A stretch of DNA of 64,000 nucleotides from Eutreptiella sp. 'Long Island Sound 2002'. Lineage: Eukaryota; Euglenozoa; Euglenophyceae; Eutreptiales; Eutreptiaceae. Each line of letters starts with the position of its first letter. The stretch's first letter is position 1. Location: positions 21,877,000 through 21,940,999 of the forward strand of contig OZ038384.1 in assembly GCA_964036045.1 (NCBI GenBank), read 5' to 3'. Under the pieces are notes generated by a model that saw only the letters and a program-made list of their open reading frames with translations, was not told where the DNA came from and did not search any database. The translations under genes and the position numbers were made by a program. Below are positions 1-64,000 of the stretch, in pieces.

Positions 1-236
1 ACTGCCCCCATGGCATCTCGGAAGTGAGACGATGCACTGGGGGCCTCTATGGGGGCTCCCGCGCTGGCCATTGGGGCCGATTGGGCCGCCGGCTTGGGCA
101 CGTTCGCGGCCACCGAGGCGGCCTTCACGCTGCGGGAGGTGGGTATCAAGCCCTCGTACGAGGGCTGACACCCCTGATCGTAAATGGGCCGGGGCAGGGC
201 CAGGTGCGTGGCCCAGTCGACCCCGAACACCACGGC
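1..236 (-). pseudogene. E0 accessory-protein 3' exon fragment, cut off by E1 insertion
   Basis: Read on the minus strand, an open frame contains a W...PRPIY block that resembles the start of the corresponding E1 exon (AV...W...PRPIY at about 1,750-1,874). The other part of the same gene lies beyond the E1 insertion, from 7,086 rightwards. Function is unknown; it is probably a transposon accessory protein. The left window edge truncates it. The match is weak and the call rests mostly on position and order. Confidence 0.3.
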
Positions 237-238
237 CT

Positions 239-271
239 CCCTTGGTGCGCGTTTGAAACCCAATGTTGTTC
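239..271 (+). repeat. E1 left terminal inverted repeat
   Basis: This 33-bp terminus matches the reverse complement of 7,051-7,083 with a single G/A difference. It is preceded by CT. Confidence 0.85.
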
Positions 272-560
272 TGGCCAAATTGTTCCAATGTTCTAGGCTA
301 TCTGGCCGGAACAAAAAAAGTTCAAAATTTATTTACCCCCCAACCAAGCCTACCCGTACCTGGTGGCAAAATATGTTGTTTGCTAGCCTTGGGGGTCCCC
401 GCTGGTATGCTCATATTTGTTGCCCGGCGCGTTGCCACGTGAAAAAAACTTGTTTTCAAAAACAGTTTTTGTTAGAACATCATTGGAACACCGCTAGAAC
501 AAGTTATTGGAACGTCGCCGGAACAAGCACTCTACCACAAGAGCAAAGCACAAGGAAGGG
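262..560. repeat. E1 left subterminal motif region
   Basis: Several GGAACA/GTTCC-type motifs follow the terminal repeat, including a cluster at about 475-530 with one full GGAACGTCGCCGGAAC. No coding potential is evident. The cluster mirrors the right subterminal region at about 6,970-7,060. Confidence 0.7.
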
Positions 561-630
561 TAAAAATGGTAACATACATTGTTGTGTAGGGTGCCCCCGG
601 GGGCCCATCGGGTCAGTCTCTTGTTCTCAC

Positions 631-1874
631 CTAAAAGGCCTGCGTGGTCGGGGGCCCGGCGGGCGCCCCCGAAGTCTTGTCACCCGCCCCACTATCCCCC
701 CCATCCCCCTCACCGACCACCACCCCTTCACCCTCCACCCCTTCACCAACCACCCCTTCACCCCTCACCCCTTCACCCTCCACCCCTTCTCCCACCACCC
801 CTTCACCCTCCACCCCTTCGACCTCCATCCTTTCCCCCTCCACCCCTTCCACCTCTTCCCCGACGCCCCCATCCCGGTTAGCCCCGGTAGCACCCAAACC
901 TGCCCCCGGTCCATCCCCTTCGTCTCCCCCGTCCCCGTCCCCGTCGTTGCTCTCGTCCCCCTCCTCATCCGCGTCTGCGTCGTCCTCCTTGTCCTCCTCC
1001 TCGGCCGCCATCATCTTGGCGAGGAACTTCTTCGCCTGCGTCTTGGTTTTCCAAACCGACGCTCTCGGGATGGCAAAGAGTTCGGGGTGTTTGGGGAAGG
1101 CGATCCACGTCTCCCCAACCCCGGGGGGGCCACCCGCGGCAAGGGCCTCTTTGCCCTGCTCGATCCCCCACTGCCCATTGTCCCGAAAAACTACATACAC
1201 TTGCTCCCCCGCTTTGTATTTGCACCCCCCCCCCTAGCCTTTGGCTTGGCCTTGGGTTGGGGTTGGGGGGGGTGGGCCTTGGGTTGGGGGGGCGCGGCTC
1301 TCTTGGGAGCCTTGCGAGGGGGTTTGGTGGGCTCCTTGGCTGGGGGGCGGGGCTGGGGCTCCTCGAACGCCGAGGAGTCGGTGGTGGACCCCGAGGAGGA
1401 GTCCGTTGAGGAGTCGCTGGACGACTCCTCGCTGGAGGACTCCCCCGGGAGCCTCTTCCTTTTTTGGGGGGCTGGTTTGGGGGCGCTCTTGGGTTCCCGC
1501 TTGGGGGGGCGTTGGGGTTTGGGTTTGGGTTTGGGTGCTGTTTGGGGGGCTGGGTGGGGGTTCGGGGGTTGGGGTTGCACGGGCGGTGCACACGCTGGCG
1601 GGGCGGGGGCCTCTGCGGCCACTTGTTGGCAGTGCGGCGGCGCGGGGGACATGTCGCCCATGCTGCCCCACCCCTCGATGCGCGTCGCGAGAACGCTGCC
1701 GCGGGGTGCCACGTAGTCCATCATGGCCGTGAGGAACTCGAGCACAGCGACGGGCTGCAAGTGCAATTGCTGAAGCAACGTACCCAAATAGATGGGACGG
1801 GGATCGCTTCCTGGCCAACGAAGGATCACCCGAACGGCGCGCGCGTCCGAAGGGTTGACCTGGATGTCCTCCAC
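631..1874 (-). pseudogene. E1 accessory protein, last exon(s): proline-rich, acidic, repeat tail
   Basis: The exon begins just after the AG acceptor at 1,875-1,876 and joins the upstream exon in phase 0. Its product starts with a short ordered segment (PRPIYLGTLLQQL..., MMDYVAPRGSV) and then a long Pro/Lys/Ser-rich, acidic linker. After a frame change at the poly-C tract near 1,220-1,237 it continues as YVVFRDNGQWGIE...ETWIAFP, a small possibly folded domain, and then a highly acidic tail. Between about 700 and 870 the tail is a tandem array of EGVxGEGV-type repeats built from 15-bp DNA units. I recognise no family. The frame change may be a real lesion or a homopolymer sequencing error. Confidence 0.45.
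700..870 (-). repeat. 15-bp coding minisatellite (EGV repeats)
   Basis: About a dozen CACCCCTTCACC-like units are arranged in tandem and encode Glu-Gly-Val repeats in the accessory protein tail. Confidence 0.8.
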
Positions 1875-2088
1875 CTACATGGAGGATAGCCAGGATGAGT
1901 GTTCCAGCGACGTTCCAATAAGCTGTTCCGGCAACGTTCAAAAGACTTTTCAAACGTTTTTTGGTGACAGATTGGAACGTCGCCAGAACAAACTGTTTGG
2001 AACGTCGCCGGAACAATGCACCGGCACGCCAACCATGTGCATTTTTGGGCCCTATTGGCCATGTGGACATGCTTGCGGGGGGGCATAC
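1875..2088 (-). other. E1 intron loaded with GGAACGTCGCCGGAAC motifs
   Basis: On the minus strand there is a GTATGC donor at 2,088 and a TTG...CATGTAG acceptor at 1,875. Both flanking exons are cut in phase 0 (888 nt from 2,976 to 2,089; the next codon starts at 1,874). Inside, the motif occurs on both strands (about 1,905-2,015), the same motif as at the ends of E1. Confidence 0.7.
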
Positions 2089-3532
2089 CCGCACGCGTGT
2101 GTCCACTTTCTCCTTGATCGCCGCCAACGCTTGCCGCAATTGCGAGGTCGGCGTGCGCTCACGTTCCGCTAGCACTGCCCGAACGGCAGATTGTTGGTGG
2201 CGCTGCGCGTCGTCCTCGCACTTGACGCGTAGGGCGCCAGGCCGCGACAGCGTTTGGCCAACGACGAAGCCATGGTATTTGCCTTCGTCCTCGACCACAT
2301 AGATGCCGTCGCGGAGGATTCGGGTCCAATTGGCCCGAAAGAGGACGGTGTCCTTGCGGGGAGTCGCCCTCACCTCGCCAAGGCCGTGGTCGGCCCAACG
2401 CTCAAAAATGAGGTGCCAATGGCAACTCCCCGCATTGTAAGAGCCCGCGGTTAGAAATTTGCCCCCCTGCGCCTTGCTGGGGAGCCAGTCGTTGGGGAGG
2501 GGTGCCGTGCGCCCTGTCCCCGGCCCGGTCACCCAGGACACCGGGACCCCCCCTGGCGCAGACCCCTCCTCCGGGCGCCAGCGGCAATCACGCTGCTCCT
2601 TGCAGTGCAGTTGCTTGTGCAGGAAGCGGTGCAGCAACCAACGGAGCGTGTAAATGGTGGGGTGGGGGGCTCGTAGGACACAGGCGTCAAGGGGGGGGGG
2701 GGGGTTGGGGCCTACCATCTCCCTTGTCCAGGGAAAATTGGCAGCTTTTGCTGCCAGGGATGAGCCAAGTCGGTTGCGCATCCAATCCGTAAAGCGCAAG
2801 ACGCCGCCGGCGTCATCCCCCTCCCCCTCCCCATCCCCATCCCCCTCCCCATCCCCATCCCCCTCCCCCCCCCCCCTCTTCTTCCTCTCTCTTAACCCCC
2901 GGGTTAGCCCTCCGCTCTTCATCCTTCTCATCCACCACCACCTCACCCAGCTCCACAATGTCATCGTCGTTGACACCCCCTTCCTGTTTCACCTGCACCT
3001 CCCCACCCATGCCCTGCAACTCCCTTTCAAGCACCTCCACCGCCTTCTGCGCCTCCCTTACCCGCCGGTTCCCCTCCAGAACCCTCTCGCCCGCGTGCCC
3101 CCCCCCCGTGATGTCCCCTGGCCGCCGGCACTCCGCCAATTTCGCAGACCATTTTTTCACCCGGCGGCGGAGGCTTTCAACATTGCCCTCCGCCTCTTGC
3201 AGCTCCCCCAGAACCACGGCGTGCTCCCGAACCCCCCCCCCGTTACGCATTGAACTCCCAGTCGAGGGCTCGGGGAACTGGGGGCGATGCGCTTGGAGAG
3301 GCGCGACTGGCGCGGCCCCTTGTGGGGCAGGCCGTGGCGCCTCCGATGGCCGGTGAGCGGGGGTTGCCCACGGAGGATGTTTGGGAGCGCCCTGAGGTGG
3401 GGGAGGGGCTGGCGAAGCCAGCGCAGACCTGCTGCGTGGCTCGGAGCGCGTGGCCCCCTGTGCCCCCAGTGGGGCTGGCGGGGGTGGTGCAGCCAGTGCT
3501 GCCCCCAGGGCCTCGGTCTCGGTCATCCCGTC
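2089..3532 (-). pseudogene. E1 accessory protein, coiled-coil and central exon
   Basis: Reading starts at the acceptor CTTGTCTGCAG (3,533) with ..DGMTETEALG. It runs through a Pro/Ala-rich segment into a predicted coiled coil (LGELQEAEGNVESLRRRVKK..., ERVLEGNRRVREAQKAVEVLERELQ), then an acidic stretch encoded by a G-rich (GGGGAT)n tract at 2,815-2,880. The frame moves by one there and continues as DDAGGVLRFTDWMRNRLG...WLLHRFLHKQLHCKEQRDCRW...YVVEDEGKYHGFVVGQ to the donor at 2,088. No enzyme family is recognised. A coiled-coil partner protein follows the transposase here and recurs in T, P, F1 and F2. The homopolymer tract makes the exact frame uncertain. Confidence 0.5.
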
Positions 3533-3601
3533 CTGCAGACAAGGATGCCGGAGAGAGGCCAACCCTACCCAGACACCTTGTTCCGGCGACGTTCCGACAA
3601 C

Positions 3602-3669
3602 CTGTTCCGGCGACGTTCTGGCGACGTTCCAGTGGCCGCTGGAACGTCGCCAGAACGTCGCCGGAACAG
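3602..3669. repeat. Perfect 31-bp inverted repeat with 6-nt loop
   Basis: The arms 3,602-3,632 and 3,639-3,669 are exact reverse complements and are made of the E1 motif (GTTCCGGCGACGTTC). They could form a hairpin in the intron RNA or a cruciform in DNA. Confidence 0.9.
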
Positions 3670-3772
3670 TTTGTTGGAACGTCGCCGGAACAGTGGAAAA
3701 TAGGCACAGCTCCGCGCGCGCACAGGGCGCACTGCGTGCGCTACGGCCCCGTGGGGGGGGGGAACATCCACT

Positions 3773-4252
3773 ACAAAGAATCCTAGCCCCTTTATGGGCA
3801 TGGGGCACGAACAATCACTAGGGGTTCTTGGGTTTTCCCCTTCCCCTGGACAACAAAGAGTCCTAGCCACTTTATGGGCATGGGGCACGAACAATCACTG
3901 GGGGTTCTTGGGTTTTCCCCTTCCCCTGGACAACAAAGAGTCCTAGCCCCTTTATGGGCATGGGGCACAAATAATCACTGGGGGTTCTTGGGTTTTGCCC
4001 TTCCCCTGGACAACAAAGATTCCTAGCCCCTTTATGGGCATGGGGCACAAATAATCACTTGGGGTTCTTGGGTTTTCCCCTTCCCCTGGACAACAAAGAT
4101 TCCTAGCCCCTTTATGGGCATGGGGCACAAATAATCACTGGGGGTTCTTGGGTTTTCCCCTTCCCCTGGACAACAAAGATTCCTAGCCCCTTTATGGGCA
4201 TGGGGCACGAATAATCACTGGCGGTTCTTGGGTTTTCCCCTTCCCCTTAACA
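3773..4252. repeat. 80-bp tandem repeat, six copies
   Basis: The unit begins near TCCTAGCCCCTTTATGGGCA and recurs at 3,781, 3,861, 3,941, 4,021, 4,101 and 4,181 with only scattered substitutions. This indicates recent expansion or homogenisation. It lies inside the E1 intron and no coding is supported. Confidence 0.95.
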
Positions 4253-4381
4253 ACAAATCATCAAATTCCTAAAGAGCAAAGAGCAAAAGGGACACAGGGG
4301 GGAGCGGGGGGAGCAGGGCAGGCAGGGACACACAAACCCAACGCACTGATTTCCACTGCGCGCAAAGCGCGCCAAAGCATA

Positions 4382-4572
4382 CACCCAAACCCAAACCCAA
4401 ACCTAGGCCCAAACCAAAACCCGCACCCGAACCCACACCCAACCCCGAGCCCAAACCCAAGCCCAAACCCACACCCAAGCCCAAACCCACACCCAGGCCC
4501 AAGCCCAAACCCACACCCAGCCCCAAGCCCAAACCCAAGCCCAAACCCCCACCCAAGCCCAAACCCGCAAAC
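4382..4572. repeat. CCCAAACCC/CCCACACCC low-complexity array
   Basis: About 190 bp of alternating CCCAAA, CCCACA and CCCAAG hexamers. It resembles telomere-type sequence but is degenerate and internal to the intron. The W/A/V-repeat peptides seen in one frame are an artefact of this repeat. Confidence 0.85.
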
Positions 4573-4644
4573 CTGCATATTCTTGGTGGCCTTCAGAAGC
4601 GCCAACATCATTTGCATCATATCGGCGCTGACGGGCGCGGCCAT
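4573..4644 (-). CDS. E1 accessory gene first exon (24 codons)
   Basis: An ATG at 4,644 opens [24 protein letters not shown]-type sequence (Met/Leu-rich helix) and ends exactly at a CAG|GTTTGC donor after 24 codons. E0 has a similar exon (MDA-AMQNMLADMF) at the same place. In both elements this ATG overlaps the end of the transposase frame in the +1 register. Confidence 0.5.
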
Positions 4645-5713
4645 GGATAGGAGCAGAAGAAAGAAGAGAGCTGAGGAACGGGGGTGGTGCAGAGGGGGTG
4701 GTCTCTAGTGCAGCCCTGGGAACACAAGGCACATGTCGAACAGCATCATGTTGGTGGAGATGAATGTGAAAGTACAAGAAAACCCATTGCAACACTTGCC
4801 GCAGGGCGTCGGCGTCCGAATCAATGGATGCCTGCGAGCGACCGCAGCTGGCGGTCCCAGTAGCCGTTTGCCGGCCACCGCCCCGGGCACTGTGTTCGTT
4901 GAAAGCCTGCTTCAGGAAGCGGTTAAGGCTTTCGACAATGTCATTGGAGAACATTGCCAATCTGAACGGCCAAATGTTGTCCAATACGCGATCCGCATCC
5001 TCCTCCAGGAACAGGAGGTAATGGGATGCGGACCTAGGAGCACAATGTTCCCGGAAGGCAGCTGCCGCTGCCCGGCATTGGGGACGCGTACCCACCTGAT
5101 AGGTGTGGTACAGGTCCTTCAAAAGCTTCGCCATCCCCATCACAGCCCTATAGAGGGGCTCCTCCGGCCCAACCGACAGCAACAATGCAACATCGGGCCA
5201 AGCCGCAAACAGGCGCGACGTCTCCTCACCATCCAGGGAACAATCCCTGCCTAGGCAGCACCCAGTGCGATGCTCATGCAATACCGCCTGAATCGCCGCA
5301 CGGGACACCTCATCGCCCCCGGCTAGCCGCTTTGCCGCCAACCGCTCAATGTTGGTCATTTGCAACCGGCCCATCGCCATGCAACAGTGCAAAATGCACA
5401 TGACAACGCGGCACCGGGCAATGACCACCACTGGTTCCACGGAACAACCTGCGGCCTTCAGCGATGGTGTTCCCAACAAGAAGGACGTCCGCTGTGCGTG
5501 GTCCGACTCGGTGGTCCGGACCACGTCTTTGCCCCGCCACACAGCGGCGTCGGAGTCCCAAATCCCCTCGTTGTATAGTGACCCCACTTGTGGGGCCGGT
5601 GTGATCCCGATAATGCGGCGCACCCAGGGGGAATCACCACCGAGCCAGGCATCGGCCGCTTCCTCATGGGAATTGAAGACCACCCGGTGGGTGTCCACGA
5701 CCTCCTGGATGGC
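4574..5713 (-). pseudogene. E1 transposase, exon 2 (C-terminal two thirds)
   Basis: The exon opens after TTTTTTTCTTAG at 5,714 as AIQEVVDTHRVV and is clearly homologous to the E0 exon at 9,197 (AIQDCEKFYWV). Landmarks shared with E0 are WVRRIIGITPAPQVGSLYNEG, LHCCMAMGRLQ and DIVESLNRFLKQAFNEHSARG. The last block has the ESLN..LK form typical of the helix carrying the third acidic residue in DDE transposases. The CWLC knuckle of T and P is not obvious here. The reading frame runs on past the accessory-gene ATG (4,644) and no stop separates them. Calling it a transposase is an inference from motif order and from its place in an element with inverted ends. Confidence 0.6.
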
Positions 5714-5851
5714 CTAAGAAAAAAACTTCAATTTTGTTGGAACCAGATTGTTCCGGTGGCGGTTCCAACGAAACACTTGAACGTCGCCGGAACGTCGCCG
5801 GAACAAGTTATCGGAACGTCGCCGGAACAACACGGTGTGTGCGCGGCACAC
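5714..5851 (-). other. E1 transposase intron with GGAACG motifs
   Basis: The donor AAG|GTGTGC (5,851) and acceptor TTTTTCTTAG| (5,714) give phase-0 joining on both sides. Four or more GTTCCGGCGACGTTCC-type units fill the 138-bp intron. E0 has an intron at the same codon with unrelated contents. Confidence 0.8.
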
Positions 5852-6577
5852 CTTAATATTGTCTTCCCAAAGGGTTGCTAGGGTCGCCATCGCTTTGTCC
5901 CCGCAGATTGCGAGGCCGATGACCCACACGCAGGCGGGAATTCGTCCCCAAAGGCCCATGTTGGCGATGGACACAGACAATTGGGACCACTCCCCGCCTG
6001 CGCAGGGGTAGCCGTCCCCCCTGACAATGAAAGTCAGGGGGAACGACCAATCGATTATGCGGCACAACGGGGGTTGGCTAGCAATGTAGCGCAGCCATGA
6101 TGCCCAGGGCCAACTGATGCCCGTGGCCTTGGGATCCGAAGTGCTCACCGCGGGGGCCAGCTCCTAGGGGGCCAGTAGATCTTGCCAGCGTTGCTGGAAA
6201 GCCCTCTCAGGGCAAATTGGACGGGCGAATGGAAGGCCCGTGGTCGCGGTGTACTTCAGCCCCCGGAGGGTGTACACTTCCGAGAGCGTGCGCCAAGCGG
6301 ATTTGGGCGCACGCAGGTTGAGGATGAGCTCGCAACACTCATCGGGGGGGAGCACCTCGGAGGCGTACTTGGCGATTGCCCCCTGCTGTATCTCGCGTAC
6401 ACAGCTTGGTTGGGCCAAGCGCACGGCCACCGCAAATTGGCGGCGGGCGTGTGGAGAGGAGATGGCCCATTCTGCTATGAGCTCCCCAACAAAATCCCCG
6501 TCCCGGAGGCTAACAGCACTAGCCAAATGGACGAGATGGGTGGTTAGTTGCGCAACGCGGGTTTGCGATCTAGGCAT
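5852..6577 (-). pseudogene. E1 transposase, exon 1, with in-frame TAG
   Basis: The likely start is ATG 6,577 (MPRSQTRVAQL), matching E0's MPFSRDTLTEL. The exon carries LRDGDFVGELIAEWA, a TTGLPFARPICPERAFQQRWQDLL block shared with E0, and GDKAMATL before the donor. An in-frame TAG at 6,164-6,166 interrupts it, where E0 reads through, so this copy looks inactive unless the stop is suppressed. Confidence 0.55.
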
Positions 6578-7083
6578 GATGAAGCTACAACAATGAACTA
6601 CGAAGCGAAATTTGGCAATGCATACCTCTAGGGGAAGATGCCCGTACACCCACCGAGCATTCAGGCAAGGAACAAATACCAAAATGGGACCCTAGGCATG
6701 GCCACAATGCACAAATCAAACGGGAGAATGGGGACGCCAACGTTGAAAAGTCATACAACGCTGCGTCTGAACTACAAGAAACAGCAGGCTTGCAAATGGA
6801 TACGAAAAGTTCGAAATGTGTACACCTAGTGGAAGGTGGCAAACGGCTCACAAGATGTCAACATGGCCCCGATGGGAAAGACAAGCCTTGATCGCGTTAT
6901 ACATGCAAGAAAGAGACAAAAAACATCATTTACGAACTTGGAAACTCATGGTGATGGATCTGGTTATCTGGCCTGCGACACTTGTTCCAGTGATGTTCCC
7001 AACGAGATTGTTCCGGCGGGAATTGTTCCCATTGGGAATATTCCAGTCGGGAACAACATTGGGTTTCAAACGCGTACCAAGGG
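6578..7083. repeat. E1 right end: subterminal motifs and terminal repeat
   Basis: There is no gene between the transposase start and the terminus. From about 6,970 the DNA is a series of TTCCGGCGGGAAT, TTCCCATTGGGAA and TTCCAGTCGGGAA units, and it ends in the 33-bp inverted repeat 7,051-7,083. Confidence 0.7.
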
Positions 7084-7085
7084 CT

Positions 7086-7857
7086 TGCCCTAGCGCCATT
7101 GCTTGACCTAGCGTAGCCGGGCCCACTGCTGCAGCAGCACCTGGTAATGCGGCGTCCTGAAACAAACGGCGCGGGGGTCAAACAATAAATTCAGTGCGGG
7201 CAAACTGCCCGCACTTATGCTATCTGGCAAGGGGGCTAGGGGGGCACCAGGGAGGGGTTTCCATGCCCAGACCCCCAGCTTGGAGGCATCCTTACCCTAC
7301 GTGCCTCTATGTTGCCCCTGCCTCCGGCGAATCAAACACCGGATCAACCTCCGGAAAATCCACATGACTCTCATGTGGCTATGCGCGGGGGAGGGAAAAA
7401 CGGGTTGATCCCCCGCGCACCCCTGCTCCAGCACCTGGGCTAACCAGGGGATCGCCCCCGCCTTCCGGGCGGTGGCAGACTGGGGGCCTACGGCTTTGAG
7501 AAGCCACTAGGGGAGGGGGAGGGGTCATTGGGGGGGTCAACAACCTCAACTACATCCCTGTCCCCGTCCCCGTCCCCCTCGTCCACCACCACTTCCCCCT
7601 CCCCCTCTTCCTTAACCCCCCCCATGCTGGCCTTTACCCCCCCCCCCCAGCCCCTAGCTCCTCTCCCTCTCTCTCCTCTCCCTCTTCTCCCTCTTCTTTT
7701 TCTTCTTCTCCTTCTTCTCTTTTTTTCGCCTATCCGAGGAGTCTTCGCTTGACTCCTCAAATGGGCGTGCGGGCCGCGGAGCAGGCGGTGGTGGAGCTTG
7801 GGCTGGAGGAGGTGCTGGAGCAGCTGCTGCTGCCAGTTGTTGCTCCACTTGCGCCAA
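7086..7857 (-). pseudogene. E0 accessory protein, Pro/Lys/acidic exon(s)
   Basis: After the intron the minus-strand frame reads AQVEQQLAAAAAPAPPPAQ..., then FEESSEDSSDRRKKEKKEKKKKK and an acidic VVVDEGDGDGDRD segment. This parallels the acidic part of the E1 accessory protein. A further acceptor (TTTGTTTCAG at about 7,160) precedes DAALPGAAAAVGPATLGQ, which runs into the E1 insertion site. No enzymatic motif is seen. Confidence 0.4.
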
Positions 7858-8090
7858 TATGAGAGAGAGAGAGAGGGAGAGAGAGAGAGAGAGAGAGAGA
7901 GTGAAAAAACAAAAAAAATTTGAATTTCTGAGCGCCCGAGTTAATTTCTTGAACTTATTATTTTCGATCGAAAATTTAATTAATATATTAAATATTAATG
8001 AACGCGACTATTAATATTAATCTCGAAAAATGAAGCAAGTCGCCGCAAATATTAATGGGAACACACAAGCAAGCGTGCACAAGCAAAACA
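7858..8090 (-). repeat. E0 intron: GA tract and TTAATATTAA motifs
   Basis: A (GAGA)n run at 7,860-7,902 is followed by AT-rich DNA with ATTAATATTAATCTCGA-type units at about 7,970-8,030. A donor-like CCCTG|GTGTGT occurs just upstream on the minus strand. Confidence 0.6.
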
Positions 8091-9197
8091 CACCAGGGCT
8101 GCATTGTTGGCTGTGAACATGTCGGCCAACATATTTTGCATTGCCTAGGCGTCCATGGCAAGGAGAAAAAAAAGCTGGCGGTGGGGGAGCAAGGGTGGAG
8201 GGCGGGGGGCTACGGGTGGCCGTGAGTTTGGCCATGGTGCATGGGGCGATATGGGGGGTCCCGTAGTTGCGCAACGGGAGGTCAAATTCTAAAAACCACC
8301 ACGCCCACACTTGTGAAACTACCTCCCCCTCCCGTTCGAGTTCGGTTGACCCCGGCATCCCCCCCCACCCCCGGCCCGAGTGGTCATTGTATGCGCGCTT
8401 AAGAATGGCGTTGAGGCTCTCAACGACATCCGCGCACACGGCACCCAACCCTACCCTCAAGCGGCGTGCCTTGGCCACGCCCTCGGTGACATCCTCCTCC
8501 AACTAGAGGAGGTAGTTTGATTGACATGCCTCCTTGCAACAATGTGCACGGTAGGCGCGCGCCACCTCGGCCGCACGTAGGTCCCCGCAGGAGGCTTGAC
8601 CGTGTACAACTCCCGGAGGAGGTCACGCATGGCCACGACGGCTGGCCATTCACCATCCTCCGGGAAGTAGTCCAACAACGGACCAAGTTCCTCCCACGCG
8701 AGGAACAACGCACGGGCCTCCCCCCCGTCGGGTGCCCCCGTCGCACCCGACTTCACACCCGTGCCGGCCCGGTAGAGGACCCGTTGCACGGTGACGGCGT
8801 TCTCCTTGGGGAGGTCCACAAGGCGTGTCTCGATGAACGCCACTTGGAGCCGGCCTATGGCCATGCAACAATGGAGGATGCATAGGAAAACCACGCACCG
8901 GTGATCCACAATGTGTGGATCCGCTATGCATCCCCCATTCTCCAAGCTACGGCCGGTCTCCTTGTAGCGGCGGCGGGCCGCCTCCTCACGCTCCAAGGTG
9001 CGCCGTGTCGCCATGTTGACCCGTGCCGCCGCAACCTTGTCCCACACCCCCATATTGTAAATTGAGCCCACCAAGGGCGAGGTGGACACACCGATAAGGC
9101 GCCGCACCAAAAGTTGATCTCCCCCGATGACCAATCGGCTTGGCACCCAGCGCGACACCCAATAAAACTTCTCGCAGTCTTGTATGGCCTGCAACAC
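8091..9197 (-). pseudogene. E0 transposase, exon 2
   Basis: It starts after CCTTTTTGTAG at 9,198 with VLQAIQDCEKFYWV. Conserved blocks shared with E1 are VRRLIGVSTSPLVGSIYNMGVWD, LCILHCCMAIGRLQ and DVVESLNAILKRAYNDHSGRG. The first two blocks and the ESLN block are in different frames (change near 8,460-8,500), so this copy is frameshifted. The ESLN..LK segment is the probable third-acidic-residue helix of a DDE transposase. Confidence 0.55.
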
Positions 9198-9347
9198 CTA
9201 CAAAAAGGACATGGATTAATATTTACATTAATTTCTCGAGATTAATATTAAGTTAATTTTTCACTTGGCGTTAATATTAACCTAAATCTAAATATCAATC
9301 TCGAGAAAATAACGCAAAAATTAACAAACAACGAATGGGCCACAAAC
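9198..9347 (-). other. E0 transposase intron with TTAATATTAATCTCGAG motifs
   Basis: The donor AAG|GTTTGT lies at 9,347 and the acceptor CCTTTTTGTAG| at 9,198. The position is equivalent to the E1 intron at 5,714-5,851, but the interior is AT-rich, with repeated TTAATATTAA and CTCGAGA. Confidence 0.75.
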
Positions 9348-10069
9348 CTTCAAGGTATCGGCCCATATCGTGCAAGTGCCACCATGTCCTTGTCCCCGCA
9401 CACGGCCATCCCTATCACCCACAAGTATGCGGGCGTGCGGCCCCGTGCGCTGTGGTTGAGGAGCCCAATGGAGAGTTGAGTTCAACTACCAGCGGCGCAC
9501 GGGTACGCATCCCCGCGCACTATAAAGGTGAGGGGCCGTGTCCGATCGATAGTGTCCACTAGCGATGGACGTGATGGGACGTACTAGGCCCATGACGGTA
9601 GCGGCCAAGAGCGCCCACTCGCCGGGGGATCGGGGATGGACACGGGCGGCCGTCGGTCAAGAGGGGTGACCAACTCCTTCCACGCGTCTGTGAACGCTTC
9701 CCGAGTGGGGATGGGCTTGGCGAACGGGAGGCCGGTTGGGGCCGTGCAGGCCGAACCCCAACGGCTCATATACACCATCATGTGGCGAAAGCCAACCATG
9801 GGGACGTTCAAGTCCATCAAGAGGCCGATGAGGTCCGGGGCCAAGAAGAGGAGGGAGGCATATTGCTTCACCCCCTCCTTTTGCTTGTCGCGAATAAGGG
9901 AGGGGTAGCCAACCTCCGTGGCCTCGGACCATCGGGCCCCGGCCAAGGGAGATAAAGCCAGCCACTCACCAAGGAGCCGGGAGACCAAATGGTCCCGCAA
10001 ACTCTTGGCCCCACTCGAACGCACGAGCCTCATGTTAAGCTCGGTAAGGGTGTCCCGAGAGAAAGGCAT
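9348..10069 (-). pseudogene. E0 transposase, exon 1
   Basis: The start is chosen at ATG 10,069 (MPFSRDTLTELNMRL) by comparison with E1. It carries LRDHLVSRLLGEWLALSP, TAPTGLPFAKPIPTREAFTDAWKELV and, near the end, VCGDKDMVALAR. A single-base loss just before the donor (ARY-GADTLK in the E1 register) breaks the frame. Function is inferred by homology to the E1 transposase. Confidence 0.5.
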
Positions 10070-10360
10070 AACAAGGGCTATACAAGGGAACATGGTGGTG
10101 TGGAGGGGGGGGGAATGCGGGCAACCGGAAGGGGGGTGTCCAAGACACCCACCAACACAACATTGCAACCTCTCTACTATACGGTTGTGCAACAATATAC
10201 CACGTAACACCACTTATGGATCCTCATATGTGCATGGAAAAATGGGTACAAATGACCCAATCAAAAAAATTGAGCTTTAACCTCTTAATATTTGCGAGAT
10301 TAATATATTAACCGGTTCATATATTAAAAATTAAAATTAACCATATTGACTTTAATTTGG
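10070..10360. repeat. E0 right flank with TTAATATT motifs
   Basis: Non-coding. From about 10,275 to 10,345 the sequence is AT-rich, with TTAATATTTGCGAGATTAATATATT-like repeats that resemble the E0 introns. This suggests a subterminal region. Confidence 0.5.
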
Positions 10361-10499
10361 GCCACTAGGGTGAAGGCGAACGCACAAGCGCTGCAGAAGT
10401 TGAGCTCAGTCCCGGCCTTGAGTAGGGCGCAAGTGGTGCGGCTTCGGCGGCTAACGTAATGGATCTTGTTATCCCTCTTGCCCTTCTCGGCGCTGCCTT

Positions 10500-10999
10500 G
10501 GAGCCGTAACATGACGGAACACTAGTTGTCTCGACGTACTTTGAAAAGGGGAAGATCACGGAGGGCAACCTCGAAAGATTGGTGCTGGCCACTAATGCGG
10601 ACGTTGTGGAGTCCAAGGTTTGGGAGTTGAAGGACATGGACGACTCTCAGGTCGACTGCGTGAAATCCTTTGCCTAGGGTATGTGGGTCTTGACCACAAC
10701 CAGCTTTGCTGCATACACGGGCAAACATTCGGCCACCCCCCTAGGAGAGACCTGCCATTGCAAAAATCCTGCAACCGTCATACTGCTAAGTTGATCCACG
10801 CCGTAAACAACTGCAAAAGTGCCATCCGGTGGGACCAAATTATCCTCTCCAACAAATCCGCCGTCTTCCCTAGGAAGACCAGTTGGGTAGCGGGCTCCAA
10901 CACACTCTTAGGGCTAACAATAAACCCCTCCCGCGCCACCACATCCACCCTAGCCCCCACCCCGGGTAGCCTTTTGAGGTAAACGCCTTCATGGGGCAA
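10500..10999 (-). pseudogene. Reverse-transcriptase/RNase H fragment
   Basis: On the minus strand at 10,780-10,980, EGFIVSPKSVLEPATQLVFLGK matches the segment after the YxDD motif in DIRS/Ty3-type reverse transcriptases (compare AGLVINFTKSLLEPVQQLEALG in the DIRS-like element at 63,800). Downstream sequence to about 10,500 may be decayed RNase H but has several stops. No element ends were found. It is an old fragment. Confidence 0.5.
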
Positions 11000-11237
11000 A
11001 CGTCAAAAACCATTCAAGTTGTGGACCACGAGTATATCTAGAAGTAAAACGCACCCCACCTCTGTCGCCAATGCCCACAAGGAGATGTAGGGGCTACAAT
11101 TCGAACCGAACGGAAGTCTCCCAAGCCCCACCACCCGCCCAGCAGATCCTGACCGCAGTGGAAAAAGTGCTCTAGCCGAACCGACACAAATTGTGTCACC
11201 TCAATCAAAAGCCACGGGGATGTCCCTAACCTTCGTT
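11000..11237. other. Unassigned non-coding stretch
   Basis: I see no supported gene, repeat array or RNA here. Confidence 0.3.
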
Positions 11238-11489
11238 GTAACTACGAAGACAGTGAAGTTTCGCTAAAACCCGGTAAACTCCGGCAAATCAAGGCAAAAA
11301 CTCAGAACCCCATTTACTGCCCTCCTCCCACTTGTACCCTTTTTCCATAATATTTTTTGAAGAAAAAGCAAGCCTCCCCGCTTTTGAATCACCCAAAACG
11401 CTGCCGCCATCACCCCACGATGGCGTGTTTCGTGTCCGGTGCTGCTACCGTGACCCCACAGTCAACACAGGAGCTTTCCTTGGTTTTAC

Positions 11490-11640
11490 CTCATTTTGAC
11501 GCGCGCTAAAATAGGATTTGACGCGCGCTAAAACAGGTCCTGACGTGCGCTATACATACTTTTGTCTTAGGTTTGCAACCCTGCATTGCAAGCTAAATCT
11601 GGCTTTGACGTGTGCTAAAACTAGTTTTGTCTTAAGCCAA
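11490..11640. repeat. F1 left subterminal motif array
   Basis: Units of TTTTGACGCGCGCTAAAA, GATTTGACGCGCGCTAAAAC and TCCTGACGTGCGCTA run from 11,495 to 11,640. They are the same as the arrays at 13,380 and 15,540. Confidence 0.85.
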
Positions 11641-13342
11641 ATCATGGTTAAATGAAAACCTAGCCCTTCCTTGGGTACATAGACACATTGACATGATAAT
11701 GCACGCTGAGGCACATGGCACGAGCACAACAACAATCTCTGTTCTCGGTTTTGTACACCCTTCCAGTGCTTCCAAGCACTTTTGTTCTTGAGGTATGCCT
11801 CTTGCTTTGTCCATGCCGGGTCCCACACATTGAACCCCTTATTTAACAAATTGTAGTCCAACCCACAAGTGGGGCCACAAGCTAATACTAAGTCCCAAAG
11901 CCCTATGCAGTGCCCCCATCCCCTTCACGTCAGCCCTGAACTCATTCACCTTCGTCATTGTCAAAATACCCTTTCCCATACTAGGTTAGCGGTCTTTCCT
12001 AAAAGCACCCCCCACTGCCTGAACCCCTCCGCCCATGGCATGCGCACACCGTTATGCACAATGTCGTGTTCCAAAAGGTTACTGTTTTGGAGCTTGTTGG
12101 CAATGCAATCCCACCCCTGAGCCTTAATCCACTCCCCTGCCGCACTCTGTTCAATGTGCACTCCCTCCTTCTCCTCCCCAACCACATCTTGGGCTCTCAC
12201 TCTTCGAGCTCGGATTCTTATGGGGTCCACATAGAACTGGACCCACTCTGACGCTCTTTTTTCTGCAAAACCATGTTGGTCACGCAATGCATTCTGAAGC
12301 CCTCCAAGTGCATCCACATCACACCATGCGGTGTGCCCCATGCAACCCATACTCCGTTGGCCTGTGTTTGGGTTTCACGGACCCCAATGTGTTCCCACTC
12401 ATCTTTAATTCGTACATGTCCACCGCCAAATTGGTTCACACACTCCTCATGACTCTTCCCACACAACCAACACACAACGGCCAAGGGGTGGGCAGTGGTC
12501 CATCCCTTGCACAAACCCCACGCCACATGACCCTTCCCATCGGCTATGATCTCAAACTCAACGCTACACTCAAAGCCGGTGTTGTCTATGTACGTTGTTG
12601 TGCGTACTTTATCTCATCGTTCAACTCAGCCACCACACTTAACCGCTGCAGGACACTCTTTTTCTGCGGACCATGCATGAACACCCACGAACCGTACGGT
12701 AATGAGCTCCTCACATCCCCCACGGTGAAGTGCATGATGCTCCGATTGTGGCTCCGCGTGCCCTCGATCGCGATCACCACCAAAACTTTTCCACGATGCG
12801 ATTGTGGTGCCTCAGTGGCCACATTACCTGCATAACAACAGGAAAACGCACGGCGTGCACGACGTGGAGGTTTATCGAGCGACACAGTGCACTTCGAGCA
12901 TCCACAGCACCTCCAATTTTTCTTTTAACGACGTTTTGCACCCCCGCACCCGGGCACGAAGCAGACGGGACCCTTGCAATGTCTTCATCTCGGAGCTCAG
13001 TTCTGTGACACGGGGCAAACTTAACGCACGTCTCTGCGATAGCACAATTGCCATGGGCGAGCACCACGCAGACGTGGTGAAACTATACAGCAGCTGCCGC
13101 ATGGAAAGTCCTTGCCGCCGCATGTCCCACAAAGCAGCCTGCGCACAAAGCTCGGGGCCGGAGTGAGGTTCAGCAGCTGCTGCATGACATATCAATTCAA
13201 GTGAACGCCGTTGCCGGGGCACCGGCCGCACATCCCAATCCTCCCCCAATATAGCGTGCACGTGCGCCCGCAGAGCCCTTAGGCGCTCACGCCGGGTAGT
13301 ATGGTTACGGGGTCCCAACTCATGATACTGCAAGTACGCCAT
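11641..13342 (-). pseudogene. F1 transposase (frameshifted)
   Basis: Minus-strand pieces in several frames preserve the order of the T1 transposase. They are RLRALRAHVHAILGEDWDVR...LWDMRRQGLSMRQLLYSFTTSAWC; VLVVIAIEGTRSHNRS (the position of the first catalytic Asp, here Glu); FEIIADGKGHV...LAVVCWLCGK (second Asp plus the CWLC knuckle); and HLEGFRMHC, the helix before the C-terminal part. Family membership is clear from the DGK...CWLC block. The third acidic residue was not located with confidence. Frame changes at about 12,880, 12,590 and 12,300 make it a pseudogene. Confidence 0.55.
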
Positions 13343-13379
13343 GGCAATATGTGTGGCACAAAGGACGGGTGAAGTGTGT

Positions 13380-13565
13380 GTTATGTGTGTTTGCCGTGTT
13401 TTGACGCACGCTAAAGCGTGTTTTGACGTGCGCTAAAGCGTGCTTTGGCGTGAGCTAACGTGTGGTATGACGTGCGCTACAGTGTGTTGCGACTAGGCTA
13501 AAGTGCATTTTGATGTGCGCTAAAGTGTTTTTTGACCTTCGCTAACGCGTGTTTTCGCGTGCGCG
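13380..13565. repeat. F1 internal motif array
   Basis: Nine or so TTTTGACGTGCGCTAAAGC-type units sit between the transposase start and the upstream coding region. An acceptor-like TACTTGCAG at about 13,330 follows on the minus strand, so this is probably intronic. Confidence 0.8.
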
Positions 13566-13589
13566 AAAGTGCGGTAAACGGCGCGTGAT

Positions 13590-14325
13590 GGAGGCAACAC
13601 CCAAAGAAGCACTCGTTAGCCTCCCTCCTTTTATGAAGACTCCGGGGTCGGTACCCCAATTAGGCGAACAAACTCGCTGCCCTCATTTGTGCCCACACTG
13701 CGCCATGAATCCGGAGGTAGTGCCTTCCCCCCTAACCCTCCCAATGACACGAAAATGCAACAACCGCTACCCGGTCGCCGTCGGTCCACCAGGTTTCCCA
13801 CGAGACATTACATAGGTGCATCCGTGGCGGCTTCTGCCATGGATGGCCGTTGGCATCCAGGCGCTGATGGGCTTCACCGTTGGTGCGCGTCGCAATGTCG
13901 TTCGCGGCAACTGACAGATACTCCGCCGCCTCAGCGCGGCTTGGAGGCTCACTGATGCACAGCCTCACCCCGTTCGGGGCGACTTCCTTTTGGCAGGTGC
14001 GGAAAGCAACACGGTGTCGGAGCAAAGCTTCGATCACGGCACTGCGGGATGTTGCGGGTTCCTGCTCTTTGTGCTCTGACCGTGTGTGGGTTCTCTTCTT
14101 CTTCTTCCCCGTGACAAACGAAGCTGTGGTACAAAGGGGGCACATCAGAGAGCGGGGGAATGGGGGGCACATCACGGCCATCGGGCCAAATGAACACCCC
14201 CCTACTGCCAACAACTCTCTCGTTTGTTCCTTATGCCTCACCTTGACTACTACTAGCCCCCCCACAGACGATACTCTCGACACTGTACTTTTCCAACACT
14301 TTGTTGTACTGCTCCACCGCAACAA
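13590..14325 (-). pseudogene. F1 remnant in the TET-like oxygenase position
   Basis: The frame reads ...CPPFPRSLMCPLC...RSAVIEALLRHRVAFRTCQ...VSWETWWTDGDRVAVVAFS. The last block resembles the end of the T1 domain (GERWSVIFYS), and its place before the transposase is the same. Metal-binding histidines are not secure. This call is based mainly on order. Confidence 0.3.
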
Positions 14326-15535
14326 GGGGTTGCCTGTTGACCCTTCTCCTTTCCCAAAGTGTCAATCAGCCATGAGGTGCATTGCAGAGCTGTCAGGGGA
14401 CTCGTCAAAGATCCATGCAATGCACCCGCTGCTTCTCGGAGGTATCGATTCGTCCCCGCGCTGCCCCCTTCCTCACTAACACCTGCCACAGTCCCACTCC
14501 CAGCTTGTGGCTTTGGGGCTTTTAGGAGCCGGTCCTGCACCGCCTTGCGCTCGATTTCCCACTTGGTTTCCCTCGCACGCCATTGGTCTTCACGTGCCTT
14601 GCTTCCTGTCTTAATGACCTTCAGCTCAGCCGCATGTGACTGTTGCAGGGCCTCTACCTCCCGCTTATGCGCCTTCCGAATGTGCTCCGGCACACCCGGT
14701 GACAGTTCCGCAGCTTGTCCCACTCGTACTGGTGGGGGCTTGGGCTTCTTCTTTCTTGTGGTCAGCACTGCCGGTCTCCGGCGCTTCCCCGCCCCCCAGG
14801 TGACTGCCGGATGTCTGCCCGCTCAGCATCCGACTGCTCGCCGGTTGATTTCTCCTCGATGTCCACGTCTATGGTCTTACGCAGCAGGCGGTCCTCCTGC
14901 TCACGTTGCTAGCGGACCCTGAAGGCAGCCGCGCATGCTTCTGCCGCCGCTTGGCATGCATGGCCCTCAATGGCGCACAGCACATTACACGCGAGCACAT
15001 GTGACCGGTCAAAGCATCGCCTCCTTTGCAACTGCCCCAAGGCATCAAAGAAGCAACCCACAAGGTACACATGCGTTGACTTCTGTCTTGTATACATCAA
15101 CGGGACAAGCAAGGTCTCCTCCCCCTTATGTGACGACAGCAGCACCCAAAACGGGCGAGTCACGGTGAACGAGTCCATGTTGCTGCGAAGCCCGCACGTG
15201 ACAACCATCTTCTCAGCAACCAACCCATCCGCATAAGTAATCTCCACCAGAGTTTTATCAAGCGTGGCCTCCTTTTTAAACCGGCGACGCTCCATGAGGT
15301 CAATGTCTGGCGTGCAAATGCTCGAGGGATCGATCGTGACTCCGCTGCCCTCCGCATCCTCCGCGACCCGGGGAGCTTGGGCTGCGGGTGACGCTGTCAA
15401 CGGCGGTCCAATGACTGTACCTAGCTCGCTGCTCGGCGTCAGCCTCAAGTCCTCCAGTGCGCAATAGGACAAGGTGTTCACGGCCGCAAAGGGAAGATGA
15501 GCCTGCAAGAACGTGGTACATGTTTCCACTAATAT
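14290..15535 (-). pseudogene. F1 coiled-coil accessory protein
   Basis: The N-terminal part (15,535-14,909) contains VEITYADGLVAEKMVVTCGLR and TVTRPFWVLLSSHKGEETLLVP, echoing the small folded domain of the T1 coiled-coil protein (YFLLRVCFLWEGEY). After a frame change, HIRKAHKREVEALQQSHAAELKV...KAREDQWRARETKWEIERKAVQDRLLK forms a coiled coil. The role is unknown. The equivalent protein is present in every element of this kind in the window. Confidence 0.45.
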
Positions 15536-15539
15536 TACT

Positions 15540-15720
15540 TCATTTTGACGCGCGCTAAAACCTCTTTTGACGCACGCTAAAACCTGTTTTGACGTGCGCT
15601 GAAAGCGGTTTTGTCGTAGGTACACTGCAAGCCAAAGCAGATTTGGACGTGCGACAAAGCGCGCTTTGACATGCGCTAAATCACCTTTTGACGTGCGCTA
15701 AAACAAGCATTGACACGGGC
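15540..15720. repeat. F1 motif array upstream of the coiled-coil gene
   Basis: TTTTGACGCGCGCTAAAACC, TTTTGACGCACGCTAAAACC and TTTTGACGTGCGCTAAAAC units. They are the same motif as at 11,490 and 13,380. Confidence 0.85.
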
Positions 15721-16775
15721 CAAAACACCGCAAACGGTAGGTGCACACCTCGTGTTGACAGTTGCACACCCACTGGTTCCCATTCCCTGGGCGGAGTTGC
15801 GGAGGTTGTCGACAGGGGTGGGGGCACCCCACTGGTGGGCCATTAGTGAGAAGGCCGTCACTTCTAGGGTTGGTTGTTTGGTGAAACCCCACGCTACCGG
15901 CACAAAGGCGAACGCCACGTCGCCCATCTGCAAATTGAGTCGCGGCAGCTTCGCATTGTTAACAGCTGGGACCCACCATCGATGCACCCAAGGTGTCCGC
16001 AGCTTTGGTACATCGTCCTCGCCATCGGGCGCAATGTCCGTGTACTGCCGCCCCTTCACCGCTAGCCGCATGTTGCAGTCTGCAATGTGCTGGCTGAGAT
16101 GCATGACGTCACCCATATACTGCCACGGAACCGGCAGGTGCGTGCACTCGCTCCTCTCGAACTCAGTATCATGTGGTGTCGTAGTGGAAGTTGCTTGCAC
16201 GCCATCTGCATGACCTCGGGACCCTCCACGCACGGTAGAACCTTGCGCACCCCATGCGGCAAAAATCCATTGCTCGTAGATGGCGTTGTACAAGGCGTTC
16301 TGGAGCGGCAAAGGAAACCAAGTCACCGTGTCCCGTTGGCTTTGCAGTCGCACCCCCGGATAACCAGCACCATGGACAGGCCACTCCTTCAATGTGTGAC
16401 ATGACGCCGTTGCGTCTTGTTGACCGTGGGGTTTGCCCAGCCGGTGCAGGCTTGGATGACAGCATCCACGTTGGCGGCATGCAGCCGGACCTGCAAGATC
16501 GGCACATCGGGGTTGTCCTCCATGACCCCATGCAGGCAGTCGGTGAGGGCGCAAGGCTGCTTGTCGGCTGCGAGGAGGGGGCGGGTGAGGCGGATGCGGG
16601 CAATGGTGGTGCCCGAGGGGATCGCCACCTTGGTGTCGAGGTGGGCGGCGACGTCGGTGCAGCCCAACCCATCGGGGCCAGCATAGCCTTGGGTGCCCAC
16701 GGCAGCCCAGGCAACCTTGGCCCAGTCCACCAAGGGGGCCAATGAAGGCATCTGGGCTGAAATGCAAGGGAACAA
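15720..16775 (-). pseudogene. F1 first gene: oxygenase-associated N-domain and X-like domain
   Basis: At 16,775-16,389, PLVDWAKVAWAAV...AADKQPCALTDCLHGVMEDNPDVPILQVRLHAANVDAVIQA aligns with the N-domain of the T1 oxygenase (MADDRDPLVLSNYIFELLEVNPGVAGFLIQLHPDDVDAVVES). After a frame change, MGDVMHLSQHIAD... and WVHRWWVPAVNNAKL...MGDVAFAFVPVAWG resemble the X-domain region of F2a (YHRWWIPPPMADNMVRVPV). No HxD...H oxygenase core is visible, so that segment may be lost. Confidence 0.4.
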
Positions 16776-16784
16776 AGGTGAAAC

Positions 16785-16955
16785 AAAGGTGCTGGAACCC
16801 CTGCTAGAACCCCTTGCTGGAACCCCTTTGTGCGCTAGAACCCTGTGCTGGAACCTCGCTGCAACCCCCTTTCTGTGTTAAAACCCTTGCTGGAACCCCC
16901 TGCTGGAACCCTCTTTCTGCGCTGGAACCCCTGCTTGAACCCACCTTTATGCGCT
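16785..16955. repeat. CTGGAACCCCTTG array
   Basis: About ten GCTGGAACCCC/GCTAGAACCCC units in tandem. They are related in style, but not identical, to the E1 motif. They may be the subterminal region of F1 or of another element. Confidence 0.8.
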
Positions 16956-17150
16956 TTTGGTCATTTTTGCAAATTCAACATAGCGTGACGCCCTTCAGGA
17001 CATAGGCTTGCTTTGCACTTAGGAAACTTATAGGAACTCCAATAGCGACTCTTAGGCATCGTAAACGCGTGCACATCGTGGTTCTAGCGGCACCCAAAGG
17101 GGGGGGGGGGTTGTGTGCACACCTTCTAGCGACGCACCCCATACTATGCT
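16956..17150. other. Unassigned non-coding stretch
   Basis: No gene or recognised element end. It includes a poly-G run at 17,100-17,112. The left end of F2a should lie near here but no terminus was recognised. Confidence 0.3.
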
Positions 17151-17156
17151 TCAGGT

Positions 17157-17285
17157 ATTTTACTTGGTTTTTGCGTGCGTAAAAAGGCCCTTTTGCGTGC
17201 GTAAATTGCCCTTTTTACTTACCACTTTTTTGTTCACTCGGAACACAAAATACCCCTTTGACCCACGCAAAATCAGGGTAAATGC
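17157..17285. repeat. F2a left subterminal motif array
   Basis: GCGTGCGTAAAAAGGCCC and GCGTGCGTAAATTGCCC units. They are nearly identical to 41,310-41,420 in F2b. Confidence 0.85.
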
Positions 17286-17500
17286 CTGCTTTTAACCCCC
17301 CCCCTTACACCCAAACACAAACCCACGTCCCGGGTCCAATGCATGCCATGCGTGCAAGCAAACATGGAGGCAATTGCTGGGATCTTTCTTTGCATAGTTC
17401 CAATCATTCACTCACAAATGTCCAAGTGGTATTCCACCACCAAGTCACCAAAGTATGCGCAAAAAAATTGTAAGATTGTAAGACAAACATGCGAGAAACC

Positions 17501-19268
17501 CTACAACTTCCCCTTACGCATCACCCTTTCCCAGTACTGCTTGGCATTCCCATATGCCTCTTGGAGGGTCCAAGAAGGCTGCCAGACATTGAACCCTGTT
17601 AAACAACCCCTAGTCCAAGTTGTCGTTCCGAAGCACTTGGGCCCACCCCTTCCTCTGTGCTCGGCGTGCCCCCTGTACGCGAGACCCCCGTTTCTTACTT
17701 CCCCCCTTGAAGCTCCTCTTCCTAATCTCACTCTTCAACGATTGATGCCTCCTCACTCCTAAAAGCACTGAATGCTAACAGGGTGCCCCATATCCCCCAC
17801 ATGTGGTCCACCCCAAAGGTGGGCCCACAGGGTCACCACAAACCCACAAGCTGTGTGGACACTCCCCATCTCGCACAAAGCACCTCTCAACACATTCATA
17901 TTGCGAAGGTCCGACCTCCCCTCCTTCCACACAAGGTCACAGGTCACAGCAAATTTCTTTCCCCACAAACGCCAACAAGCAGTCAATGTCATTGTAACCC
18001 CCCCCACTTGCACCGGGACTTGTAAAAGATCGTCCCCCTCCAAGTAGTCGGCCATGCAATCCCACCCTTGCCCTTTCACCCATGCCGCCGCGGCAGTTTG
18101 CTCCAAACGTTGGGCCTTCTTTCCCACCTTCTCTTGCTCACAATCGGCCGCCGTGGGCGTACGGCTCTCAACCCTAATGTCATCCGAAAACCACTGCACC
18201 CAAACCAATGCCCTCCCCTTCGTCCACCCATGGTGATGCACCAAAGCCTTAACCGACCCACTACCCGCACAATGCACCAAACGGTGTACCCCATGGAGTC
18301 CAAAGTCGGGGGGTCTTAGAAAGGGAGGACTGCTCGCAATGTCATCCCCCCCCCCCCATTGCCAAACCTTGAGCAAAATTGAAATTCCCTGCCCAAACGC
18401 ACCCAAACGATGAAGAGGGTTCCCCCCGCACAGCCAGCACACATGTGCCAAAGGGTCATTACACTTGAAATTGCGACACCCCGAGAGGGCAACTTGCGCC
18501 TTGGTGTCAGCGATAATCACACACACAACGGTGGTTGCAAACCCTCCCTCATTCAAAACTTGCATCTCATTCACAGCCAACACATCAAGGTTCCAATTCA
18601 GCTGGTAGGCCAAGTCGCGAAGAATTTGAATGGTCTCCGAGCCCTAGAGTAGCAACCATGAACCCAAAGCTGTAGACCGCTCCCCAACTCCCCTACCGCA
18701 AAGTGCTCGGAAAGATCGTTGCCAAAAGTTGGCGCCATCAATGGAAATCCCCTCCAAAACATGGTTACCCTGTGTTACCAGGGGTTCTGCTGCCGCATAA
18801 GCTGCAACTTCTCCTTCAGATTCACCCTGGACCCAATCAAATCACTATCGCCGGGAGTATGCAACACGAAATCAATGGGATGGGGGGCACCCAAGGTCTT
18901 TCGCACGGAGACGATTTTCGCCCATGGGCAATACCAAGTGGATGTTGACCGGCTGTATCGCAGCCGCCGCAAACTTTGCCCCTCCGTCCTCGATTCCCAC
19001 AACACTGCCATGGCATTCAACTCCAAATCGAGTTGATGGTCCGTGAGGACATCCGTGTACACGTCCACCACATTCGTAACCCCACTCCGCATTCGCACAT
19101 GCCAATCCTCCCCCATAATGTCACGCACCGCACGCTGCAAGCTGCTGATCCGTTCACCACGGCCTTTGCGATTGCCCAGAGCCAAGTGGTGGAGCTGCCA
19201 CGGATGCAGCGGCATAATATAGAAAGAACACCTGGGACGCATGTGGCACAAGCGCGTTGCACTGCAGG
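17501..19268 (-). pseudogene. F2a transposase (frameshifted)
   Basis: An acceptor CTACCTGCAG precedes the minus-strand exon at about 19,268. The N-part has LQRAVRDIMGEDWHVR...LWESRTEGQSLRRLRYSRSTSTWYC, homologous to F1. The middle has CVIIADTKAQVAL...LAHVCWLCGG (second Asp and knuckle) and HGVHRLVHCAGSGSVKALVHHHGW. The end has FSAFK/IQCF...SLKSEIRKRSFKGG, where the T1 equivalent is FSSIPTEYRHGPYKRRLKNCFKG. Frame changes occur near 18,770 and 17,760. The F2b copy at 41,655-42,254 preserves the end with E.RHQSLK intact. Confidence 0.55.
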
Positions 19269-19269
19269 T

Positions 19270-19525
19270 AGGAGACGCAATTACCGCGTTTTCGCGTGCG
19301 TAAATGCGCCTATTTGCGTACCCACCCTACTTTCGTTACCGGCGCAAAAAGGGCCTTTTGCGCACGCAAAAAGGTGTTTTTGCGTTCTCGCTCGAAAAAC
19401 AGTCAGCACGCAAAGCGTGCAATGTGCGCTCGCAAAAGGGTGTTTTTGCGTCCCAAGTGTAAAGTGTGCGGGCGCGCAAAAGGCGCCTTTTGCATTCGCA
19501 AGAATGGGGTAAAGGAAGCATTTGC
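19270..19525. repeat. F2a internal motif array
   Basis: TTTTGCGTGCGTAAATGCGCC, CCTTTTGCGCACGCAAAAAGG and similar palindromic units lie just upstream of the transposase exon, so they are probably intronic. The SINE begins at its distal end. Confidence 0.8.
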
Positions 19526-19815
19526 AATGCCCTGGCACCGAGTGGGTCATAGGTATGCATGCCACACTTGCACACGTAACGCCCCTGGTTCAAATCCCAC
19601 GCACTCAAAAATTGAAACATGTGTCCACGCCATTGAAGAATCCTGCAAGAAGCTGAAGAGGATGAAGATCAATGAAAACTTCGGCTTGAAGAACCGCAAC
19701 CTCCGAACCAGGCGCTGACGATAGGCAGACAACAAAAAACCCACCGCTGACCCTCTCTTTTCAAATGAATGACACATTGACGTTGAAAACAATTGATTGA
19801 CAACAACACAATCCC
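19526..19815 (+). repeat. tRNA-derived SINE, copy 1
   Basis: TGGCACCGAGTGGG at 19,533 resembles the A box of Ser/Leu tRNAs, and GGTTCAAATCC at 19,587 is a canonical B box, about 40 bp downstream. The following body (GAAGAATCCTGCAAGAAGCTGAAGAGG...) is shared with 33,253-33,515. It ends in a CAACAACACAA tail. RNA polymerase III transcription is expected from the boxes. Confidence 0.7.
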
Positions 19816-19968
19816 CCAGGCCCACCAGTGACCCTCACTTTTGAAATGAATGACACATTCACGTGGAAAACAAATGAATGACAACAACACAATTCCCCCC
19901 TCACTTTTGAAATGAAAGACTGGCGGGGAACATAAATGAGTGACAACAACACAATTGCCTCCGGGTGA
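19750..19968. repeat. Triplicated SINE 3' end
   Basis: AATGAATGACACATT...GACAACAACACAATNCCCC occurs three times, at about 19,765, 19,847 and 19,907, indicating tandem duplication of the SINE tail. Confidence 0.75.
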
Positions 19969-19979
19969 CCTCCATGTCG

Positions 19980-20195
19980 CCAATCACCATTTTCCACCTA
20001 CACCGTCACCATCCAATCACCATCTCCGACCAACACCATCACCATCCGATCACCATCACCCACCAACACCATCACCATCCGAGCGGCATGTCCCACCAAC
20101 ACCATCACCATCCAATCACCACCTCCCACCAACAACATCACCATCCGATTGCCATCACTCACCAACACCATCACCATACGATCAACGCCGGCCAG
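19980..20195. repeat. CACCATCACCATCCGAT minisatellite
   Basis: About nine imperfect 24-bp units lie downstream of the coiled-coil exon and are probably intronic. Confidence 0.85.
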
Positions 20196-20199
20196 TTCA

Positions 20200-21560
20200 C
20201 CGGGCCCCAGATCCCTGACACCACGACGCCCCGGTTGGGGTCAGGGGCTCGGTTGCCCCTTTCTTCCTCGGCGGATGGAGGATGTCTCCGACCTTGCACT
20301 TCTTCAGCAGCGCGTCCAGCGCCTCTGCAGAGGACGGAGGGGGCGCAGCCTCCTTGTCGGCTCGCTTGAGGCTGTCCTCCAGCAGAACCGTGGCCGATGC
20401 CGCTTGCTGCGGTCCCGTTCGCAATTCAACGGCACACTGCGTCAGCCAGGCCATGTCCTCCGCCGCACGCGCGTGTTGCACAGGCATAGGCTCACGAGCG
20501 GTGCGCTTCGTCCCGCGCTGCCCACGCGCAGCCTCCTGCTCTTCCAGGAGCTTCTTCTTCCGGGTTCGCCAACCCGATTCCGCCTTGCTGGCTGTGCTGC
20601 GCTCCGCCAGTAGCTGGCTGTCCCGCTCCTTTAGCAGCTCATCGGCCCGCTGCCTCTCGCGACCCACAGCAACCAACTGTGCGTCGCGCTCGGCCACCTG
20701 GTCCCCCAACAGCGCCACCTTCCCCTTCAGCAACTCATTCCCCGACTGCAGCCGCAGCAGCTCGGAGGCTTGCCCGGCCGGAGTGACTCCCGGCACCTTT
20801 CCGGACGCCTTCGGGGGGCGGCCGCGGGACTGCTTCCCACGGACCAGGGAAGATTTGTTTCTACCAGAGGATTCCGAAGCCACATCTTCGCCGTGGGCCA
20901 GCTTCCGTGCCTCAGCCTCCACCTTGCGCGACATGTCGCTGTGCGCTTCGTTGTCCCACCTCAGCCAAAAGGCTTCCGCCCTCGTAGTGAGTGCCGCCGT
21001 TTGCGCCGCACCACCAACCTCACGTGTCCCTGGCAGGACACCTCCAATTTCAGTGAGTGGCACCCCACGCACTTTCCGCAGCTGGCCCAGCTCGTCCTGG
21101 GTGCAAAGGAGGGCCCACGTGTGCGAGCTAGGTGGCCGTATGTACGAGAAGCTAACGAGGAACACTTTCTCCTCTTGCCTCTTCTTGTGTTTCACCCAAA
21201 ACGGGCAAAACAACGTCACCGGCGGACCTCCCGCCTCCCGTCCAAACCCGGTCTTGGCACCCAAGGGCCGCACCGAAATGCCCCAGAAGATCTTCCAGCG
21301 GAGGATCCCAGAACGATCCTCCGGAAAAACCATTCCCGCCTCCACATTCGGAACCTTGCCATACCCATGCACGTACCGGACGTCGAAATCACCGACTTCC
21401 GGAAACGTCACCAAATCGGCAGCTTCACCAGCCGCGCCCCTCTCTCCGGGTTGGGCTGCAGCACTAGCTCCGGCGCCGAACCCAGCACTGCTGTCGGCGG
21501 GCCCGGGATCCACCAACGCGAAGGGCACGAAGTTCACGGGAATCGAAAAGATAGGAAGGA
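20200..21560 (-). CDS. F2a coiled-coil accessory protein
   Basis: A long uninterrupted minus-strand frame. The N-part (about 21,540-21,000) has a folded segment with DVRYVHGYGKVPNVEAGMVF, WKIFWGISV, TLFCPFWVKHKKRQEEKVFLVSFSYI, similar in layout to the T1 protein before its coiled coil. After a basic KQSRGRPPKASGK stretch comes a long coiled coil (SELLRLQSGNELLKGKVALLGDQVAERDAQL..., KERDSQLLAERSTASK) and a C-terminal helix ending VGDILHPPRKKGATEPL. It may be a DNA- or transposase-binding scaffold; no catalytic motif is seen. It is the best preserved coiled-coil gene outside T1, with no stop over about 1.3 kb. Confidence 0.6.
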
Positions 21561-21574
21561 AATGCATGAATTCA

Positions 21575-21785
21575 CTTGGATTTTGCGTGCGCAAATGACA
21601 CATTTTGCGTCCCGGGTTGAGATTAGGTGAACACACAAATACATGAATTTACGCACGTAAATGACCTATTTTGTGTCACAGATTGAAATCTGAAAACCAC
21701 CTAAATACCCTATGTTGCGTGCGTAAATGACCCATTTTGCGTTCTCGCCATGCGTATAGCCGATGCGCAAACGATGCATTTTATT
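21575..21785. repeat. F2a motif array upstream of the coiled-coil gene
   Basis: TTTTGCGTGCGCAAATGACACATTTTGCGT, ACGCACGTAAATGACC and related units. This is the F2 motif, ending where element G begins. Confidence 0.8.
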
Positions 21786-21899
21786 AATACGCACATGTCG
21801 CTCCATCGCTTTGCTTCTTATGTCCAAATCGCCGGGGATCGCCGGGGATCGCCGGGAATGGAAAATGCCTAGGAACGTGCTCAGATACACCTAAGGCTA

Positions 21900-22090
21900 T
21901 ACCGAATATGCTTGGGGATCTCCTGAGCGACCAGCGGAAAAATCCCAAGCGATTTCCCGAGCGCCCACCGGATAAATCCCAAGCGATTTCCCGAGCGGGC
22001 ACCGGATAAATCCCAAGCGATATCCCGAGCGCCCACTGGATAAATCCCGAGCGTTTTTCCGAGCGGCCAGTGGAGAAATCCCCGGTGAGA
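21900..22090. repeat. G left subterminal motif array
   Basis: Five units of GAGCGCCCACCGGATAAATC with spacer CCAAGCGATTTCC. The array at 25,470-25,665 is equivalent. Confidence 0.9.
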
Positions 22091-22146
22091 GTTGGTGCAC
22101 CCACAGAAAAAATGGCTCGTGGCACGTACTAAGAGAAAAAAAAGAA

Positions 22147-22755
22147 AAATTGTACAAAGTACCACAAAAAACATGTGTCGGGCACCTCCGAACAGTTGGG
22201 TATGCGGCCCAGGTGCTGCAGTCCGACATTCGCACCGCCCCACCCCAAAACAGGGTGGGTGACATCGGTTTGGGTATACCCCGGCCGCACCGAGGACCTC
22301 AGTGGGTTCCTGAGGTAGAGGTCAGCAAAGGTTAACGGTCAGTCCCACTTTCCACTATGGTATTTGAGGGCTTTTGGTCAATGGAAATCTGTACTTTCAA
22401 TCGCAAATTCATAGTAATGCAACATCCGATGTCTCTTGAACTATTCCACTATGGTATATGAGTGCTTTTGGTGAACGGAAATCCGTACTTTCAATCGCAA
22501 ATTCACACTAATGCAACATCCCTTTCGTTCGCCAATTCCCAAATTCGCAAATGTGAGCATCGCAATAATAATAACTGCAAAATTGTACAAAGTACCACAA
22601 GAAACATGTGTCGGGCACCTCCGAACGGTTGGGAATGCGGCCCAGGTGCTGCAGTCCGACATTCGCACCGCCCCACCCCAAAACAGCGTGGGTGACATCG
22701 GTTTGGGTATACCCCGGCCGGACCGAGGACCTCAGGGAGTGGGTTCCTGAGGTAG
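22147..22755. repeat. Direct repeats within G
   Basis: About 170 bp at 22,147-22,320 recur at 22,582-22,755 (from CAAAGTACCACA.. through CCTGAGGTAG) with few differences. Between them a 90-bp unit (TCCACTATGGTATNTGAG...) is duplicated at 22,355 and 22,447. This is non-coding. Confidence 0.9.
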
Positions 22756-22833
22756 GGTAATGGTCACTTTTGCGAAGCAAGGTGGTACGGGTGCCACTTG
22801 AGGATGCCTCATCCACATCGATGCACTCCACCT

Positions 22834-24401
22834 TCACAGCTGGCTTGCTTGGGACGCCACGGCGGCGAAACCTTTTTGGAGGCAGTGCCTCCGGGATAAG
22901 GGACTCACTGCTGCTGCTGCTGCTGCTGCTCGCACTGGGGGTGCCACTACTTGTAGAATCACCGCTGTCCGTATGTGAAGATGTGTCACTGGATGCCGTA
23001 GAGGAATTACCAGAGCTGTCTGAAGTTGTTGGTCAGGCCGACGAATTATTTGCATCCACAATAATGCGCCTATGCAGCTTGACAGCACGCATTGGTTGGG
23101 TCCGCTTGTGTGGCCGAGTCCGACACGGGACCAATATCAAACGATGCGGCCGAGTCCTCGGCACTGTTTGTCACCACCGTCACCTTCGTCCCCTGTTCGC
23201 GGTTTGTACTATGCTTACCTACCACTGCCTTACCTTTTGCCCGTTCCTTGGCCAATTGTTTCCGCTGTTTTTTGGTTAGATAAGGGTTCGCACTGGCATA
23301 GTTGAATGTTGGCCACTGCTGTACCGCGGCCATCATTGCAAGGGTTCAGCGCCGTTGTCCACTCCGCTCGGCACCACAACGGCCACAGATGCAGTACACA
23401 TCCATTTGCGGCTGGCAGGTGTCAGTGGTTATATATACTGACTGGGTGCTCATATGCATGTAGCACCTGAACGTATTGTTGTCCAAAATTTTTGCGAGCA
23501 ATCGCTTGAACACTGCCCTCCACATGGCAGAGGCACTGACCACACACTGCTCCAAAACCACCCCCCGCATCTCGGGGTGCCATCGATGGACCTCAGTGCG
23601 ACGGGCACGGCGCCCCAGGAACTTGACATACATTTCATCACCCAACGTCTCTTCAATACTTTTGTCTGCCACGGTAGAGGTGAGGTGGGCAAAGCGCTTG
23701 CCAAGCCTCAGGTCCCTCTCTCCTGCCTCATCTGTACAGCCCATCGGTAACCGAGGCAGCTGGAAAACATGTTCCATACCATGACAATACAGGGACTGTG
23801 TGCTACCCTCCTCACTGTATTCCAGGATACGGTGCATCAGAAACACATGAAGCAGGCCCCAGATGCGCCATTCACTGGTGGGTATTTGTAGGGTACCACT
23901 ATAGATCAGAACAACAATGTGACAGATCGAGAGGAACAACACATGGTAAGGCAACGGAAGAGCAACATCTTGTGCAAGCCGTGACGCAAGCGACCGGGCC
24001 TCCCGACCCGTTAGCGAAACAGTGGTCCGGAAGCGGCGTCGCACTGACGAGCGATGCTGACGGGATTCAACAGGCAGTTTTCTGATACCGTAGCGCGGGG
24101 GGAGGAAATCCCCGACGCGGGTATGGGCCCCACCGATTGGAAAATCGGGGAGCGGGGAGGGGGGCTGGGGGCGTGGGTGGGCGCAGCTCCCCTCTGTGCA
24201 TCTGCGTGAGGGTGAGCCTCCCTTCCGAGGTGCGCTTGGGGAACAGGGCACGTCAAGTGGGAGGTGGGGGTGGAGGGGGAGGGGGAGGGGGGGCTGTCGT
24301 AGGCCGCATAGGCAGCAGGGAGACCCGTCGGTGCTGAACCATATCCGGCAACGTTGGCTTACCATGGGGAGGTGCAAGGTGGCATGTGGCAGGCTGCACA
24401 A
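22834..24401 (-). pseudogene. G transposase-like protein, C-terminal part
   Basis: The minus-strand frame from about 24,150 reads WRIWGLLHVFLMHRILEYS, then HVFQLPRLPMGCTDEAGERDLRLGKRFAHLTST and MYVKFLGRRARRTEVHRWHPEM, to a stop near 23,346. The DEAGERDLRLGK..A..TS segment looks like the third-acidic-residue helix of a DDE transposase. A short frame 23,336-23,070 (YLTKKQRKQLAKERAKGK) follows. The proposed function is inferred from this motif and from the inverted-repeat element around it. No first or second Asp was identified. Confidence 0.4.
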
Positions 24402-24516
24402 GCAGCAAAGAAGTCCGGGGCTTTGGGGCTTGGGTCGCCCGAGCTATGAGCCTCGCACGCTCCAGCGAGCGGTTGAAAAAGTGCGAACGGCTGAGGCGCT
24501 GGCCGCGCTGCCACAT

Positions 24517-24971
24517 CTAGACCTGGCCATGACGGTGCAGGGCAAACGCGTAGCGTGACCATTCCATGTCGAACCGACTGTCCAGCTCCGGCAGGGGTAG
24601 CCGCAGGAGCTGTTGAGTCCGGGGGGTAAGAGGGTCACTACCCCAGGCTAGGGGCAGGGTGGGGACATGTGCGGGGGCGAATTTCGGGGGGGGGGGGGGC
24701 TGGGTAGTTGGGAAGGTGGTGTTGGAGGGGAAACCGCATGGGGCACAAGGGGTATGGGTGACGGAGTCCAGTGTGATGGGGGCGATGGGGGGCTGGGCAG
24801 GGATGTCACAGTCAGAGGCTGGGGTTGGGGTGCTGGGGGTGATGGTGGTGACAACCAATTGGGCAATTGTTGCTGAAACATCCATTCCATGGCTGTGAGG
24901 ACAGGACAAGCTTGGGGCATAGCAGGCGCAAATCCAAAACTAATGCAATAGCAAAACAACCAGTTGCTCAC
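24517..24971 (-). CDS. G proline-rich protein segment, hypothetical
   Basis: Two overlapping minus-strand frames share a start region (MEWMFQQQLPNWL / MDVSATIAQL). One continues through a Pro/Thr-rich linker to LPLPELDSRFDMEWSRYAFALHRHGQ at a possible CAG|GTCTAG donor. It occupies the place of the accessory gene. No family is recognised. Confidence 0.3.
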
Positions 24972-25469
24972 CCTTCTTATGTCCCCCCACTCAACACTAT
25001 AGAACCTGAAAAATCAGTCAAGTATTCAATTCAACACAAAGACCCAAAGCACCTCCAACAAACAGCACAAAAAATTTGCGTCATGTGCATGCACAGGTAC
25101 CATCCACAACAATCAGTGTTTGACTCTACCAGGGGGTGGCCCCTCGTGGTCCATGGTCCCCCATCCCTCCAGTGCCGTACAAATAGGCACCTTCATCGGA
25201 CGCGGCCGGCACTTAAGGGGCTCTCCGGTCAAAAAAATATTTGTGAAGAACAACAATGGTGATGCACAGTGCACATTGGGCAGGGCATGTGGAGGGAGGA
25301 AAGATGTTAAGGGTTATGTAGCAAAAGATCTGTCAAACAAAGGAATGATGGTGGGTTGGATACATTGGGAAATGCATGCAAACGGGGTGTTCAATGGGTT
25401 GGGTCTGACCTGACTTTTCTGAAAACGCCTACCGATTGGGTAAGGCATGTTGGCAAAAATCCATGAGGA

Positions 25470-25665
25470 GGATCCTGAGCGGCCCCCGGATAAATCCCAA
25501 GCGATGTCCCGAGCGCCCACCGGAAATATCCCAAGAGATTTCCCAAGCGGCCACCAGATAAATCCCAGGTGATATCCCGAGCGCCGACCGGATAAATCCT
25601 CGGCGTTTTTCCGAGCGGCCAAAAAATTTACCCCGAGCGTTTTTTTTTCGGTTCGGGATTTATCC
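25470..25665. repeat. G right subterminal motif array
   Basis: CCGGATAAATCCCAAGCGATGTCCCGAGCG-type units with drift, ending in CGGTTCGGGATTTATCC. They correspond to the left array. Confidence 0.9.
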
Positions 25666-25790
25666 TAGGCGTTTTGGCAGCGATGGTTCCGAATCCCGGC
25701 GCGTGTACCCGGGTATTTTCGCTAAATCCTGTGGGAAATGGGTAGAGATTTGGACATACGAAGCAAAGCGATTTGCGACATGTGGTGCGG

Positions 25791-26370
25791 AAAACCGGGG
25801 TAATTACACACCTTCTCCGGACAGGGGCACTTGTATTCCTTCTTCTTCTTGTCATACTTGACCTTGCCGTCCGAGCGGTGTAGTGCATCGTCATTGAAGC
25901 CCAATGCATCTCACTGGCGATGCCTGCGCGCGTGAGGATGAGGCTGCTAGGTAGACGCAACCGGGGGCGACGGGGACCCGCACCATGTTGTCCGCCATGG
26001 GAGGGGGGATCCACCACCGATGGTACCAGGGCATCGAGCACTGCTCGGCATTCTTCTCCTTTCACCCCAGTCCCTCCTTCGTGAATGGGCACACACTAAT
26101 GGCAGCGGTCCCAAACCAAGTCCCAATGACCCACACGTCACCCATGTAGGGGACTTTCTTCTCCATCCCCGGGGGCGTTTTCAGGGGCGCCAAGCTACTC
26201 AACCTTGGGGCATGTGGTGCAGGGGGCTGCAAAGTACTGCCCGAAGAGGTTGCCGGGGGGTCCTCCTCCGCCTCTCCCACCTCGGGTACCTCCGGCTCAA
26301 CAAGCATCATGTCCGGGACATTGCCAGGTTCCACCACATTTGGGGGTGTGCAAAATTTTTGCGGCACAAA
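25791..26370 (-). pseudogene. F2a oxygenase C-terminal part and X-like domain
   Basis: Read after excision of T3, the frame continues from GRTIFFPF (37,300) into VPQKFCTPPNVVEPGN, an acidic linker and PYMGDVWVIGTWF to a TGA at 26,062. In the same frame it then has QCSMPWYHRWWIPPPMADNMVRVPVAPGCVYLAASS, resembling domain X of T1 (QCPL...LPW...VPAGTILVV). Frame 25,904-25,800 ends KYDKKKKEYKCPCPEK at an AAG|GTGTGTAAT donor, the same CPC..|GTGTG junction as T1 (GMCPCHQ|GTGTGA). Confidence 0.5.
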
Positions 26371-26559
26371 TGGGATGCAGCGTTCTAGGGCGTTGTGCGG
26401 AACCCCTCATTAGAACACCAGTTTTGGAACACCCACTTAACCTCAATTTTGGGGCAAACCACCTGAAAAAGTGGATTCAGCACCCTCCAAACCCCCGCGA
26501 CCCCTTGCTTTCCCCACACAACCCGCATCGTAGGGGTGGTTTTTTTGGGGGGGGGTCAA

Positions 26560-26690
26560 AGAGTTAGAGCAGAGTTAGAACAGAGTTAGAACACAGTTAG
26601 AGCACCTTGCTCTAACTAGTTAGAGCACTAGTTATCGCGCGATAACTCAGTTGTCGTGTGGTTATCGCAGGTAGTTATCGCGCACCCCTC
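26560..26690. repeat. T3 left subterminal motif array
   Basis: GTTAGAGCACAGTTAGAAC units, then TAGTTATCGCGCGATAACT units. These are the T motif. Confidence 0.85.
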
Positions 26691-26752
26691 CTCCATCCCT
26701 CCCTAGGACAAACAACACAAAACACTTGGCACAAAGCATGTATGGTCTTTCT

Positions 26753-28233
26753 TCATACAAAGTCATCAATGTGTGAGGCCTTGGCTGCCTCCAGTCCCAA
26801 AAGCCCTTGCTCCAAGGCGTTCATGGACATGCAATGGTGCATGTGGCGGAGGGACATACTTGGCCTGACCAAGGACCAACCCTTGAAACAATTTTTGAGC
26901 CCTCTCTTGTAAGGCCCATGCCGATACTCCGTTGGGATGGAGGAAAACTGAAAAATTTTCCTCCATTTCTGGGCAAAAAAAGTGGAATGTGCCAAGCACC
27001 AATGGATCCACCTAGTGAAGGACCAACCTGAGTCTCCCCAAGCTTTTGAAAATTTTGTGGTCAACGCCCGGTGGCGTCCCACTTGGGACAGAGTGTACAT
27101 CTCCCTCACCCTCCAAAGCTCATACAAACCCTCAATGCAGTTTACCATGACATGCACAACAACCCATAACGGAGGTCCACCACGGGTCCTCACTGTGGGG
27201 ACATGCTCTTTGAGGCAATCCACAAATTGCCTTTGGAAGGGGGGGAGGTTAGGAAAACTTTGGTGCTTGTGGGATGGAAATCTTTTTCTGTGGCCCTTGA
27301 GGCCGAGGGGAGACGTTCCCTCACAGGAATGCCTGAGGTCTCATCCTTCACGGCTTGTTTGAAGGCCTGCAAAGCTGCAAGAGCTTGGGCCTTACCACCA
27401 AGGGGGAGGGCCTGAAGGGTGGTCTCAGTGCGCTTGGCAATGCCATTTAGAATGCGGCATGCTGCATGTTGGTAGTCCCCCGGCCGCCTATAAGGGGTCA
27501 CACTTCTCAAAAATGCCCCCCATCTTGAGGTGGACTCCACCCCCATTTGCTCAACAATATTATTGGGGTCTTTGCAAAACCAACACTTAGACCCAGCCCC
27601 CCCCATTGCTTGCATCCCCTTCCCATCCCCTGTCAAAATGACAATGCAAGTCAAAAATTGGTTTTGAAAGAGGATAACGTCCTCCTCCACATCCCTCACC
27701 TCTTGGTTGAGGTTGGCGGAGATGTCCAGGCTTCTCAAAAAAGCTCGTTCATCCCCGCCATCCATGCAAAACCATGAGGCCCATAGCTTCAGCTTCGAAG
27801 CATACTTTGCCCCCCCCCCCCCCATACATTGACCCATACATCCGCACGAGTTGAGGATGCCTTCCACAACGAAGTCGCATCAACTGAAATGACAACAATG
27901 GCAACGCCACTAGGGGGGGGTTTCCCAATAACTTGGGCCATATATATTGCATTCTGCACAATTGATTGCAAAGGCACATGGGCAGCTACCCTATTGCGGC
28001 CTGTTGTAGACTTTACAATGGTTGCTTGGGGAAAGTAGGACATGACCCGTTGCCGAACGGTCCTTAGGTCCCGTTGGGTACAATGGCGGGGCATTCGCAA
28101 AAGGGGCTGGTGGGAAAGATGCACGCTGCATGCCATGCGTAGCATGCTCGGGGCCTCATGCTCCTGAGCGGTGAATGCAACATGGCCACCAAATGGGCCA
28201 ACCAGGGCAGTGCACGCCCCACCATTTAAACAA
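26753..28233 (-). pseudogene. T3 transposase, C-terminal part
   Basis: About 85-90% similar by eye to T1 58,560-60,026 but split over frames (changes near 27,220 and 27,800). Preserved blocks are DGKGMQAMGGAGSKCW, RPGDYQHAACRILNGIAK and FSSIPTEYRHGPYKRGLKNCFKG. The T1 CWLC is CWFC here. The N-terminal part continues at 36,125-36,325 on the far side of P. Confidence 0.7.
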
Positions 28234-28419
28234 TATGGTGAGCATAACCTAGCATACCAACAATACCCCCCCAAAACACCCATTCTGTCACATGTACCTA
28301 GTCGTTCCGTGTGCCCATGGGATATGAAAAAATGAGTTTAGCACTCTGAAAATAAGGGGGGGGGGGGGGGAACCAGAAAACCAATTCCATACACCCACAC
28401 CTGTGTGTGGCAATCCACA

Positions 28420-28525
28420 CTTTTTGAGGTATTTGGCAATATACTCGAAGTATTGGAGAAGTATTCTTGCCGTATACTTCGGGGTATACGGCCGTATACT
28501 CGGAGTATACGGGGACTTTCTGCCT
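28420..28525. repeat. P left subterminal GTATAC array
   Basis: GTATACTTCGGGGTATACGGCCGTATACTCGGAGTATACGG-type units lie just downstream of the transposase stop. Confidence 0.85.
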
Positions 28526-28755
28526 CCCACCCATGCCACCATTCTCATCAACTACACCCCCCCTTGCAAGTACTCATGATCCTGCAACCCCCAAACACAT
28601 TGTACACATAAAAGAGCAAAGCACAAGAACACAAGAAGCATCCATGTTTGATGTCCCATCCGAAATGTCAAATGTGATCCACTTCCGCATGTTATATATA
28701 CCTAATATACATACTTATGCACATTGGGCATCAAATCATATCACATGATGTATAC

Positions 28756-30684
28756 CTACATGTGCTTTGGTGCAGAATGCTTCTTCCGCATGCGTTGCAT
28801 GCCAAACCTGATCCCCTCTCTACCCAAACCCTTTCCCCCAAACCACAACCGGATGCCCCAATCCAGGGCATCCAGGTGCAGAGCATGCCTTCGTCCCCAT
28901 CGGATGACATAAGGCTTGCTCAGCTTCCACCCTTGAAAACGATGGCGGATGCCCATTTTAAAACTTTTGTTCCTCCATTCCGTGGGAATGGCGGAAAACT
29001 TAATAAAATTCCCCCACCTTTGGAGATGTGCCCCACTGTGGCACACCACCCAATGCACCCAAACCGGAACACTCCACCCCAATGCCCCCCATGCCTTGGT
29101 GAATTGTGTAACCATGCATGCATAACGGTGGCGTTGATCCATGGGAACAGGACCCACATGGCGCCAAATCTTTTGCATATAGTAACAGGCCTGCAACACG
29201 AGGTGCAGGACAGCACTGGTTTTGAGCCACATGTTGCCCTCCCACCTCACAACATGGGTACAATACATTGCAAGAATGTGCACCAACTCGGTTTGCAACT
29301 CAGGTGTTTCAAAAAAAAGGCGGGAGGCGTTAATGTCGAGAGTGTGTTCCTTGTCTTTGGAGGGAGCACGCATCACTCTCTCAGCCACAGGGATGTGCTT
29401 CGCCTCTTGGCGGAGGTTAGAAATGAAATGGGACACGGCCCTTAGGGCTCCTGTTGAGCCCCATGTGCGGGCACTGTCCTTGAGACGTTTCCCAATGCCT
29501 GTCCCCACCCTTGCACAACAATGTGCCACATCTCCAACATTGCGGACGGGAGGGATGCAAGACATAAGGGACCCAATGCGAGGAAGCACTGAAAATTCTG
29601 CAATTGCAAATAAATGGGCTTGAAATTGGTCATACTTGAGATCGCAATTCCAACATTTCCCACCCGAACCCGACATCATGACTTTCCCATCCCCACTCTT
29701 AAAACACAATAATTTTTTGGGAGTTCCCCCAATTTCTATGCCGCCCTCGGCTTCAAGTTTTTTAACTTGGTCATTCAATTTCCCCACGGCATCCATCCTT
29801 TGCAGATGGGCCATATCATCCCCCCCATCAAAAACCCACCATGAGGCCCATGCCTGACCATCATGCTGTGCCCCCCTATCCTCCCATAGGTCCACAAACG
29901 CGTCGCAGCGTGTGGCACTGGCATTATGAAAAACAGTGGCATCGGAACGGATTACAACAGCCAAATATGTATTCTCCTCATACTTCCGAATGCTGTCCTC
30001 AACATGGGCACATGCAACCATGGTGGTGACAATATCATGCAATTCCACCACCCCACATGTCGCGTACCCCCTTTAGTGGCCACCTCCAAAACCCTCCCCT
30101 TGGACAGGTAAGGAGTGACGGTCTTACGCACTGCCATCACATGGTCCCAAGTGCATGTGGTCCTCATGCAAACCTTCAATGCCCGGATGGACAAGTGGTG
30201 CCGCCGCATCCATCGGAGTAGGTTAATTGCCTCCTTGTCGGCCGCATCCACCTCACCATCTTTTAAATGATCATGAGGCCTTGGGCATGGGGTCGCAAAA
30301 GTACATCATCACCAAGCAATGTTGATGCTACCGATTGCATCCACAAAAGTCTTTGCCGTTGCCCTCTTTCCCCGCAATCCTAATGTAAAAAAAACAGGGT
30401 GGGCCATATGATGTGAAACAAAATAATGTGGTGGCGTTGACGTTTGTGGATGCAGATCACATACTGCATAGGGGTTCAATTGCCGGTGTTTGATTCCCTC
30501 ACAAAATTCTTGAATACTCTCGAAACAGAGCCCCTTCTCCTTCGGATGGGCATTCGCAAACATAGTGCTTAGAATAATTGCTGCAGAAACATGTTCCAGG
30601 CATATGTGGGCCAGTTGCCCAATGGAACCGTGCGCGCAGGCGCATGCAACAGTGGCACAACATGCAAGATTCGGCACAAATCGT
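28756..30684 (-). pseudogene. P transposase
   Basis: Homologous to the T1 transposase. The N-part lies at 30,684-30,310. At 30,251 comes LLRWMRRHHLSIRALKVC...DHVMAVRKTVTPYL (T1: MLRMACSMHLSQRALLRM). In the 30,051-28,756 frame are VVIRSDATVFHNAS (first Asp), FKSGDGKVMMSGSGGKCWNC (second Asp and knuckle, CWNC), DVAHCCARVGTGIGKRL, and FSAIPTEWRNKSFKMGIRHRFQGW (proposed Glu). The 431-codon main frame is intact; the region upstream has stops and one frame change. It shows much lower similarity to T1 than T2 or T3, so it is a separate lineage. Confidence 0.7.
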
Positions 30685-30780
30685 TCGCCGTATACTTGGA
30701 ATGCACGGCCGTATACTCAAAGGTATACGGCCGTATACTCGGAGGTATACGGTCGTATACTAGTAGTATACGGTGCTCCC
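30685..30780. repeat. P GTATAC array between TET-like and transposase exons
   Basis: It includes the perfect 16-bp palindrome GTATACGGCCGTATAC at 30,723-30,738. The position is the same as T1 intron 2, so it is probably intronic. Confidence 0.85.
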
Positions 30781-30789
30781 TAGTGGCCC

Positions 30790-31394
30790 CAAGGACGAAA
30801 GCCATAGGCCAATAACTCTTCAACAGATTCATCAGGGAGGTAATCCGTGTTGCACCCATTGTAGAAAACAATGGCATAGCGCTCCCCCCTCCATGGGGCA
30901 AGCCCGTGGTGGGCTTTGGAGTTGAAAACCACAGCCGGCCAGCCCTTGTAGGCCTTCGCATCCACAACACCACCTCCATGTACATCCAACCGCATCGGGC
31001 TCCCTTGCGTGGGACTATGGAGCACTCCACCATTTTCAACACAAACCTCCCCACCACTATGTGCCCCGACAACGCAAATGGCGGAAAACGGAGAAAGATC
31101 CTTCATATGGCGATGGCACGGCATTCTTTGTGAAGTATCGCATTGTACCACTTGAATGGTGGTCCAATGGAACCACCTTGGAAAATTTGCATGCGCATGT
31201 GCATTTGAAAGGCAAATTAGCTCCTTTTGCCTTTCATTCCCGCTGCACAAGCGCGCACGGCGCCAATCCTTCCCCTGCCTGTGTGTCTCTGTAGGCCCAA
31301 ACTGCACATTGTGCACTTGTACACCCGAGATGTGCACCTTGCGGTGCACCAACTCTCGGCATAAAGCTGCAAGGGTGGGGTTGGATGGGGGCAG
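30790..31394 (-). CDS. P second DSBH (TET/JBP-like) oxygenase domain
   Basis: The frame continues directly after the TGA at 31,395. It has TTIQVVQCD...PCHRHMKD followed by ICVVGAHSGGEVCVENGG, then VVDAKAYKGWPAVVFNSKAHHGLAPWRGERYAIVFYN. The arrangement (H.. motif, GxxSGGE strand, distal H, GERYAIVFY strand) is that of the TET/JBP-type double-stranded beta-helix dioxygenases that oxidise thymine or 5-methylcytosine. The first metal motif reads HRH rather than HxD, as in T1 (HSH). The frame is intact. Assignment to TET/JBP is by pattern only. Confidence 0.5.
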
Positions 31395-31397
31395 TCA
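31395..31397 (-). other. In-frame TGA in CAA-TGA-CTG context (P)
   Basis: The coiled-coil tail frame (...GLPPKPQ) and the TET-like frame (LPPSNPTLAALC...) are the same register, separated only by this TGA. T1 and T2 have CAA-TGA-CTA at the same junction. Confidence 0.75.
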
Positions 31398-32995
31398 TTG
31401 CGGCTTTGGGGGCAGGCCACGTTCTGGGGAGGCGGACTGACTGCCCTGAGTCCCACTGCCCTGACTCCCAGACCCTTGGGCTGGGGGTGCAGTCCATGCG
31501 ACACTATGGGCCACAATAAGACCTCGCCCACTCCTCGTTGGCCTTGGCCGCTTGGAATTGCGTATGCACCTCCTTGGCCTTGAGATGCCACTCATGGGCA
31601 CTTGTGGTAGCCTCGGCCAACTTGGCCTCCAGGTCCACAATCCTCCTCTCCTTGGCGTCACCCTCAGCATGGGTAGGCTTGAGGTCCTCCTTGAGGGAGG
31701 CATTGGCCTCCCTCAAGGAGGCCAGGGAAGTCCGGCTGAACTCCCCAATCTCCTTGGAAATGTTCAGCCGGGGCTTCCCTGTACCCTTCGTGAACCGGGG
31801 ATAAGTGGCCGTTTGAATAAACGCGTGAATTTCGCGTGAATTTACCCAAATTTTGAGGTTTTCGGGGGAAAACGCCATATTATTGGATCCTTTTGAGGGA
31901 TTTGAGGGGGTAAAATTCTTCTCCCGGCTTCATTACGCATCATCCAATGAAGGTCCCGTCCCAAAAGCATCCACCATGCCCAAACCGCGCCCAAAACGAG
32001 AGGTGCCAAAACCCGTGAATTTATGCGTGAATTTGGGTGCGTGAATTTCACATTCACGCGAATCTCACCAAATGTGTTGAACCGTGTGGCTACTTCAAGC
32101 CTCTGATTTGCACACATTTGTTAGATCTCACTTTGGGCGAAGATAGCACGACAAAAGCACACGATGGCACCACATTACAAGCAAAACATAGCAAAAATAG
32201 GTGAAATTCATGGTACCGTGAATCTCAAATTCAAACGGCCGGTTCACGAAGGGTACACCCAGGCCCACCACAACACCACTAACAATGTCAGTGGTGCTGG
32301 CACAGCGAGGTCCCCCAGGGCCTCACATGCGCCACGGCGGGCAGCCGCTTCAATCCCCCCCAGCCCCCCAAGCCCCTCAAGCCCCCCCCAGCTCACAGCA
32401 ACAGCAGCAGCAGCGCCGGAAGGCTTCGGGGCCTTCCGGGTGGGGGGGGGGGGTGCAGGGGTGGCGCGCGGCTCAGCGGGCTCATCATGCGCCCGCTTCA
32501 GCCCCCTCCCTCCAAGCTGTTTCCCCGCCCTCGCGGCCAACTCGGCCTCGAGGGCGAGGGAGTGCTCCAGGGGGCAGGCTCCCCCCCAAAACTTTGGAGC
32601 ACCATGATGGAGTCCGAAATGCTCCATTTCCCCCCCTTGGTGCTCAAAAAAACCTGCACCTTCCTGGAGCTCTTGCTCCACACTGCAGCCCCCCAAATGG
32701 CCTCCACAACCCCCTCCTTCGAATTTGTAATGACCCTAATGGGCGGGCGAATATCATACAGTGCACCACTGGCACGGACATTCAATCGGATTTAGTACCC
32801 AGTGACTTTGACAGTGGTGGATGCCAGGTCGGAGGGCCCATTGGCAACATCCCCCCGACCCACTGGAATGGATTCCACGTACTCCCGACCGGAGACCACT
32901 TGGCCCGCGGCAGCCTGCGGCGCCACCAACTCCACCTGGGGCTCGGCCACTTCGTAATCGGTGATGCTCCGCAGTGGCCAAGGATCATACTGCAC
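31398..32995 (-). pseudogene. P coiled-coil accessory protein
   Basis: The exon starts at the CCTTTCTTCCCATGCAG| acceptor (32,996) with VQYDPWPLRSITDYEV. The segment ALYDIRPPIRVITNSKEGVVEAIWGAAVW...RKVQVFLSTKGGKW matches the T1 folded part (TLPSYVWVGG...AAFLCLFG...YFLLRVCFLWEG). A coiled coil (LASLREANASLKEDLK...RRIVDLEAKLAEATTSAHEWHLKAKE) lies at 31,740-31,530, followed by a Gln/Gly/Ser tail. Defects are an in-frame TAA at 32,792-32,794 and a frame change near 31,510. Confidence 0.55.
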
Positions 32996-33547
32996 CTGCA
33001 TGGGAAGAAAGGGTGGAATGCTAACAAAGAACTTGTCAAAATGGATTGAAATTGGCAACAAATACTATGAGTATACGGCCGTATACCTCCGAGTATACGG
33101 CCGTATACCCCCGAGTATACGGCTGTATACCCGGAATGGGTGGCAAGATATACGGCCGTATACTCGCGGTATACGGCCCTATACTGGGAGTATACGGCGG
33201 TATACCGTGGGTATACGGCCGTATACACAAGGTATACCGCCGTATTCCAAGACCATGGCACTGGGTGGGTGAGAGGCATGCATGCTACACTTGCAAACGA
33301 AACGTTCCCAGTTCAAACCCCACTGCCCTCAAACATGCAAAAACGTGTGTACGCCATTGAAGAATCCTGGGAAGAAATTGAAGAGGTTGCTGATCAAAGA
33401 AAGTTTCAACCTAAAGAACTGCAACCATATAGAGAGGCGCTGAAGACAGGCAAAAAAAAGCCCACCAGTGACCCTACCTTTTGAAAAAAATGACACTTAA
33501 TCAATAACAACAACACAGTTCACCCCATGCCCAGAGCCCAAAAATAC
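32996..33547 (-). other. P intron with GTATAC array and SINE
   Basis: The donor TTAG|GTATTT is at 33,547 and the acceptor CTTCCCATGCAG| at 32,996. It contains eight or more GTATACGGCCGTATAC-type units (33,068-33,245) and a SINE (33,253-33,515). It is located between X and the coiled coil, exactly as T1 intron 1. Confidence 0.7.
33253..33515 (+). repeat. tRNA-derived SINE, copy 2
   Basis: A-box-like TGGCACTGGGTGGG at 33,256 and B-box AGTTCAAACCC at 33,310. The body and CAACAACACA tail are shared with 19,526-19,815. Confidence 0.7.
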
Positions 33548-34130
33548 CTAATTGCAGATGCACCACAGCTCTTGCTTCTCCTCTTCCTCCTCCTCCACGT
33601 CCTAAACTTCTTCCCCGGCCTTCCCTTGGCCTTCCTTGACTTTGCCTTGGGCTTCGGCTTCGACTTCTTCTTTCTTGAGACGGTCTTGAATGGCCACCAC
33701 TTCACCCAACCGTAGCTCTCCGCCAGTGCAACATCCATGAGGTGGTGCTTGTGCCCAAGTGCAAACCAGTGCAAAACCCCGCCAATTGTGGCATCGGTGG
33801 AAGCCAAAGCAACACCACCAATCAAACCCCTCGAAACCACCAATGAACCAGGGGGACAAGCAAGGAAAGTGCCATCCGAGCCCACAGAAGGCAAGGGGTT
33901 AGCATGCATTTGCCGCAATGGGCACTCCTCGTACGACGGGTGACCCTCCACCCCAACTCGAAGGGGGCTGGGGGAAAAATTTTCATGAATTGCAAAAAAA
34001 GTAGCCCCATCAACGGGCAAGTAGAACTGCAGTGAGGCCGGACAACGACCCCATGCAACACCACTGTGTTGCGTCATTGTCACCTTGATTCCAAGCGCCC
34101 TCGTGACAGGCACCACACTGCCCCTCCACG
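33548..34130 (-). CDS. P domain X with basic C-terminal tail
   Basis: HSGVAWGRCPASLQFYLPVDGATFFAI...GHPSYEECPLRQMHANPLP...PPGSLVVSRGLIGGVALA aligns with T1 X (GVSIEQSAQCLLPVGTTTGHFLL...GHPDQCPLAKVCHGEALPW...PAGTILVVRRGLYGGVARV). It is followed by a Lys/Arg-rich tail (RKKKSKPKPKAKSRKAKGR) that could bind nucleic acid or act as a nuclear signal. The frame is +1 relative to the upstream oxygenase frame, as in T1 and T2. No known family was recognised. Confidence 0.5.
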
Positions 34131-35640
34131 GCGTGGGTGGCACACATTGGCACGTTACCACATGTAACACAAAAAACTGTGGTAGCATCAGTCACATCCA
34201 ACAACACCTCACAAGCAACTGCACCACAAGTGGCATGAGGGCCTTGAGACCGTTCGGGGGATGCGGTCGCTTTGCTGGCCCAAGGGGGAACAACAATAGG
34301 GCAAGTGTTGTTGTAGTCGAACCTTGAGGTACCAACCAAAATGAAACCAAAAACACGGGGCCAATGGGGGTTAGTGGTAGGGCAAATACCTCCGCGATGC
34401 ACAGTAAGTGCATTGCCCAACCACACATCCCCGACGTCCAATGGGGCCAACGGGGCCTCCACCCAAGGGTTCGGGAGGCCCGTGTGTGATGCAACCACGA
34501 AATCCCCAACACAACCATCGTCCGGTGTGGGCGGGACATCGGGAACAAGCAATTAACATGGTGTTGGTCCGGACCGGTGACATAGCTCAGGTTAATGTCA
34601 CGGTGCCAACACTGTTTTTTTTTCCACATCCACTGTACCGGCCTTCACCACCATAAAGGTGGTAACATTCACGACCGGACAGTTCCAACCCAAATGAGTC
34701 TCCAAGTGGGGTATAAGGACCTCCCTTGCAAAGCTGTACATTGCACACACCTTCCAGTGGAGTGAATGTGCGGCGGGTGTCGCTGCAAGAGTTCGGCGGG
34801 CCAATCCTCATAAAAATATTGACCCCCGCATCCCCCCTAAGTTCCCCATACTCATCCTGAAGCTTGTCCATCCAATCAACAGAAATGAAGCCAGTTCGGA
34901 AAGCATGGCCCCATTGCTTGAAATCCTTGAGGTCGTCGACATGACGATGATCGACGTCCGCAACGGGGATGGAGACTGGATGGTGTTCAACACCAAAAAG
35001 GGTGGTGGTGGTGAGGGGGAAGAAAAGGGAGGGGTGCATCCCAGTACCCTTGTACCAGGTGGGGAGGGTGTGGCCCTCCAAATCGGCATGCCAGGATCAT
35101 GCCGACCGGGAGTGGAGGGAGTAGAGGGGGGCGGTGTCCTCCCAATGCCCCCGCTGCACTTGCTGGGCCTTCCACTCCCATTTGCGCCAGCCAGCGGCCA
35201 GGTCCCCCGAGACCTGAGCCACCCGGCATCTCCCAATCCCTCAAATAGAAACTCATCCCCCTATTTGGTCCCCCACAGCTTTTTGTTAATGTGCTCCACG
35301 ACAGCGCGGGCATCCGTGTCATGGAGCTGCAGCACAATAGCTTGCAGATTAGGGTTGTTGTCAAACAACGACAACAAAGGGTCAGTGAGGCTGTGGGGTT
35401 GGGCAACGCTGGGTTGCGTTACCTTCAATAGGGCCACACACAGGGGTGTCCAAGGTGGATCAAGCACAATTCTCAAGAGAAGCCCAAGACACGGTGCGTG
35501 TGCTGTCGGGGCTGTAAACACCTGTGTGCACTGTGCGGAGAGCTACGTGGTCGGCCCACTTCTTCAAAAAGGCATGAGTGCCCACATCAGTCATGGTGCC
35601 AGAAAAAGAGGGACCGGGAGAGCAAGAAGCAACATAATAT
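34010..35640 (-). pseudogene. P 2OG-Fe(II) oxygenase with zinc-ribbon-like tail
   Basis: The N-domain (SLTDPLLSLFDNNPNLQAIVLQLHDTDARAVVE, 35,400) matches the T1 N-domain. The oxygenase core shows WHRDINLSY (HxD: His 34,603-34,605, Asp 34,597-34,599), the distal LTVHRGG (His 34,397-34,399) and WPRVFGFI (Arg, 2OG contact). A C-terminal CVTCGNVPMCATH...CGACHEG cluster parallels the T1 CYGCNRLILCTAH...CVPC. Frame changes near 35,470 and 34,580 break it. The substrate is unknown; by analogy with other DSBH oxygenases on transposons it could be a modified base or a protein. Confidence 0.6.
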
Positions 35641-35819
35641 GGATTAGAATGGACACACATGGAGACATACATTGCAATCATGAGTGAAGTATGGGCCTAG
35701 ATTGGTTTCCAGTGGTGTGCAATTGTTTGGCAAAGGCAAAGCATGCAACAAGATGGGCACAAAAGGCACAACAATGGAATCTCAACTTGAAACAACCACC
35801 TGGTGCAAACAAATACTCC

Positions 35820-36095
35820 CTGAAGACGGCCGTATACTCCAGAGTATACGGCCGTATACTCCAGAGTATACGGCCGTATACTGAGGTATTGGAGCCTTGA
35901 GTTTACAGCCGTATACCCCAAGAGCCCAAAATGGGGTATTTTCAAACACAACATTGATCATCACAATTGGCAAACTAGAGGTATTCCCCAACCCACCTAT
36001 GAATGCATTGTGCATTGTACATTCGTAGCCACCTGTGCATGCCACATACCCCTTTCTCCCAAAACCCCCTTTTTTACCCGTATACTCCCAGGTAT
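35820..36095. repeat. P right subterminal GTATAC units
   Basis: An array at 35,825-35,930 (GTATACTCCAGAGTATACGGCC repeated) and a lone unit at about 36,080, followed by the terminal repeat. Confidence 0.85.
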
Positions 36096-36124
36096 TCCTG
36101 GTATGCCAGGTTATGCTCACCATA

Positions 36125-36325
36125 AAACTTCTCCTTTGGTGTTGGTGCCACACACAATGTGGGGATCACCCAATAGAACTCGCACCAGCCGCTGAACCGC
36201 CTTCAACCGCCGCCGCCGTGCCTTGGGGCATTGCAAATCGGTGTACCGCGGCGTTAGCCGAGTTCAGAGCCCCAAGGGCCTCATTAACAGCATTATCCAT
36301 GAAGAATAAGAGGGCCTGGACACGA
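36125..36325 (-). pseudogene. T3 transposase, N-terminal part
   Basis: Homologous to T1 58,353-58,560 (ALLFFMDNAVNEAL...RRLKAVQRLVR-type). It is separated from the rest of the gene by P. Confidence 0.65.
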
Positions 36326-36354
36326 AATGAGGGAGGGTTTTGAAGCAACGGCCC

Positions 36355-36545
36355 AAAAAACACACGCGGTAACCCACGCGATAACCCCCGCGATCACTAG
36401 GTCATCGCGCGAGAACCCCCGCGATAACCCCCGGCGATAACTAGTTAAAGCGCGATAACCCAGCGCGATAAGTAGTTAGAGCACCCAGTTAGAGCGCGAT
36501 AACTACCGCCATAACTAGTTAGAGCAGAGGTTAGTGCGCACTAGC
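36355..36545. repeat. T3 intron array (GATAAC/GTTAGAGC)
   Basis: GCGATAACCCACGCGATAACCCCCGCG and CTAGTTAGAGC units. The position is equivalent to T1 intron 2 and lacks the 230-bp insertion seen in T1 and T2. Confidence 0.8.
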
Positions 36546-36950
36546 TGGAGGGGTTAGAGCAAGCATTGGGCACCCTAAAACCCATGGCCACAAGCTGCTG
36601 CCGCCACGTAGCCGTGCACTGCAGCACCCCCCCGGCACTCTAAAAAATCACGCTCCATTGCTCGCCCTCCCATGGCAATGGAGCGTGTACTGCCCGGGTG
36701 TTGAACAACACCGGGGCTTGGGGGGTGGCCTTGCATGCCCAACCCTCCACCGCCCTACCCTTTCACACCATGTTCAAAACGACTCGCCACAGGGCGCCTC
36801 GTGTTGACATCCCCCATCGTAAACCCCTGGGGACGGCCAAGGCGACGGACCCCAAGGAGCTTTTGATGGTGCTCGCACCAAGCGTGGGCGGCAGCAAGGG
36901 CCATTACAAAGAATTTGAGAGCTAAAGCGAAGAGGGGAAACATGGAACAA
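36545..36950 (-). pseudogene. T3 TET-like C-terminus fused by deletion to oxygenase N-terminus
   Basis: From 36,930 the frame reads MALAAAHAWCEHHQKLLGVRRLG...RFEHGV as in T1. At about 36,765 it jumps to the T1 57,690-57,880 sequence (GWACKATPQAPVLFNTR...). About 4 kb of internal coding sequence is missing. Confidence 0.7.
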
Positions 36951-36954
36951 GAGA

Positions 36955-37125
36955 AAATGAAGCGCGATAACCTACACGATAACTCGCGCGATAACTAGTT
37001 ATTGCGCGATGACCCACGCGGTAACTCCCGCGATAACTAGGTTATCGCGCGATAACCCACGCGATAACTAGTGCTCTAACCCCGTTCTAACCCCGTTCTT
37101 CTAGTAACTAGTTAGAGCACAAAAA
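36955..37125. repeat. T3 right subterminal motif array
   Basis: CGCGATAACTAGTTATTGCGCG and related units, followed by CTAGTTAGAGC. The same is found at 53,500-53,650 in T1. Confidence 0.85.
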
Positions 37126-37296
37126 GACCAAATCGCAAAAAGTGCAAAACGGGCAAGACCGAGCAAACGAGACATGCAAGGCACATTGTTGCATCATAGT
37201 GCACCCTGGTAACATGTGAAATTCCGGGTTCCAACCATATTAACAACACCCAAAGTTGGGGGGGTTCCGCACCACGCCCTAGAATACCGCACCCCA

Positions 37297-38725
37297 AAGG
37301 GGAAAAAAATCGTCCTCCCCGGCCCGCCAGCTCCACGATGGATCAACGTTCCATCCATCAACAACACACTGCCACGCTTTTGCTGGACCAGACACGTGCC
37401 ACGTGTTGGACGTGTGGTAGCCATGGCTGGTCCCCGCTGCAATTTGCAAAGATTTTTTTTGGGGATCATCCTGCAGGGATATGAAAACCACCCTCATGTC
37501 CGCGCCACCCCGCAACGTAAGCATGAAATCGCGGTGCAGCTTGGTAGCCCCTCCAAGGGGGGGGGGGGGGCTCCATCCGTTCCACCAACCGGGGCTCCCT
37601 GTCCTCCAGGTCATCCAGCACCGGGAAAAGGTCTGCAAAAATGCGCAGCAAACGCCACTTGATTTGCGAGGGGAGCCACTTGTTCACCGTTCCCGGGGCG
37701 GTCTACCGGCGCCCATCACCTTGGTTGTGACCCTGAAGGAGGATGTCTTCCCAATTCTCATCTCCCTCCCATTGCAGGGCACACAACTGATCCACCACGT
37801 CCGATGGCAGAATGTCCTCCACCAAACGGTAGCCTGTGGCCTCATACTCCTCGGGGGTCCTCGAGGGCGCATATCCGGCAACGGATGCCGAGACACAAGG
37901 TATTTCACTGCGATGTATGGCGACGGACAACCCATACCAAGCGCAAAACATGCGTCCTATATTACAAAAATTGTGGACTGCGTCAAAGCAGGGATGGCCG
38001 GTCCTTTCAAGGCCTCGCGCCGATCCACGGACTGAATCGCTATGTAGGCCGACCAGTCCGCAAATTTGGACTCCCGGACAAAAATGTGTGTGTCCGTATC
38101 GAGGCGCTCATCCCCATGTTTCACCTTGACGGGGTCTGACCACATCCGTCGGTTACCGGCCTGCTTTTCCCGATCCGCATCCGGCACATGGTACCCCGAC
38201 ACATATTGCCTTTGGGGGCCTTGGGCACGTTGCATCATGGCAAACAATGCCGTTAACGTCTCTGCGCTAAGTTGCAGGATTATCCCCATTGGGGCAGGCC
38301 AGTGGTATAGGCCCAGAGCAAAATTGCTCAAAACTCCCTTGGTCAAAGCAACCAGACCGGCCTGCAGGTTGACCCTCCACAAATATTGCAAGGGTTCACC
38401 TTTTTCCTGCTGCAATTTTTGCAGCCGCTCTCTCACCGAGCAAACATCCTCGGGGATAGCCGGCAACCCCTTAATCTCCTTCACCGAGAGTGCACAATCC
38501 AACACCTGGATCCCAGTTCCCGCCACATTTTCCACACCCACCACCTTCACATACTCATCAACAAGCTCCTTGGTGGGCTCGTGGGTAGTGCGGGGAGAAG
38601 TCTCCGGGGGTGTGTTGAAAAAGAAGAAGAGGGCTTGGGCGGTGGATGCGGGTCCCCGGGGGCTTGGACAGCAGCCTTGGCTTTGGACGTCTTGCCAAGC
38701 ATGTCCCATGAAAGAGAAGCCCCTA
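37297..38725 (-). pseudogene. F2a 2OG-Fe(II) oxygenase, N-terminal and core part
   Basis: The minus-strand frame from about 38,705 has an N-domain (LWRVNLQAGLVALTKGV...PMGIILQLSAETLTALFAMMQ), then EATGYRLVEDILPSDVVDQLCALQW, the usual opening of a PhyH-type oxygenase. The core is KLHRDFMLTLRGG (HxD), MRVVFISLQDDPQKKSLQIAAG, DGTLIHRGAGGPGRTIFFPF (distal His and Arg). It is spread over several frames (changes near 37,960, 37,690 and the poly-G at 37,558). T3 is inserted right after FFPF. The family assignment is from the HxD...HRG.G..R pattern. Confidence 0.55.
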
Positions 38726-38794
38726 AGAGTGAAGAGGCAATTACATGGAATTTGTGTGCGCAAAAGACCTAATTGGCATCCGCAACGGAATTCA

Positions 38795-39154
38795 CGAGAC
38801 AAGTAAATACACCCTTTTACGTGCGTAAATTACCCTTTTTGCGTACGAGCTGAACTTATAGTAACCACGCAAATACACCCTTTTACGTGCGCAATTTGGC
38901 AAAAAAGGCAGCAAAGGGCAATAATTGCATGTACCTGGGGGTGGTGTGGTGCGGGACACGCAAAAGTGCCAAAACACCTCCGTTTTCACCCATATTTCAA
39001 CCTATTTGTATGCAAATTTGTCCGTTACACATCCTAAGAGAGGGCAAAGCGAGCAAACACGCACAAAGCAAGTTATTGAATGTTTATCCATTTTACCTAG
39101 TTTTTACCTAGTTTTTACCTATGAAACACTTTGGGCCTTTACTTCGTAGTAACA
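38795..39154. repeat. F2a right end: GTGCGTAAA motifs and terminus
   Basis: CCTTTTACGTGCGTAAATTACCC and GCGTACGAGC units at 38,805-38,905. Further spacer ACCTAGTTTTTACCTA repeats are followed by the terminus TTACTTCGTAGTAACA. It closely resembles 50,600-51,000 in F2b. Confidence 0.75.
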
Positions 39155-41065
39155 AAGCTTCCGTATCCGCACACCCACGGCACCGCCCAGCACCCTAGCG
39201 ACCCTTGTGCCGCCACCCGCGCCGAGCACAGGCCTCTTAGCGGGGTTAGCGCTAGTGACACACCGCTCCCGTCTTCGACCTTGGAAGCTTGACCTTGGGG
39301 CGTCCCCCAGATTCGCATGCCCGAGGGTGAACAACGGGTCGGCGGGCTTGTCACCTGCGCCACTGTACCTGGACCCTCTATCTCGGACTCGTCAATAGAG
39401 TGCACATCGATAAGTCCACGGCCTGCAATAAGGAGCGGAGGCGGAGCAGCAACCGCCGGGGCTTGGCAAACCGCCCGCAGTCTTGATGGCTTGCGCACGG
39501 CCCACGACCCCCACCATTCCCCATCCCCCGAACTCGTATAGGGGGGAGGAATTAACAACGAGTGAAGGGCACGCTAGGGGGTGAAACGCCGTAGGGGGAA
39601 GGGGTTCAGCCTGCGCCAGAAACATGTTTGGGGTCCGAATATCCAAATGCCCCCCCCCCCCCCCCAAAACGTGACGTGTAAGCTGTCAAGTGTGTGGTGT
39701 TGGTTGCGTGGACGGCATCACAACATGTAGCAGGTGCAAGTCACAAGAATGGAAGAAAGGCTGGTGAAGAGCCAAATACGGCCCTAGGCCCGTTTCGCAA
39801 AAAAAAGTTTGGGGGAACAGCTCGAAGAGTGACCTTTAATGCGTGGGATATGTGGCAACATCATTAACTACATACATATCATCAGAACAGGGTATTCTAT
39901 GATTACTTGGTACGCAAATACATCACGATTGCACATTGAATGCGGACCCCCGCACCACCCTGTTGAAGGTACACCAGCAAGTCATTGTAGCAACCCCAAA
40001 TCGTCACTCCATTTTGCCCACCAACTGGTATGTGGACCATGGCGTTGAACGTGGAAGGAACGGTAATGGTGCCCATCAAAAGAGGCATGGTGAGCCAAGT
40101 ATATATCAAGGTATTCACCTTCACCTTTCGTGTAGGCACACGTGGCACAAAAAAGGTATTGCACTAGCTTGCGGATGGGGCCTACAACATGTGGTGTGTG
40201 TGCAACAACGCGTGTGACAGCACAGTGGACGGCCCGAAGTGCAACTGCGCTACAGTGGCCACACAATAGCCCCATGCTCACCCATGCGGCACAGCTGAGT
40301 AAGAGTGATGCCTAGGACAAGATGTATTATGTAATAGGCTCAAAAATTGACCAGTAAACTAGTGTACTACTTTGCTAGCTATACTTCTGGTAGACACCAA
40401 GAGGACTAATAGACTCGGGGTAGTCAATGCATACCACGCGGTCCCAGAGCCAACGAACCCACAGAAGGAGGTGGATTTTTTTGTTTGACTAGATATTTCA
40501 CCAGAAACTTTTCCCCGTTTTCCCCGCTCAAAAGAGGACGATTTGGGGGATCTCGACATTTGAAAAGAATTTTCCAATCTTTGCCTTCTATCGCTTTCTC
40601 AAAAAGCACATTTGTGAGACACTATTACGGTAATACGGTAACAAACATTGTTTCGCCGGATCCGGTCAAACGGCGGATAATCGGTGAAAAAATTACGTTC
40701 TGTGTATAGCATCCACGTATTCCTATTGTACTGTATGATATGGACTCTTGTGTACGTTTCACCGGATTCAGATTTGATGACACTACGTAATATAAGGATA
40801 ACATTGCCGTTGTAGGTGACCTATCTCATAGCACGTGACATATTCATATACAGTTATGGCACTTTTACATGTCGAATTCACTCGTGTGTATTTTTGCCCG
40901 GATCCGGCGAACATGTAAGGTCCTAACCCGCAACACAGTGGAAATACCATTGTAATGATATTTGAATGGACTTAGAAACATAACCTTTCGGATATGTCTT
41001 ACGCGTACCCTTCAATTTACTGTACTCAATATACAGCATGCATAAGGTACATATGTCTATACGTA
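39155..41065. other. Flank of F2a and F2b; no secure gene
   Basis: 39,155-39,620 has open minus-strand frames without recognisable domains. From about 39,700 the DNA is less GC-rich and non-coding. Units TTTCGCCGGATCCGG at about 40,650 and CCCGGATCCGGCGAAC at about 40,905 recur at about 51,343 on the other side of F2b, which suggests one interrupted element or locus. Confidence 0.4.
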
Positions 41066-41309
41066 TTTGTAACTACGAAGTAATGTTTCTCAGTAAATAG
41101 CAAAAATAAGACGCAAAAATGGGGTAAAAATGAGGAAGTGGTCAAAAACATCATTTTGGTCAAAAATGAGTATGAAATTCAAATCCGGCATGCTAAGAAT
41201 ACCCCCGTGTTCCATGTTCCATGTTGGAAACACCTTCAGTGGTCCCCTACCCCTACCCGAAGCGTTCTCTTGTACCTTTGAGGCCCGGTAGTACGTTTCA
41301 GGGATTTTA

Positions 41310-41425
41310 CTTGGTTTTTGCGTGCGTAAAAAGGCCCTTTTGCGTGCGTAAATTGCCCTTTTTACTTACTAGTTTTTTTCCACTCGGGACGCAAAATACC
41401 CCTTTTACCTGCGCAAAATCAGGGT
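41310..41425. repeat. F2b left subterminal motif array
   Basis: TTTTTGCGTGCGTAAAAAGGCCC units, matching 17,157-17,285. Confidence 0.85.
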
Positions 41426-41654
41426 AAATGCCGGCTTTTTACCCCCCCCCCCCACCCCTTACACGCAAACACAAACCCACCTCCCGGGTCCAATGCATGC
41501 CATGCGTGCAAGCAAACATGGAGGCAATTGCTGGGATCCTTCTTTGCATTGTACCAATCATTTTGTCACACATGTCCAAGTGGTATTCCACCACCAAACC
41601 TTCCGAGTATGCACAATAGAAATGTAACATTGTACGACAAACATGCGAGAAACC

Positions 41655-43189
41655 CTACAACTTCCCCTTACGCATCACCCTTTCCCAGTACTGCTTGGCA
41701 TTCCCATATGCCTCTTGGCGGGTCCAAGAAGGCTGCCAAACGTTGAACCCCTTGGAATACAACCCCCAATCCAGGTTGTCCTTCCGAAGTACTTCGGCCC
41801 ACCCCTTCCTCTGTGCTCGGCGTGCCCCCCGTAGGCGAGACCCCCGTTTCTTACTTCCCCCCTTGAAGCTCCTCTTCCTAATCTCACTCTTCAACGACTG
41901 ATGCCTCCCCTCACACTTAAAAGCACTGAATGTGGACAGGGTACCCCACTCCCTCGCAATCCCCCACATGTGGTCCACCCAAAGGTGGGCCCACAGGGTC
42001 ACCACAAACCCACAAGCTTTGTGGGCACTCCCCATCTCAGACAAAGCACTTCTCAACACATTCATATCGCGAAGGTCCAACCTCCCCTCTTTCCACACAA
42101 GGTCACAAGTCACTGCAAATTTCTCTCCCCACAAACGCCAACAAGCAGTCCATGTCATTGTAACCCCCCCCCCCCCACTTGCACCGGGACTTGTAAAAGA
42201 TTGTCCCCCTCCAAGTAGTCGGCCATGCAATCCCACCCTTGCCCTTTCACCCATGCCGGCGCGGCAGTTTGCTCCAAACGTTGGGCCTTCTTTCCCACCT
42301 TCTCTTGCTCACAATCGGCCGCCGTGGCCGTACGGCTCTCAACCCTAATGTCATCCCAAAAACACTGCCCCCAAACCAACGCCCTCCCCTTTGTCCACCC
42401 ATGGTGATGCATCAAGGCCTTAATCAACCCATTGCCCGCACAATGCACCAAACGGTCCACCGTTCCCGGGGCGGTCTGCCGGCGCCCACCTCCTTGGTTG
42501 TGGCCCTGAAGGAGAATGTCTTCCCAATTCTCCTCTCCCTCCAAAGGCAACGCACACAACTGATCCACCAAGTCCCCTGGCAGAATGTCCTCCACCAAAC
42601 GGTAGCCTGTGGCCTCAAATTCCTCGGGGGTCCTAGAGGGCGGATCCGGCAACGGATGCCGAGACACAGGGTATTTCACTGCGATGTCTGGCGACGGGCA
42701 ACCCATGCCAAGGGCAAAAAAATCGTCCTGCGTTACAGAAATTGTGGGCTGCGTCAAATCAGGGATGGCCGGTCCTTTCAAGGCCTCGCGCCGATCCACG
42801 GACTGAATCGCTCCGTAGGCCGACCAGTCTCGAAATTTGGACTCCCGGAAACAAATGTGTGTGTCCGTATCGAGCTTCTCTGCCCAATGGTTCACCTTGA
42901 CGGGGTCTGACCACATCCGTCGGTTACCGGCCTCCTTTTCCCGGTCTGCATCCGGCACATGGTACACCGACACATATTGCCTTTGGGGGCCTTGGGCACG
43001 TTGCATCATGGCAAACAATGCCGTTAGGGTGTCTGCGCTGAGTTGCAAGAATATTCCCATTGGGGCAGGGCTCAACCAGTGGTATAGGCCTAGAGCAAAA
43101 TTGCTCGAAACGCCCTTGGACAAAGCAACTGAACCGGCCTGCAGGTTGACCCTCAACAAATATTTCAAGGGTTCACCTTTTTCCTGCTG
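41655..43189 (-). pseudogene. Chimeric F2b gene: oxygenase N-half fused in frame to transposase C-half
   Basis: A 337-codon minus-strand frame starts (after T2) in the oxygenase N-domain (LLRVNLQAGSVALSKGV..., PEEFEATGYRLVEDILPGDLVDQL). At about 42,460 it switches from ...RQTAPGTV to DRLVHCAGNGLIKALMHHHGW, the transposase helix found in F2a at 18,290. The HxD and distal His of the oxygenase and the catalytic Asp of the transposase are all deleted. The next frame (42,254-41,655) has the end FSAFKCEGRHQSLKSEIRKRSFKGG. Such a deletion derivative cannot encode either activity. Confidence 0.7.
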
Positions 43190-43374
43190 TGGGATGCAGC
43201 GTTCTAGGGTGTGGTGCGGAACCCCTAGTTAGAACACAATTTCCGGAACACCCACCTACCCTCAATTTTGGGGCAAACCACCTAAAAAAATGGATTCAGC
43301 ACCCTCAAAAACCCCCCGTCCCCTTTCTTTCCCCACATAACCCTCATTGTAGGGGTGGTTTTTTGGGGGGGGGT

Positions 43375-43510
43375 CAAAGAGTTAGAGCACAGTTAGAACA
43401 GAGTTGGAACGCAGTTAGAGCACCTTGCTCTAACTAGTTATCGCGCTAGTTATCGCGCGATAACTCAGTTATCGCGTAGTTATCGCGTGTAGTTATCGCG
43501 CACCCCTCCT
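43375..43510. repeat. T2 left subterminal motif array
   Basis: GTTAGAGCACAGTTAGAAC and TAGTTATCGCGCGATAACT units. Confidence 0.85.
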
Positions 43511-43570
43511 CCCTCCCTCCCTAGGACAAACAACACAAAACACTTGGCACAAAGCATCTGTGGTCGTTTT

Positions 43571-45246
43571 TCATACAAAGTCATCAATGTCTGAGGCCTT
43601 GGCTGCCTCCAGTCCCAAAAGGCCTTGCTCCAGGGCGTTCATGGACATGCAATGGTGCATGTGGCGGAGGGACATACTTGGCCTCACCAAGGACCAACCC
43701 TTAAAACAATTTTTGAACCTCCTTTTGTAAGGCCCATGCCGATACTCCGTTGGGATGGAGGAAAACTGAAAAATGTTCCTCCGTTTCTCGGCAAAAAAGG
43801 TGGAATGTGCCAATCACCAATGGATCCACCTAGTGAAGGACCAACCTGAGTCTCCCCACGCTTTTGAAAATTTTCTGGCCAACGCACGGTGGCGTTCCAC
43901 TTGGGTTAGAGTGTACAACTCCCTCACCCTCCAAAGCTCATACAAACCCTCAATGCATTTCACCATGACATGCACAACAACCCATAACATAGGTCCCCCA
44001 GGGGTCCTCACTGTGGGGACATGCTCTTTGAGGCAATCCACAAATTGCCTTTGGAAAGGGGGGGGAGGTTAGGAAAACTTTGGTGCTTGTTAGATCGAAA
44101 TCTTTTTCTGTGGCCCTCGAGGCCGAAGGGAGGCGTTCCCTCAGAGGGATGCCTGAGGTCTCATCCTTGAGGGCTTGTTTGAAGGCCTGCAAAGCTGCAA
44201 GAGCTTGGGCCTTACCAGGGGTACCAGGGGGGAGGGCCTGAAGGGTGGTCTCAATGCGCTTTGCAATGCCGTTTAGGATGCGGCATGCTGCATGTTGGTA
44301 GTCCCCCGGCCGCCTATCAGGGGTCACACTTCTCAAGAATGCCCCCCATCTTGAGGTGGACTCCACCCCCCTTTGCTCAACAATCCCATTGGGGTCTTTG
44401 CACAACCAACACTTAGACCCAGCCCCCCCCATTGCTTGCATCCCCTTCCCATCCCCTGTCAAAATGACAATGCAAGTCAAAAATTGGTTTTGAAAGAGGA
44501 CAACGTCCTCTTCCACATCCCTCACCTCTTGGTTGAGGTTGGCGGAGATGTCCAGGCTTCTCAAAAAAGCCTGTTCATCCCCGCCATCCATGCAAAACCA
44601 TGAGGCCCATAGCTTCACCTTCGAAGCATATTTTGCCCCCCCCCCATACATTAACCCATACATCCGCACGGGTAGAGGATGCCTTCCACAAGGAAGTCGC
44701 ATCAACTGAAATAACAACAATGGCAACGCCACTAGGGGGGGGTTTCCCGATAACTCGGGCCATAGATATTGCATTTTGCACAATTGATTGCAAAGGCACA
44801 TGGGCAGCTGCCCTATTGCGGCCTGTGGTAGACTTTACAATGGTTGTTTGGGGAAAGTAGGGCATGATCCGTTGCCGAACGGTCCTTAGGTCCCGTTGTG
44901 TGCAACGGCGGGGCATTCGCAAAAGGGCCCGTTGGGAGAGATGCATGCTGCATGCCATGCGTAGCATGCTGAGGGCCTCATGCTCCTGAGCGGTGAATGC
45001 AACATGGCCACCAAATGGGCCAGACAGGGCAGTGCACGCCCCACCACTTAAACAAACTTCGCCTTTGGTGTTGGTGCCACACACAACGTTCGGGTCACCC
45101 AATAGAACTCGCACCAGCCGCTGAACCGCCTTCAAACGCCGCCGCCGGGCCTTGGGGCACTGCAGATCGGTGTACCGCCGGAGGTTAGCTGTGTTGAGAG
45201 CCCGCAGGGCCTCATTGACAGCACTATCCATGAAGAATAAGAGGAC
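43571..45246 (-). pseudogene. T2 transposase
   Basis: Over 95% similar by eye to T1 58,353-60,026, including SVDATSLWKASS, TGDGKGMQAM..KCWLCKD and FSSIPTEYRHGPYKRR. Small frame changes near 43,814, 44,068 and 44,640 (homopolymer runs) interrupt it. These could be mutations or assembly errors. Confidence 0.75.
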
Positions 45247-45763
45247 CTGGACACGAAATGAGGGAGGGTTTTGAAGCAAGGGCCCAAAAAACACACGCGA
45301 TAACCCACGCGATAACCCCCGCGATAACTAGGTTATCGCGCGATAACCCCCGCGATAACCCCCCGCGATAACTAGTTAGAGCGCGATGACCCCCCGCGAT
45401 AACTAGTTAGAGCACCCAGATAGAGCGCGATAACCCCCGCGATAACTAGTTAGAGCAGGGGTTAGTCCGCACTACCTGGTGGGGTTAGAGCAAGCGTTGG
45501 GCACCCTAAAACCTTCACAAACGTTGATTTTGCACCCAAGAAACCTTGGAGATGTCAACAATGTGCAGGCACGGGGTATATGGCGCCACAATCACAAATT
45601 CAAATCAGTCAAATGGACATGTTCCGGGCTAGTCTCCCCTCCTCAGAGTACACAATGACAAACCATGGTGGGCATCCCACCAAAGCAGAAAAAATAGAAA
45701 TAGTGAACAATAATCGAATCACAAATTACACTAGCTGGAGGGGTTAGAGGGAGCATTGGGCAC
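45247..45763 (-). other. T2 intron 2, motif array plus 230-bp insertion
   Basis: The donor AGG|GTGCCC at 45,763 and acceptor CACGTCCAG-like end at 45,247. The array at 45,295-45,480 is the T motif. An extra segment at about 45,510-45,740 is bracketed by two copies of TTTTAGGGTGCCCAA.GC, duplicating the donor. Confidence 0.65.
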
Positions 45764-46366
45764 CCTAAAACCCATGGACAGCAGCTGCTGCCGCCACACA
45801 GGCGTGCAGTGCAGAACCCCCCCCGCACTATAAAAAATCACGCTCCATCGCTCGCCCTCCCATGGCAATGGAGCGTGTAGTGCCCTGGTGTTGAACAACA
45901 CCGGGGCTTGGGGGGTGGCGGTGCATGCCCAACCCTCCACCGCCCTACCCTTGCACACACGGGTGTGCCGCTTTTTTTACCTCATGGAGGGATTCAGCAA
46001 GCCACCACTCTCCACCCAAAACTCACCCCCCGTGAAAGACCCCACACACACAATAAGCGCCATCGGCGCCCCATCCCGCAAATGGGAGTGGAGGCCCATG
46101 GTGTCCGTCCCTTGGGGGCGAACAATTTGGATGCTACACCATGTGAACCATGGTGGAGCATTGGAGGTGCAATACCCATTGAGGTCTGCAACCAAGGGGG
46201 TGAGGGCAGGCTTGAGGCTAGCAGCGGCCATGTGGGTCGCCCTAAAATTAGAGGGGTTGGGGTTTCCACTTCCCACGAGGCCGAAGTGGCACATGTCCAC
46301 TTGGGCCCCATATCGCTCCTCCCCATGAAAAATGCCCTTGGGCAACCCCTTGAGCAAATCCACTAG
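45764..46366 (-). CDS. T2 second DSBH (TET/JBP-like) domain
   Basis: Nearly identical to T1 57,280-57,882, with LHSHLRDG, GSFTGGEFWVESGG and LHAPLPWEGERWSVIFYS. The frame is open and follows the coiled-coil frame directly after the TGA at 46,367-46,369. See T1 for the domain description. Confidence 0.55.
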
Positions 46367-46369
46367 TCA
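46367..46369 (-). other. In-frame TGA in CAA-TGA-CTA context (T2)
   Basis: The sequence around it (AGCCAATGACTAGTGG) is identical to T1. Confidence 0.8.
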
Positions 46370-47539
46370 TTGGCTCCCACTCCTACTCCCGCTGACCTGA
46401 CTCTGCACCCCAAAGGAGGCACAGAGGGTGGAGGTGAGGCTGCGCATCTGCGCCTCAGCCACCCCCAAGCGCTGCCCAAGGTCATCCCCCCTCCTCCGCT
46501 GCCCCTCCACCTCCACCCTAAGCTGGGCTGCCTCCACCTCCGCCTTCCGCCTCCCCTCCTGGGCCTCCCTCAGGGGCCCCCTCATCGCCTCCACCTCCTC
46601 CCCCCTCTTGGCGGCCAGGTTGAGGGCCTGGTCCAGGGCACGCTAGGTGTTGCCCTGGGCCTTTTCGGCCTTCGCCGAGGCCGACTTGTGGTCGGCCAAC
46701 CGACCCTTGGCCAGTGCGGCCTCGACCCCCGTGGCGGCCGCCTGCTCCACCAAAACCTGGCAAGCGTCCGTCACGTGGGTGGCCACACTGGCCCCCAAGG
46801 CCTCCACGTCCAGGGCCTCATGGGGGGGCTGGGCCGCCGCCACCTTTGCCACCTTTGATGGCTTGGGGGAGGGCTTGGGGGCGGGAGTTTGGCCCTTACC
46901 CCTAAGGGGGGGGGGGGCATCCGGCTCAACCACCACCACGTCTGGTCCCCGCTTCGTCTGGCCTTTTCCCGCCCTCCCCCCCTTGGGTGCATTCTACCGA
47001 ACCCAATCGGCAGTGGCGTCCACCACAGAAGGGGGGGGGTCATACCCACCAACCTGTTGGATGCCCCCCCCCCTGTGCAGCTTCTGCCACACTTCCCTCC
47101 CCGTATACTCCCCCTCCCACAAAAAACACACCCTCAAAAGGAAATAAGATTTCCTTTGGGGGGGGTCGCTCATCCCAAACAAACACAAAAAAGCCGCAAC
47201 CGTTTCCCCCTCTGCGGCATTCGGCCACTTGGCCGTTTCCCCCCCAACCCACACATAGGAGGGGAGGGTGAGGTTGGTCTTCCTCTCCACCCCCCTCTCC
47301 TTCTCGGTGATGGTGACCTGCCGGTACCATCCCGTCCCCCCCATCCTGCAGGCCTCATCCCCAGGCTCCCCCCACCGCCACGACGCCCCCTCCGGCAGCC
47401 TCTTCTCCCCCTCGAGCTCCAACCGGGCCGCCACCGGCGTGGCGGGCCGTGCCCCTGCTGCTTCTGCTGCTCCGCCTGCTGCCTCGGCTGCCTGGGCGTC
47501 GTCCTTGACGAAGATACGGGGCAGCTGCAAGATGGTAGC
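46370..47539 (-). pseudogene. T2 coiled-coil accessory protein
   Basis: Collinear with T1 56,071-57,276. The first part (47,530-46,994) is open; a TAG at about 46,995 and a stop in the helix region near 46,645 interrupt the frame. The tail has RSLTSTLCASFGVQSQVSGSRSGSQ before the TGA. Confidence 0.65.
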
Positions 47540-47780
47540 CTGAAAAAAACAAAAGAAACGAAAAAAAACACGCGATAACCCGCGCGATAACCCCCGCGAT
47601 AACTAGGTTATCGCGCGATAACCCCCGCGATAACCCCCCGCGATAACCCCGCGATAACTAGTTAGAACGCGATAACCTAGCGCGATAACTAGTTAGAGCA
47701 CCTAGTTAGAACGCGATAACCTAGCGCGATAACTAGTTAGAGCAGGGGTTAGAGCAGGGTGTTGTGGCAAGTTTTCACAC
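47540..47780 (-). other. T2 intron 1 with GATAAC array
   Basis: The donor CAG|GTGTGA (47,780) and acceptor TTTTTTTCAG| (47,540), phase 0. The interior is CGCGATAACCCCCGCGATAACTAG and CTAGTTAGAGC units. Confidence 0.85.
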
Positions 47781-48210
47781 CTGGCGACATGGACACATGC
47801 CTTGGCCCTCCTTCTTGGCGTCGTCCAGCACCAGGCCCAGCCTCCGCAGCCACACGAAGTCCGTGACGGCCGCATACTCCCCCACCTGCCGCCACTCCAC
47901 CACCTGGGCCACCCCCTCCACCTCACGGGCCACCCTTGCCACTCCCCCATACAACCCCCTCCTCACCACCAAAATGGTGCCCGCCGGCACCTTAATCCCA
48001 ACATGCCCTTGCAAGGTGGGCCAGGGCAGTGCCTCCCCATGGCACACCTTGGCCAAGGGGCACTGATCGTGGTGGCCTGCGACCGCCCCCGCCTCTTCAT
48101 TAGTGAGGGGGGCAATCACCTCCCTCCCCATCCCCCACCCCGACAACAAAAAATGCCCTGTGGTTGTTCCCGGCGGGAGCAAGCACTGAGCAGATTGCTC
48201 AATGCTGACC
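47781..48210 (-). CDS. T2 domain X
   Basis: GVSIEQSAQCLLPPGTTTGHFLLSG...DQCPLAKVCHGEALPWPTLQGHVGIKVPAGTILVVRRGLYGGVARV, ending MCPCRQ at the donor. It lies +1 to the oxygenase frame. The frame is intact. Confidence 0.55.
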
Positions 48211-49903
48211 CCATTGGGATACCACCACCTCCTCCTCCTCCCCCCCCACCACCTCCTCCCCCTCCTGGCATGGCACACAAAGGCCATCTTTGTGGGCGGT
48301 GCACAAAATCAGCCGATTGCATCCGTAGCAATTGGCTACCACCTTCCCCCTACACCTAACCGCCCCATCACACTGGACTGTCCTGGCCACCCGGCCACCA
48401 GGTGCCCCCAGCTGGGGCCTTTTAATGGACTGCGTCACGTGCAGGTTGGGGAATCGAAGATTCCCCCCCTGGGTAAGCTCAATGGCAAAAAATGCCATGA
48501 GGCGGGGGTCCCTTACCCCCATGGGCGAGGCCTTGGGAATCCCCGACCCCCTGTGGACATCAAGGGCATTAAAAAAAAAGGCAGTGCCCCTCTTGAATGG
48601 CACAGCCCTCTCCACCCAAGGGTCAGGGAACCCCGAACTGCTGGAGGGCACATAAAGAAAATGTGACCCATCCTCCTCCTCATGATTATGGGTTAGCATA
48701 ATAAGGCAATTGACAATCAATGTGCCTTCAGGAATGGTGTAGGGGGGGGCGTCCCGATGGAGGTGCTGGGGGGTGTGGTCATAGCTCGAAATTTCGCCCA
48801 TGTCAAGGATGGTGCAGCTCCATCCGACCCCCCCCACCACAGTCTTCTTTGCGGTCTCAAGCACACGATCTGCCACCCTTTTGAGGACTGGCAGATCATG
48901 GAGCTTGTGGGGGTTGTGCTTGTGGTGGTTGGCACCCCCATAGTTGCCATACAATGTGCGGCGGGTCCCAGAATCTTGGGGCCTGCCGACAATGGGGGGG
49001 TTCTCATTGAAAATGGGTGCCTTCTCTGAGAGAGGCACCCTATCCAAATCATCCAAAAGACTTTGCAGCTGAATGTCACTCAAAAAATCGTGCTCCAGGA
49101 GGTGGTTGACCACCAGCTTTCCCCCCACCGTGAGCACAAAGTCATTGGGGTCCCTATTAAAGGCCCCCAAGGGCTCGGCGGCAACCACCTCCTCCGCCTC
49201 CCCAATAAGGGGGGGTGTTGCCCCAAATGGAAAAAGAATGACCCCCTGCCCCGAAATAATGTTGGGAGTGGTGACCCCATACCACTCACGCTCCCACTCC
49301 CTTGTGGGGCAAAGGGAGTGCATGGGGAGCTTGTTTTCGGGGTCGTCAGTGCAGACCCGGCGGGTGTTATGGGTGAGGGGTTGGGGGAACCAACCATCCG
49401 ACTTCCCCTTCCCCTTACCACGTCGGATCCTTACCTTCTGGACACTAATCATAAGGGGGTTGTGGGGCTTCTCCTTCCTCCCCCCAGCCCCCACCCCCCC
49501 CGCATCCTCCTCCTCCTCCTCCGCTTCCTCCTTGATCCTCCTCCTCCTGACCCACATAGAGGGTCGTCTTCGTCCCCGCACCCTTCTCGGCATGAGCGGT
49601 GACAGACTCCACCACCGCGTCCACATCCTCGGTATGAAGCTGGATAAAAAATCCAGCAACCCCTGGATTTACCTCTAGCAACTCGAAGATGTAGTTGCTG
49701 AGAACCAGGGGGTCTCGCTTGTCCGCCATGAAGGGGGGCTTATGGACAAGGAGTCCAAAGTCCACACCATGTTCAAAGCGGGTCGCCACAAGGCGCCTCA
49801 CATTGGCATCACCCATCGTAAACCCCTCAGGACCGCCAAGGCGACGGACCCCAAGGAGCTTTTGATGGTGCTCGCACCAAGCGTGGGCAGCAGCAAGGGC
49901 CAT
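48199..49903 (-). pseudogene. T2 2OG-Fe(II) oxygenase
   Basis: The core (QHLHRDAPPY, DVHRGSGIP, DPRLMAFFAI) and the Cys/His tail (CYGCNRLILCTAHKDGLCVPC) are intact in the frame 49,659-48,199. The N-domain (MALAAAHAWCEHHQKLLG, ATG 49,903) is in another frame because of a change in the acidic GAGGAG tract near 49,520. Otherwise it equals T1. Confidence 0.7.
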
Positions 49904-49959
49904 TATCAAAGAATACGAAGGCTTTGAGAGCTACAGCGAAAAGGGGAAACATAAAATGA

Positions 49960-50105
49960 AGCGCGATAACCCACGCGACAACCCACGCGATAACTAGGTT
50001 ATCGTGCGATAACCCCCGCGATAACCCCCGCGAAAACTAGGTTATCGCGCGATAACCCACGCGATAACTAGTGCTCTAACCCCGTTCTAACCCCGCGATA
50101 ACTAG
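49960..50105. repeat. T2 right subterminal motif array
   Basis: CGCGATAACCCACGCGATAACTAGG and related units, in the leader of the oxygenase gene. Confidence 0.85.
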
Positions 50106-50292
50106 TTAGAGCACACAAAGATCAAATCGCAAAAAGTGCAAAACGGGCAATATCGAGCAAACGAAACATGGAAGGCACATTGTTGCATCATAGTGCACCC
50201 ATGTAACATGTGAAATTCCGGGTTCCAACCATATTAACAACACCCAAAATTGGGGGGGTTCCGCACCACGCCCTAGAACGCTGCATCCCATG

Positions 50293-50560
50293 CAATTTTT
50301 GCAGCCGCTCTCTCACCGAGCAAACATCCTCGGGGATAGCCGGCAACCCCTTAATCTCGTTCACTGAGAGTGCACAATCCAACACCTGGATCCCAGTTGC
50401 CGCCACATTTTCCACACCCGCCACCTTCACATACTCATGAACAACCTGCCGTGTGGGCTCATGGGTGGTGCGGGGAGGAGGTGCGGGCTTGGGCGGTGGC
50501 TCCGGGTCCCCGGGGGCATGGACAGCGGCCTTGGCTCTGGTCTTCTTGCCAGGCATGTCC
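50293..50560 (-). pseudogene. F2b oxygenase N-terminus, cut by T2
   Basis: EYVKVAGVENVAATGIQVLDCALSVNEIKGLPAIPEDVCSVRERLQKL matches 38,555-38,405 in F2a. It joins 43,189 across T2. Confidence 0.7.
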
Positions 50561-50599
50561 CATAAAAGAGAAGCCCCGAAGAGTGAAGGAGGCAATTAC

Positions 50600-51000
50600 A
50601 TGGATTTTGCGTGCGCAAAAGGCCTAATTTGCGTCCGGAACAGAATTCACGAGACAAGTAAATAAGCCCTTTTACGTGCGTAAATTACCCTTTTTGCGTA
50701 CGAGCTAAACTTATGGTAACCACGCAAATACACCCTTTTACGCGCGCAAAAATGCAGTAAAGAGCAATAATTGCGTGTACATGGTGGTGTTGTGGTGCAA
50801 GAGACGTAAAAGTGGCAAAACACCTCCGTTTTCGCCCATGTTTCAGCGTATTTGCATGCAAATGTGTCCGTTACGCATCATAAGAGAGGGCAAGGCGAGC
50901 AAACACGCACAAAGCAAGTTATTGATTTTTTACCCATTTTACCTGGTTTTTACGTGGTTTTTACCTGAGAAACACTTTGGGCCCTTACTTCGTAGTTACA
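50600..51000. repeat. F2b right end: motifs and terminus
   Basis: GCGTGCGCAAAAGGCC, CCTTTTACGTGCGTAAATTACCC and TTTACGTGG units, ending in TTACTTCGTAGTTACA. Confidence 0.8.
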
Positions 51001-51002
51001 TT

Positions 51003-52830
51003 GCAGTTGGTGCTCTATGACATCTACAGGAGCAAAGTACATGTAGGGGCGGGGAAGACAACACCAAGGAAGGGCGGTAACAATTTTTTCATGCATGCCA
51101 ATTATAGCGTTTGGGAAAGAAAGGCAGATGAACAATCACGTTGCACAAATTACGGATTTCAGTTTTGGGGAAAGCATTGTGTATCGCACAATTTAAAGCA
51201 TCAAAAATACAGTTGAGAACGCAATGAAACCTGATTTGCTTTGTGACGTGAACCTATGTCGCTCTGTGGTCTAGAACAATTAGCAGACTCCAATGTCGTC
51301 CTTGTGAAAAGAGAAACATGCTCGTATGCAAGAGCATTAATTTTCGCCGGATCCGGCAAAAAGATCACGGATGAAGGTGTGGAGCATAGCCTCATTATGT
51401 GAGTTCCGTGGAGGAATGACCTATCGGGATTGCAAAGGAGTACATCACTCTTTTAGTTCAACCTTCGGTCATGCATTGTCCATGCCCCCCCCCCCCCCGA
51501 AAATGTTCGCTCTTAGAGAAGGTGCACCAACAAGGGCAATTTTTGAGTGTGGCCGATCCCTGGGTTGCGGAAGAGCTTCATCCCAGTCTTGGGGACATTT
51601 TCTCTGCAGTGGGCGACTTTATAAAATGAAAGTGCCCCAAGAATGAGGTACGTGACCGGGAGGTCAAGACAAGGGGGGAAATCGCATGTTGCGGCCGATG
51701 GGATAGATTCCGTCTGGTAGATTAAACAGCTTACGTTTTTGTTTTCTTCTTCACAGGTTGACAGGAAGTGGTGCAACTAGTGAGCATGCAACGGCAAGGC
51801 TTCTTCGTGATCATAGGAGTCATGCAGATGAAGTGACCGAAGACGGTACTTGGGGGGGTCTAGTAAGGTAAATTTGCATTGCATTACATTACATTTGTTT
51901 TGTGTACCCAACCATTACCAATGGTCCGTGGAAACCACCTGCACAAAACCATCATTGGATGTGACCTGAATGGTGTATTTCACTGCGTCACCGGTGACTG
52001 CTGAACAGTCCCCCATAACAGCGCTTTCGAAAACAATTTTGGAATCATTTCACCGACAAGGAGCAAGCCACCGTGCTTCGTCGTTTGTAACATGGCAAAG
52101 GAATCCTTTGTACATTCAACTTTGGTGTCACAACTGCCTCAAAATGATAGATTATTGCAGTTACCAAATCTAGTCAGTCCCGGGAATGCAGCGAGACATC
52201 ACCGGCAAACGGGAAAGAATGTGAACACCTTTTAGCGAATCTGGCGAAATAAAAGAGGTACATAAAGATCGGCTCCCAAACATGAATGGATCAGGCATCT
52301 ATCCGTTCAACATGTCAATGGGCTCGTCTCATCTCCCCAACAAATCACCCAATGCATATCCCTCGGTGGATTCGAGGGACACGTCGGTAAAAGAACTATT
52401 AAACCCTTGAAGAATGTCCCATATGATTAGCGTCATCCTTGCCGACAATGACCTCAATGCTTTGTTTTTGCCCAAAAAAAAAAAAGAGGGGCTGGCGGGT
52501 GGTCATCAACGGTAGAAATGAGTGTGCTTCCGATTGCACACGGAGTAACCGGCTTTTGCTCAATAAGGTAAACTGCCCTAATCGAGGCCGCTGCTCTAAT
52601 CGAGTCCACGAATCCACTTTGGGCTGATATTGACTTTTTATGGGAAAAGCTTTGAAACTTGGTACCAATGGCCCTAGCAATGTCCCAATTGTCCCTCCTC
52701 GCAAGGAAACACATAAAAGACCATGAATTCACTTGGAAATGAGGCACATACTTCATTCGGATGACTACCAAACCCAAGCATGCCATGTGAAGTGAAATTT
52801 GCTGTGGTGTTGAAAAACAGCGTTGTGGGG
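51003..52830 (+). other. Weakly coding region with one plausible intron
   Basis: A consensus-quality donor GAG|GTACGTGACC at about 51,647 and acceptor TTTTCTTCTTCACAG| at 51,755 suggest a + strand intron without element motifs. The preceding frame WVAEELHPSLGDIFSAVGDFIK (about 51,560-51,625) looks protein-like but is short. One CGCCGGATCCGGC motif lies at 51,344. The rest to 52,830 shows no supported gene. Confidence 0.3.
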
Positions 52831-52843
52831 GTCTTGTGTCTTC

Positions 52844-53179
52844 TCATCTTTCTTCTTCTTGGACCATATCCTTCTCACATTGCGGGCACATCCATTCTTC
52901 ATCCTCTTTGGGCATCTCCTTCAAGCCGGACCACCTAAAGTGGCACCAAGCGGTGCAATGATCACACCCAACCCAATCTTGCTTCACAGACCAGTCTGTG
53001 TGTTCACACAGACCAGTTTCTTCATCACCCATGGCCAAAACCATGGGTCCATCGTTGTCTTCGACGTACTCTTCTTCTTCTTCTTCTTCTTCCTTTCTTT
53101 CTTCTTCCTCTTCTTCACCATCCTCCCTATCCGACATCACGTCGTACCCTTCTTCATCCTCTTCACTCTTCTCATCCAT
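52844..53179 (-). CDS. PHD-finger-like acidic protein
   Basis: ATG 53,179 opens a 111-residue frame: an acidic N-half (EEEEEERKEEEEEEEEYVEDND) and then CEHTDWSVKQDWVGCDHCTAWCHFRWSGLKEM...EEWMCPQC. The WVGCDHC.AWCH...W.C..C spacing is that of a PHD zinc finger (histone-tail reader), although the first Cys pair is incomplete (Cys plus His). An acceptor-like ATTTTAAATCCTAG precedes it, so it may be the last exon of a longer gene, perhaps that of the hAT-like element at 60,550. Moderate confidence in the finger, low in the gene model. Confidence 0.5.
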   Translation of the reverse strand: MDEKSEEDEEGYDVMSDREDGEEEEEERKEEEEEEEEYVEDNDGPMVLAMGDEETGLCEHTDWSVKQDWVGCDHCTAWCHFRWSGLKEMPKEDEEWMCPQCEKDMVQEEER

Positions 53180-53184
53180 GTCTA

Positions 53185-53321
53185 CCTCCTCCTCCTCCTA
53201 GGATTTAAAATTTTCGTGAAAAATGAGGATTTTAAATTTTAGGTGAAAATATAATGTGAAAATTTCGTGAAATTTTCGATTTTTTTGAAAAGTATGAAAA
53301 TTATGAAATTTATGGTCCCAA
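53185..53321. repeat. AAAATTTTCGTGAAA-motif stretch
   Basis: Repeated AAATTTTCGTGAAA units lie next to the PHD exon. The same motif fills 61,005-61,110 beyond T1, consistent with one element split by T1. Confidence 0.6.
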
Positions 53322-53357
53322 TGGGATGCAGCGTTCTAGGGCGTGGTGCGGAACCCC
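53322..53357 (+). repeat. T1 left terminal inverted repeat
   Basis: Exact complement of 60,372-60,407 over 36 bp. Confidence 0.95.
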
Positions 53358-53494
53358 CCCAATTTTGGGTGTTGTTAATATGGTTGGAACCCGGAATTTC
53401 ACATGTTACAAGGGTGCACTATGATGCAACAATGTGCCTTCCATGTATTGTTTGCTCGATATTGCCCGTTTTGCACTTTTTGCGATTTGATCTT

Positions 53495-53655
53495 TGTGTG
53501 CTCTAACTAGTTATCGCGGGGTTAGAACGGGGTTAGAGCACTAGTTATCGCGTGGGTTATCGCGCGATAACCTAGTTATCGCGGGGGTTATCGCGGGGGT
53601 TATCGCGCGATAACTAGTTATCGCGTGGGTTATCGCGTGGGTTATCGCGCTTCAT
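53495..53655. repeat. T1 leader/subterminal array
   Basis: Contains the 20-bp perfect palindrome CGCGATAACTAGTTATCGCG at 53,606-53,625 and several GGGTTATCGCG half units. It is followed by CCCCTTTTCGCTTTAG (53,680), an acceptor-like sequence, so the array may be a leader intron. Confidence 0.9.
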
Positions 53656-53707
53656 TTTATGTTTCCCCTTTTCGCTTTAGCTCTCAAAGCCTTCGTATTC
53701 TTTGATA

Positions 53708-55411
53708 ATGGCCCTTGCTGCTGCCCACGCTTGGTGCGAGCACCATCAAAAGCTCCTTGGGGTCCGTCGCCTTGGCGGTCCTGAGGGGTTTACGATGGGT
53801 GATGCCAATGTGAGGCGCCCTGTGGCGACCCGCTTTGAACATGGTGTGGACTTTGGACTCCTTGTCCATAAGTCCCCCTTCATGGCGGACGACCGAGACC
53901 CCCTGGTTCTCAGCAACTACATCTTCGAGTTGCTAGAGGTAAATCCAGGGGTTGCTGGATTTTTGATCCAGCTTCATCCGGACGATGTGGACGCGGTGGT
54001 GGAGTCCGTCACCGCCCATGCCGAGAAGGGTGCGGGGACGAAGACGACCCTCTATGTGGGTCAGGAGGAGGAGGAAGTGGAGGAAGTGGAGGAGGAGGAG
54101 GAGGATGCGGGGGGGGTGGGGGCTGGGGGGAGGAAGGAGAAGCCCCACAACCCCCTCATGATTAGTGTCCAGAAGGTAAGGATCCGACCGGGTAAGGGCA
54201 AGGGGCAGTCGGATGGTTGGTTCCCCCAACCCCTCACCCACAACACCCGCCGGGTCTGCACTGACGACCCCGAAAACAAGCTCCCCATGCACTCCCTTTG
54301 CCCCACAAGGGAGTGGGAGCGTGAGTGGTATGGGGTCACCACTCCCAACATTGTTTCGGGGCAGGGGGTGATTCTTTTTCCATTTGGGGCAACACCCCCC
54401 CTTATTGGGGAGGCGGAGGAGGTGGTTGCCGCCGAGCCCTTGGGGGCCTTTAATAGGGACCCCAATGACCTTGTGCTCACGGTGGGGGGGAAGCTGGTGG
54501 TCAACCACCTCCTGGAGCACGATTTTTTGAGTGCTGTGCAGCTCCAAAGTCTTTTGGATGATTTGGATAGGGTGCCTCTCTCAGAGAAGGCACCCATTTT
54601 CAATGAGAACCCCCCCATTGTCGGCAGGCCCCAAGATTCTGGGACCCGCCGTACATTGTACGGCAACTATGGGGGTGCCAACCACCACAGGCACAACCCC
54701 CACAAGCTCCATGATCTGCCAGTCCTCAAAAGGGTGGCAGATCGTGTGCTTGAGACGGCGAAGAAGACTGTGGTGGGGGGGGTTGGATGGAGCTGCACCA
54801 TCCTTGACATGGCCGAAATTTCGAGCTATGACCACACCCCCCAGCACCTCCATCGCGACGCCCCCCCCTACACCATTCCTGAAGGCACATTGATTGTCAA
54901 TTGCCTTATTATGCTAACCCATAATCATGAGGAGGAGGATGGGTCACATTTTCTTTTTGTGCCCTCCAGCAGTTCGGGGTTCCCTGACCCTTGGGTGGAG
55001 AGGGCTGTGCCATTCAAGAGGGGCACTGCCTTTTTTTTTAATGCCCTTGATGTCCACAGGGGGTCGGGGATTCCCAAGGCCTCCCCCACGGGGGTGTCCC
55101 ACCCCCGCCTCATGGCATTTTTTGCCATTGAGCTTACCGTGGGGGGGAATCTTCGATTCCCCAACCTGCACGTGACCCAGTCCATTAAGAGGCCCCAGCT
55201 GGGGGCACCTGGTGGCCGGGTGGCCAGGACAGTCCAGTGTGATGGGGCGGTTAGGTGTAGGGGGAAGGTGGTAGCCAATTGCTACGGATGCAATCGGCTG
55301 ATTTTGTGCACCGCCCACAAAGATGGCCTTTGTGTGCCATGCCAGGAGGGGGAGGAGGTGGAGGGGGGGGAGGAGGAGGAGGTGGTGGTATCCCAATGGG
55401 GTCAGCATTGA
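53708..55411 (+). CDS. T1 2OG-Fe(II) oxygenase with zinc-ribbon-like tail
   Basis: The start is ATG 53,708 just after the leader acceptor. The N-domain (residues 1-115; MALAAAHAWCEHHQKLLG...VAGFLIQLHPDDVDAVVES) is shared with P, F1 and F2. An acidic linker and KPHNPLMISVQKVRIRPGKGKG follow. The DSBH core has HLHRD (His 382, Asp 384), LIVNCLIMLTH...DGSHFLFVPSSS, DVHRG (His 450) and HPRLMAFFAIEL (Arg 467). This is the metal triad plus 2-oxoglutarate contact of PhyH/AlkB-type oxygenases. The tail CYGCNRLILCTAHKDGLCVPC suggests one zinc site. It probably oxidises a base, an mRNA or a protein to help the element, but the substrate is unknown. No break is visible; the frame ends in a TGA while domain X continues in the +1 frame. 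Confidence 0.7.
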   Translation: MALAAAHAWCEHHQKLLGVRRLGGPEGFTMGDANVRRPVATRFEHGVDFGLLVHKSPFMADDRDPLVLSNYIFELLEVNPGVAGFLIQLHPDDVDAVVESVTAHAEKGAGTKTTLYVGQEEEEVEEVEEEEEDAGGVGAGGRKEKPHNPLMISVQKVRIRPGKGKGQSDGWFPQPLTHNTRRVCTDDPENKLPMHSLCPTREWEREWYGVTTPNIVSGQGVILFPFGATPPLIGEAEEVVAAEPLGAFNRDPNDLVLTVGGKLVVNHLLEHDFLSAVQLQSLLDDLDRVPLSEKAPIFNENPPIVGRPQDSGTRRTLYGNYGGANHHRHNPHKLHDLPVLKRVADRVLETAKKTVVGGVGWSCTILDMAEISSYDHTPQHLHRDAPPYTIPEGTLIVNCLIMLTHNHEEEDGSHFLFVPSSSSGFPDPWVERAVPFKRGTAFFFNALDVHRGSGIPKASPTGVSHPRLMAFFAIELTVGGNLRFPNLHVTQSIKRPQLGAPGGRVARTVQCDGAVRCRGKVVANCYGCNRLILCTAHKDGLCVPCQEGEEVEGGEEEEVVVSQWGQH

Positions 55412-55829
55412 GCAATCTGCTCAGTGCTTGCTCCCGGTGGGAACAACCACAGGGCATTTTTTGTTGTCGGGGTGGGGGGTTGGGAGGGAGGTGATTGCCC
55501 CCCTCACTAATGAGGAGGCGGGGGCGGTCGCAGGCCACCCCGATCAGTGCCCCTTGGCCAAGGTGTGCCATGGGGAGGCACTGCCCTGGCCCACCCTGCA
55601 AGGGCATGTTGGGATGAAGGTGCCGGCGGGCACCATTTTGGTGGTGAGGAGGGGGTTGTATGGGGGAGTGGCAAGGGTGGCCCCTGAGGCGGAGGGGGTG
55701 GCCCAGGTGGTGGAGTGGCGGCAGGTGGGGGAGTATGCGGCCGTCACGGACTTCGTGTGGCTGCGGAGGCTGGGCCTGGTGCTGGACGACGCCAAGAAGG
55801 AGGGCCAAGGCATGTGTCCATGTCACCAG
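55391..55829 (+). CDS. T1 domain X
   Basis: Frame +1 to the oxygenase. GVSIEQSAQCLLPVGTTTGHFLL...GHPDQCPLAKVCHGEALPWPTLQGHVGMKVPAGTILVVRRGLYGGVARV, ending CPCHQ at the GTGTGA donor (55,830). Homologous domains exist in P and more weakly in F2a. The regular beta-strand/glycine pattern suggests a small beta-barrel, but no family is recognised. The frame overlaps the oxygenase end. How it is translated (frameshift, separate start at ATG 55,323, or unseen splice) is open. Confidence 0.6.
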
Positions 55830-56070
55830 GTGTGAAAAGCTCCCACAACACCCTGCTCTAACCCCTGCTCTAACTAGTTATCGCGCTAGGTTATCGCGTT
55901 CTAACTAGGTGCTCTAACTAGTTATCGCGCTAGGTTATCGCGTTCTAACTAGTTATCGCGGGGTTATCGCGGGGGGTTATCGCGGGGGTTATCGCGCGAT
56001 AACCTAGTTATCGCGGGGGTTATCGCGCGGGTTATCGCGTGTTTTTTTTTGTTTCTTTTGTTTTTTTCAG
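55830..56070 (+). other. T1 intron 1, filled with GATAAC/GTTAGAGC motifs
   Basis: The donor CAG|GTGTGA and acceptor GTTTCTTTTGTTTTTTTCAG| with a clear pyrimidine tract. Codon phase is 0 on both sides, giving CPCHQ|ATILQLPRIF with no stop. The interior has about ten GTTATCGCG/CGCGATAAC units and CTAGTTAGAGC-type units. Confidence 0.9.
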
Positions 56071-57276
56071 GCCACCATCTTGCAACTGCCCCGCATCTTC
56101 GTCAAGGACGACGCCCAGGCAGCCGACGCAGCGGGCGGAGCGGCAGCAGCAGCGGGGGCACGGCCCGCCAAGCCGGTGGCGGCCCGGTTGGAGCTGGAGG
56201 GGGAGAAGAGGCTGCCGGAGGGGGCGTCGTGGCGGTTTGGGGAGCCTGGGGATGAGGCCTGCAGGATGGGGGGGACGGGATGGTACCGGCAGGTCACCAT
56301 CACAGAGAAGGAGGGGGGGGTGGAGAGGAAGACCAACCTCACCCTCCCCTCCTATGTGTGGGTTGGGGGGGAAACGGCCAAGTGGCCGCAAGCCGCAGAG
56401 GGGGAAACGGTTGCGGCTTTTTTGTGTTTGTTTGGGATGAGCGACCCCCCCCAAAGGAAATCTTATTTCCTTTTGAGGGTGTGTTTTTTGTGGGAGGGGG
56501 AGTATACGGGGAGGGAAGTGTGGCAGAAGCTGCACAGGGGGGGGGACATCCACCAGGTTGGTGGGTATGACCCCCCCCCTTCTGTGGGGGACGCCACTGC
56601 CGAATGGATTCGGCAGTATGCACCCAAGGGGGGAAGGCCGGGAAAAGGCCAGACGAAGCGGGGACCAGACGTGGTGGTGGTTGAGCCGGATGCCCCCCCC
56701 CCCCTTAGGGGTAAGGGCCAAACCCCCGCCCCCAAGCCCTCCCCCAAGCCATCGAAGGTGGCAAAGGTGGCGGCAGCCCAGCCCCCCCATGAGGCCCTGG
56801 ACGTGGAGGCCTTGGGGGCCAGTGTGGCCACCCACGTGACGGACGCTTGCCAGGTTTTGGTGGAGCAGGCGGCCGCCACGGGGGTCGAGGCCGCACTGGC
56901 CAAGGGTCGGTCGGCCGACCACAGGTCGGCCTTGGCAAAGGCCGAAAAGGCCCAAGGCAACACCCAGCGTGCCCTGGACCAGGCCCTCAACCTGGCCGCC
57001 AAGAGGGGGGAGGAGGTGGAGGCGATGAGGGAGGCCCTGAGGGAGGCCCAGGAGGGGAGGCGGAAGGCGGAGGTGGAGGTGGCCCAGCTTAGGGTGGAGG
57101 TGGAGGGGCAGCGGAGGAGGGGGGATGACCTTGGGCAGCGCTTGGGGGTGGCTGAGGCGCAGGTGCGCAGCCTCACCTCCACCCTCTGTGCCTCCTTCGG
57201 GGCGCAGCAGGCCCAGCAGGGGCTGGCGCCGCAAGGGTTGCAGAGTCAGGGTAGTGGGAGTAGGAGTGGGAGCCAA
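56071..57276 (+). CDS. T1 coiled-coil accessory protein segment
   Basis: Starts ATILQLPRIFVKDD after the acceptor. A folded region (about residues 45-190) contains WYRQVTITEKEGG, NLTLPSYVWVGGETAKW, VAAFLCLFG, SYFLLRVCFLWEGEYTGREVWQKL. A Pro/Lys linker is followed by a long helical coiled coil (residues 270-370: ALDQALNLAAKRGEEVEAMREALREAQEGRRKAEVEVAQLRVEVEGQ...). The Gln/Gly/Ser tail ends at CAA followed by TGA. It is probably a multimerising partner of the transposase or of its RNA. The frame is continuous with X through intron 1 and with the next domain through the TGA. Confidence 0.65.
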
Positions 57277-57279
57277 TGA
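57277..57279 (+). other. In-frame TGA, CAA-TGA-CTA-G readthrough-type context
   Basis: Codons CAA (57,274), TGA (57,277), CTA (57,280), GTG (57,283). The frame stays open for 200 codons after it and encodes a conserved domain. UGA followed by CUAG is the best known leaky termination context in eukaryotes. Confidence 0.85.
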
Positions 57280-57882
57280 CTAGTGGATTTGCTCAGGGGG
57301 TTGCCCAAGGGCATTTTTCGTGGGGAGGAGCGATATGGGGCCCAAGTGGACATGTGCCACTTTGGCCTCGTGGGAAGTGGAAACCCTAACCCCTCTAATT
57401 TTAGGGCGACCCACATGGCCGCTGCTACCCTCAGGCCTGCCCTCACCCCCTTGGTAGCAGACCTCAATGGGTATTGCACCTCCAATGCTCCACCATGGTT
57501 CACATGGTGTAGCATCCAAATTGTTCGCCCCCAAGGGACGGACACCATGGGCCTCCACTCCCATTTGCGGGATGGGGCGCCCATGGCGCTTATTGTGTGT
57601 GTGGGGTCTTTCACGGGGGGTGAGTTTTGGGTGGAGAGTGGTGGCCTGCTGAATCCCTCCTTGAGGGAAAAAAAGCGGCACACCCGTGTGTGCAAGGGTA
57701 GGGCGGTGGAGGGTTGGGCATGCACCGCCACCCCCCAAGCCCCGGTGTTGTTCAACACCAGGGCACTACACGCTCCATTGTCATGGGAGGGCGAGCGATG
57801 GAGCGTGATTTTTTATAGTGCGGGGGGGGTTCTGCACTGCACGCCTGTGTGGCGGCAGCAGCTGCTGTCCATGGGTTTTAGG
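57280..57882 (+). CDS. T1 second DSBH (TET/JBP-like) oxygenase domain
   Basis: No ATG opens this frame; it follows the TGA as LVDLLRGLPKGIF. The domain pattern is WFTWCSIQIVRPQ, GLHSHLRDG (first His at 57,556), LIVCVGSFTGGEFWVESGG, a spacer, PVLFNTRALHAPL (distal His at 57,769) and GERWSVIFYS. This order of strands and the terminal GERysivfy match TET/JBP-type 2OG dioxygenases, which oxidise thymine or 5-methylcytosine in DNA. The usual HxD metal motif reads HSH, as in P (HRH). It ends MGFR at the intron-2 donor. Activity is uncertain. Confidence 0.55.
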
Positions 57883-58352
57883 GTCCTCTAACCCCTCCAG
57901 CTGATTCGATTATTGTTCACTATTTCTATTACTGTCTAGCCCGGAACATTTGAGAGGCACCCTATCCAAATCATCCAAAAGACTGTGTGACTGATTTGAA
58001 TTTGTGATTGTGGCGCCATGTACCCCGTGCCTGCACATTGTTGACATCTCCAAGGTTTCCTGGGTGCAAAATCAACGTTTGTGAAGGTTTTAGGGTGCCC
58101 AACGCTTGCTCTAACACCACCAGTTAGTGCGCACTAACCCCTGCTCTAACTAGTTATCGCGGGGGTTATCGCGCTCTAACTGGGTGCTCTAACTAGTTAT
58201 CGCGGGGGGTTATCGCGCTCTAACTAGTTATCGCGGGGGGTTATCGCGGGGGTTATCGCGCGATAACCTAGTTATCGCGGGGGTTATCGCGTGGGTTATC
58301 GCGTGTGTTTTTTGGGCCCTTGCTTCAAAACCCTCCCTCATTTCGCGCCCAG
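57883..58352 (+). other. T1 intron 2 with GATAAC array and 230-bp insertion
   Basis: The acceptor CATTTCGCGCCCAG| at 58,352 is followed by GTCCTCTTATTCTTCATG. Joined to ..GGTTTTAGG it gives MGFR|VLLFFMDN in phase 0. The donor in T1 reads GTCCTC, whereas T2 and T3 have GTGCCC. A second TTTTAGG|GTGCCC lies at 58,095 after an inserted segment. The motif array is at 58,135-58,305. Confidence 0.7.
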
Positions 58353-60026
58353 GTCCTCTTATTCTTCATGGACAATGCTGTCAATGAGGCCCTGCGGGCT
58401 CTCAACACAGCCAACCTGCGGCGGTACACCGATCTGCAGTGCCCCAAGGCCCGGCGGCGGCGTTTGAAGGCGGTTCAGCGGCTGGTGCGAGTTCTATTGG
58501 GTGACCCAGACGTTGTGTGTGGCACCAACACCAAAGGCGAAGTTTGTTTAAGTGGTGGGGCGTGCACTGCCCTGTCTGGCCCACTTGGCGGCCATCTTGC
58601 ATTAACAGCTCAGGAGCATGAGGCCCTGAGCATGCTACGCATGGCATGCAGCATGCATCTCTCCCAACGGGCCCTTTTGCGAATGCCCCGCCGTTGCACA
58701 CAACGGGACCTAAGGACCGTTCGGCAACGGATCATGCCCTACTTTCCCCAAACCACCATTGTAAAGTCTACCACAGGCCGCAATAGGGCAGCTGCCCATG
58801 TGCCTTTGCAATCAATTGTGCAAAATGCAATATCTATGGCCCGAGTTATTGGGAAACCCCCCCCTAGTGGCGTTGCCATTATTGTTATTTCAGTTGATGC
58901 GACTTCCTTGTGGAAGGCATCCTCCACCCGTGCGGATGTATGGGTTAATGTATGGGGGGGGGCAAAATATGCTTCGAAGGTGAAGCTATGGGCCTCATGG
59001 TTTTGCATGGATGGCGGGGATGAACAGGCTTTTTTGAGAAGCCTTGACATCTCCGCCAACCTCAACCAAGAGGTGAGGGATGTGGAAGAGGACGTTGTCC
59101 TCTTTCAAAACCAATTTTTGACTTGCACTGTCATTTTGACAGGGGATGGGAAGGGGATGCAAGCAATGGGGGGGGCTGGGTCTAAGTGTTGGTTGTGCAA
59201 AGACCCCAATGGGATTGTTGAGCAAATGGGGGTGGAGTCCACCTCAAGATGGGGGTCATTCTTGAGAAGTGTGACCCCTGATAGGCGGCCGGGGGACTAC
59301 CAACATGCAGCATGCCGCATCCTAAACGGCATTGCAAAGCGCATTGAGACCACCCTCCAGGCCCTCCCCCCTAGTACCCCTGGTAAGGCCCAAGCTCTTG
59401 CAGCTTTGCAGGCCTTCAAACAAGCCCTCAAGGATGAGACCGCAGGCATCCCTCTTAGGGAACGCCTCCCTTCGGCCTCGAGGGCCACAGAAAAAGATTT
59501 CGATCTAACCAGCACCAAAGTTTTCCTAACCTCCCCCCCCTTCCAAAGGCAATTTGTGGAATGCCTCAAAGAGCATGTCCCCACAGTGAGGACCCCTGGG
59601 GGACCTATGTTATGGGTTGTTGTGCATGTCATGGTGAAATGCATTGAGGGTTTGTATGAGCTTTGGAGGGTGAGGGAGTTGTACACTCTAACCCAAGTGG
59701 AACGCCACCGTGCGTTGACCACAAAATTTTCAAAAGCGTGGGGAGACTCAGGTTGGTCCCCCACCAGGTGGATCCATTGGTGCTTGGCACAATCCACCTT
59801 TTTTGCCGAGAAATGGAGGAACATTTTTCAGTTTTCCTCCATCCCAACGGAGTATCGGCATGGGCCTTACAAGAGGAGGCTCAAAAATTGTTTTAAGGGT
59901 TGGTCTTTGGTGAGGCCAAGTATGTCCCTCCGCCACATGCACCATTGCATGTCCATGAACGCCCTGGAGCAAGGGCTTTTGGGACTGGAGGCAGCCAAGG
60001 CCTCAGACATTGATGACTTTGTATGA
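58353..60026 (+). CDS. T1 DDE-type transposase
   Basis: The exon can continue the upstream frame or start at ATG 58,368 (552 residues). The N-part has a basic helical region (RRRRLKAVQRLVRVLL) and MLRMACSMHLSQRALLRM...DLRTVRQRIMPYF, probably DNA binding. Proposed catalytic residues are Asp 177 in SVDATSLWKASS, Asp 260 in LTGDGKGMQAMGGAGSKCWLCKD with an adjacent CWLC zinc knuckle, and Glu 495 in FSSIPTEYRHGPYKRRLKNCFKG. The D..DGK..G.GG..C.xC layout recalls RNase-H-fold transposases with an inserted zinc site. The C-terminus is WSLVRPSMSLRHMHHCMS. The frame is uninterrupted. The superfamily is not assigned. Confidence 0.7.
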   Translation, partial: VLLFFMDNAVNEALRALNTANLRRYTDLQCPKARRRRLKAVQRLVRVLLGDPDVVCGTNTKGEVCLSGGACTALSGPLGGHLALTAQEHEALSMLRMACSMHLSQRALLRMPRRCTQRDLRTVRQRIMPYFPQTTIVKSTTGRNRAAAHVPLQSIVQNAISMARVIGKPPPSGVAIIVISVDATSLWKASSTRADVWVNVWGGAKYASKVKLWASWFCMDGGDEQAFLRSLDISANLNQEVRDVEEDVVLFQNQFLTCTVILTGDGKGMQAMGGAGSKCWLCKDPNGIVEQMGVESTSRWGSFLRSVTPDRRPGDYQHAACRILNGIAKRIETTLQALPPSTPGKAQALAALQAFKQALKDETAGIPLRERLPSASRATEKDFDLTSTKVFLTSPPFQRQFVECLKEHVPTVRTPGGPMLWVVVHVMVKCIEGLYELWRVRELYTLTQVERHRALTTKFSKAWGDSGWSPTRWIHWCLAQSTFFAEKWRNIFQFSSIPTEYRHGPYKRRLKNCFKGWSLVRPSMSLRHMHHCMSMNALEQGLLGLEAAKASDIDDFV

Positions 60027-60084
60027 AAAACGACCACAGATGCTTTGTGCCAAGTGTTTTGTGTTGTTTGTCCTAGGGAGGGAG

Positions 60085-60215
60085 GGAGGAGGGGTGCGCG
60101 ATAACTACCCGCGATAACTGCGCGATAACTGAGTTATCGCGCGATAACTAGCGCGATAACTAGTTAGAGCAAGGTGCTCTAACTGCGTTCTAACTCTGTT
60201 CTAACTGTGCTCTAA
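60085..60215. repeat. T1 right subterminal motif array
   Basis: GCGCGATAACTACCCGCGATAACTGCGCGATAACTGAGTTATC units, then GTTCTAACTCTGTTC units. Confidence 0.9.
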
Positions 60216-60371
60216 CTCTTTGACCCCCCCCCCAAAAACCACCCCCATGATGCGGGTTATGTGGGGAAAGAAAGGGGATGGGGGGTTTTTGAGGGTGCTG
60301 AATCCATTTTTTTAGGTGGTTTGCCCCAAAATTGAGGGTAGGTGGGTGTTCCAGAAATTGCGTTCTAACTA

Positions 60372-60407
60372 GGGGTTCCGCACCACGCCCTAGAACGCTG
60401 CATCCCA
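60372..60407 (-). repeat. T1 right terminal inverted repeat
   Basis: Complement of 53,322-53,357. Confidence 0.95.
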
Positions 60408-60549
60408 AATGGGAAGGCGGGGGTTCTATAACATCATAGCACTGAATCTTGGCACCTATAACCAAGCCCTTGATGAAAGACATTGATGGACGCATCACAA
60501 TTGGAATGGCGAAGTCCACAAACAATATGATGGATGCCAATGGCAATGA

Positions 60550-60980
60550 TATACTCATGCGTGGCACAACTTCATGTAGTTGACACGAATGAAGACTTTA
60601 GTTGCCACCATGGAAAAACTCAGGCGCTCCCGATTAGCACATTGCCAGTCGGCTGAGCTAAACACTCGCTCCGTCGGGGCTTGGCTGGCTGGAAGACAAG
60701 CCACAACCTTGCCCAACGCAGATGCTGGAGAGGAAGCATGGAGGGCTTTTTGGGTTGTGTGGGTTTGGGTGGGGGGCAGGGCAGGGGGTTTGGGTTTCTC
60801 GGCGGCGGGGGGGGGGGGGTGCTTTGCTGGGGAGGTGCTGCGGGGGCTACCGGGGGTGGGGGGGCTCAACCCACAACTGCACAGCAGGATCTCCTCGTCA
60901 GCACACCCCTCCCACCCCAACTCCCCCATGTACTCCACTACGGTAAAGTGTCCCCAGGTGCTCAAGTTCTTGTTTTTCAT
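60550..60980 (-). pseudogene. hAT transposase dimerisation-domain fragment
   Basis: The minus-strand frame ends ASQAPTERVFSSADWQCANRERLSFSMVATKVFIRVNYMKL, the hallmark hAT C-terminal dimerisation motif (SERVFS.....N..R..L......LVFI). Upstream is a Pro-rich insert (poly-C at 60,820) after MKNKNLSTWGHFTVVEYMGE. The catalytic parts were not found, so this is a fragment or an exon. It stops before 60,408, where T1 is inserted; the PHD exon at 52,844 lies on the other side. Confidence 0.6.
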
Positions 60981-60999
60981 GTTGTCTATAAAAAAAGAA

Positions 61000-61140
61000 G
61001 GAACGGCAAATTTTCATTGAAATTTTCGTTTGAAAGATAAACTTAAATTTCGTCGAAAATTTCGTTGAAAATTACCTTGAAAATTTCGCTTGTAAATTTC
61101 GTTCGAATCCGACCTCCTCCTCCTCCTCCTCCCTTTCCAC
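61000..61140. repeat. AAATTTCGT motif stretch
   Basis: GAAATTTTCGTTTGAAA, AATTTCGTCGAAAATTTCG and TTGAAAATT units. This is the same motif as at 53,185-53,321. Confidence 0.6.
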
Positions 61141-61301
61141 CCTTCTTCGCTTACAACCAATCAACATGACAGACTGGAAAAATCAGTCAACTTCCTCCGC
61201 TTTCGTGTCCTTGAAAGACATTGTCGTCCCCAAGCCCCAAAATTTCCTCACGAATGCAAACATTAATATGGGTGGGTTTCGGAGGAATCGATGGGCAAGG
61301 A

Positions 61302-61739
61302 CCGCGTACTCACCAGGAGTCTGCCCCGCAGGTGACTAGGGGAGGAAGTGGCACGGTGCAAGCACACACAAGCACAGGTGAGGTCCACTCTTCTCTGCCG
61401 GCACTGTACGGAAAAAGTCCCGCACTCTTGGCGGTGACGGTGGTCGGCGGACGGCCCCAAAGTATGAATATTATAGCGACTCATCGGACCCTTCCTCATA
61501 CATCGAGTCACTAGAGTCTACCTACACATGCTGACAATCAAAACGTGTGACACGTCGCCCACTAGAGGAAGTAGACAACAAACGTGGTGCCTTACATAAA
61601 GTAAAAGGGGATGAAGACCTGGCTCTCTTTCTCAGCACAGGGATGGGAAGGGAGGGCTCACCTGTCCTTGTGTGTGCTTGCACCGTGCCACTTCCTCCCC
61701 TAGTCACCTGCGGGGCAGGCTCCTGGTGAGTACGCGGCA
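61302..61739. repeat. Inverted 76-bp repeat near the DIRS-like 3' end
   Basis: 61,302-61,377 and the complement of 61,664-61,739 agree at about 95%. The second copy lies inside the recombinase frame after the catalytic domain. Inverted terminal and internal complementary repeats are typical of DIRS elements. Confidence 0.8.
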
Positions 61740-62900
61740 CGTTGCTCTCACCCACAATGTCAGGTGAGGTTCTGTGCACCATAAAAGAATTCAAAGCTTC
61801 ACGCGCCTCATGAGAGGCGCCAATCCTCAAATAGTCTTTCGCAAATGCTTGCATGTTGTCCCATAAACCAATCGTAGACACGACCTCACTAGGCAACCCA
61901 AGTCGTCGATAGAAAGCAACAAAGGCGCCTCTAGTGGTCTGCGGTCCAAACACGTCAACGGGTACACCGAAACGTCTCAGTTCAAGGCGCACCAAGCTAG
62001 CTATAGTGTTAGACGTCAAACCTGTGAAAGGTCGCTTGAGCGTGACAAGCAAGGGCCCACTTGGAGGCACTTGCTTAGAGGTTAGTGAGACATACTGCTG
62101 CAAAACGTGCCACGGAGAATAATTGGTATCGCGTAAAACGAGCACCTCCTCCCACCTAAAATTTCGCTGATTCTTTCGTCTAACAACAACGAAACGCCGT
62201 TCACCAATTGAAGAAAGGTCACGGCGAACTCTTATTAAGTCAATAGAGCGAAAAAGACCAAGGAAACGCCAAAGCAAAATGAACTTCAAGCGAAGCTGTG
62301 CAACTACATTATGATCGTATGGGCTATTGAGAAAAGCCATGAACACTGGCATGGGATCCCAAAAAGCAGCATACTTTGGCTCAAACTTATTCCAAACCTT
62401 TCGGTAAGGCGCGATTGAAGGATGAAATTTGATCTGATCAAATCCGGGAATCAACAACAAGGCGCAATATGCGTTCAACGCATTGGATGGAGAAAAAGAA
62501 TGCATATCAATCAAAAGTCCAACAAACACATCAAGAGGGGAATGCATGGTATAGCCACGGCGCACTGCCATGGCGTAGAGCAACGCTAACGCGGAATCAT
62601 AGCGCCGCGGTGGTGGCTTCCTCAAATGACTCGAAATTTGACCCTCCGAGAACCCCCGGGCTTGAAGGATTTCCCTGATAAAAGAATGCAAAGGAGGGGA
62701 ACTCTTAGCCTCGGCATGGAGTCCAGATGGGCATTCGTGTAAAGGCCCCAACGAGGCATTATCTTGAGAACTGGCGTGCGCCTCACGTGCAATGCTGTTA
62801 ATAGGGGCCACCATGACTCCGAAGCCCACATTGGGACCACTGTCATTGAGAGAACGTGTGGGTTGTCCCTTAGGCGGTGCAACCAGGGCCCTATGAGAGG
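61522..62900 (-). CDS. DIRS-like tyrosine recombinase
   Basis: The frame is open from the right edge to 61,522. The recombinase part starts near 62,900. The N-terminal SAM-like part is HSFIREILQARGFSEGQISSHL...YDSALALLYAMAVRRG. The catalytic part has LLWRFLGLFRSIDLIRVRRD (Arg I), GPQTTRGAFVAFYRRLGLPSEVVSTIG (Arg II, with Gln where His is usual), LWDNMQAFAKDYL (Trp and the Tyr nucleophile). It would insert the circular cDNA by site-specific recombination. The frame overlaps RT/RNase H in another register, as in DIRS elements. The 3' tail (RTHQEPAPQVTRGG...) is encoded by the inverted repeat. Confidence 0.75.
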
Positions 62901-64000
62901 CTACGGTGGGTGAGCGAAAACGTGATTGATGGAAGAAAGATTGCACGCTAGAGCGTTCACCATCAACGCCTGGTGATGGGGCCAACGGGAGACGAAGTGA
63001 GGCAACAGGGCGGTTGCCGGAGATGCAAACATGTCGATGACTGGACGACAATGAGGGGACATGACTTGAAGAAGACGGTTGAATACCTCTAGGCTCAGAG
63101 AGTACTCGGAAGGGTCGAACGCCCAACGCGAAATCTCGTCGGCCTTCATTGATTTTGATGGGACTAGGCAGGGTTGAACCTGAACCTCGTTCAAGCGAAG
63201 CCACTACAAAAAGGGACGAAGGAGCGCGTTGAGACGCGCTACCTTGCCTCCGGACTTGCTTAGGTAAGAAAAAGCGACAGAACTGTCTATGTCTAGCAAA
63301 ACAAAATCTCTTGGACGCGCCAACGACATGGTGGTGTGTATCGCCGCTGCTAGTTCCTGATTGTTTATGTGCGTTGAAAATTGCCAAAAGTCGTGTACGA
63401 CACAAGAGGGACACTTTAGGTCTAACCCGCCCCAACCAATTGGCGTGGCGTCCGAAGCTAAATGCACTGCATGCTGAGAAATTGCGCGAAGAAACGGGCG
63501 ACCTGGCCACTCGGTTAGTAACTCCTTGATGAGGACCACTTGGTCTCGGAGCTGTTGAGGGACGGGATGTGACACGTCCCAACCCAACGCCGCATGGCGA
63601 TTCACAAATGCGACCAAAAGGTCTGAAAAGGCGCGGAGGGCGGGAAGGGTAGGCAAAAGAGATCGAAACCGGCCTAGAATGGCGGCTACCTTGCGAGGTT
63701 TGACCACTTTCATGGTGAGGAACTTCCCTGCTTCCCTGCGATATCCCTTTCTTTTGTGATGAGGCACTAACAACAAGCCTTTTCGCATGTCCAATTCTAA
63801 GCCGAGCGCCTCTAACTGCTGCACGGGCTCTAAGAGAGACTTTGTGAAGTTGATTACCAATCCGGCGTCCTGCAAATCTTTTAAAACCACGGGCCTCATC
63901 TTGTTGAGGTAAGCCTTCGACGGCCCGAAAATGAGAATGTCGTCTAGATATATGAAGCAAACAATGCCGAGGGCTCTCCATCGGCGGGTGAAAGTTTTCA
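62880..64000 (-). pseudogene. DIRS-like reverse transcriptase / RNase H, partial
   Basis: YLDDILIFGPSKAYLNKM (YLDD codons 63,939-63,950) and AGLVINFTKSLLEPVQQLEALGLELDMRKGLL form the RT palm and thumb. VHLASDATPIGWGGL, NNQELAAAIHTT and VLLDIDSSVAFSYLSKSGG form the RNase H domain, ending in MKADEISRW and VIDMFASPATALLPHF. A TAG at 63,204-63,206 interrupts the frame inside RNase H. The start lies beyond the window. Confidence 0.8.

Follow-up and report, generated by a model that had tools for sequence, protein, structure and literature searches.

Lineage-private motif arrays in the noncoding DNA of Eutreptiella transposons as candidate docking sites for element-encoded proteins

The 64-kb stretch of the Eutreptiella genome analysed here (the window) holds several transposon lineages, of which T, P, E1, E0, F1 and F2 carry arrays of a private motif both near their ends and in their interior. 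Copy B of T (53322–60407, forward strand, as are all its features) is bounded by the terminal repeats TGGGATGCAGCGTTCTAGG and, by eye, a 2-bp target duplication. Downstream of the 5' array (53497–53650) lies gene 1, whose first exon (53708–55829, from the first ATG) is 2OG-oxygenase-like, frameshifted in copy B and open in the intact copy L055. Intron 1 (55830–56070) holds a T array between the borders CAG/GTGTGA ... TTTTTTTCAG/GCC, in phase 0 in L055, where it is 242 nt long. Exon 2 (56071–57888), which has no near start codon, encodes a heptad stretch followed by a second oxygenase-like domain, recognised by eye, and a stop, with an in-frame TGA at 57277–57279 between the heptad stretch and that domain. 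A further array (58130–58303) occupies the spacer between gene 1 and a transposase candidate of 552 aa (58368–60026; 79 genome matches scored, 99–100% identity), and the last lies at the 3' end (60095–60215). The 5', intron and spacer arrays all point the same way and the 3' array is inverted relative to these three (7 forward matches, 1 reverse at the 3' end).

Copy A of T (43190–50290, reverse strand) has arrays at the same four places, and copy C (26371–37297, reverse strand, limits approximate) is internally deleted and split by P. The intact copy L055 contains 39 half-motifs and none in 5624 coding bases, the coding limits being approximate in this and all our half-motif and CpG counts. 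Among the 30 best-matching T copies, the 6 half-motifs of the 3' array are kept in all 30 and the 11 of the spacer array in 26; one spacer is 31 bp shorter and one 15 bp shorter. A stretch of 87 bp is shared at 98% identity by the copy A spacer array and the copy B intron array, in keeping with spread by block copying.

The P element (28234–36124, reverse strand; 96 genome matches scored, 87–100% identity) has the terminal repeats TATGGTGAGCATAACC, a 2-bp duplication by eye, and arrays at 35815–35925, 33040–33250, 30675–30775 and 28430–28515. Its intron 1 (32996–33547, reverse strand) also holds a P array. In the window copy the phase-0 join of this intron has two stops, one of them a TAG at the last exon codon, and phase 2 is open; phase 0 was pieced together from the end of exon 1 in P0034 and exon 2 in L054 rather than from a single copy. 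A small intron in the transposase gene (30380–30464, reverse strand, GTATGT...TTAG) is without the motif, as judged over 30364–30448, which misses 16 bases of it.

On the same strand, E1 (239–7083; terminal repeat CCTTGGTGCGCGTTTGAAACCCAATGTTG by eye) carries five array clusters, one of which, near 6984, is weak. Arrays occupy two phase-0 introns, A (5714–5851) and B (1875–2088), and an inverted array lies in a spacer or intron at 3535–3750. Its sister E0 (7890–10360, reverse strand, element limits provisional) has arrays at 7890–8075, 9196–9350 and 10260–10360, and the donor and acceptor around 9196–9350 align by eye with those of E1 intron A, while the motifs between the aligned borders differ. 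F1 (11237–16990, reverse strand, 5' limit provisional) bears the terminal sequence TGTAACTACGAAG at 11237, arrays at 11490–11640, 13395–13590 and 15540–15740, and an array-bearing intron 1 (15503–15748, reverse strand) joined in phase 0 as VCNCQHE/AHLPF; a fourth cluster at 16780–16950 (GCTGGAACCCC) did not match the F1 motif by eye. F2 is present as a truncated copy (17160–21790, reverse strand; arrays at 17165–17290, 19285–19510 and 21575–21785) and as a second F2-type copy (41068–51000, reverse strand), which is split by T copy A and has TGTAACTACGAAG at both ends. This 13-bp terminal sequence is common to F1, F2 and Q, a lineage outside the window that matches the F2 transposase query at 47% identity, and the motifs of the three are different. 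The Q motif, TTGGCGCGCGCCAA, occupies intron 1, the spacer that precedes the transposase gene and a place near the 3' end (the Q 5' end was not identified), with 40 half-motifs and none in coding DNA, and a second Q copy keeps it at two places. F2 relatives keep F2-type words at their remaining places, L059 in the spacer and at the 3' end and L060 and L061 in the spacer only. A reading of L058 as a relative of F2 that had acquired a new motif was rejected; the motif belongs to a separate nested element, S, and sits at the two ends of S. The G region (21880–25700, limits approximate) has CGGATAAATCCC arrays at two places only, its two ends (21935–22071 and 25487–25655).

A census of motif matches in the window was compared with five dinucleotide shuffles. 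The motifs of E1 (16 matches against 0–2 shuffled), F1 (14 against 0), F2 (29 against 0–3), T (21 against 0) and P (16 against 0) exceeded the shuffles, and those of E0 (5 against 0–3) and G (11 against 2–7) are weak by count, yet clustered. Stray matches outside the arrays amount to one of the 16 for E1 (at 16850) and one for F2 (at 32031), and the F1 and F2 motifs partly cross-match, with 3 of 14 F1 matches in F2 arrays and 6 of 29 F2 matches in F1 arrays. A reading made from the sequence alone had proposed at least seven lineages with a motif at the ends and inside; this description fits T, P, E1, E0, F1 and F2 but not G, which has arrays at its two ends only. The possible hAT-region motif of that reading (AAAATTTTCG) proved unconvincing, with 17 scattered matches against 3–12 shuffled.

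Its claim that each motif is private to a lineage, so that interior motifs resemble the ends of their own element, is borne out by shared 8-mers in the window. The own-lineage terminus was the best match for 15 of 15 interior intervals, whose limits were drawn after the clusters were known, and for 15 of 96 coding pieces, where chance is roughly 13.7, a figure made rough by ties. Shared 8-mers per 100 bp averaged 16.6 within lineages (34 pairs, none zero) and 0.97 between them (266 pairs; highest value 5.6, between the F1 and F2 spacers), and permutation of lineage labels gave 0 of 20000; the E0 'terminus' in this comparison is a guess, the T intron entered it one base short at the 3' side, and G, the hAT region and S, which have no defined interior intervals, were left out. 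Across the whole genome, the exact E1 16-mer was counted 610 + 593 times and its reversed control 2 + 1 times. Among the first 100 matches listed, all on contig C1, 73 belong to groups with two to four clusters and 27 to single-cluster groups, and several of the C1 groups repeat the window spacing of about 1.5, 1.6 and 2.1 kb. General genomic minisatellites are ruled out by this control (1203 against 3) and by the T and Q motifs, with 0 in coding DNA, in agreement with the sequence-only reading. The observed/expected ratio of CpG is 1.3–1.8 in arrays and 0.45–0.79 in coding DNA in all six lineages measured; part of the excess is the composition of the motifs themselves. The P0180 lineage was not found in the Eutreptiella genome (best 46%), and therefore could not serve as a further motif test.

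Some of the array-bearing intervals look like introns from their borders and reading frames. GT–AG borders with open in-frame joins are found for five of them, in T, Q, F1 and twice in E1. In T, P, Q and F1 alike, intron 1 comes after a CxC motif, and the array motif inside it differs from lineage to lineage; the phase-0 join is open in T, Q and F1 (in Q phase 1 is open as well). The interval before the transposase gene in T and P follows a stop codon and is most simply read as an intergenic spacer. The motif had further been said to lie inside every recognised intron, which does not hold, since two small introns with good borders in the transposase genes of P (85–86 nt) and Q (79 nt) are without it.

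Oxygenase-like domains were recognised in T and P only, on the strength of a motif and a weak Pfam match. Block 1 of T matched Pfam PhyH with an E value of 0.0076 and 17 bits, below the cut-off of 22 (E 0.011 in L055), and HRD...H can be made out by eye in T exon 1 and in P0034. Pfam scans and reading by eye recognised no such domain in E1, F1, F2 or Q. Pfam Tet_JBP (PF12851) did not match the T and P domains, and its genome search gave one place, which lies on a small contig and in neither T nor P (1 of 9 candidates scored). The structure model of the second oxygenase-like domain, with a mean pLDDT of 40.8, was too poor for a structure search. Among Pfam models, no family matched the T transposase candidate at E ≤ 1, and nothing informative came from searches against Pfam, PDB sequences and Rfam or for tRNAs.

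We favour, with moderate confidence in the explanation as a whole, a model in which the arrays are lineage-specific docking sites for a protein encoded by the element, probably serving against silencing. The private motifs, which are mostly palindromic and contain CpG, are arrayed in the leader, large introns, intergenic spacers and trailer, and a dimeric DNA-binding protein of the element would read the arrays of its own lineage at intervals of about 2 kb. As this reader we would guess the element's second protein, which consists partly of heptad repeats; in a shuffle test, heptad periodicity stood out in T, P and E1 but not in Q, F2 and F1. The bound reader would keep the noncoding DNA unmethylated or open, allowing expression and transposition, and in T and P it could bring the element-encoded oxygenase-like domains to the arrays. 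A change of the binding protein would be followed by joint replacement of the lineage's arrays, through duplication or conversion of blocks, with the terminal sequence left as it was. Docking and silencing escape appear the best of the roles that the sequence-only reading had offered; oxygenase docking, also among them, is probably not general, because E1, F1, F2 and Q, in which no such domain was recognised, carry arrays too.

The position of arrays near the ends and the inversion of the 3' array in T would also suit classic subterminal sites, at which a transposase or accessory factor assembles the transposition complex, with interior copies as tolerated by-products or decoys unrelated to silencing. 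Passages of a study on soybean CACTA elements (PMC2613891) describe conserved terminal repeats combined with divergent subterminal repeats, a pattern also seen in F1, F2 and Q. We nevertheless regard this explanation as unlikely, as it accounts neither for the own-lineage motif that fills long interior gaps, including intron 1 of T, P, Q and F1, nor for the full spacer array kept in 26 of 30 young T copies, although young copies have had little time for loss. The shared orientation of the T 5', intron and spacer arrays, each just upstream of a coding block, could be that of promoter or enhancer modules; it is compatible with docking as well. We hold this role rather improbable: one array comes after the last gene, at the 3' end, and another lies within a gene, in T intron 1, where the next exon lacks a near start codon.

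Under neutral concerted evolution, functionless repeats would have spread inward from the ends to the introns through duplication and gene conversion, in keeping with the 87-bp block shared between T spacer and intron arrays and with the variable spacer length among the 30 T copies. It offers no reason for CpG-containing palindromes and does not explain why one lineage after another has had its arrays fully replaced at several places, and we consider it quite improbable. Least credible to us are RNA hairpins that define introns, as the earlier reading had suggested, or feed small RNAs: the palindromic motifs and the inverted blocks in E1 could form them, but the same arrays near ends and between genes are left unexplained, and the two 79–86-nt introns do without arrays.

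Spread of such motifs into introns, which had been thought undescribed, is a layout already known from Arabidopsis, where VANC21 binds family-private motifs in introns, spacers and ends (Hosaka 2017, PMC5735166). This and a later study (Sasaki 2023, PMC10398659) place the short, private VANDAL motifs in introns, in the spacers between genes and in the noncoding DNA of the termini, with different motifs in related families and repeat gain or loss among copies. The Eutreptiella elements likewise have a private motif in predicted introns, spacers and termini that is absent from coding DNA and differs between the relatives T/P, E1/E0 and F1/F2/Q (those of F1 and F2 being similar). By analogy, the docking system may work like VANDAL/VANC, relatedness not being implied, and a literature search gave nothing closer for private anti-silencing codes than the Arabidopsis VANDALs. 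VANDALs are MULEs, whereas neither a MULE-type transposase nor any other Pfam transposase family was found in the T, P, F, E or Q blocks scanned with Pfam models. In further contrast to VANDALs, the target duplications of T and P look 2 bp long by eye, these two elements carry oxygenase-like domains, the motifs are CpG-containing and mostly palindromic, and at least seven lineages occur within one genome; the binding protein here is a guess only.

The soybean Tgmt* CACTA/En-Spm elements combine subterminal repeats and a motif-binding protein with a conserved terminal inverted repeat over lineage-divergent subterminal arrays, a likeness limited by the location of the arrays, which passages of that study describe at the ends (PMC2613891) and which in Eutreptiella lie in introns and spacers as well. 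The CACTA core is absent from the termini, which read TGGGATGCAGCG in T, TATGGTGAGC in P and TGTAACTACGAAG in F1, F2 and Q, and the duplications of T and P are by eye 2 bp rather than 3 bp. Nor do these duplications have the 8 bp of KDZ/Zisupton elements, and no Pfam KDZ transposase match was obtained; a distant relation to KDZ elements (Zisupton and relatives) is possible. Fungal DNA transposons have been described, in passages of Kojima 2025 (PMC12730594), as encoding TET/JBP dioxygenases, with a proposed escape from methylation-based silencing. T and P resemble them in carrying oxygenase-like domains, but these are ones that Pfam Tet_JBP does not recognise; the main text of that paper does not contain the word 'subterminal'.

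It is conceivable, if doubtful, that the transposon community of one genome evolved element-wide self-recognition independently of plant VANDALs, with private CpG palindromes read by each element's own protein, a reader in T and P that brings an oxygenase to remove methylation, so that reader and eraser sit on one element, and lineages that split by a change of code. If elements without a recognised relation to VANDALs have come to the same layout, private motif codes may be what the contest of DNA transposons with silencing generally leads to. The Eutreptiella genome holds near-identical copies and lineages at graded distances that share one intron position and a terminal sequence, and co-change of binding protein and motif could therefore be traced directly. 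Should the T and P oxygenase-like domains act on DNA, they would supply such a system with an erasing enzyme.

When introns and spacers were compared with element ends, a test proposed in the sequence-only reading, the terminus of the same transposon lineage was the top 8-mer sharer for 15 of 15 interior intervals, which largely bears out that reading's claim that each lineage's private motif links the two. Across the 25 noncoding intervals compared (10 terminal, 15 interior; lineages T, P, E1, E0, F1 and F2 of the window and Q from outside it), whose limits were set with cluster positions already known and with the E0 terminus as a guess, mean shared 8-mers per 100 bp amounted to 16.6 within lineages versus 0.97 between the seven lineages, and none of 20000 label permutations reached the observed within-lineage sharing. 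Coding pieces of 250 bp, used as a control, were assigned to their own lineage in 15 of 96 cases, near the about 13.7 expected; the lineage specificity is limited to noncoding DNA.

A census of the motifs in the window (C7:21877000-21940999 of the 2.28 Gb assembly) was scored against five dinucleotide shuffles. The T, P, E1, F1 and F2 motifs stand clearly above the shuffles, the counts for E0 and lineage G are weakly supported, and the motif suspected in the hAT region was not convincing. Clusters lie at 53.5, 55.9, 58.2 and 60.15 kb for T, at 28.5, 30.7, 33.1 and 35.9 kb for P, at 0.5, 1.9, 3.6, 5.8 and 7.0 kb for E1 (the last a single weak match), at 11.5, 13.4 and 15.6 kb for F1 and at 17.2, 19.3 and 21.6 kb for F2. 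The F1 and F2 motifs cross-match in part, each being found in the other's arrays. Near the F1 5' side, a degenerate GCTGGAACCCC cluster (16780-16950) is unlike the F1 motif, though some units resemble it.

Sequence outside the window gave the same picture. The F2 transposase as a genome query retrieved a tight group at 47% identity, of which Q (fetched stretches L056 and L057) is one member. Its palindrome, TTGGCGCGCGCCAA, is private to Q and forms three clusters, in intron 1, in the spacer upstream of the transposase gene and at the 3' end; none of 40 half-motifs is coding, as counted from a stretch without a located 5' end. A second Q copy (L065) carries the motif at both places covered. Relatives of F2, reported at 60-71% identity, retain F2-type words: in the spacer and 3' end of L059, in the spacers of L060 and L061, whose 3' ends are replaced by other elements, and, in L063 and L064, to either side of the frame that encodes the transposase. 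Database proteins P0179, P0180 and P0184, relatives of the Q transposase, sit on contigs of about 1.5-2 kb; a genome search did not find the P0180 lineage here (best match 46%), and another organism may be its source.

Copies of T occupy 43190-50290 (A, minus), 53322-60407 (B, plus) and 26371-37297 (C, minus, split by P). Gene 1 comprises an oxygenase-like exon 1, intron 1 and an exon 2 with a heptad stretch, an in-frame TGA and a second oxygenase-like domain, while gene 2 is a transposase candidate of 552 aa. T is a young element, since all 79 scored genome matches (from 7612 first-look candidates) show 99-100% identity and the transposase frames of the 30 best-scoring copies differ at 0-4 of 1656 bases from one reference copy among them. 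Its sister P (31% transposase identity) has 96 scored matches at 87-100% identity, from 5758 candidates. F1 and F2 form a sister pair with a distant relationship to T and P, and E1 and E0 form another sister pair. Both T and P carry a single in-frame TGA (context CAA-TGA-CTN) between the heptad protein and the second oxygenase-like domain, at 57277-57279 (T) and 31395-31397 minus (P) in the window, at 4738-4740 in L054 and at 4108-4110 in L055; the surroundings are about 30% identical, and in P0059 a sense residue stands at this place. The TGA may be passed by stop readthrough or lie in a very small intron. Fusions of T block 1 to the transposase frame, seen in P0001, P0007, P0012 and a T remnant in L057, are as expected from internally deleted copies.

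All introns here are predicted from borders and reading frames, and database proteins resemble open-frame calls, not spliced models. Five array-bearing intervals, those of T, Q and F1 and the E1 intervals A and B, are bordered by GT-AG and leave an open frame when joined in phase 0; in T this frame spans 1323 codons, interrupted only by the in-frame TGA, and the Q join is open also in phase 1. The window P copy has two stops in the phase-0 join and is open in phase 2; phase 0 of P was read from two sources, P0034 (exon 1, WCICNQ into the donor) and L054 (exon 2). A CxC motif precedes the join in T (MCPCHQ), P (WCICNQ), Q (ICSCSEK) and F1 (VCNCQHE), and intron 1 of these lineages is thus probably one ancestral intron predating the motif differences. 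By eye, the predicted E1 and E0 borders align. The proposal that every intron is filled fails for the predicted 79-86-nt introns of the Q and P transposase genes, which lack the motif. The tested join of the small P intron contains one stop in the window copy and none in another (L056); P0178 and P0180 read through where the small Q intron sits. In T and P, the interval upstream of the transposase gene comes after a stop codon and is most simply read as intergenic.

A 13 bp sequence, TGTAACTACGAAG, is common (exact or one mismatch) to the apparent ends of F1, F2 and Q, under three different arrays; both ends were seen in one F2-type copy and a single end each in F1 and Q. Arrays turn over while the terminal sequence stays, much as CACTA elements combine conserved terminal with diverging subterminal repeats (PMC2613891). 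Within T, an 87 bp block at 98% identity recurs in the spacer array of copy A and in copy B's intron array. The T arrays at the 5' end, in the intron and in the spacer face the same way, with the 3' array inverted, and among 30 T copies the spacer array is 31 bp shorter in one and 15 bp shorter in another. These observations fit arrays that spread as whole copied blocks and not by mutation of one motif after another.

Other sequences were noted nearby. By eye, a small element nested in P (31783-32260) is bounded by terminal repeats CTGTACCCTTCGTGAACCGG and holds a repeated motif of its own, GCGTGAATTT. Element S (about 441-3710 of joined L061+L058; L060 from about 2440) contains transposase-like frames of its own, and its private AGCGCTCACTGAGC array is confined to places near the two ends. 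A tRNA-promoter-like stretch, GTTCAAACCCC, adjoins the array in the F2 spacer (19510-19640) and P intron 1 (33250-33400), and recurs in L059 and L060; ARAGORN and Rfam reported nothing in the window. An 825-aa open frame (61525-63999, minus) continues beyond the window and matches no Pfam family at E<=1.

The layout had been thought undescribed. This was wrong, since Hosaka et al. 2017 (PMC5735166) report VANC21, an anti-silencing protein, in introns, between genes and in terminal noncoding DNA of VANDAL21 copies, with a nine-base binding motif, and give VANC6 targets different motifs; Sasaki et al. 2023 (PMC10398659) restate these findings. Nothing closer was found in the literature searched. 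The elements here are without recognised relation to VANDALs, and differ from known systems in that at least seven lineages stand side by side, with CpG-containing palindromes, shared introns holding different motifs, shared terminal sequence and, in two lineages, oxygenase-like genes. Fungal transposons carrying TET/JBP genes are described in Kojima 2025 (PMC12730594).

Docking of the oxygenase along the element is unlikely as a general role, because T and P are the only lineages in which an oxygenase-like domain was recognised. In T, the exon-1 match is weak, and Pfam reported no Tet_JBP in the second domain. The one Tet_JBP match found in the assembly lies on small contig C2034 (19243-19665), where a host gene and a contaminant are both possible. 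The second protein shows significant heptad periodicity in the lineages T, P and E1, and none that is significant in Q, F2 or F1. CpG observed/expected is 1.3-1.8 in the arrays of six lineages measured, an excess stemming in part from motif composition itself, with 0.45-0.79 in coding DNA and 0.69 for the window; the coding depletion is what methylated transposons would show, methylation here being hypothetical. Private arrays occupy long noncoding gaps, introns at the same position hold different motifs, and the arrays are independent of terminal sequence. The pattern is real and strong, and from it we infer a function in which the element's own lineage-specific DNA-binding protein, as yet hypothetical, would read the arrays.
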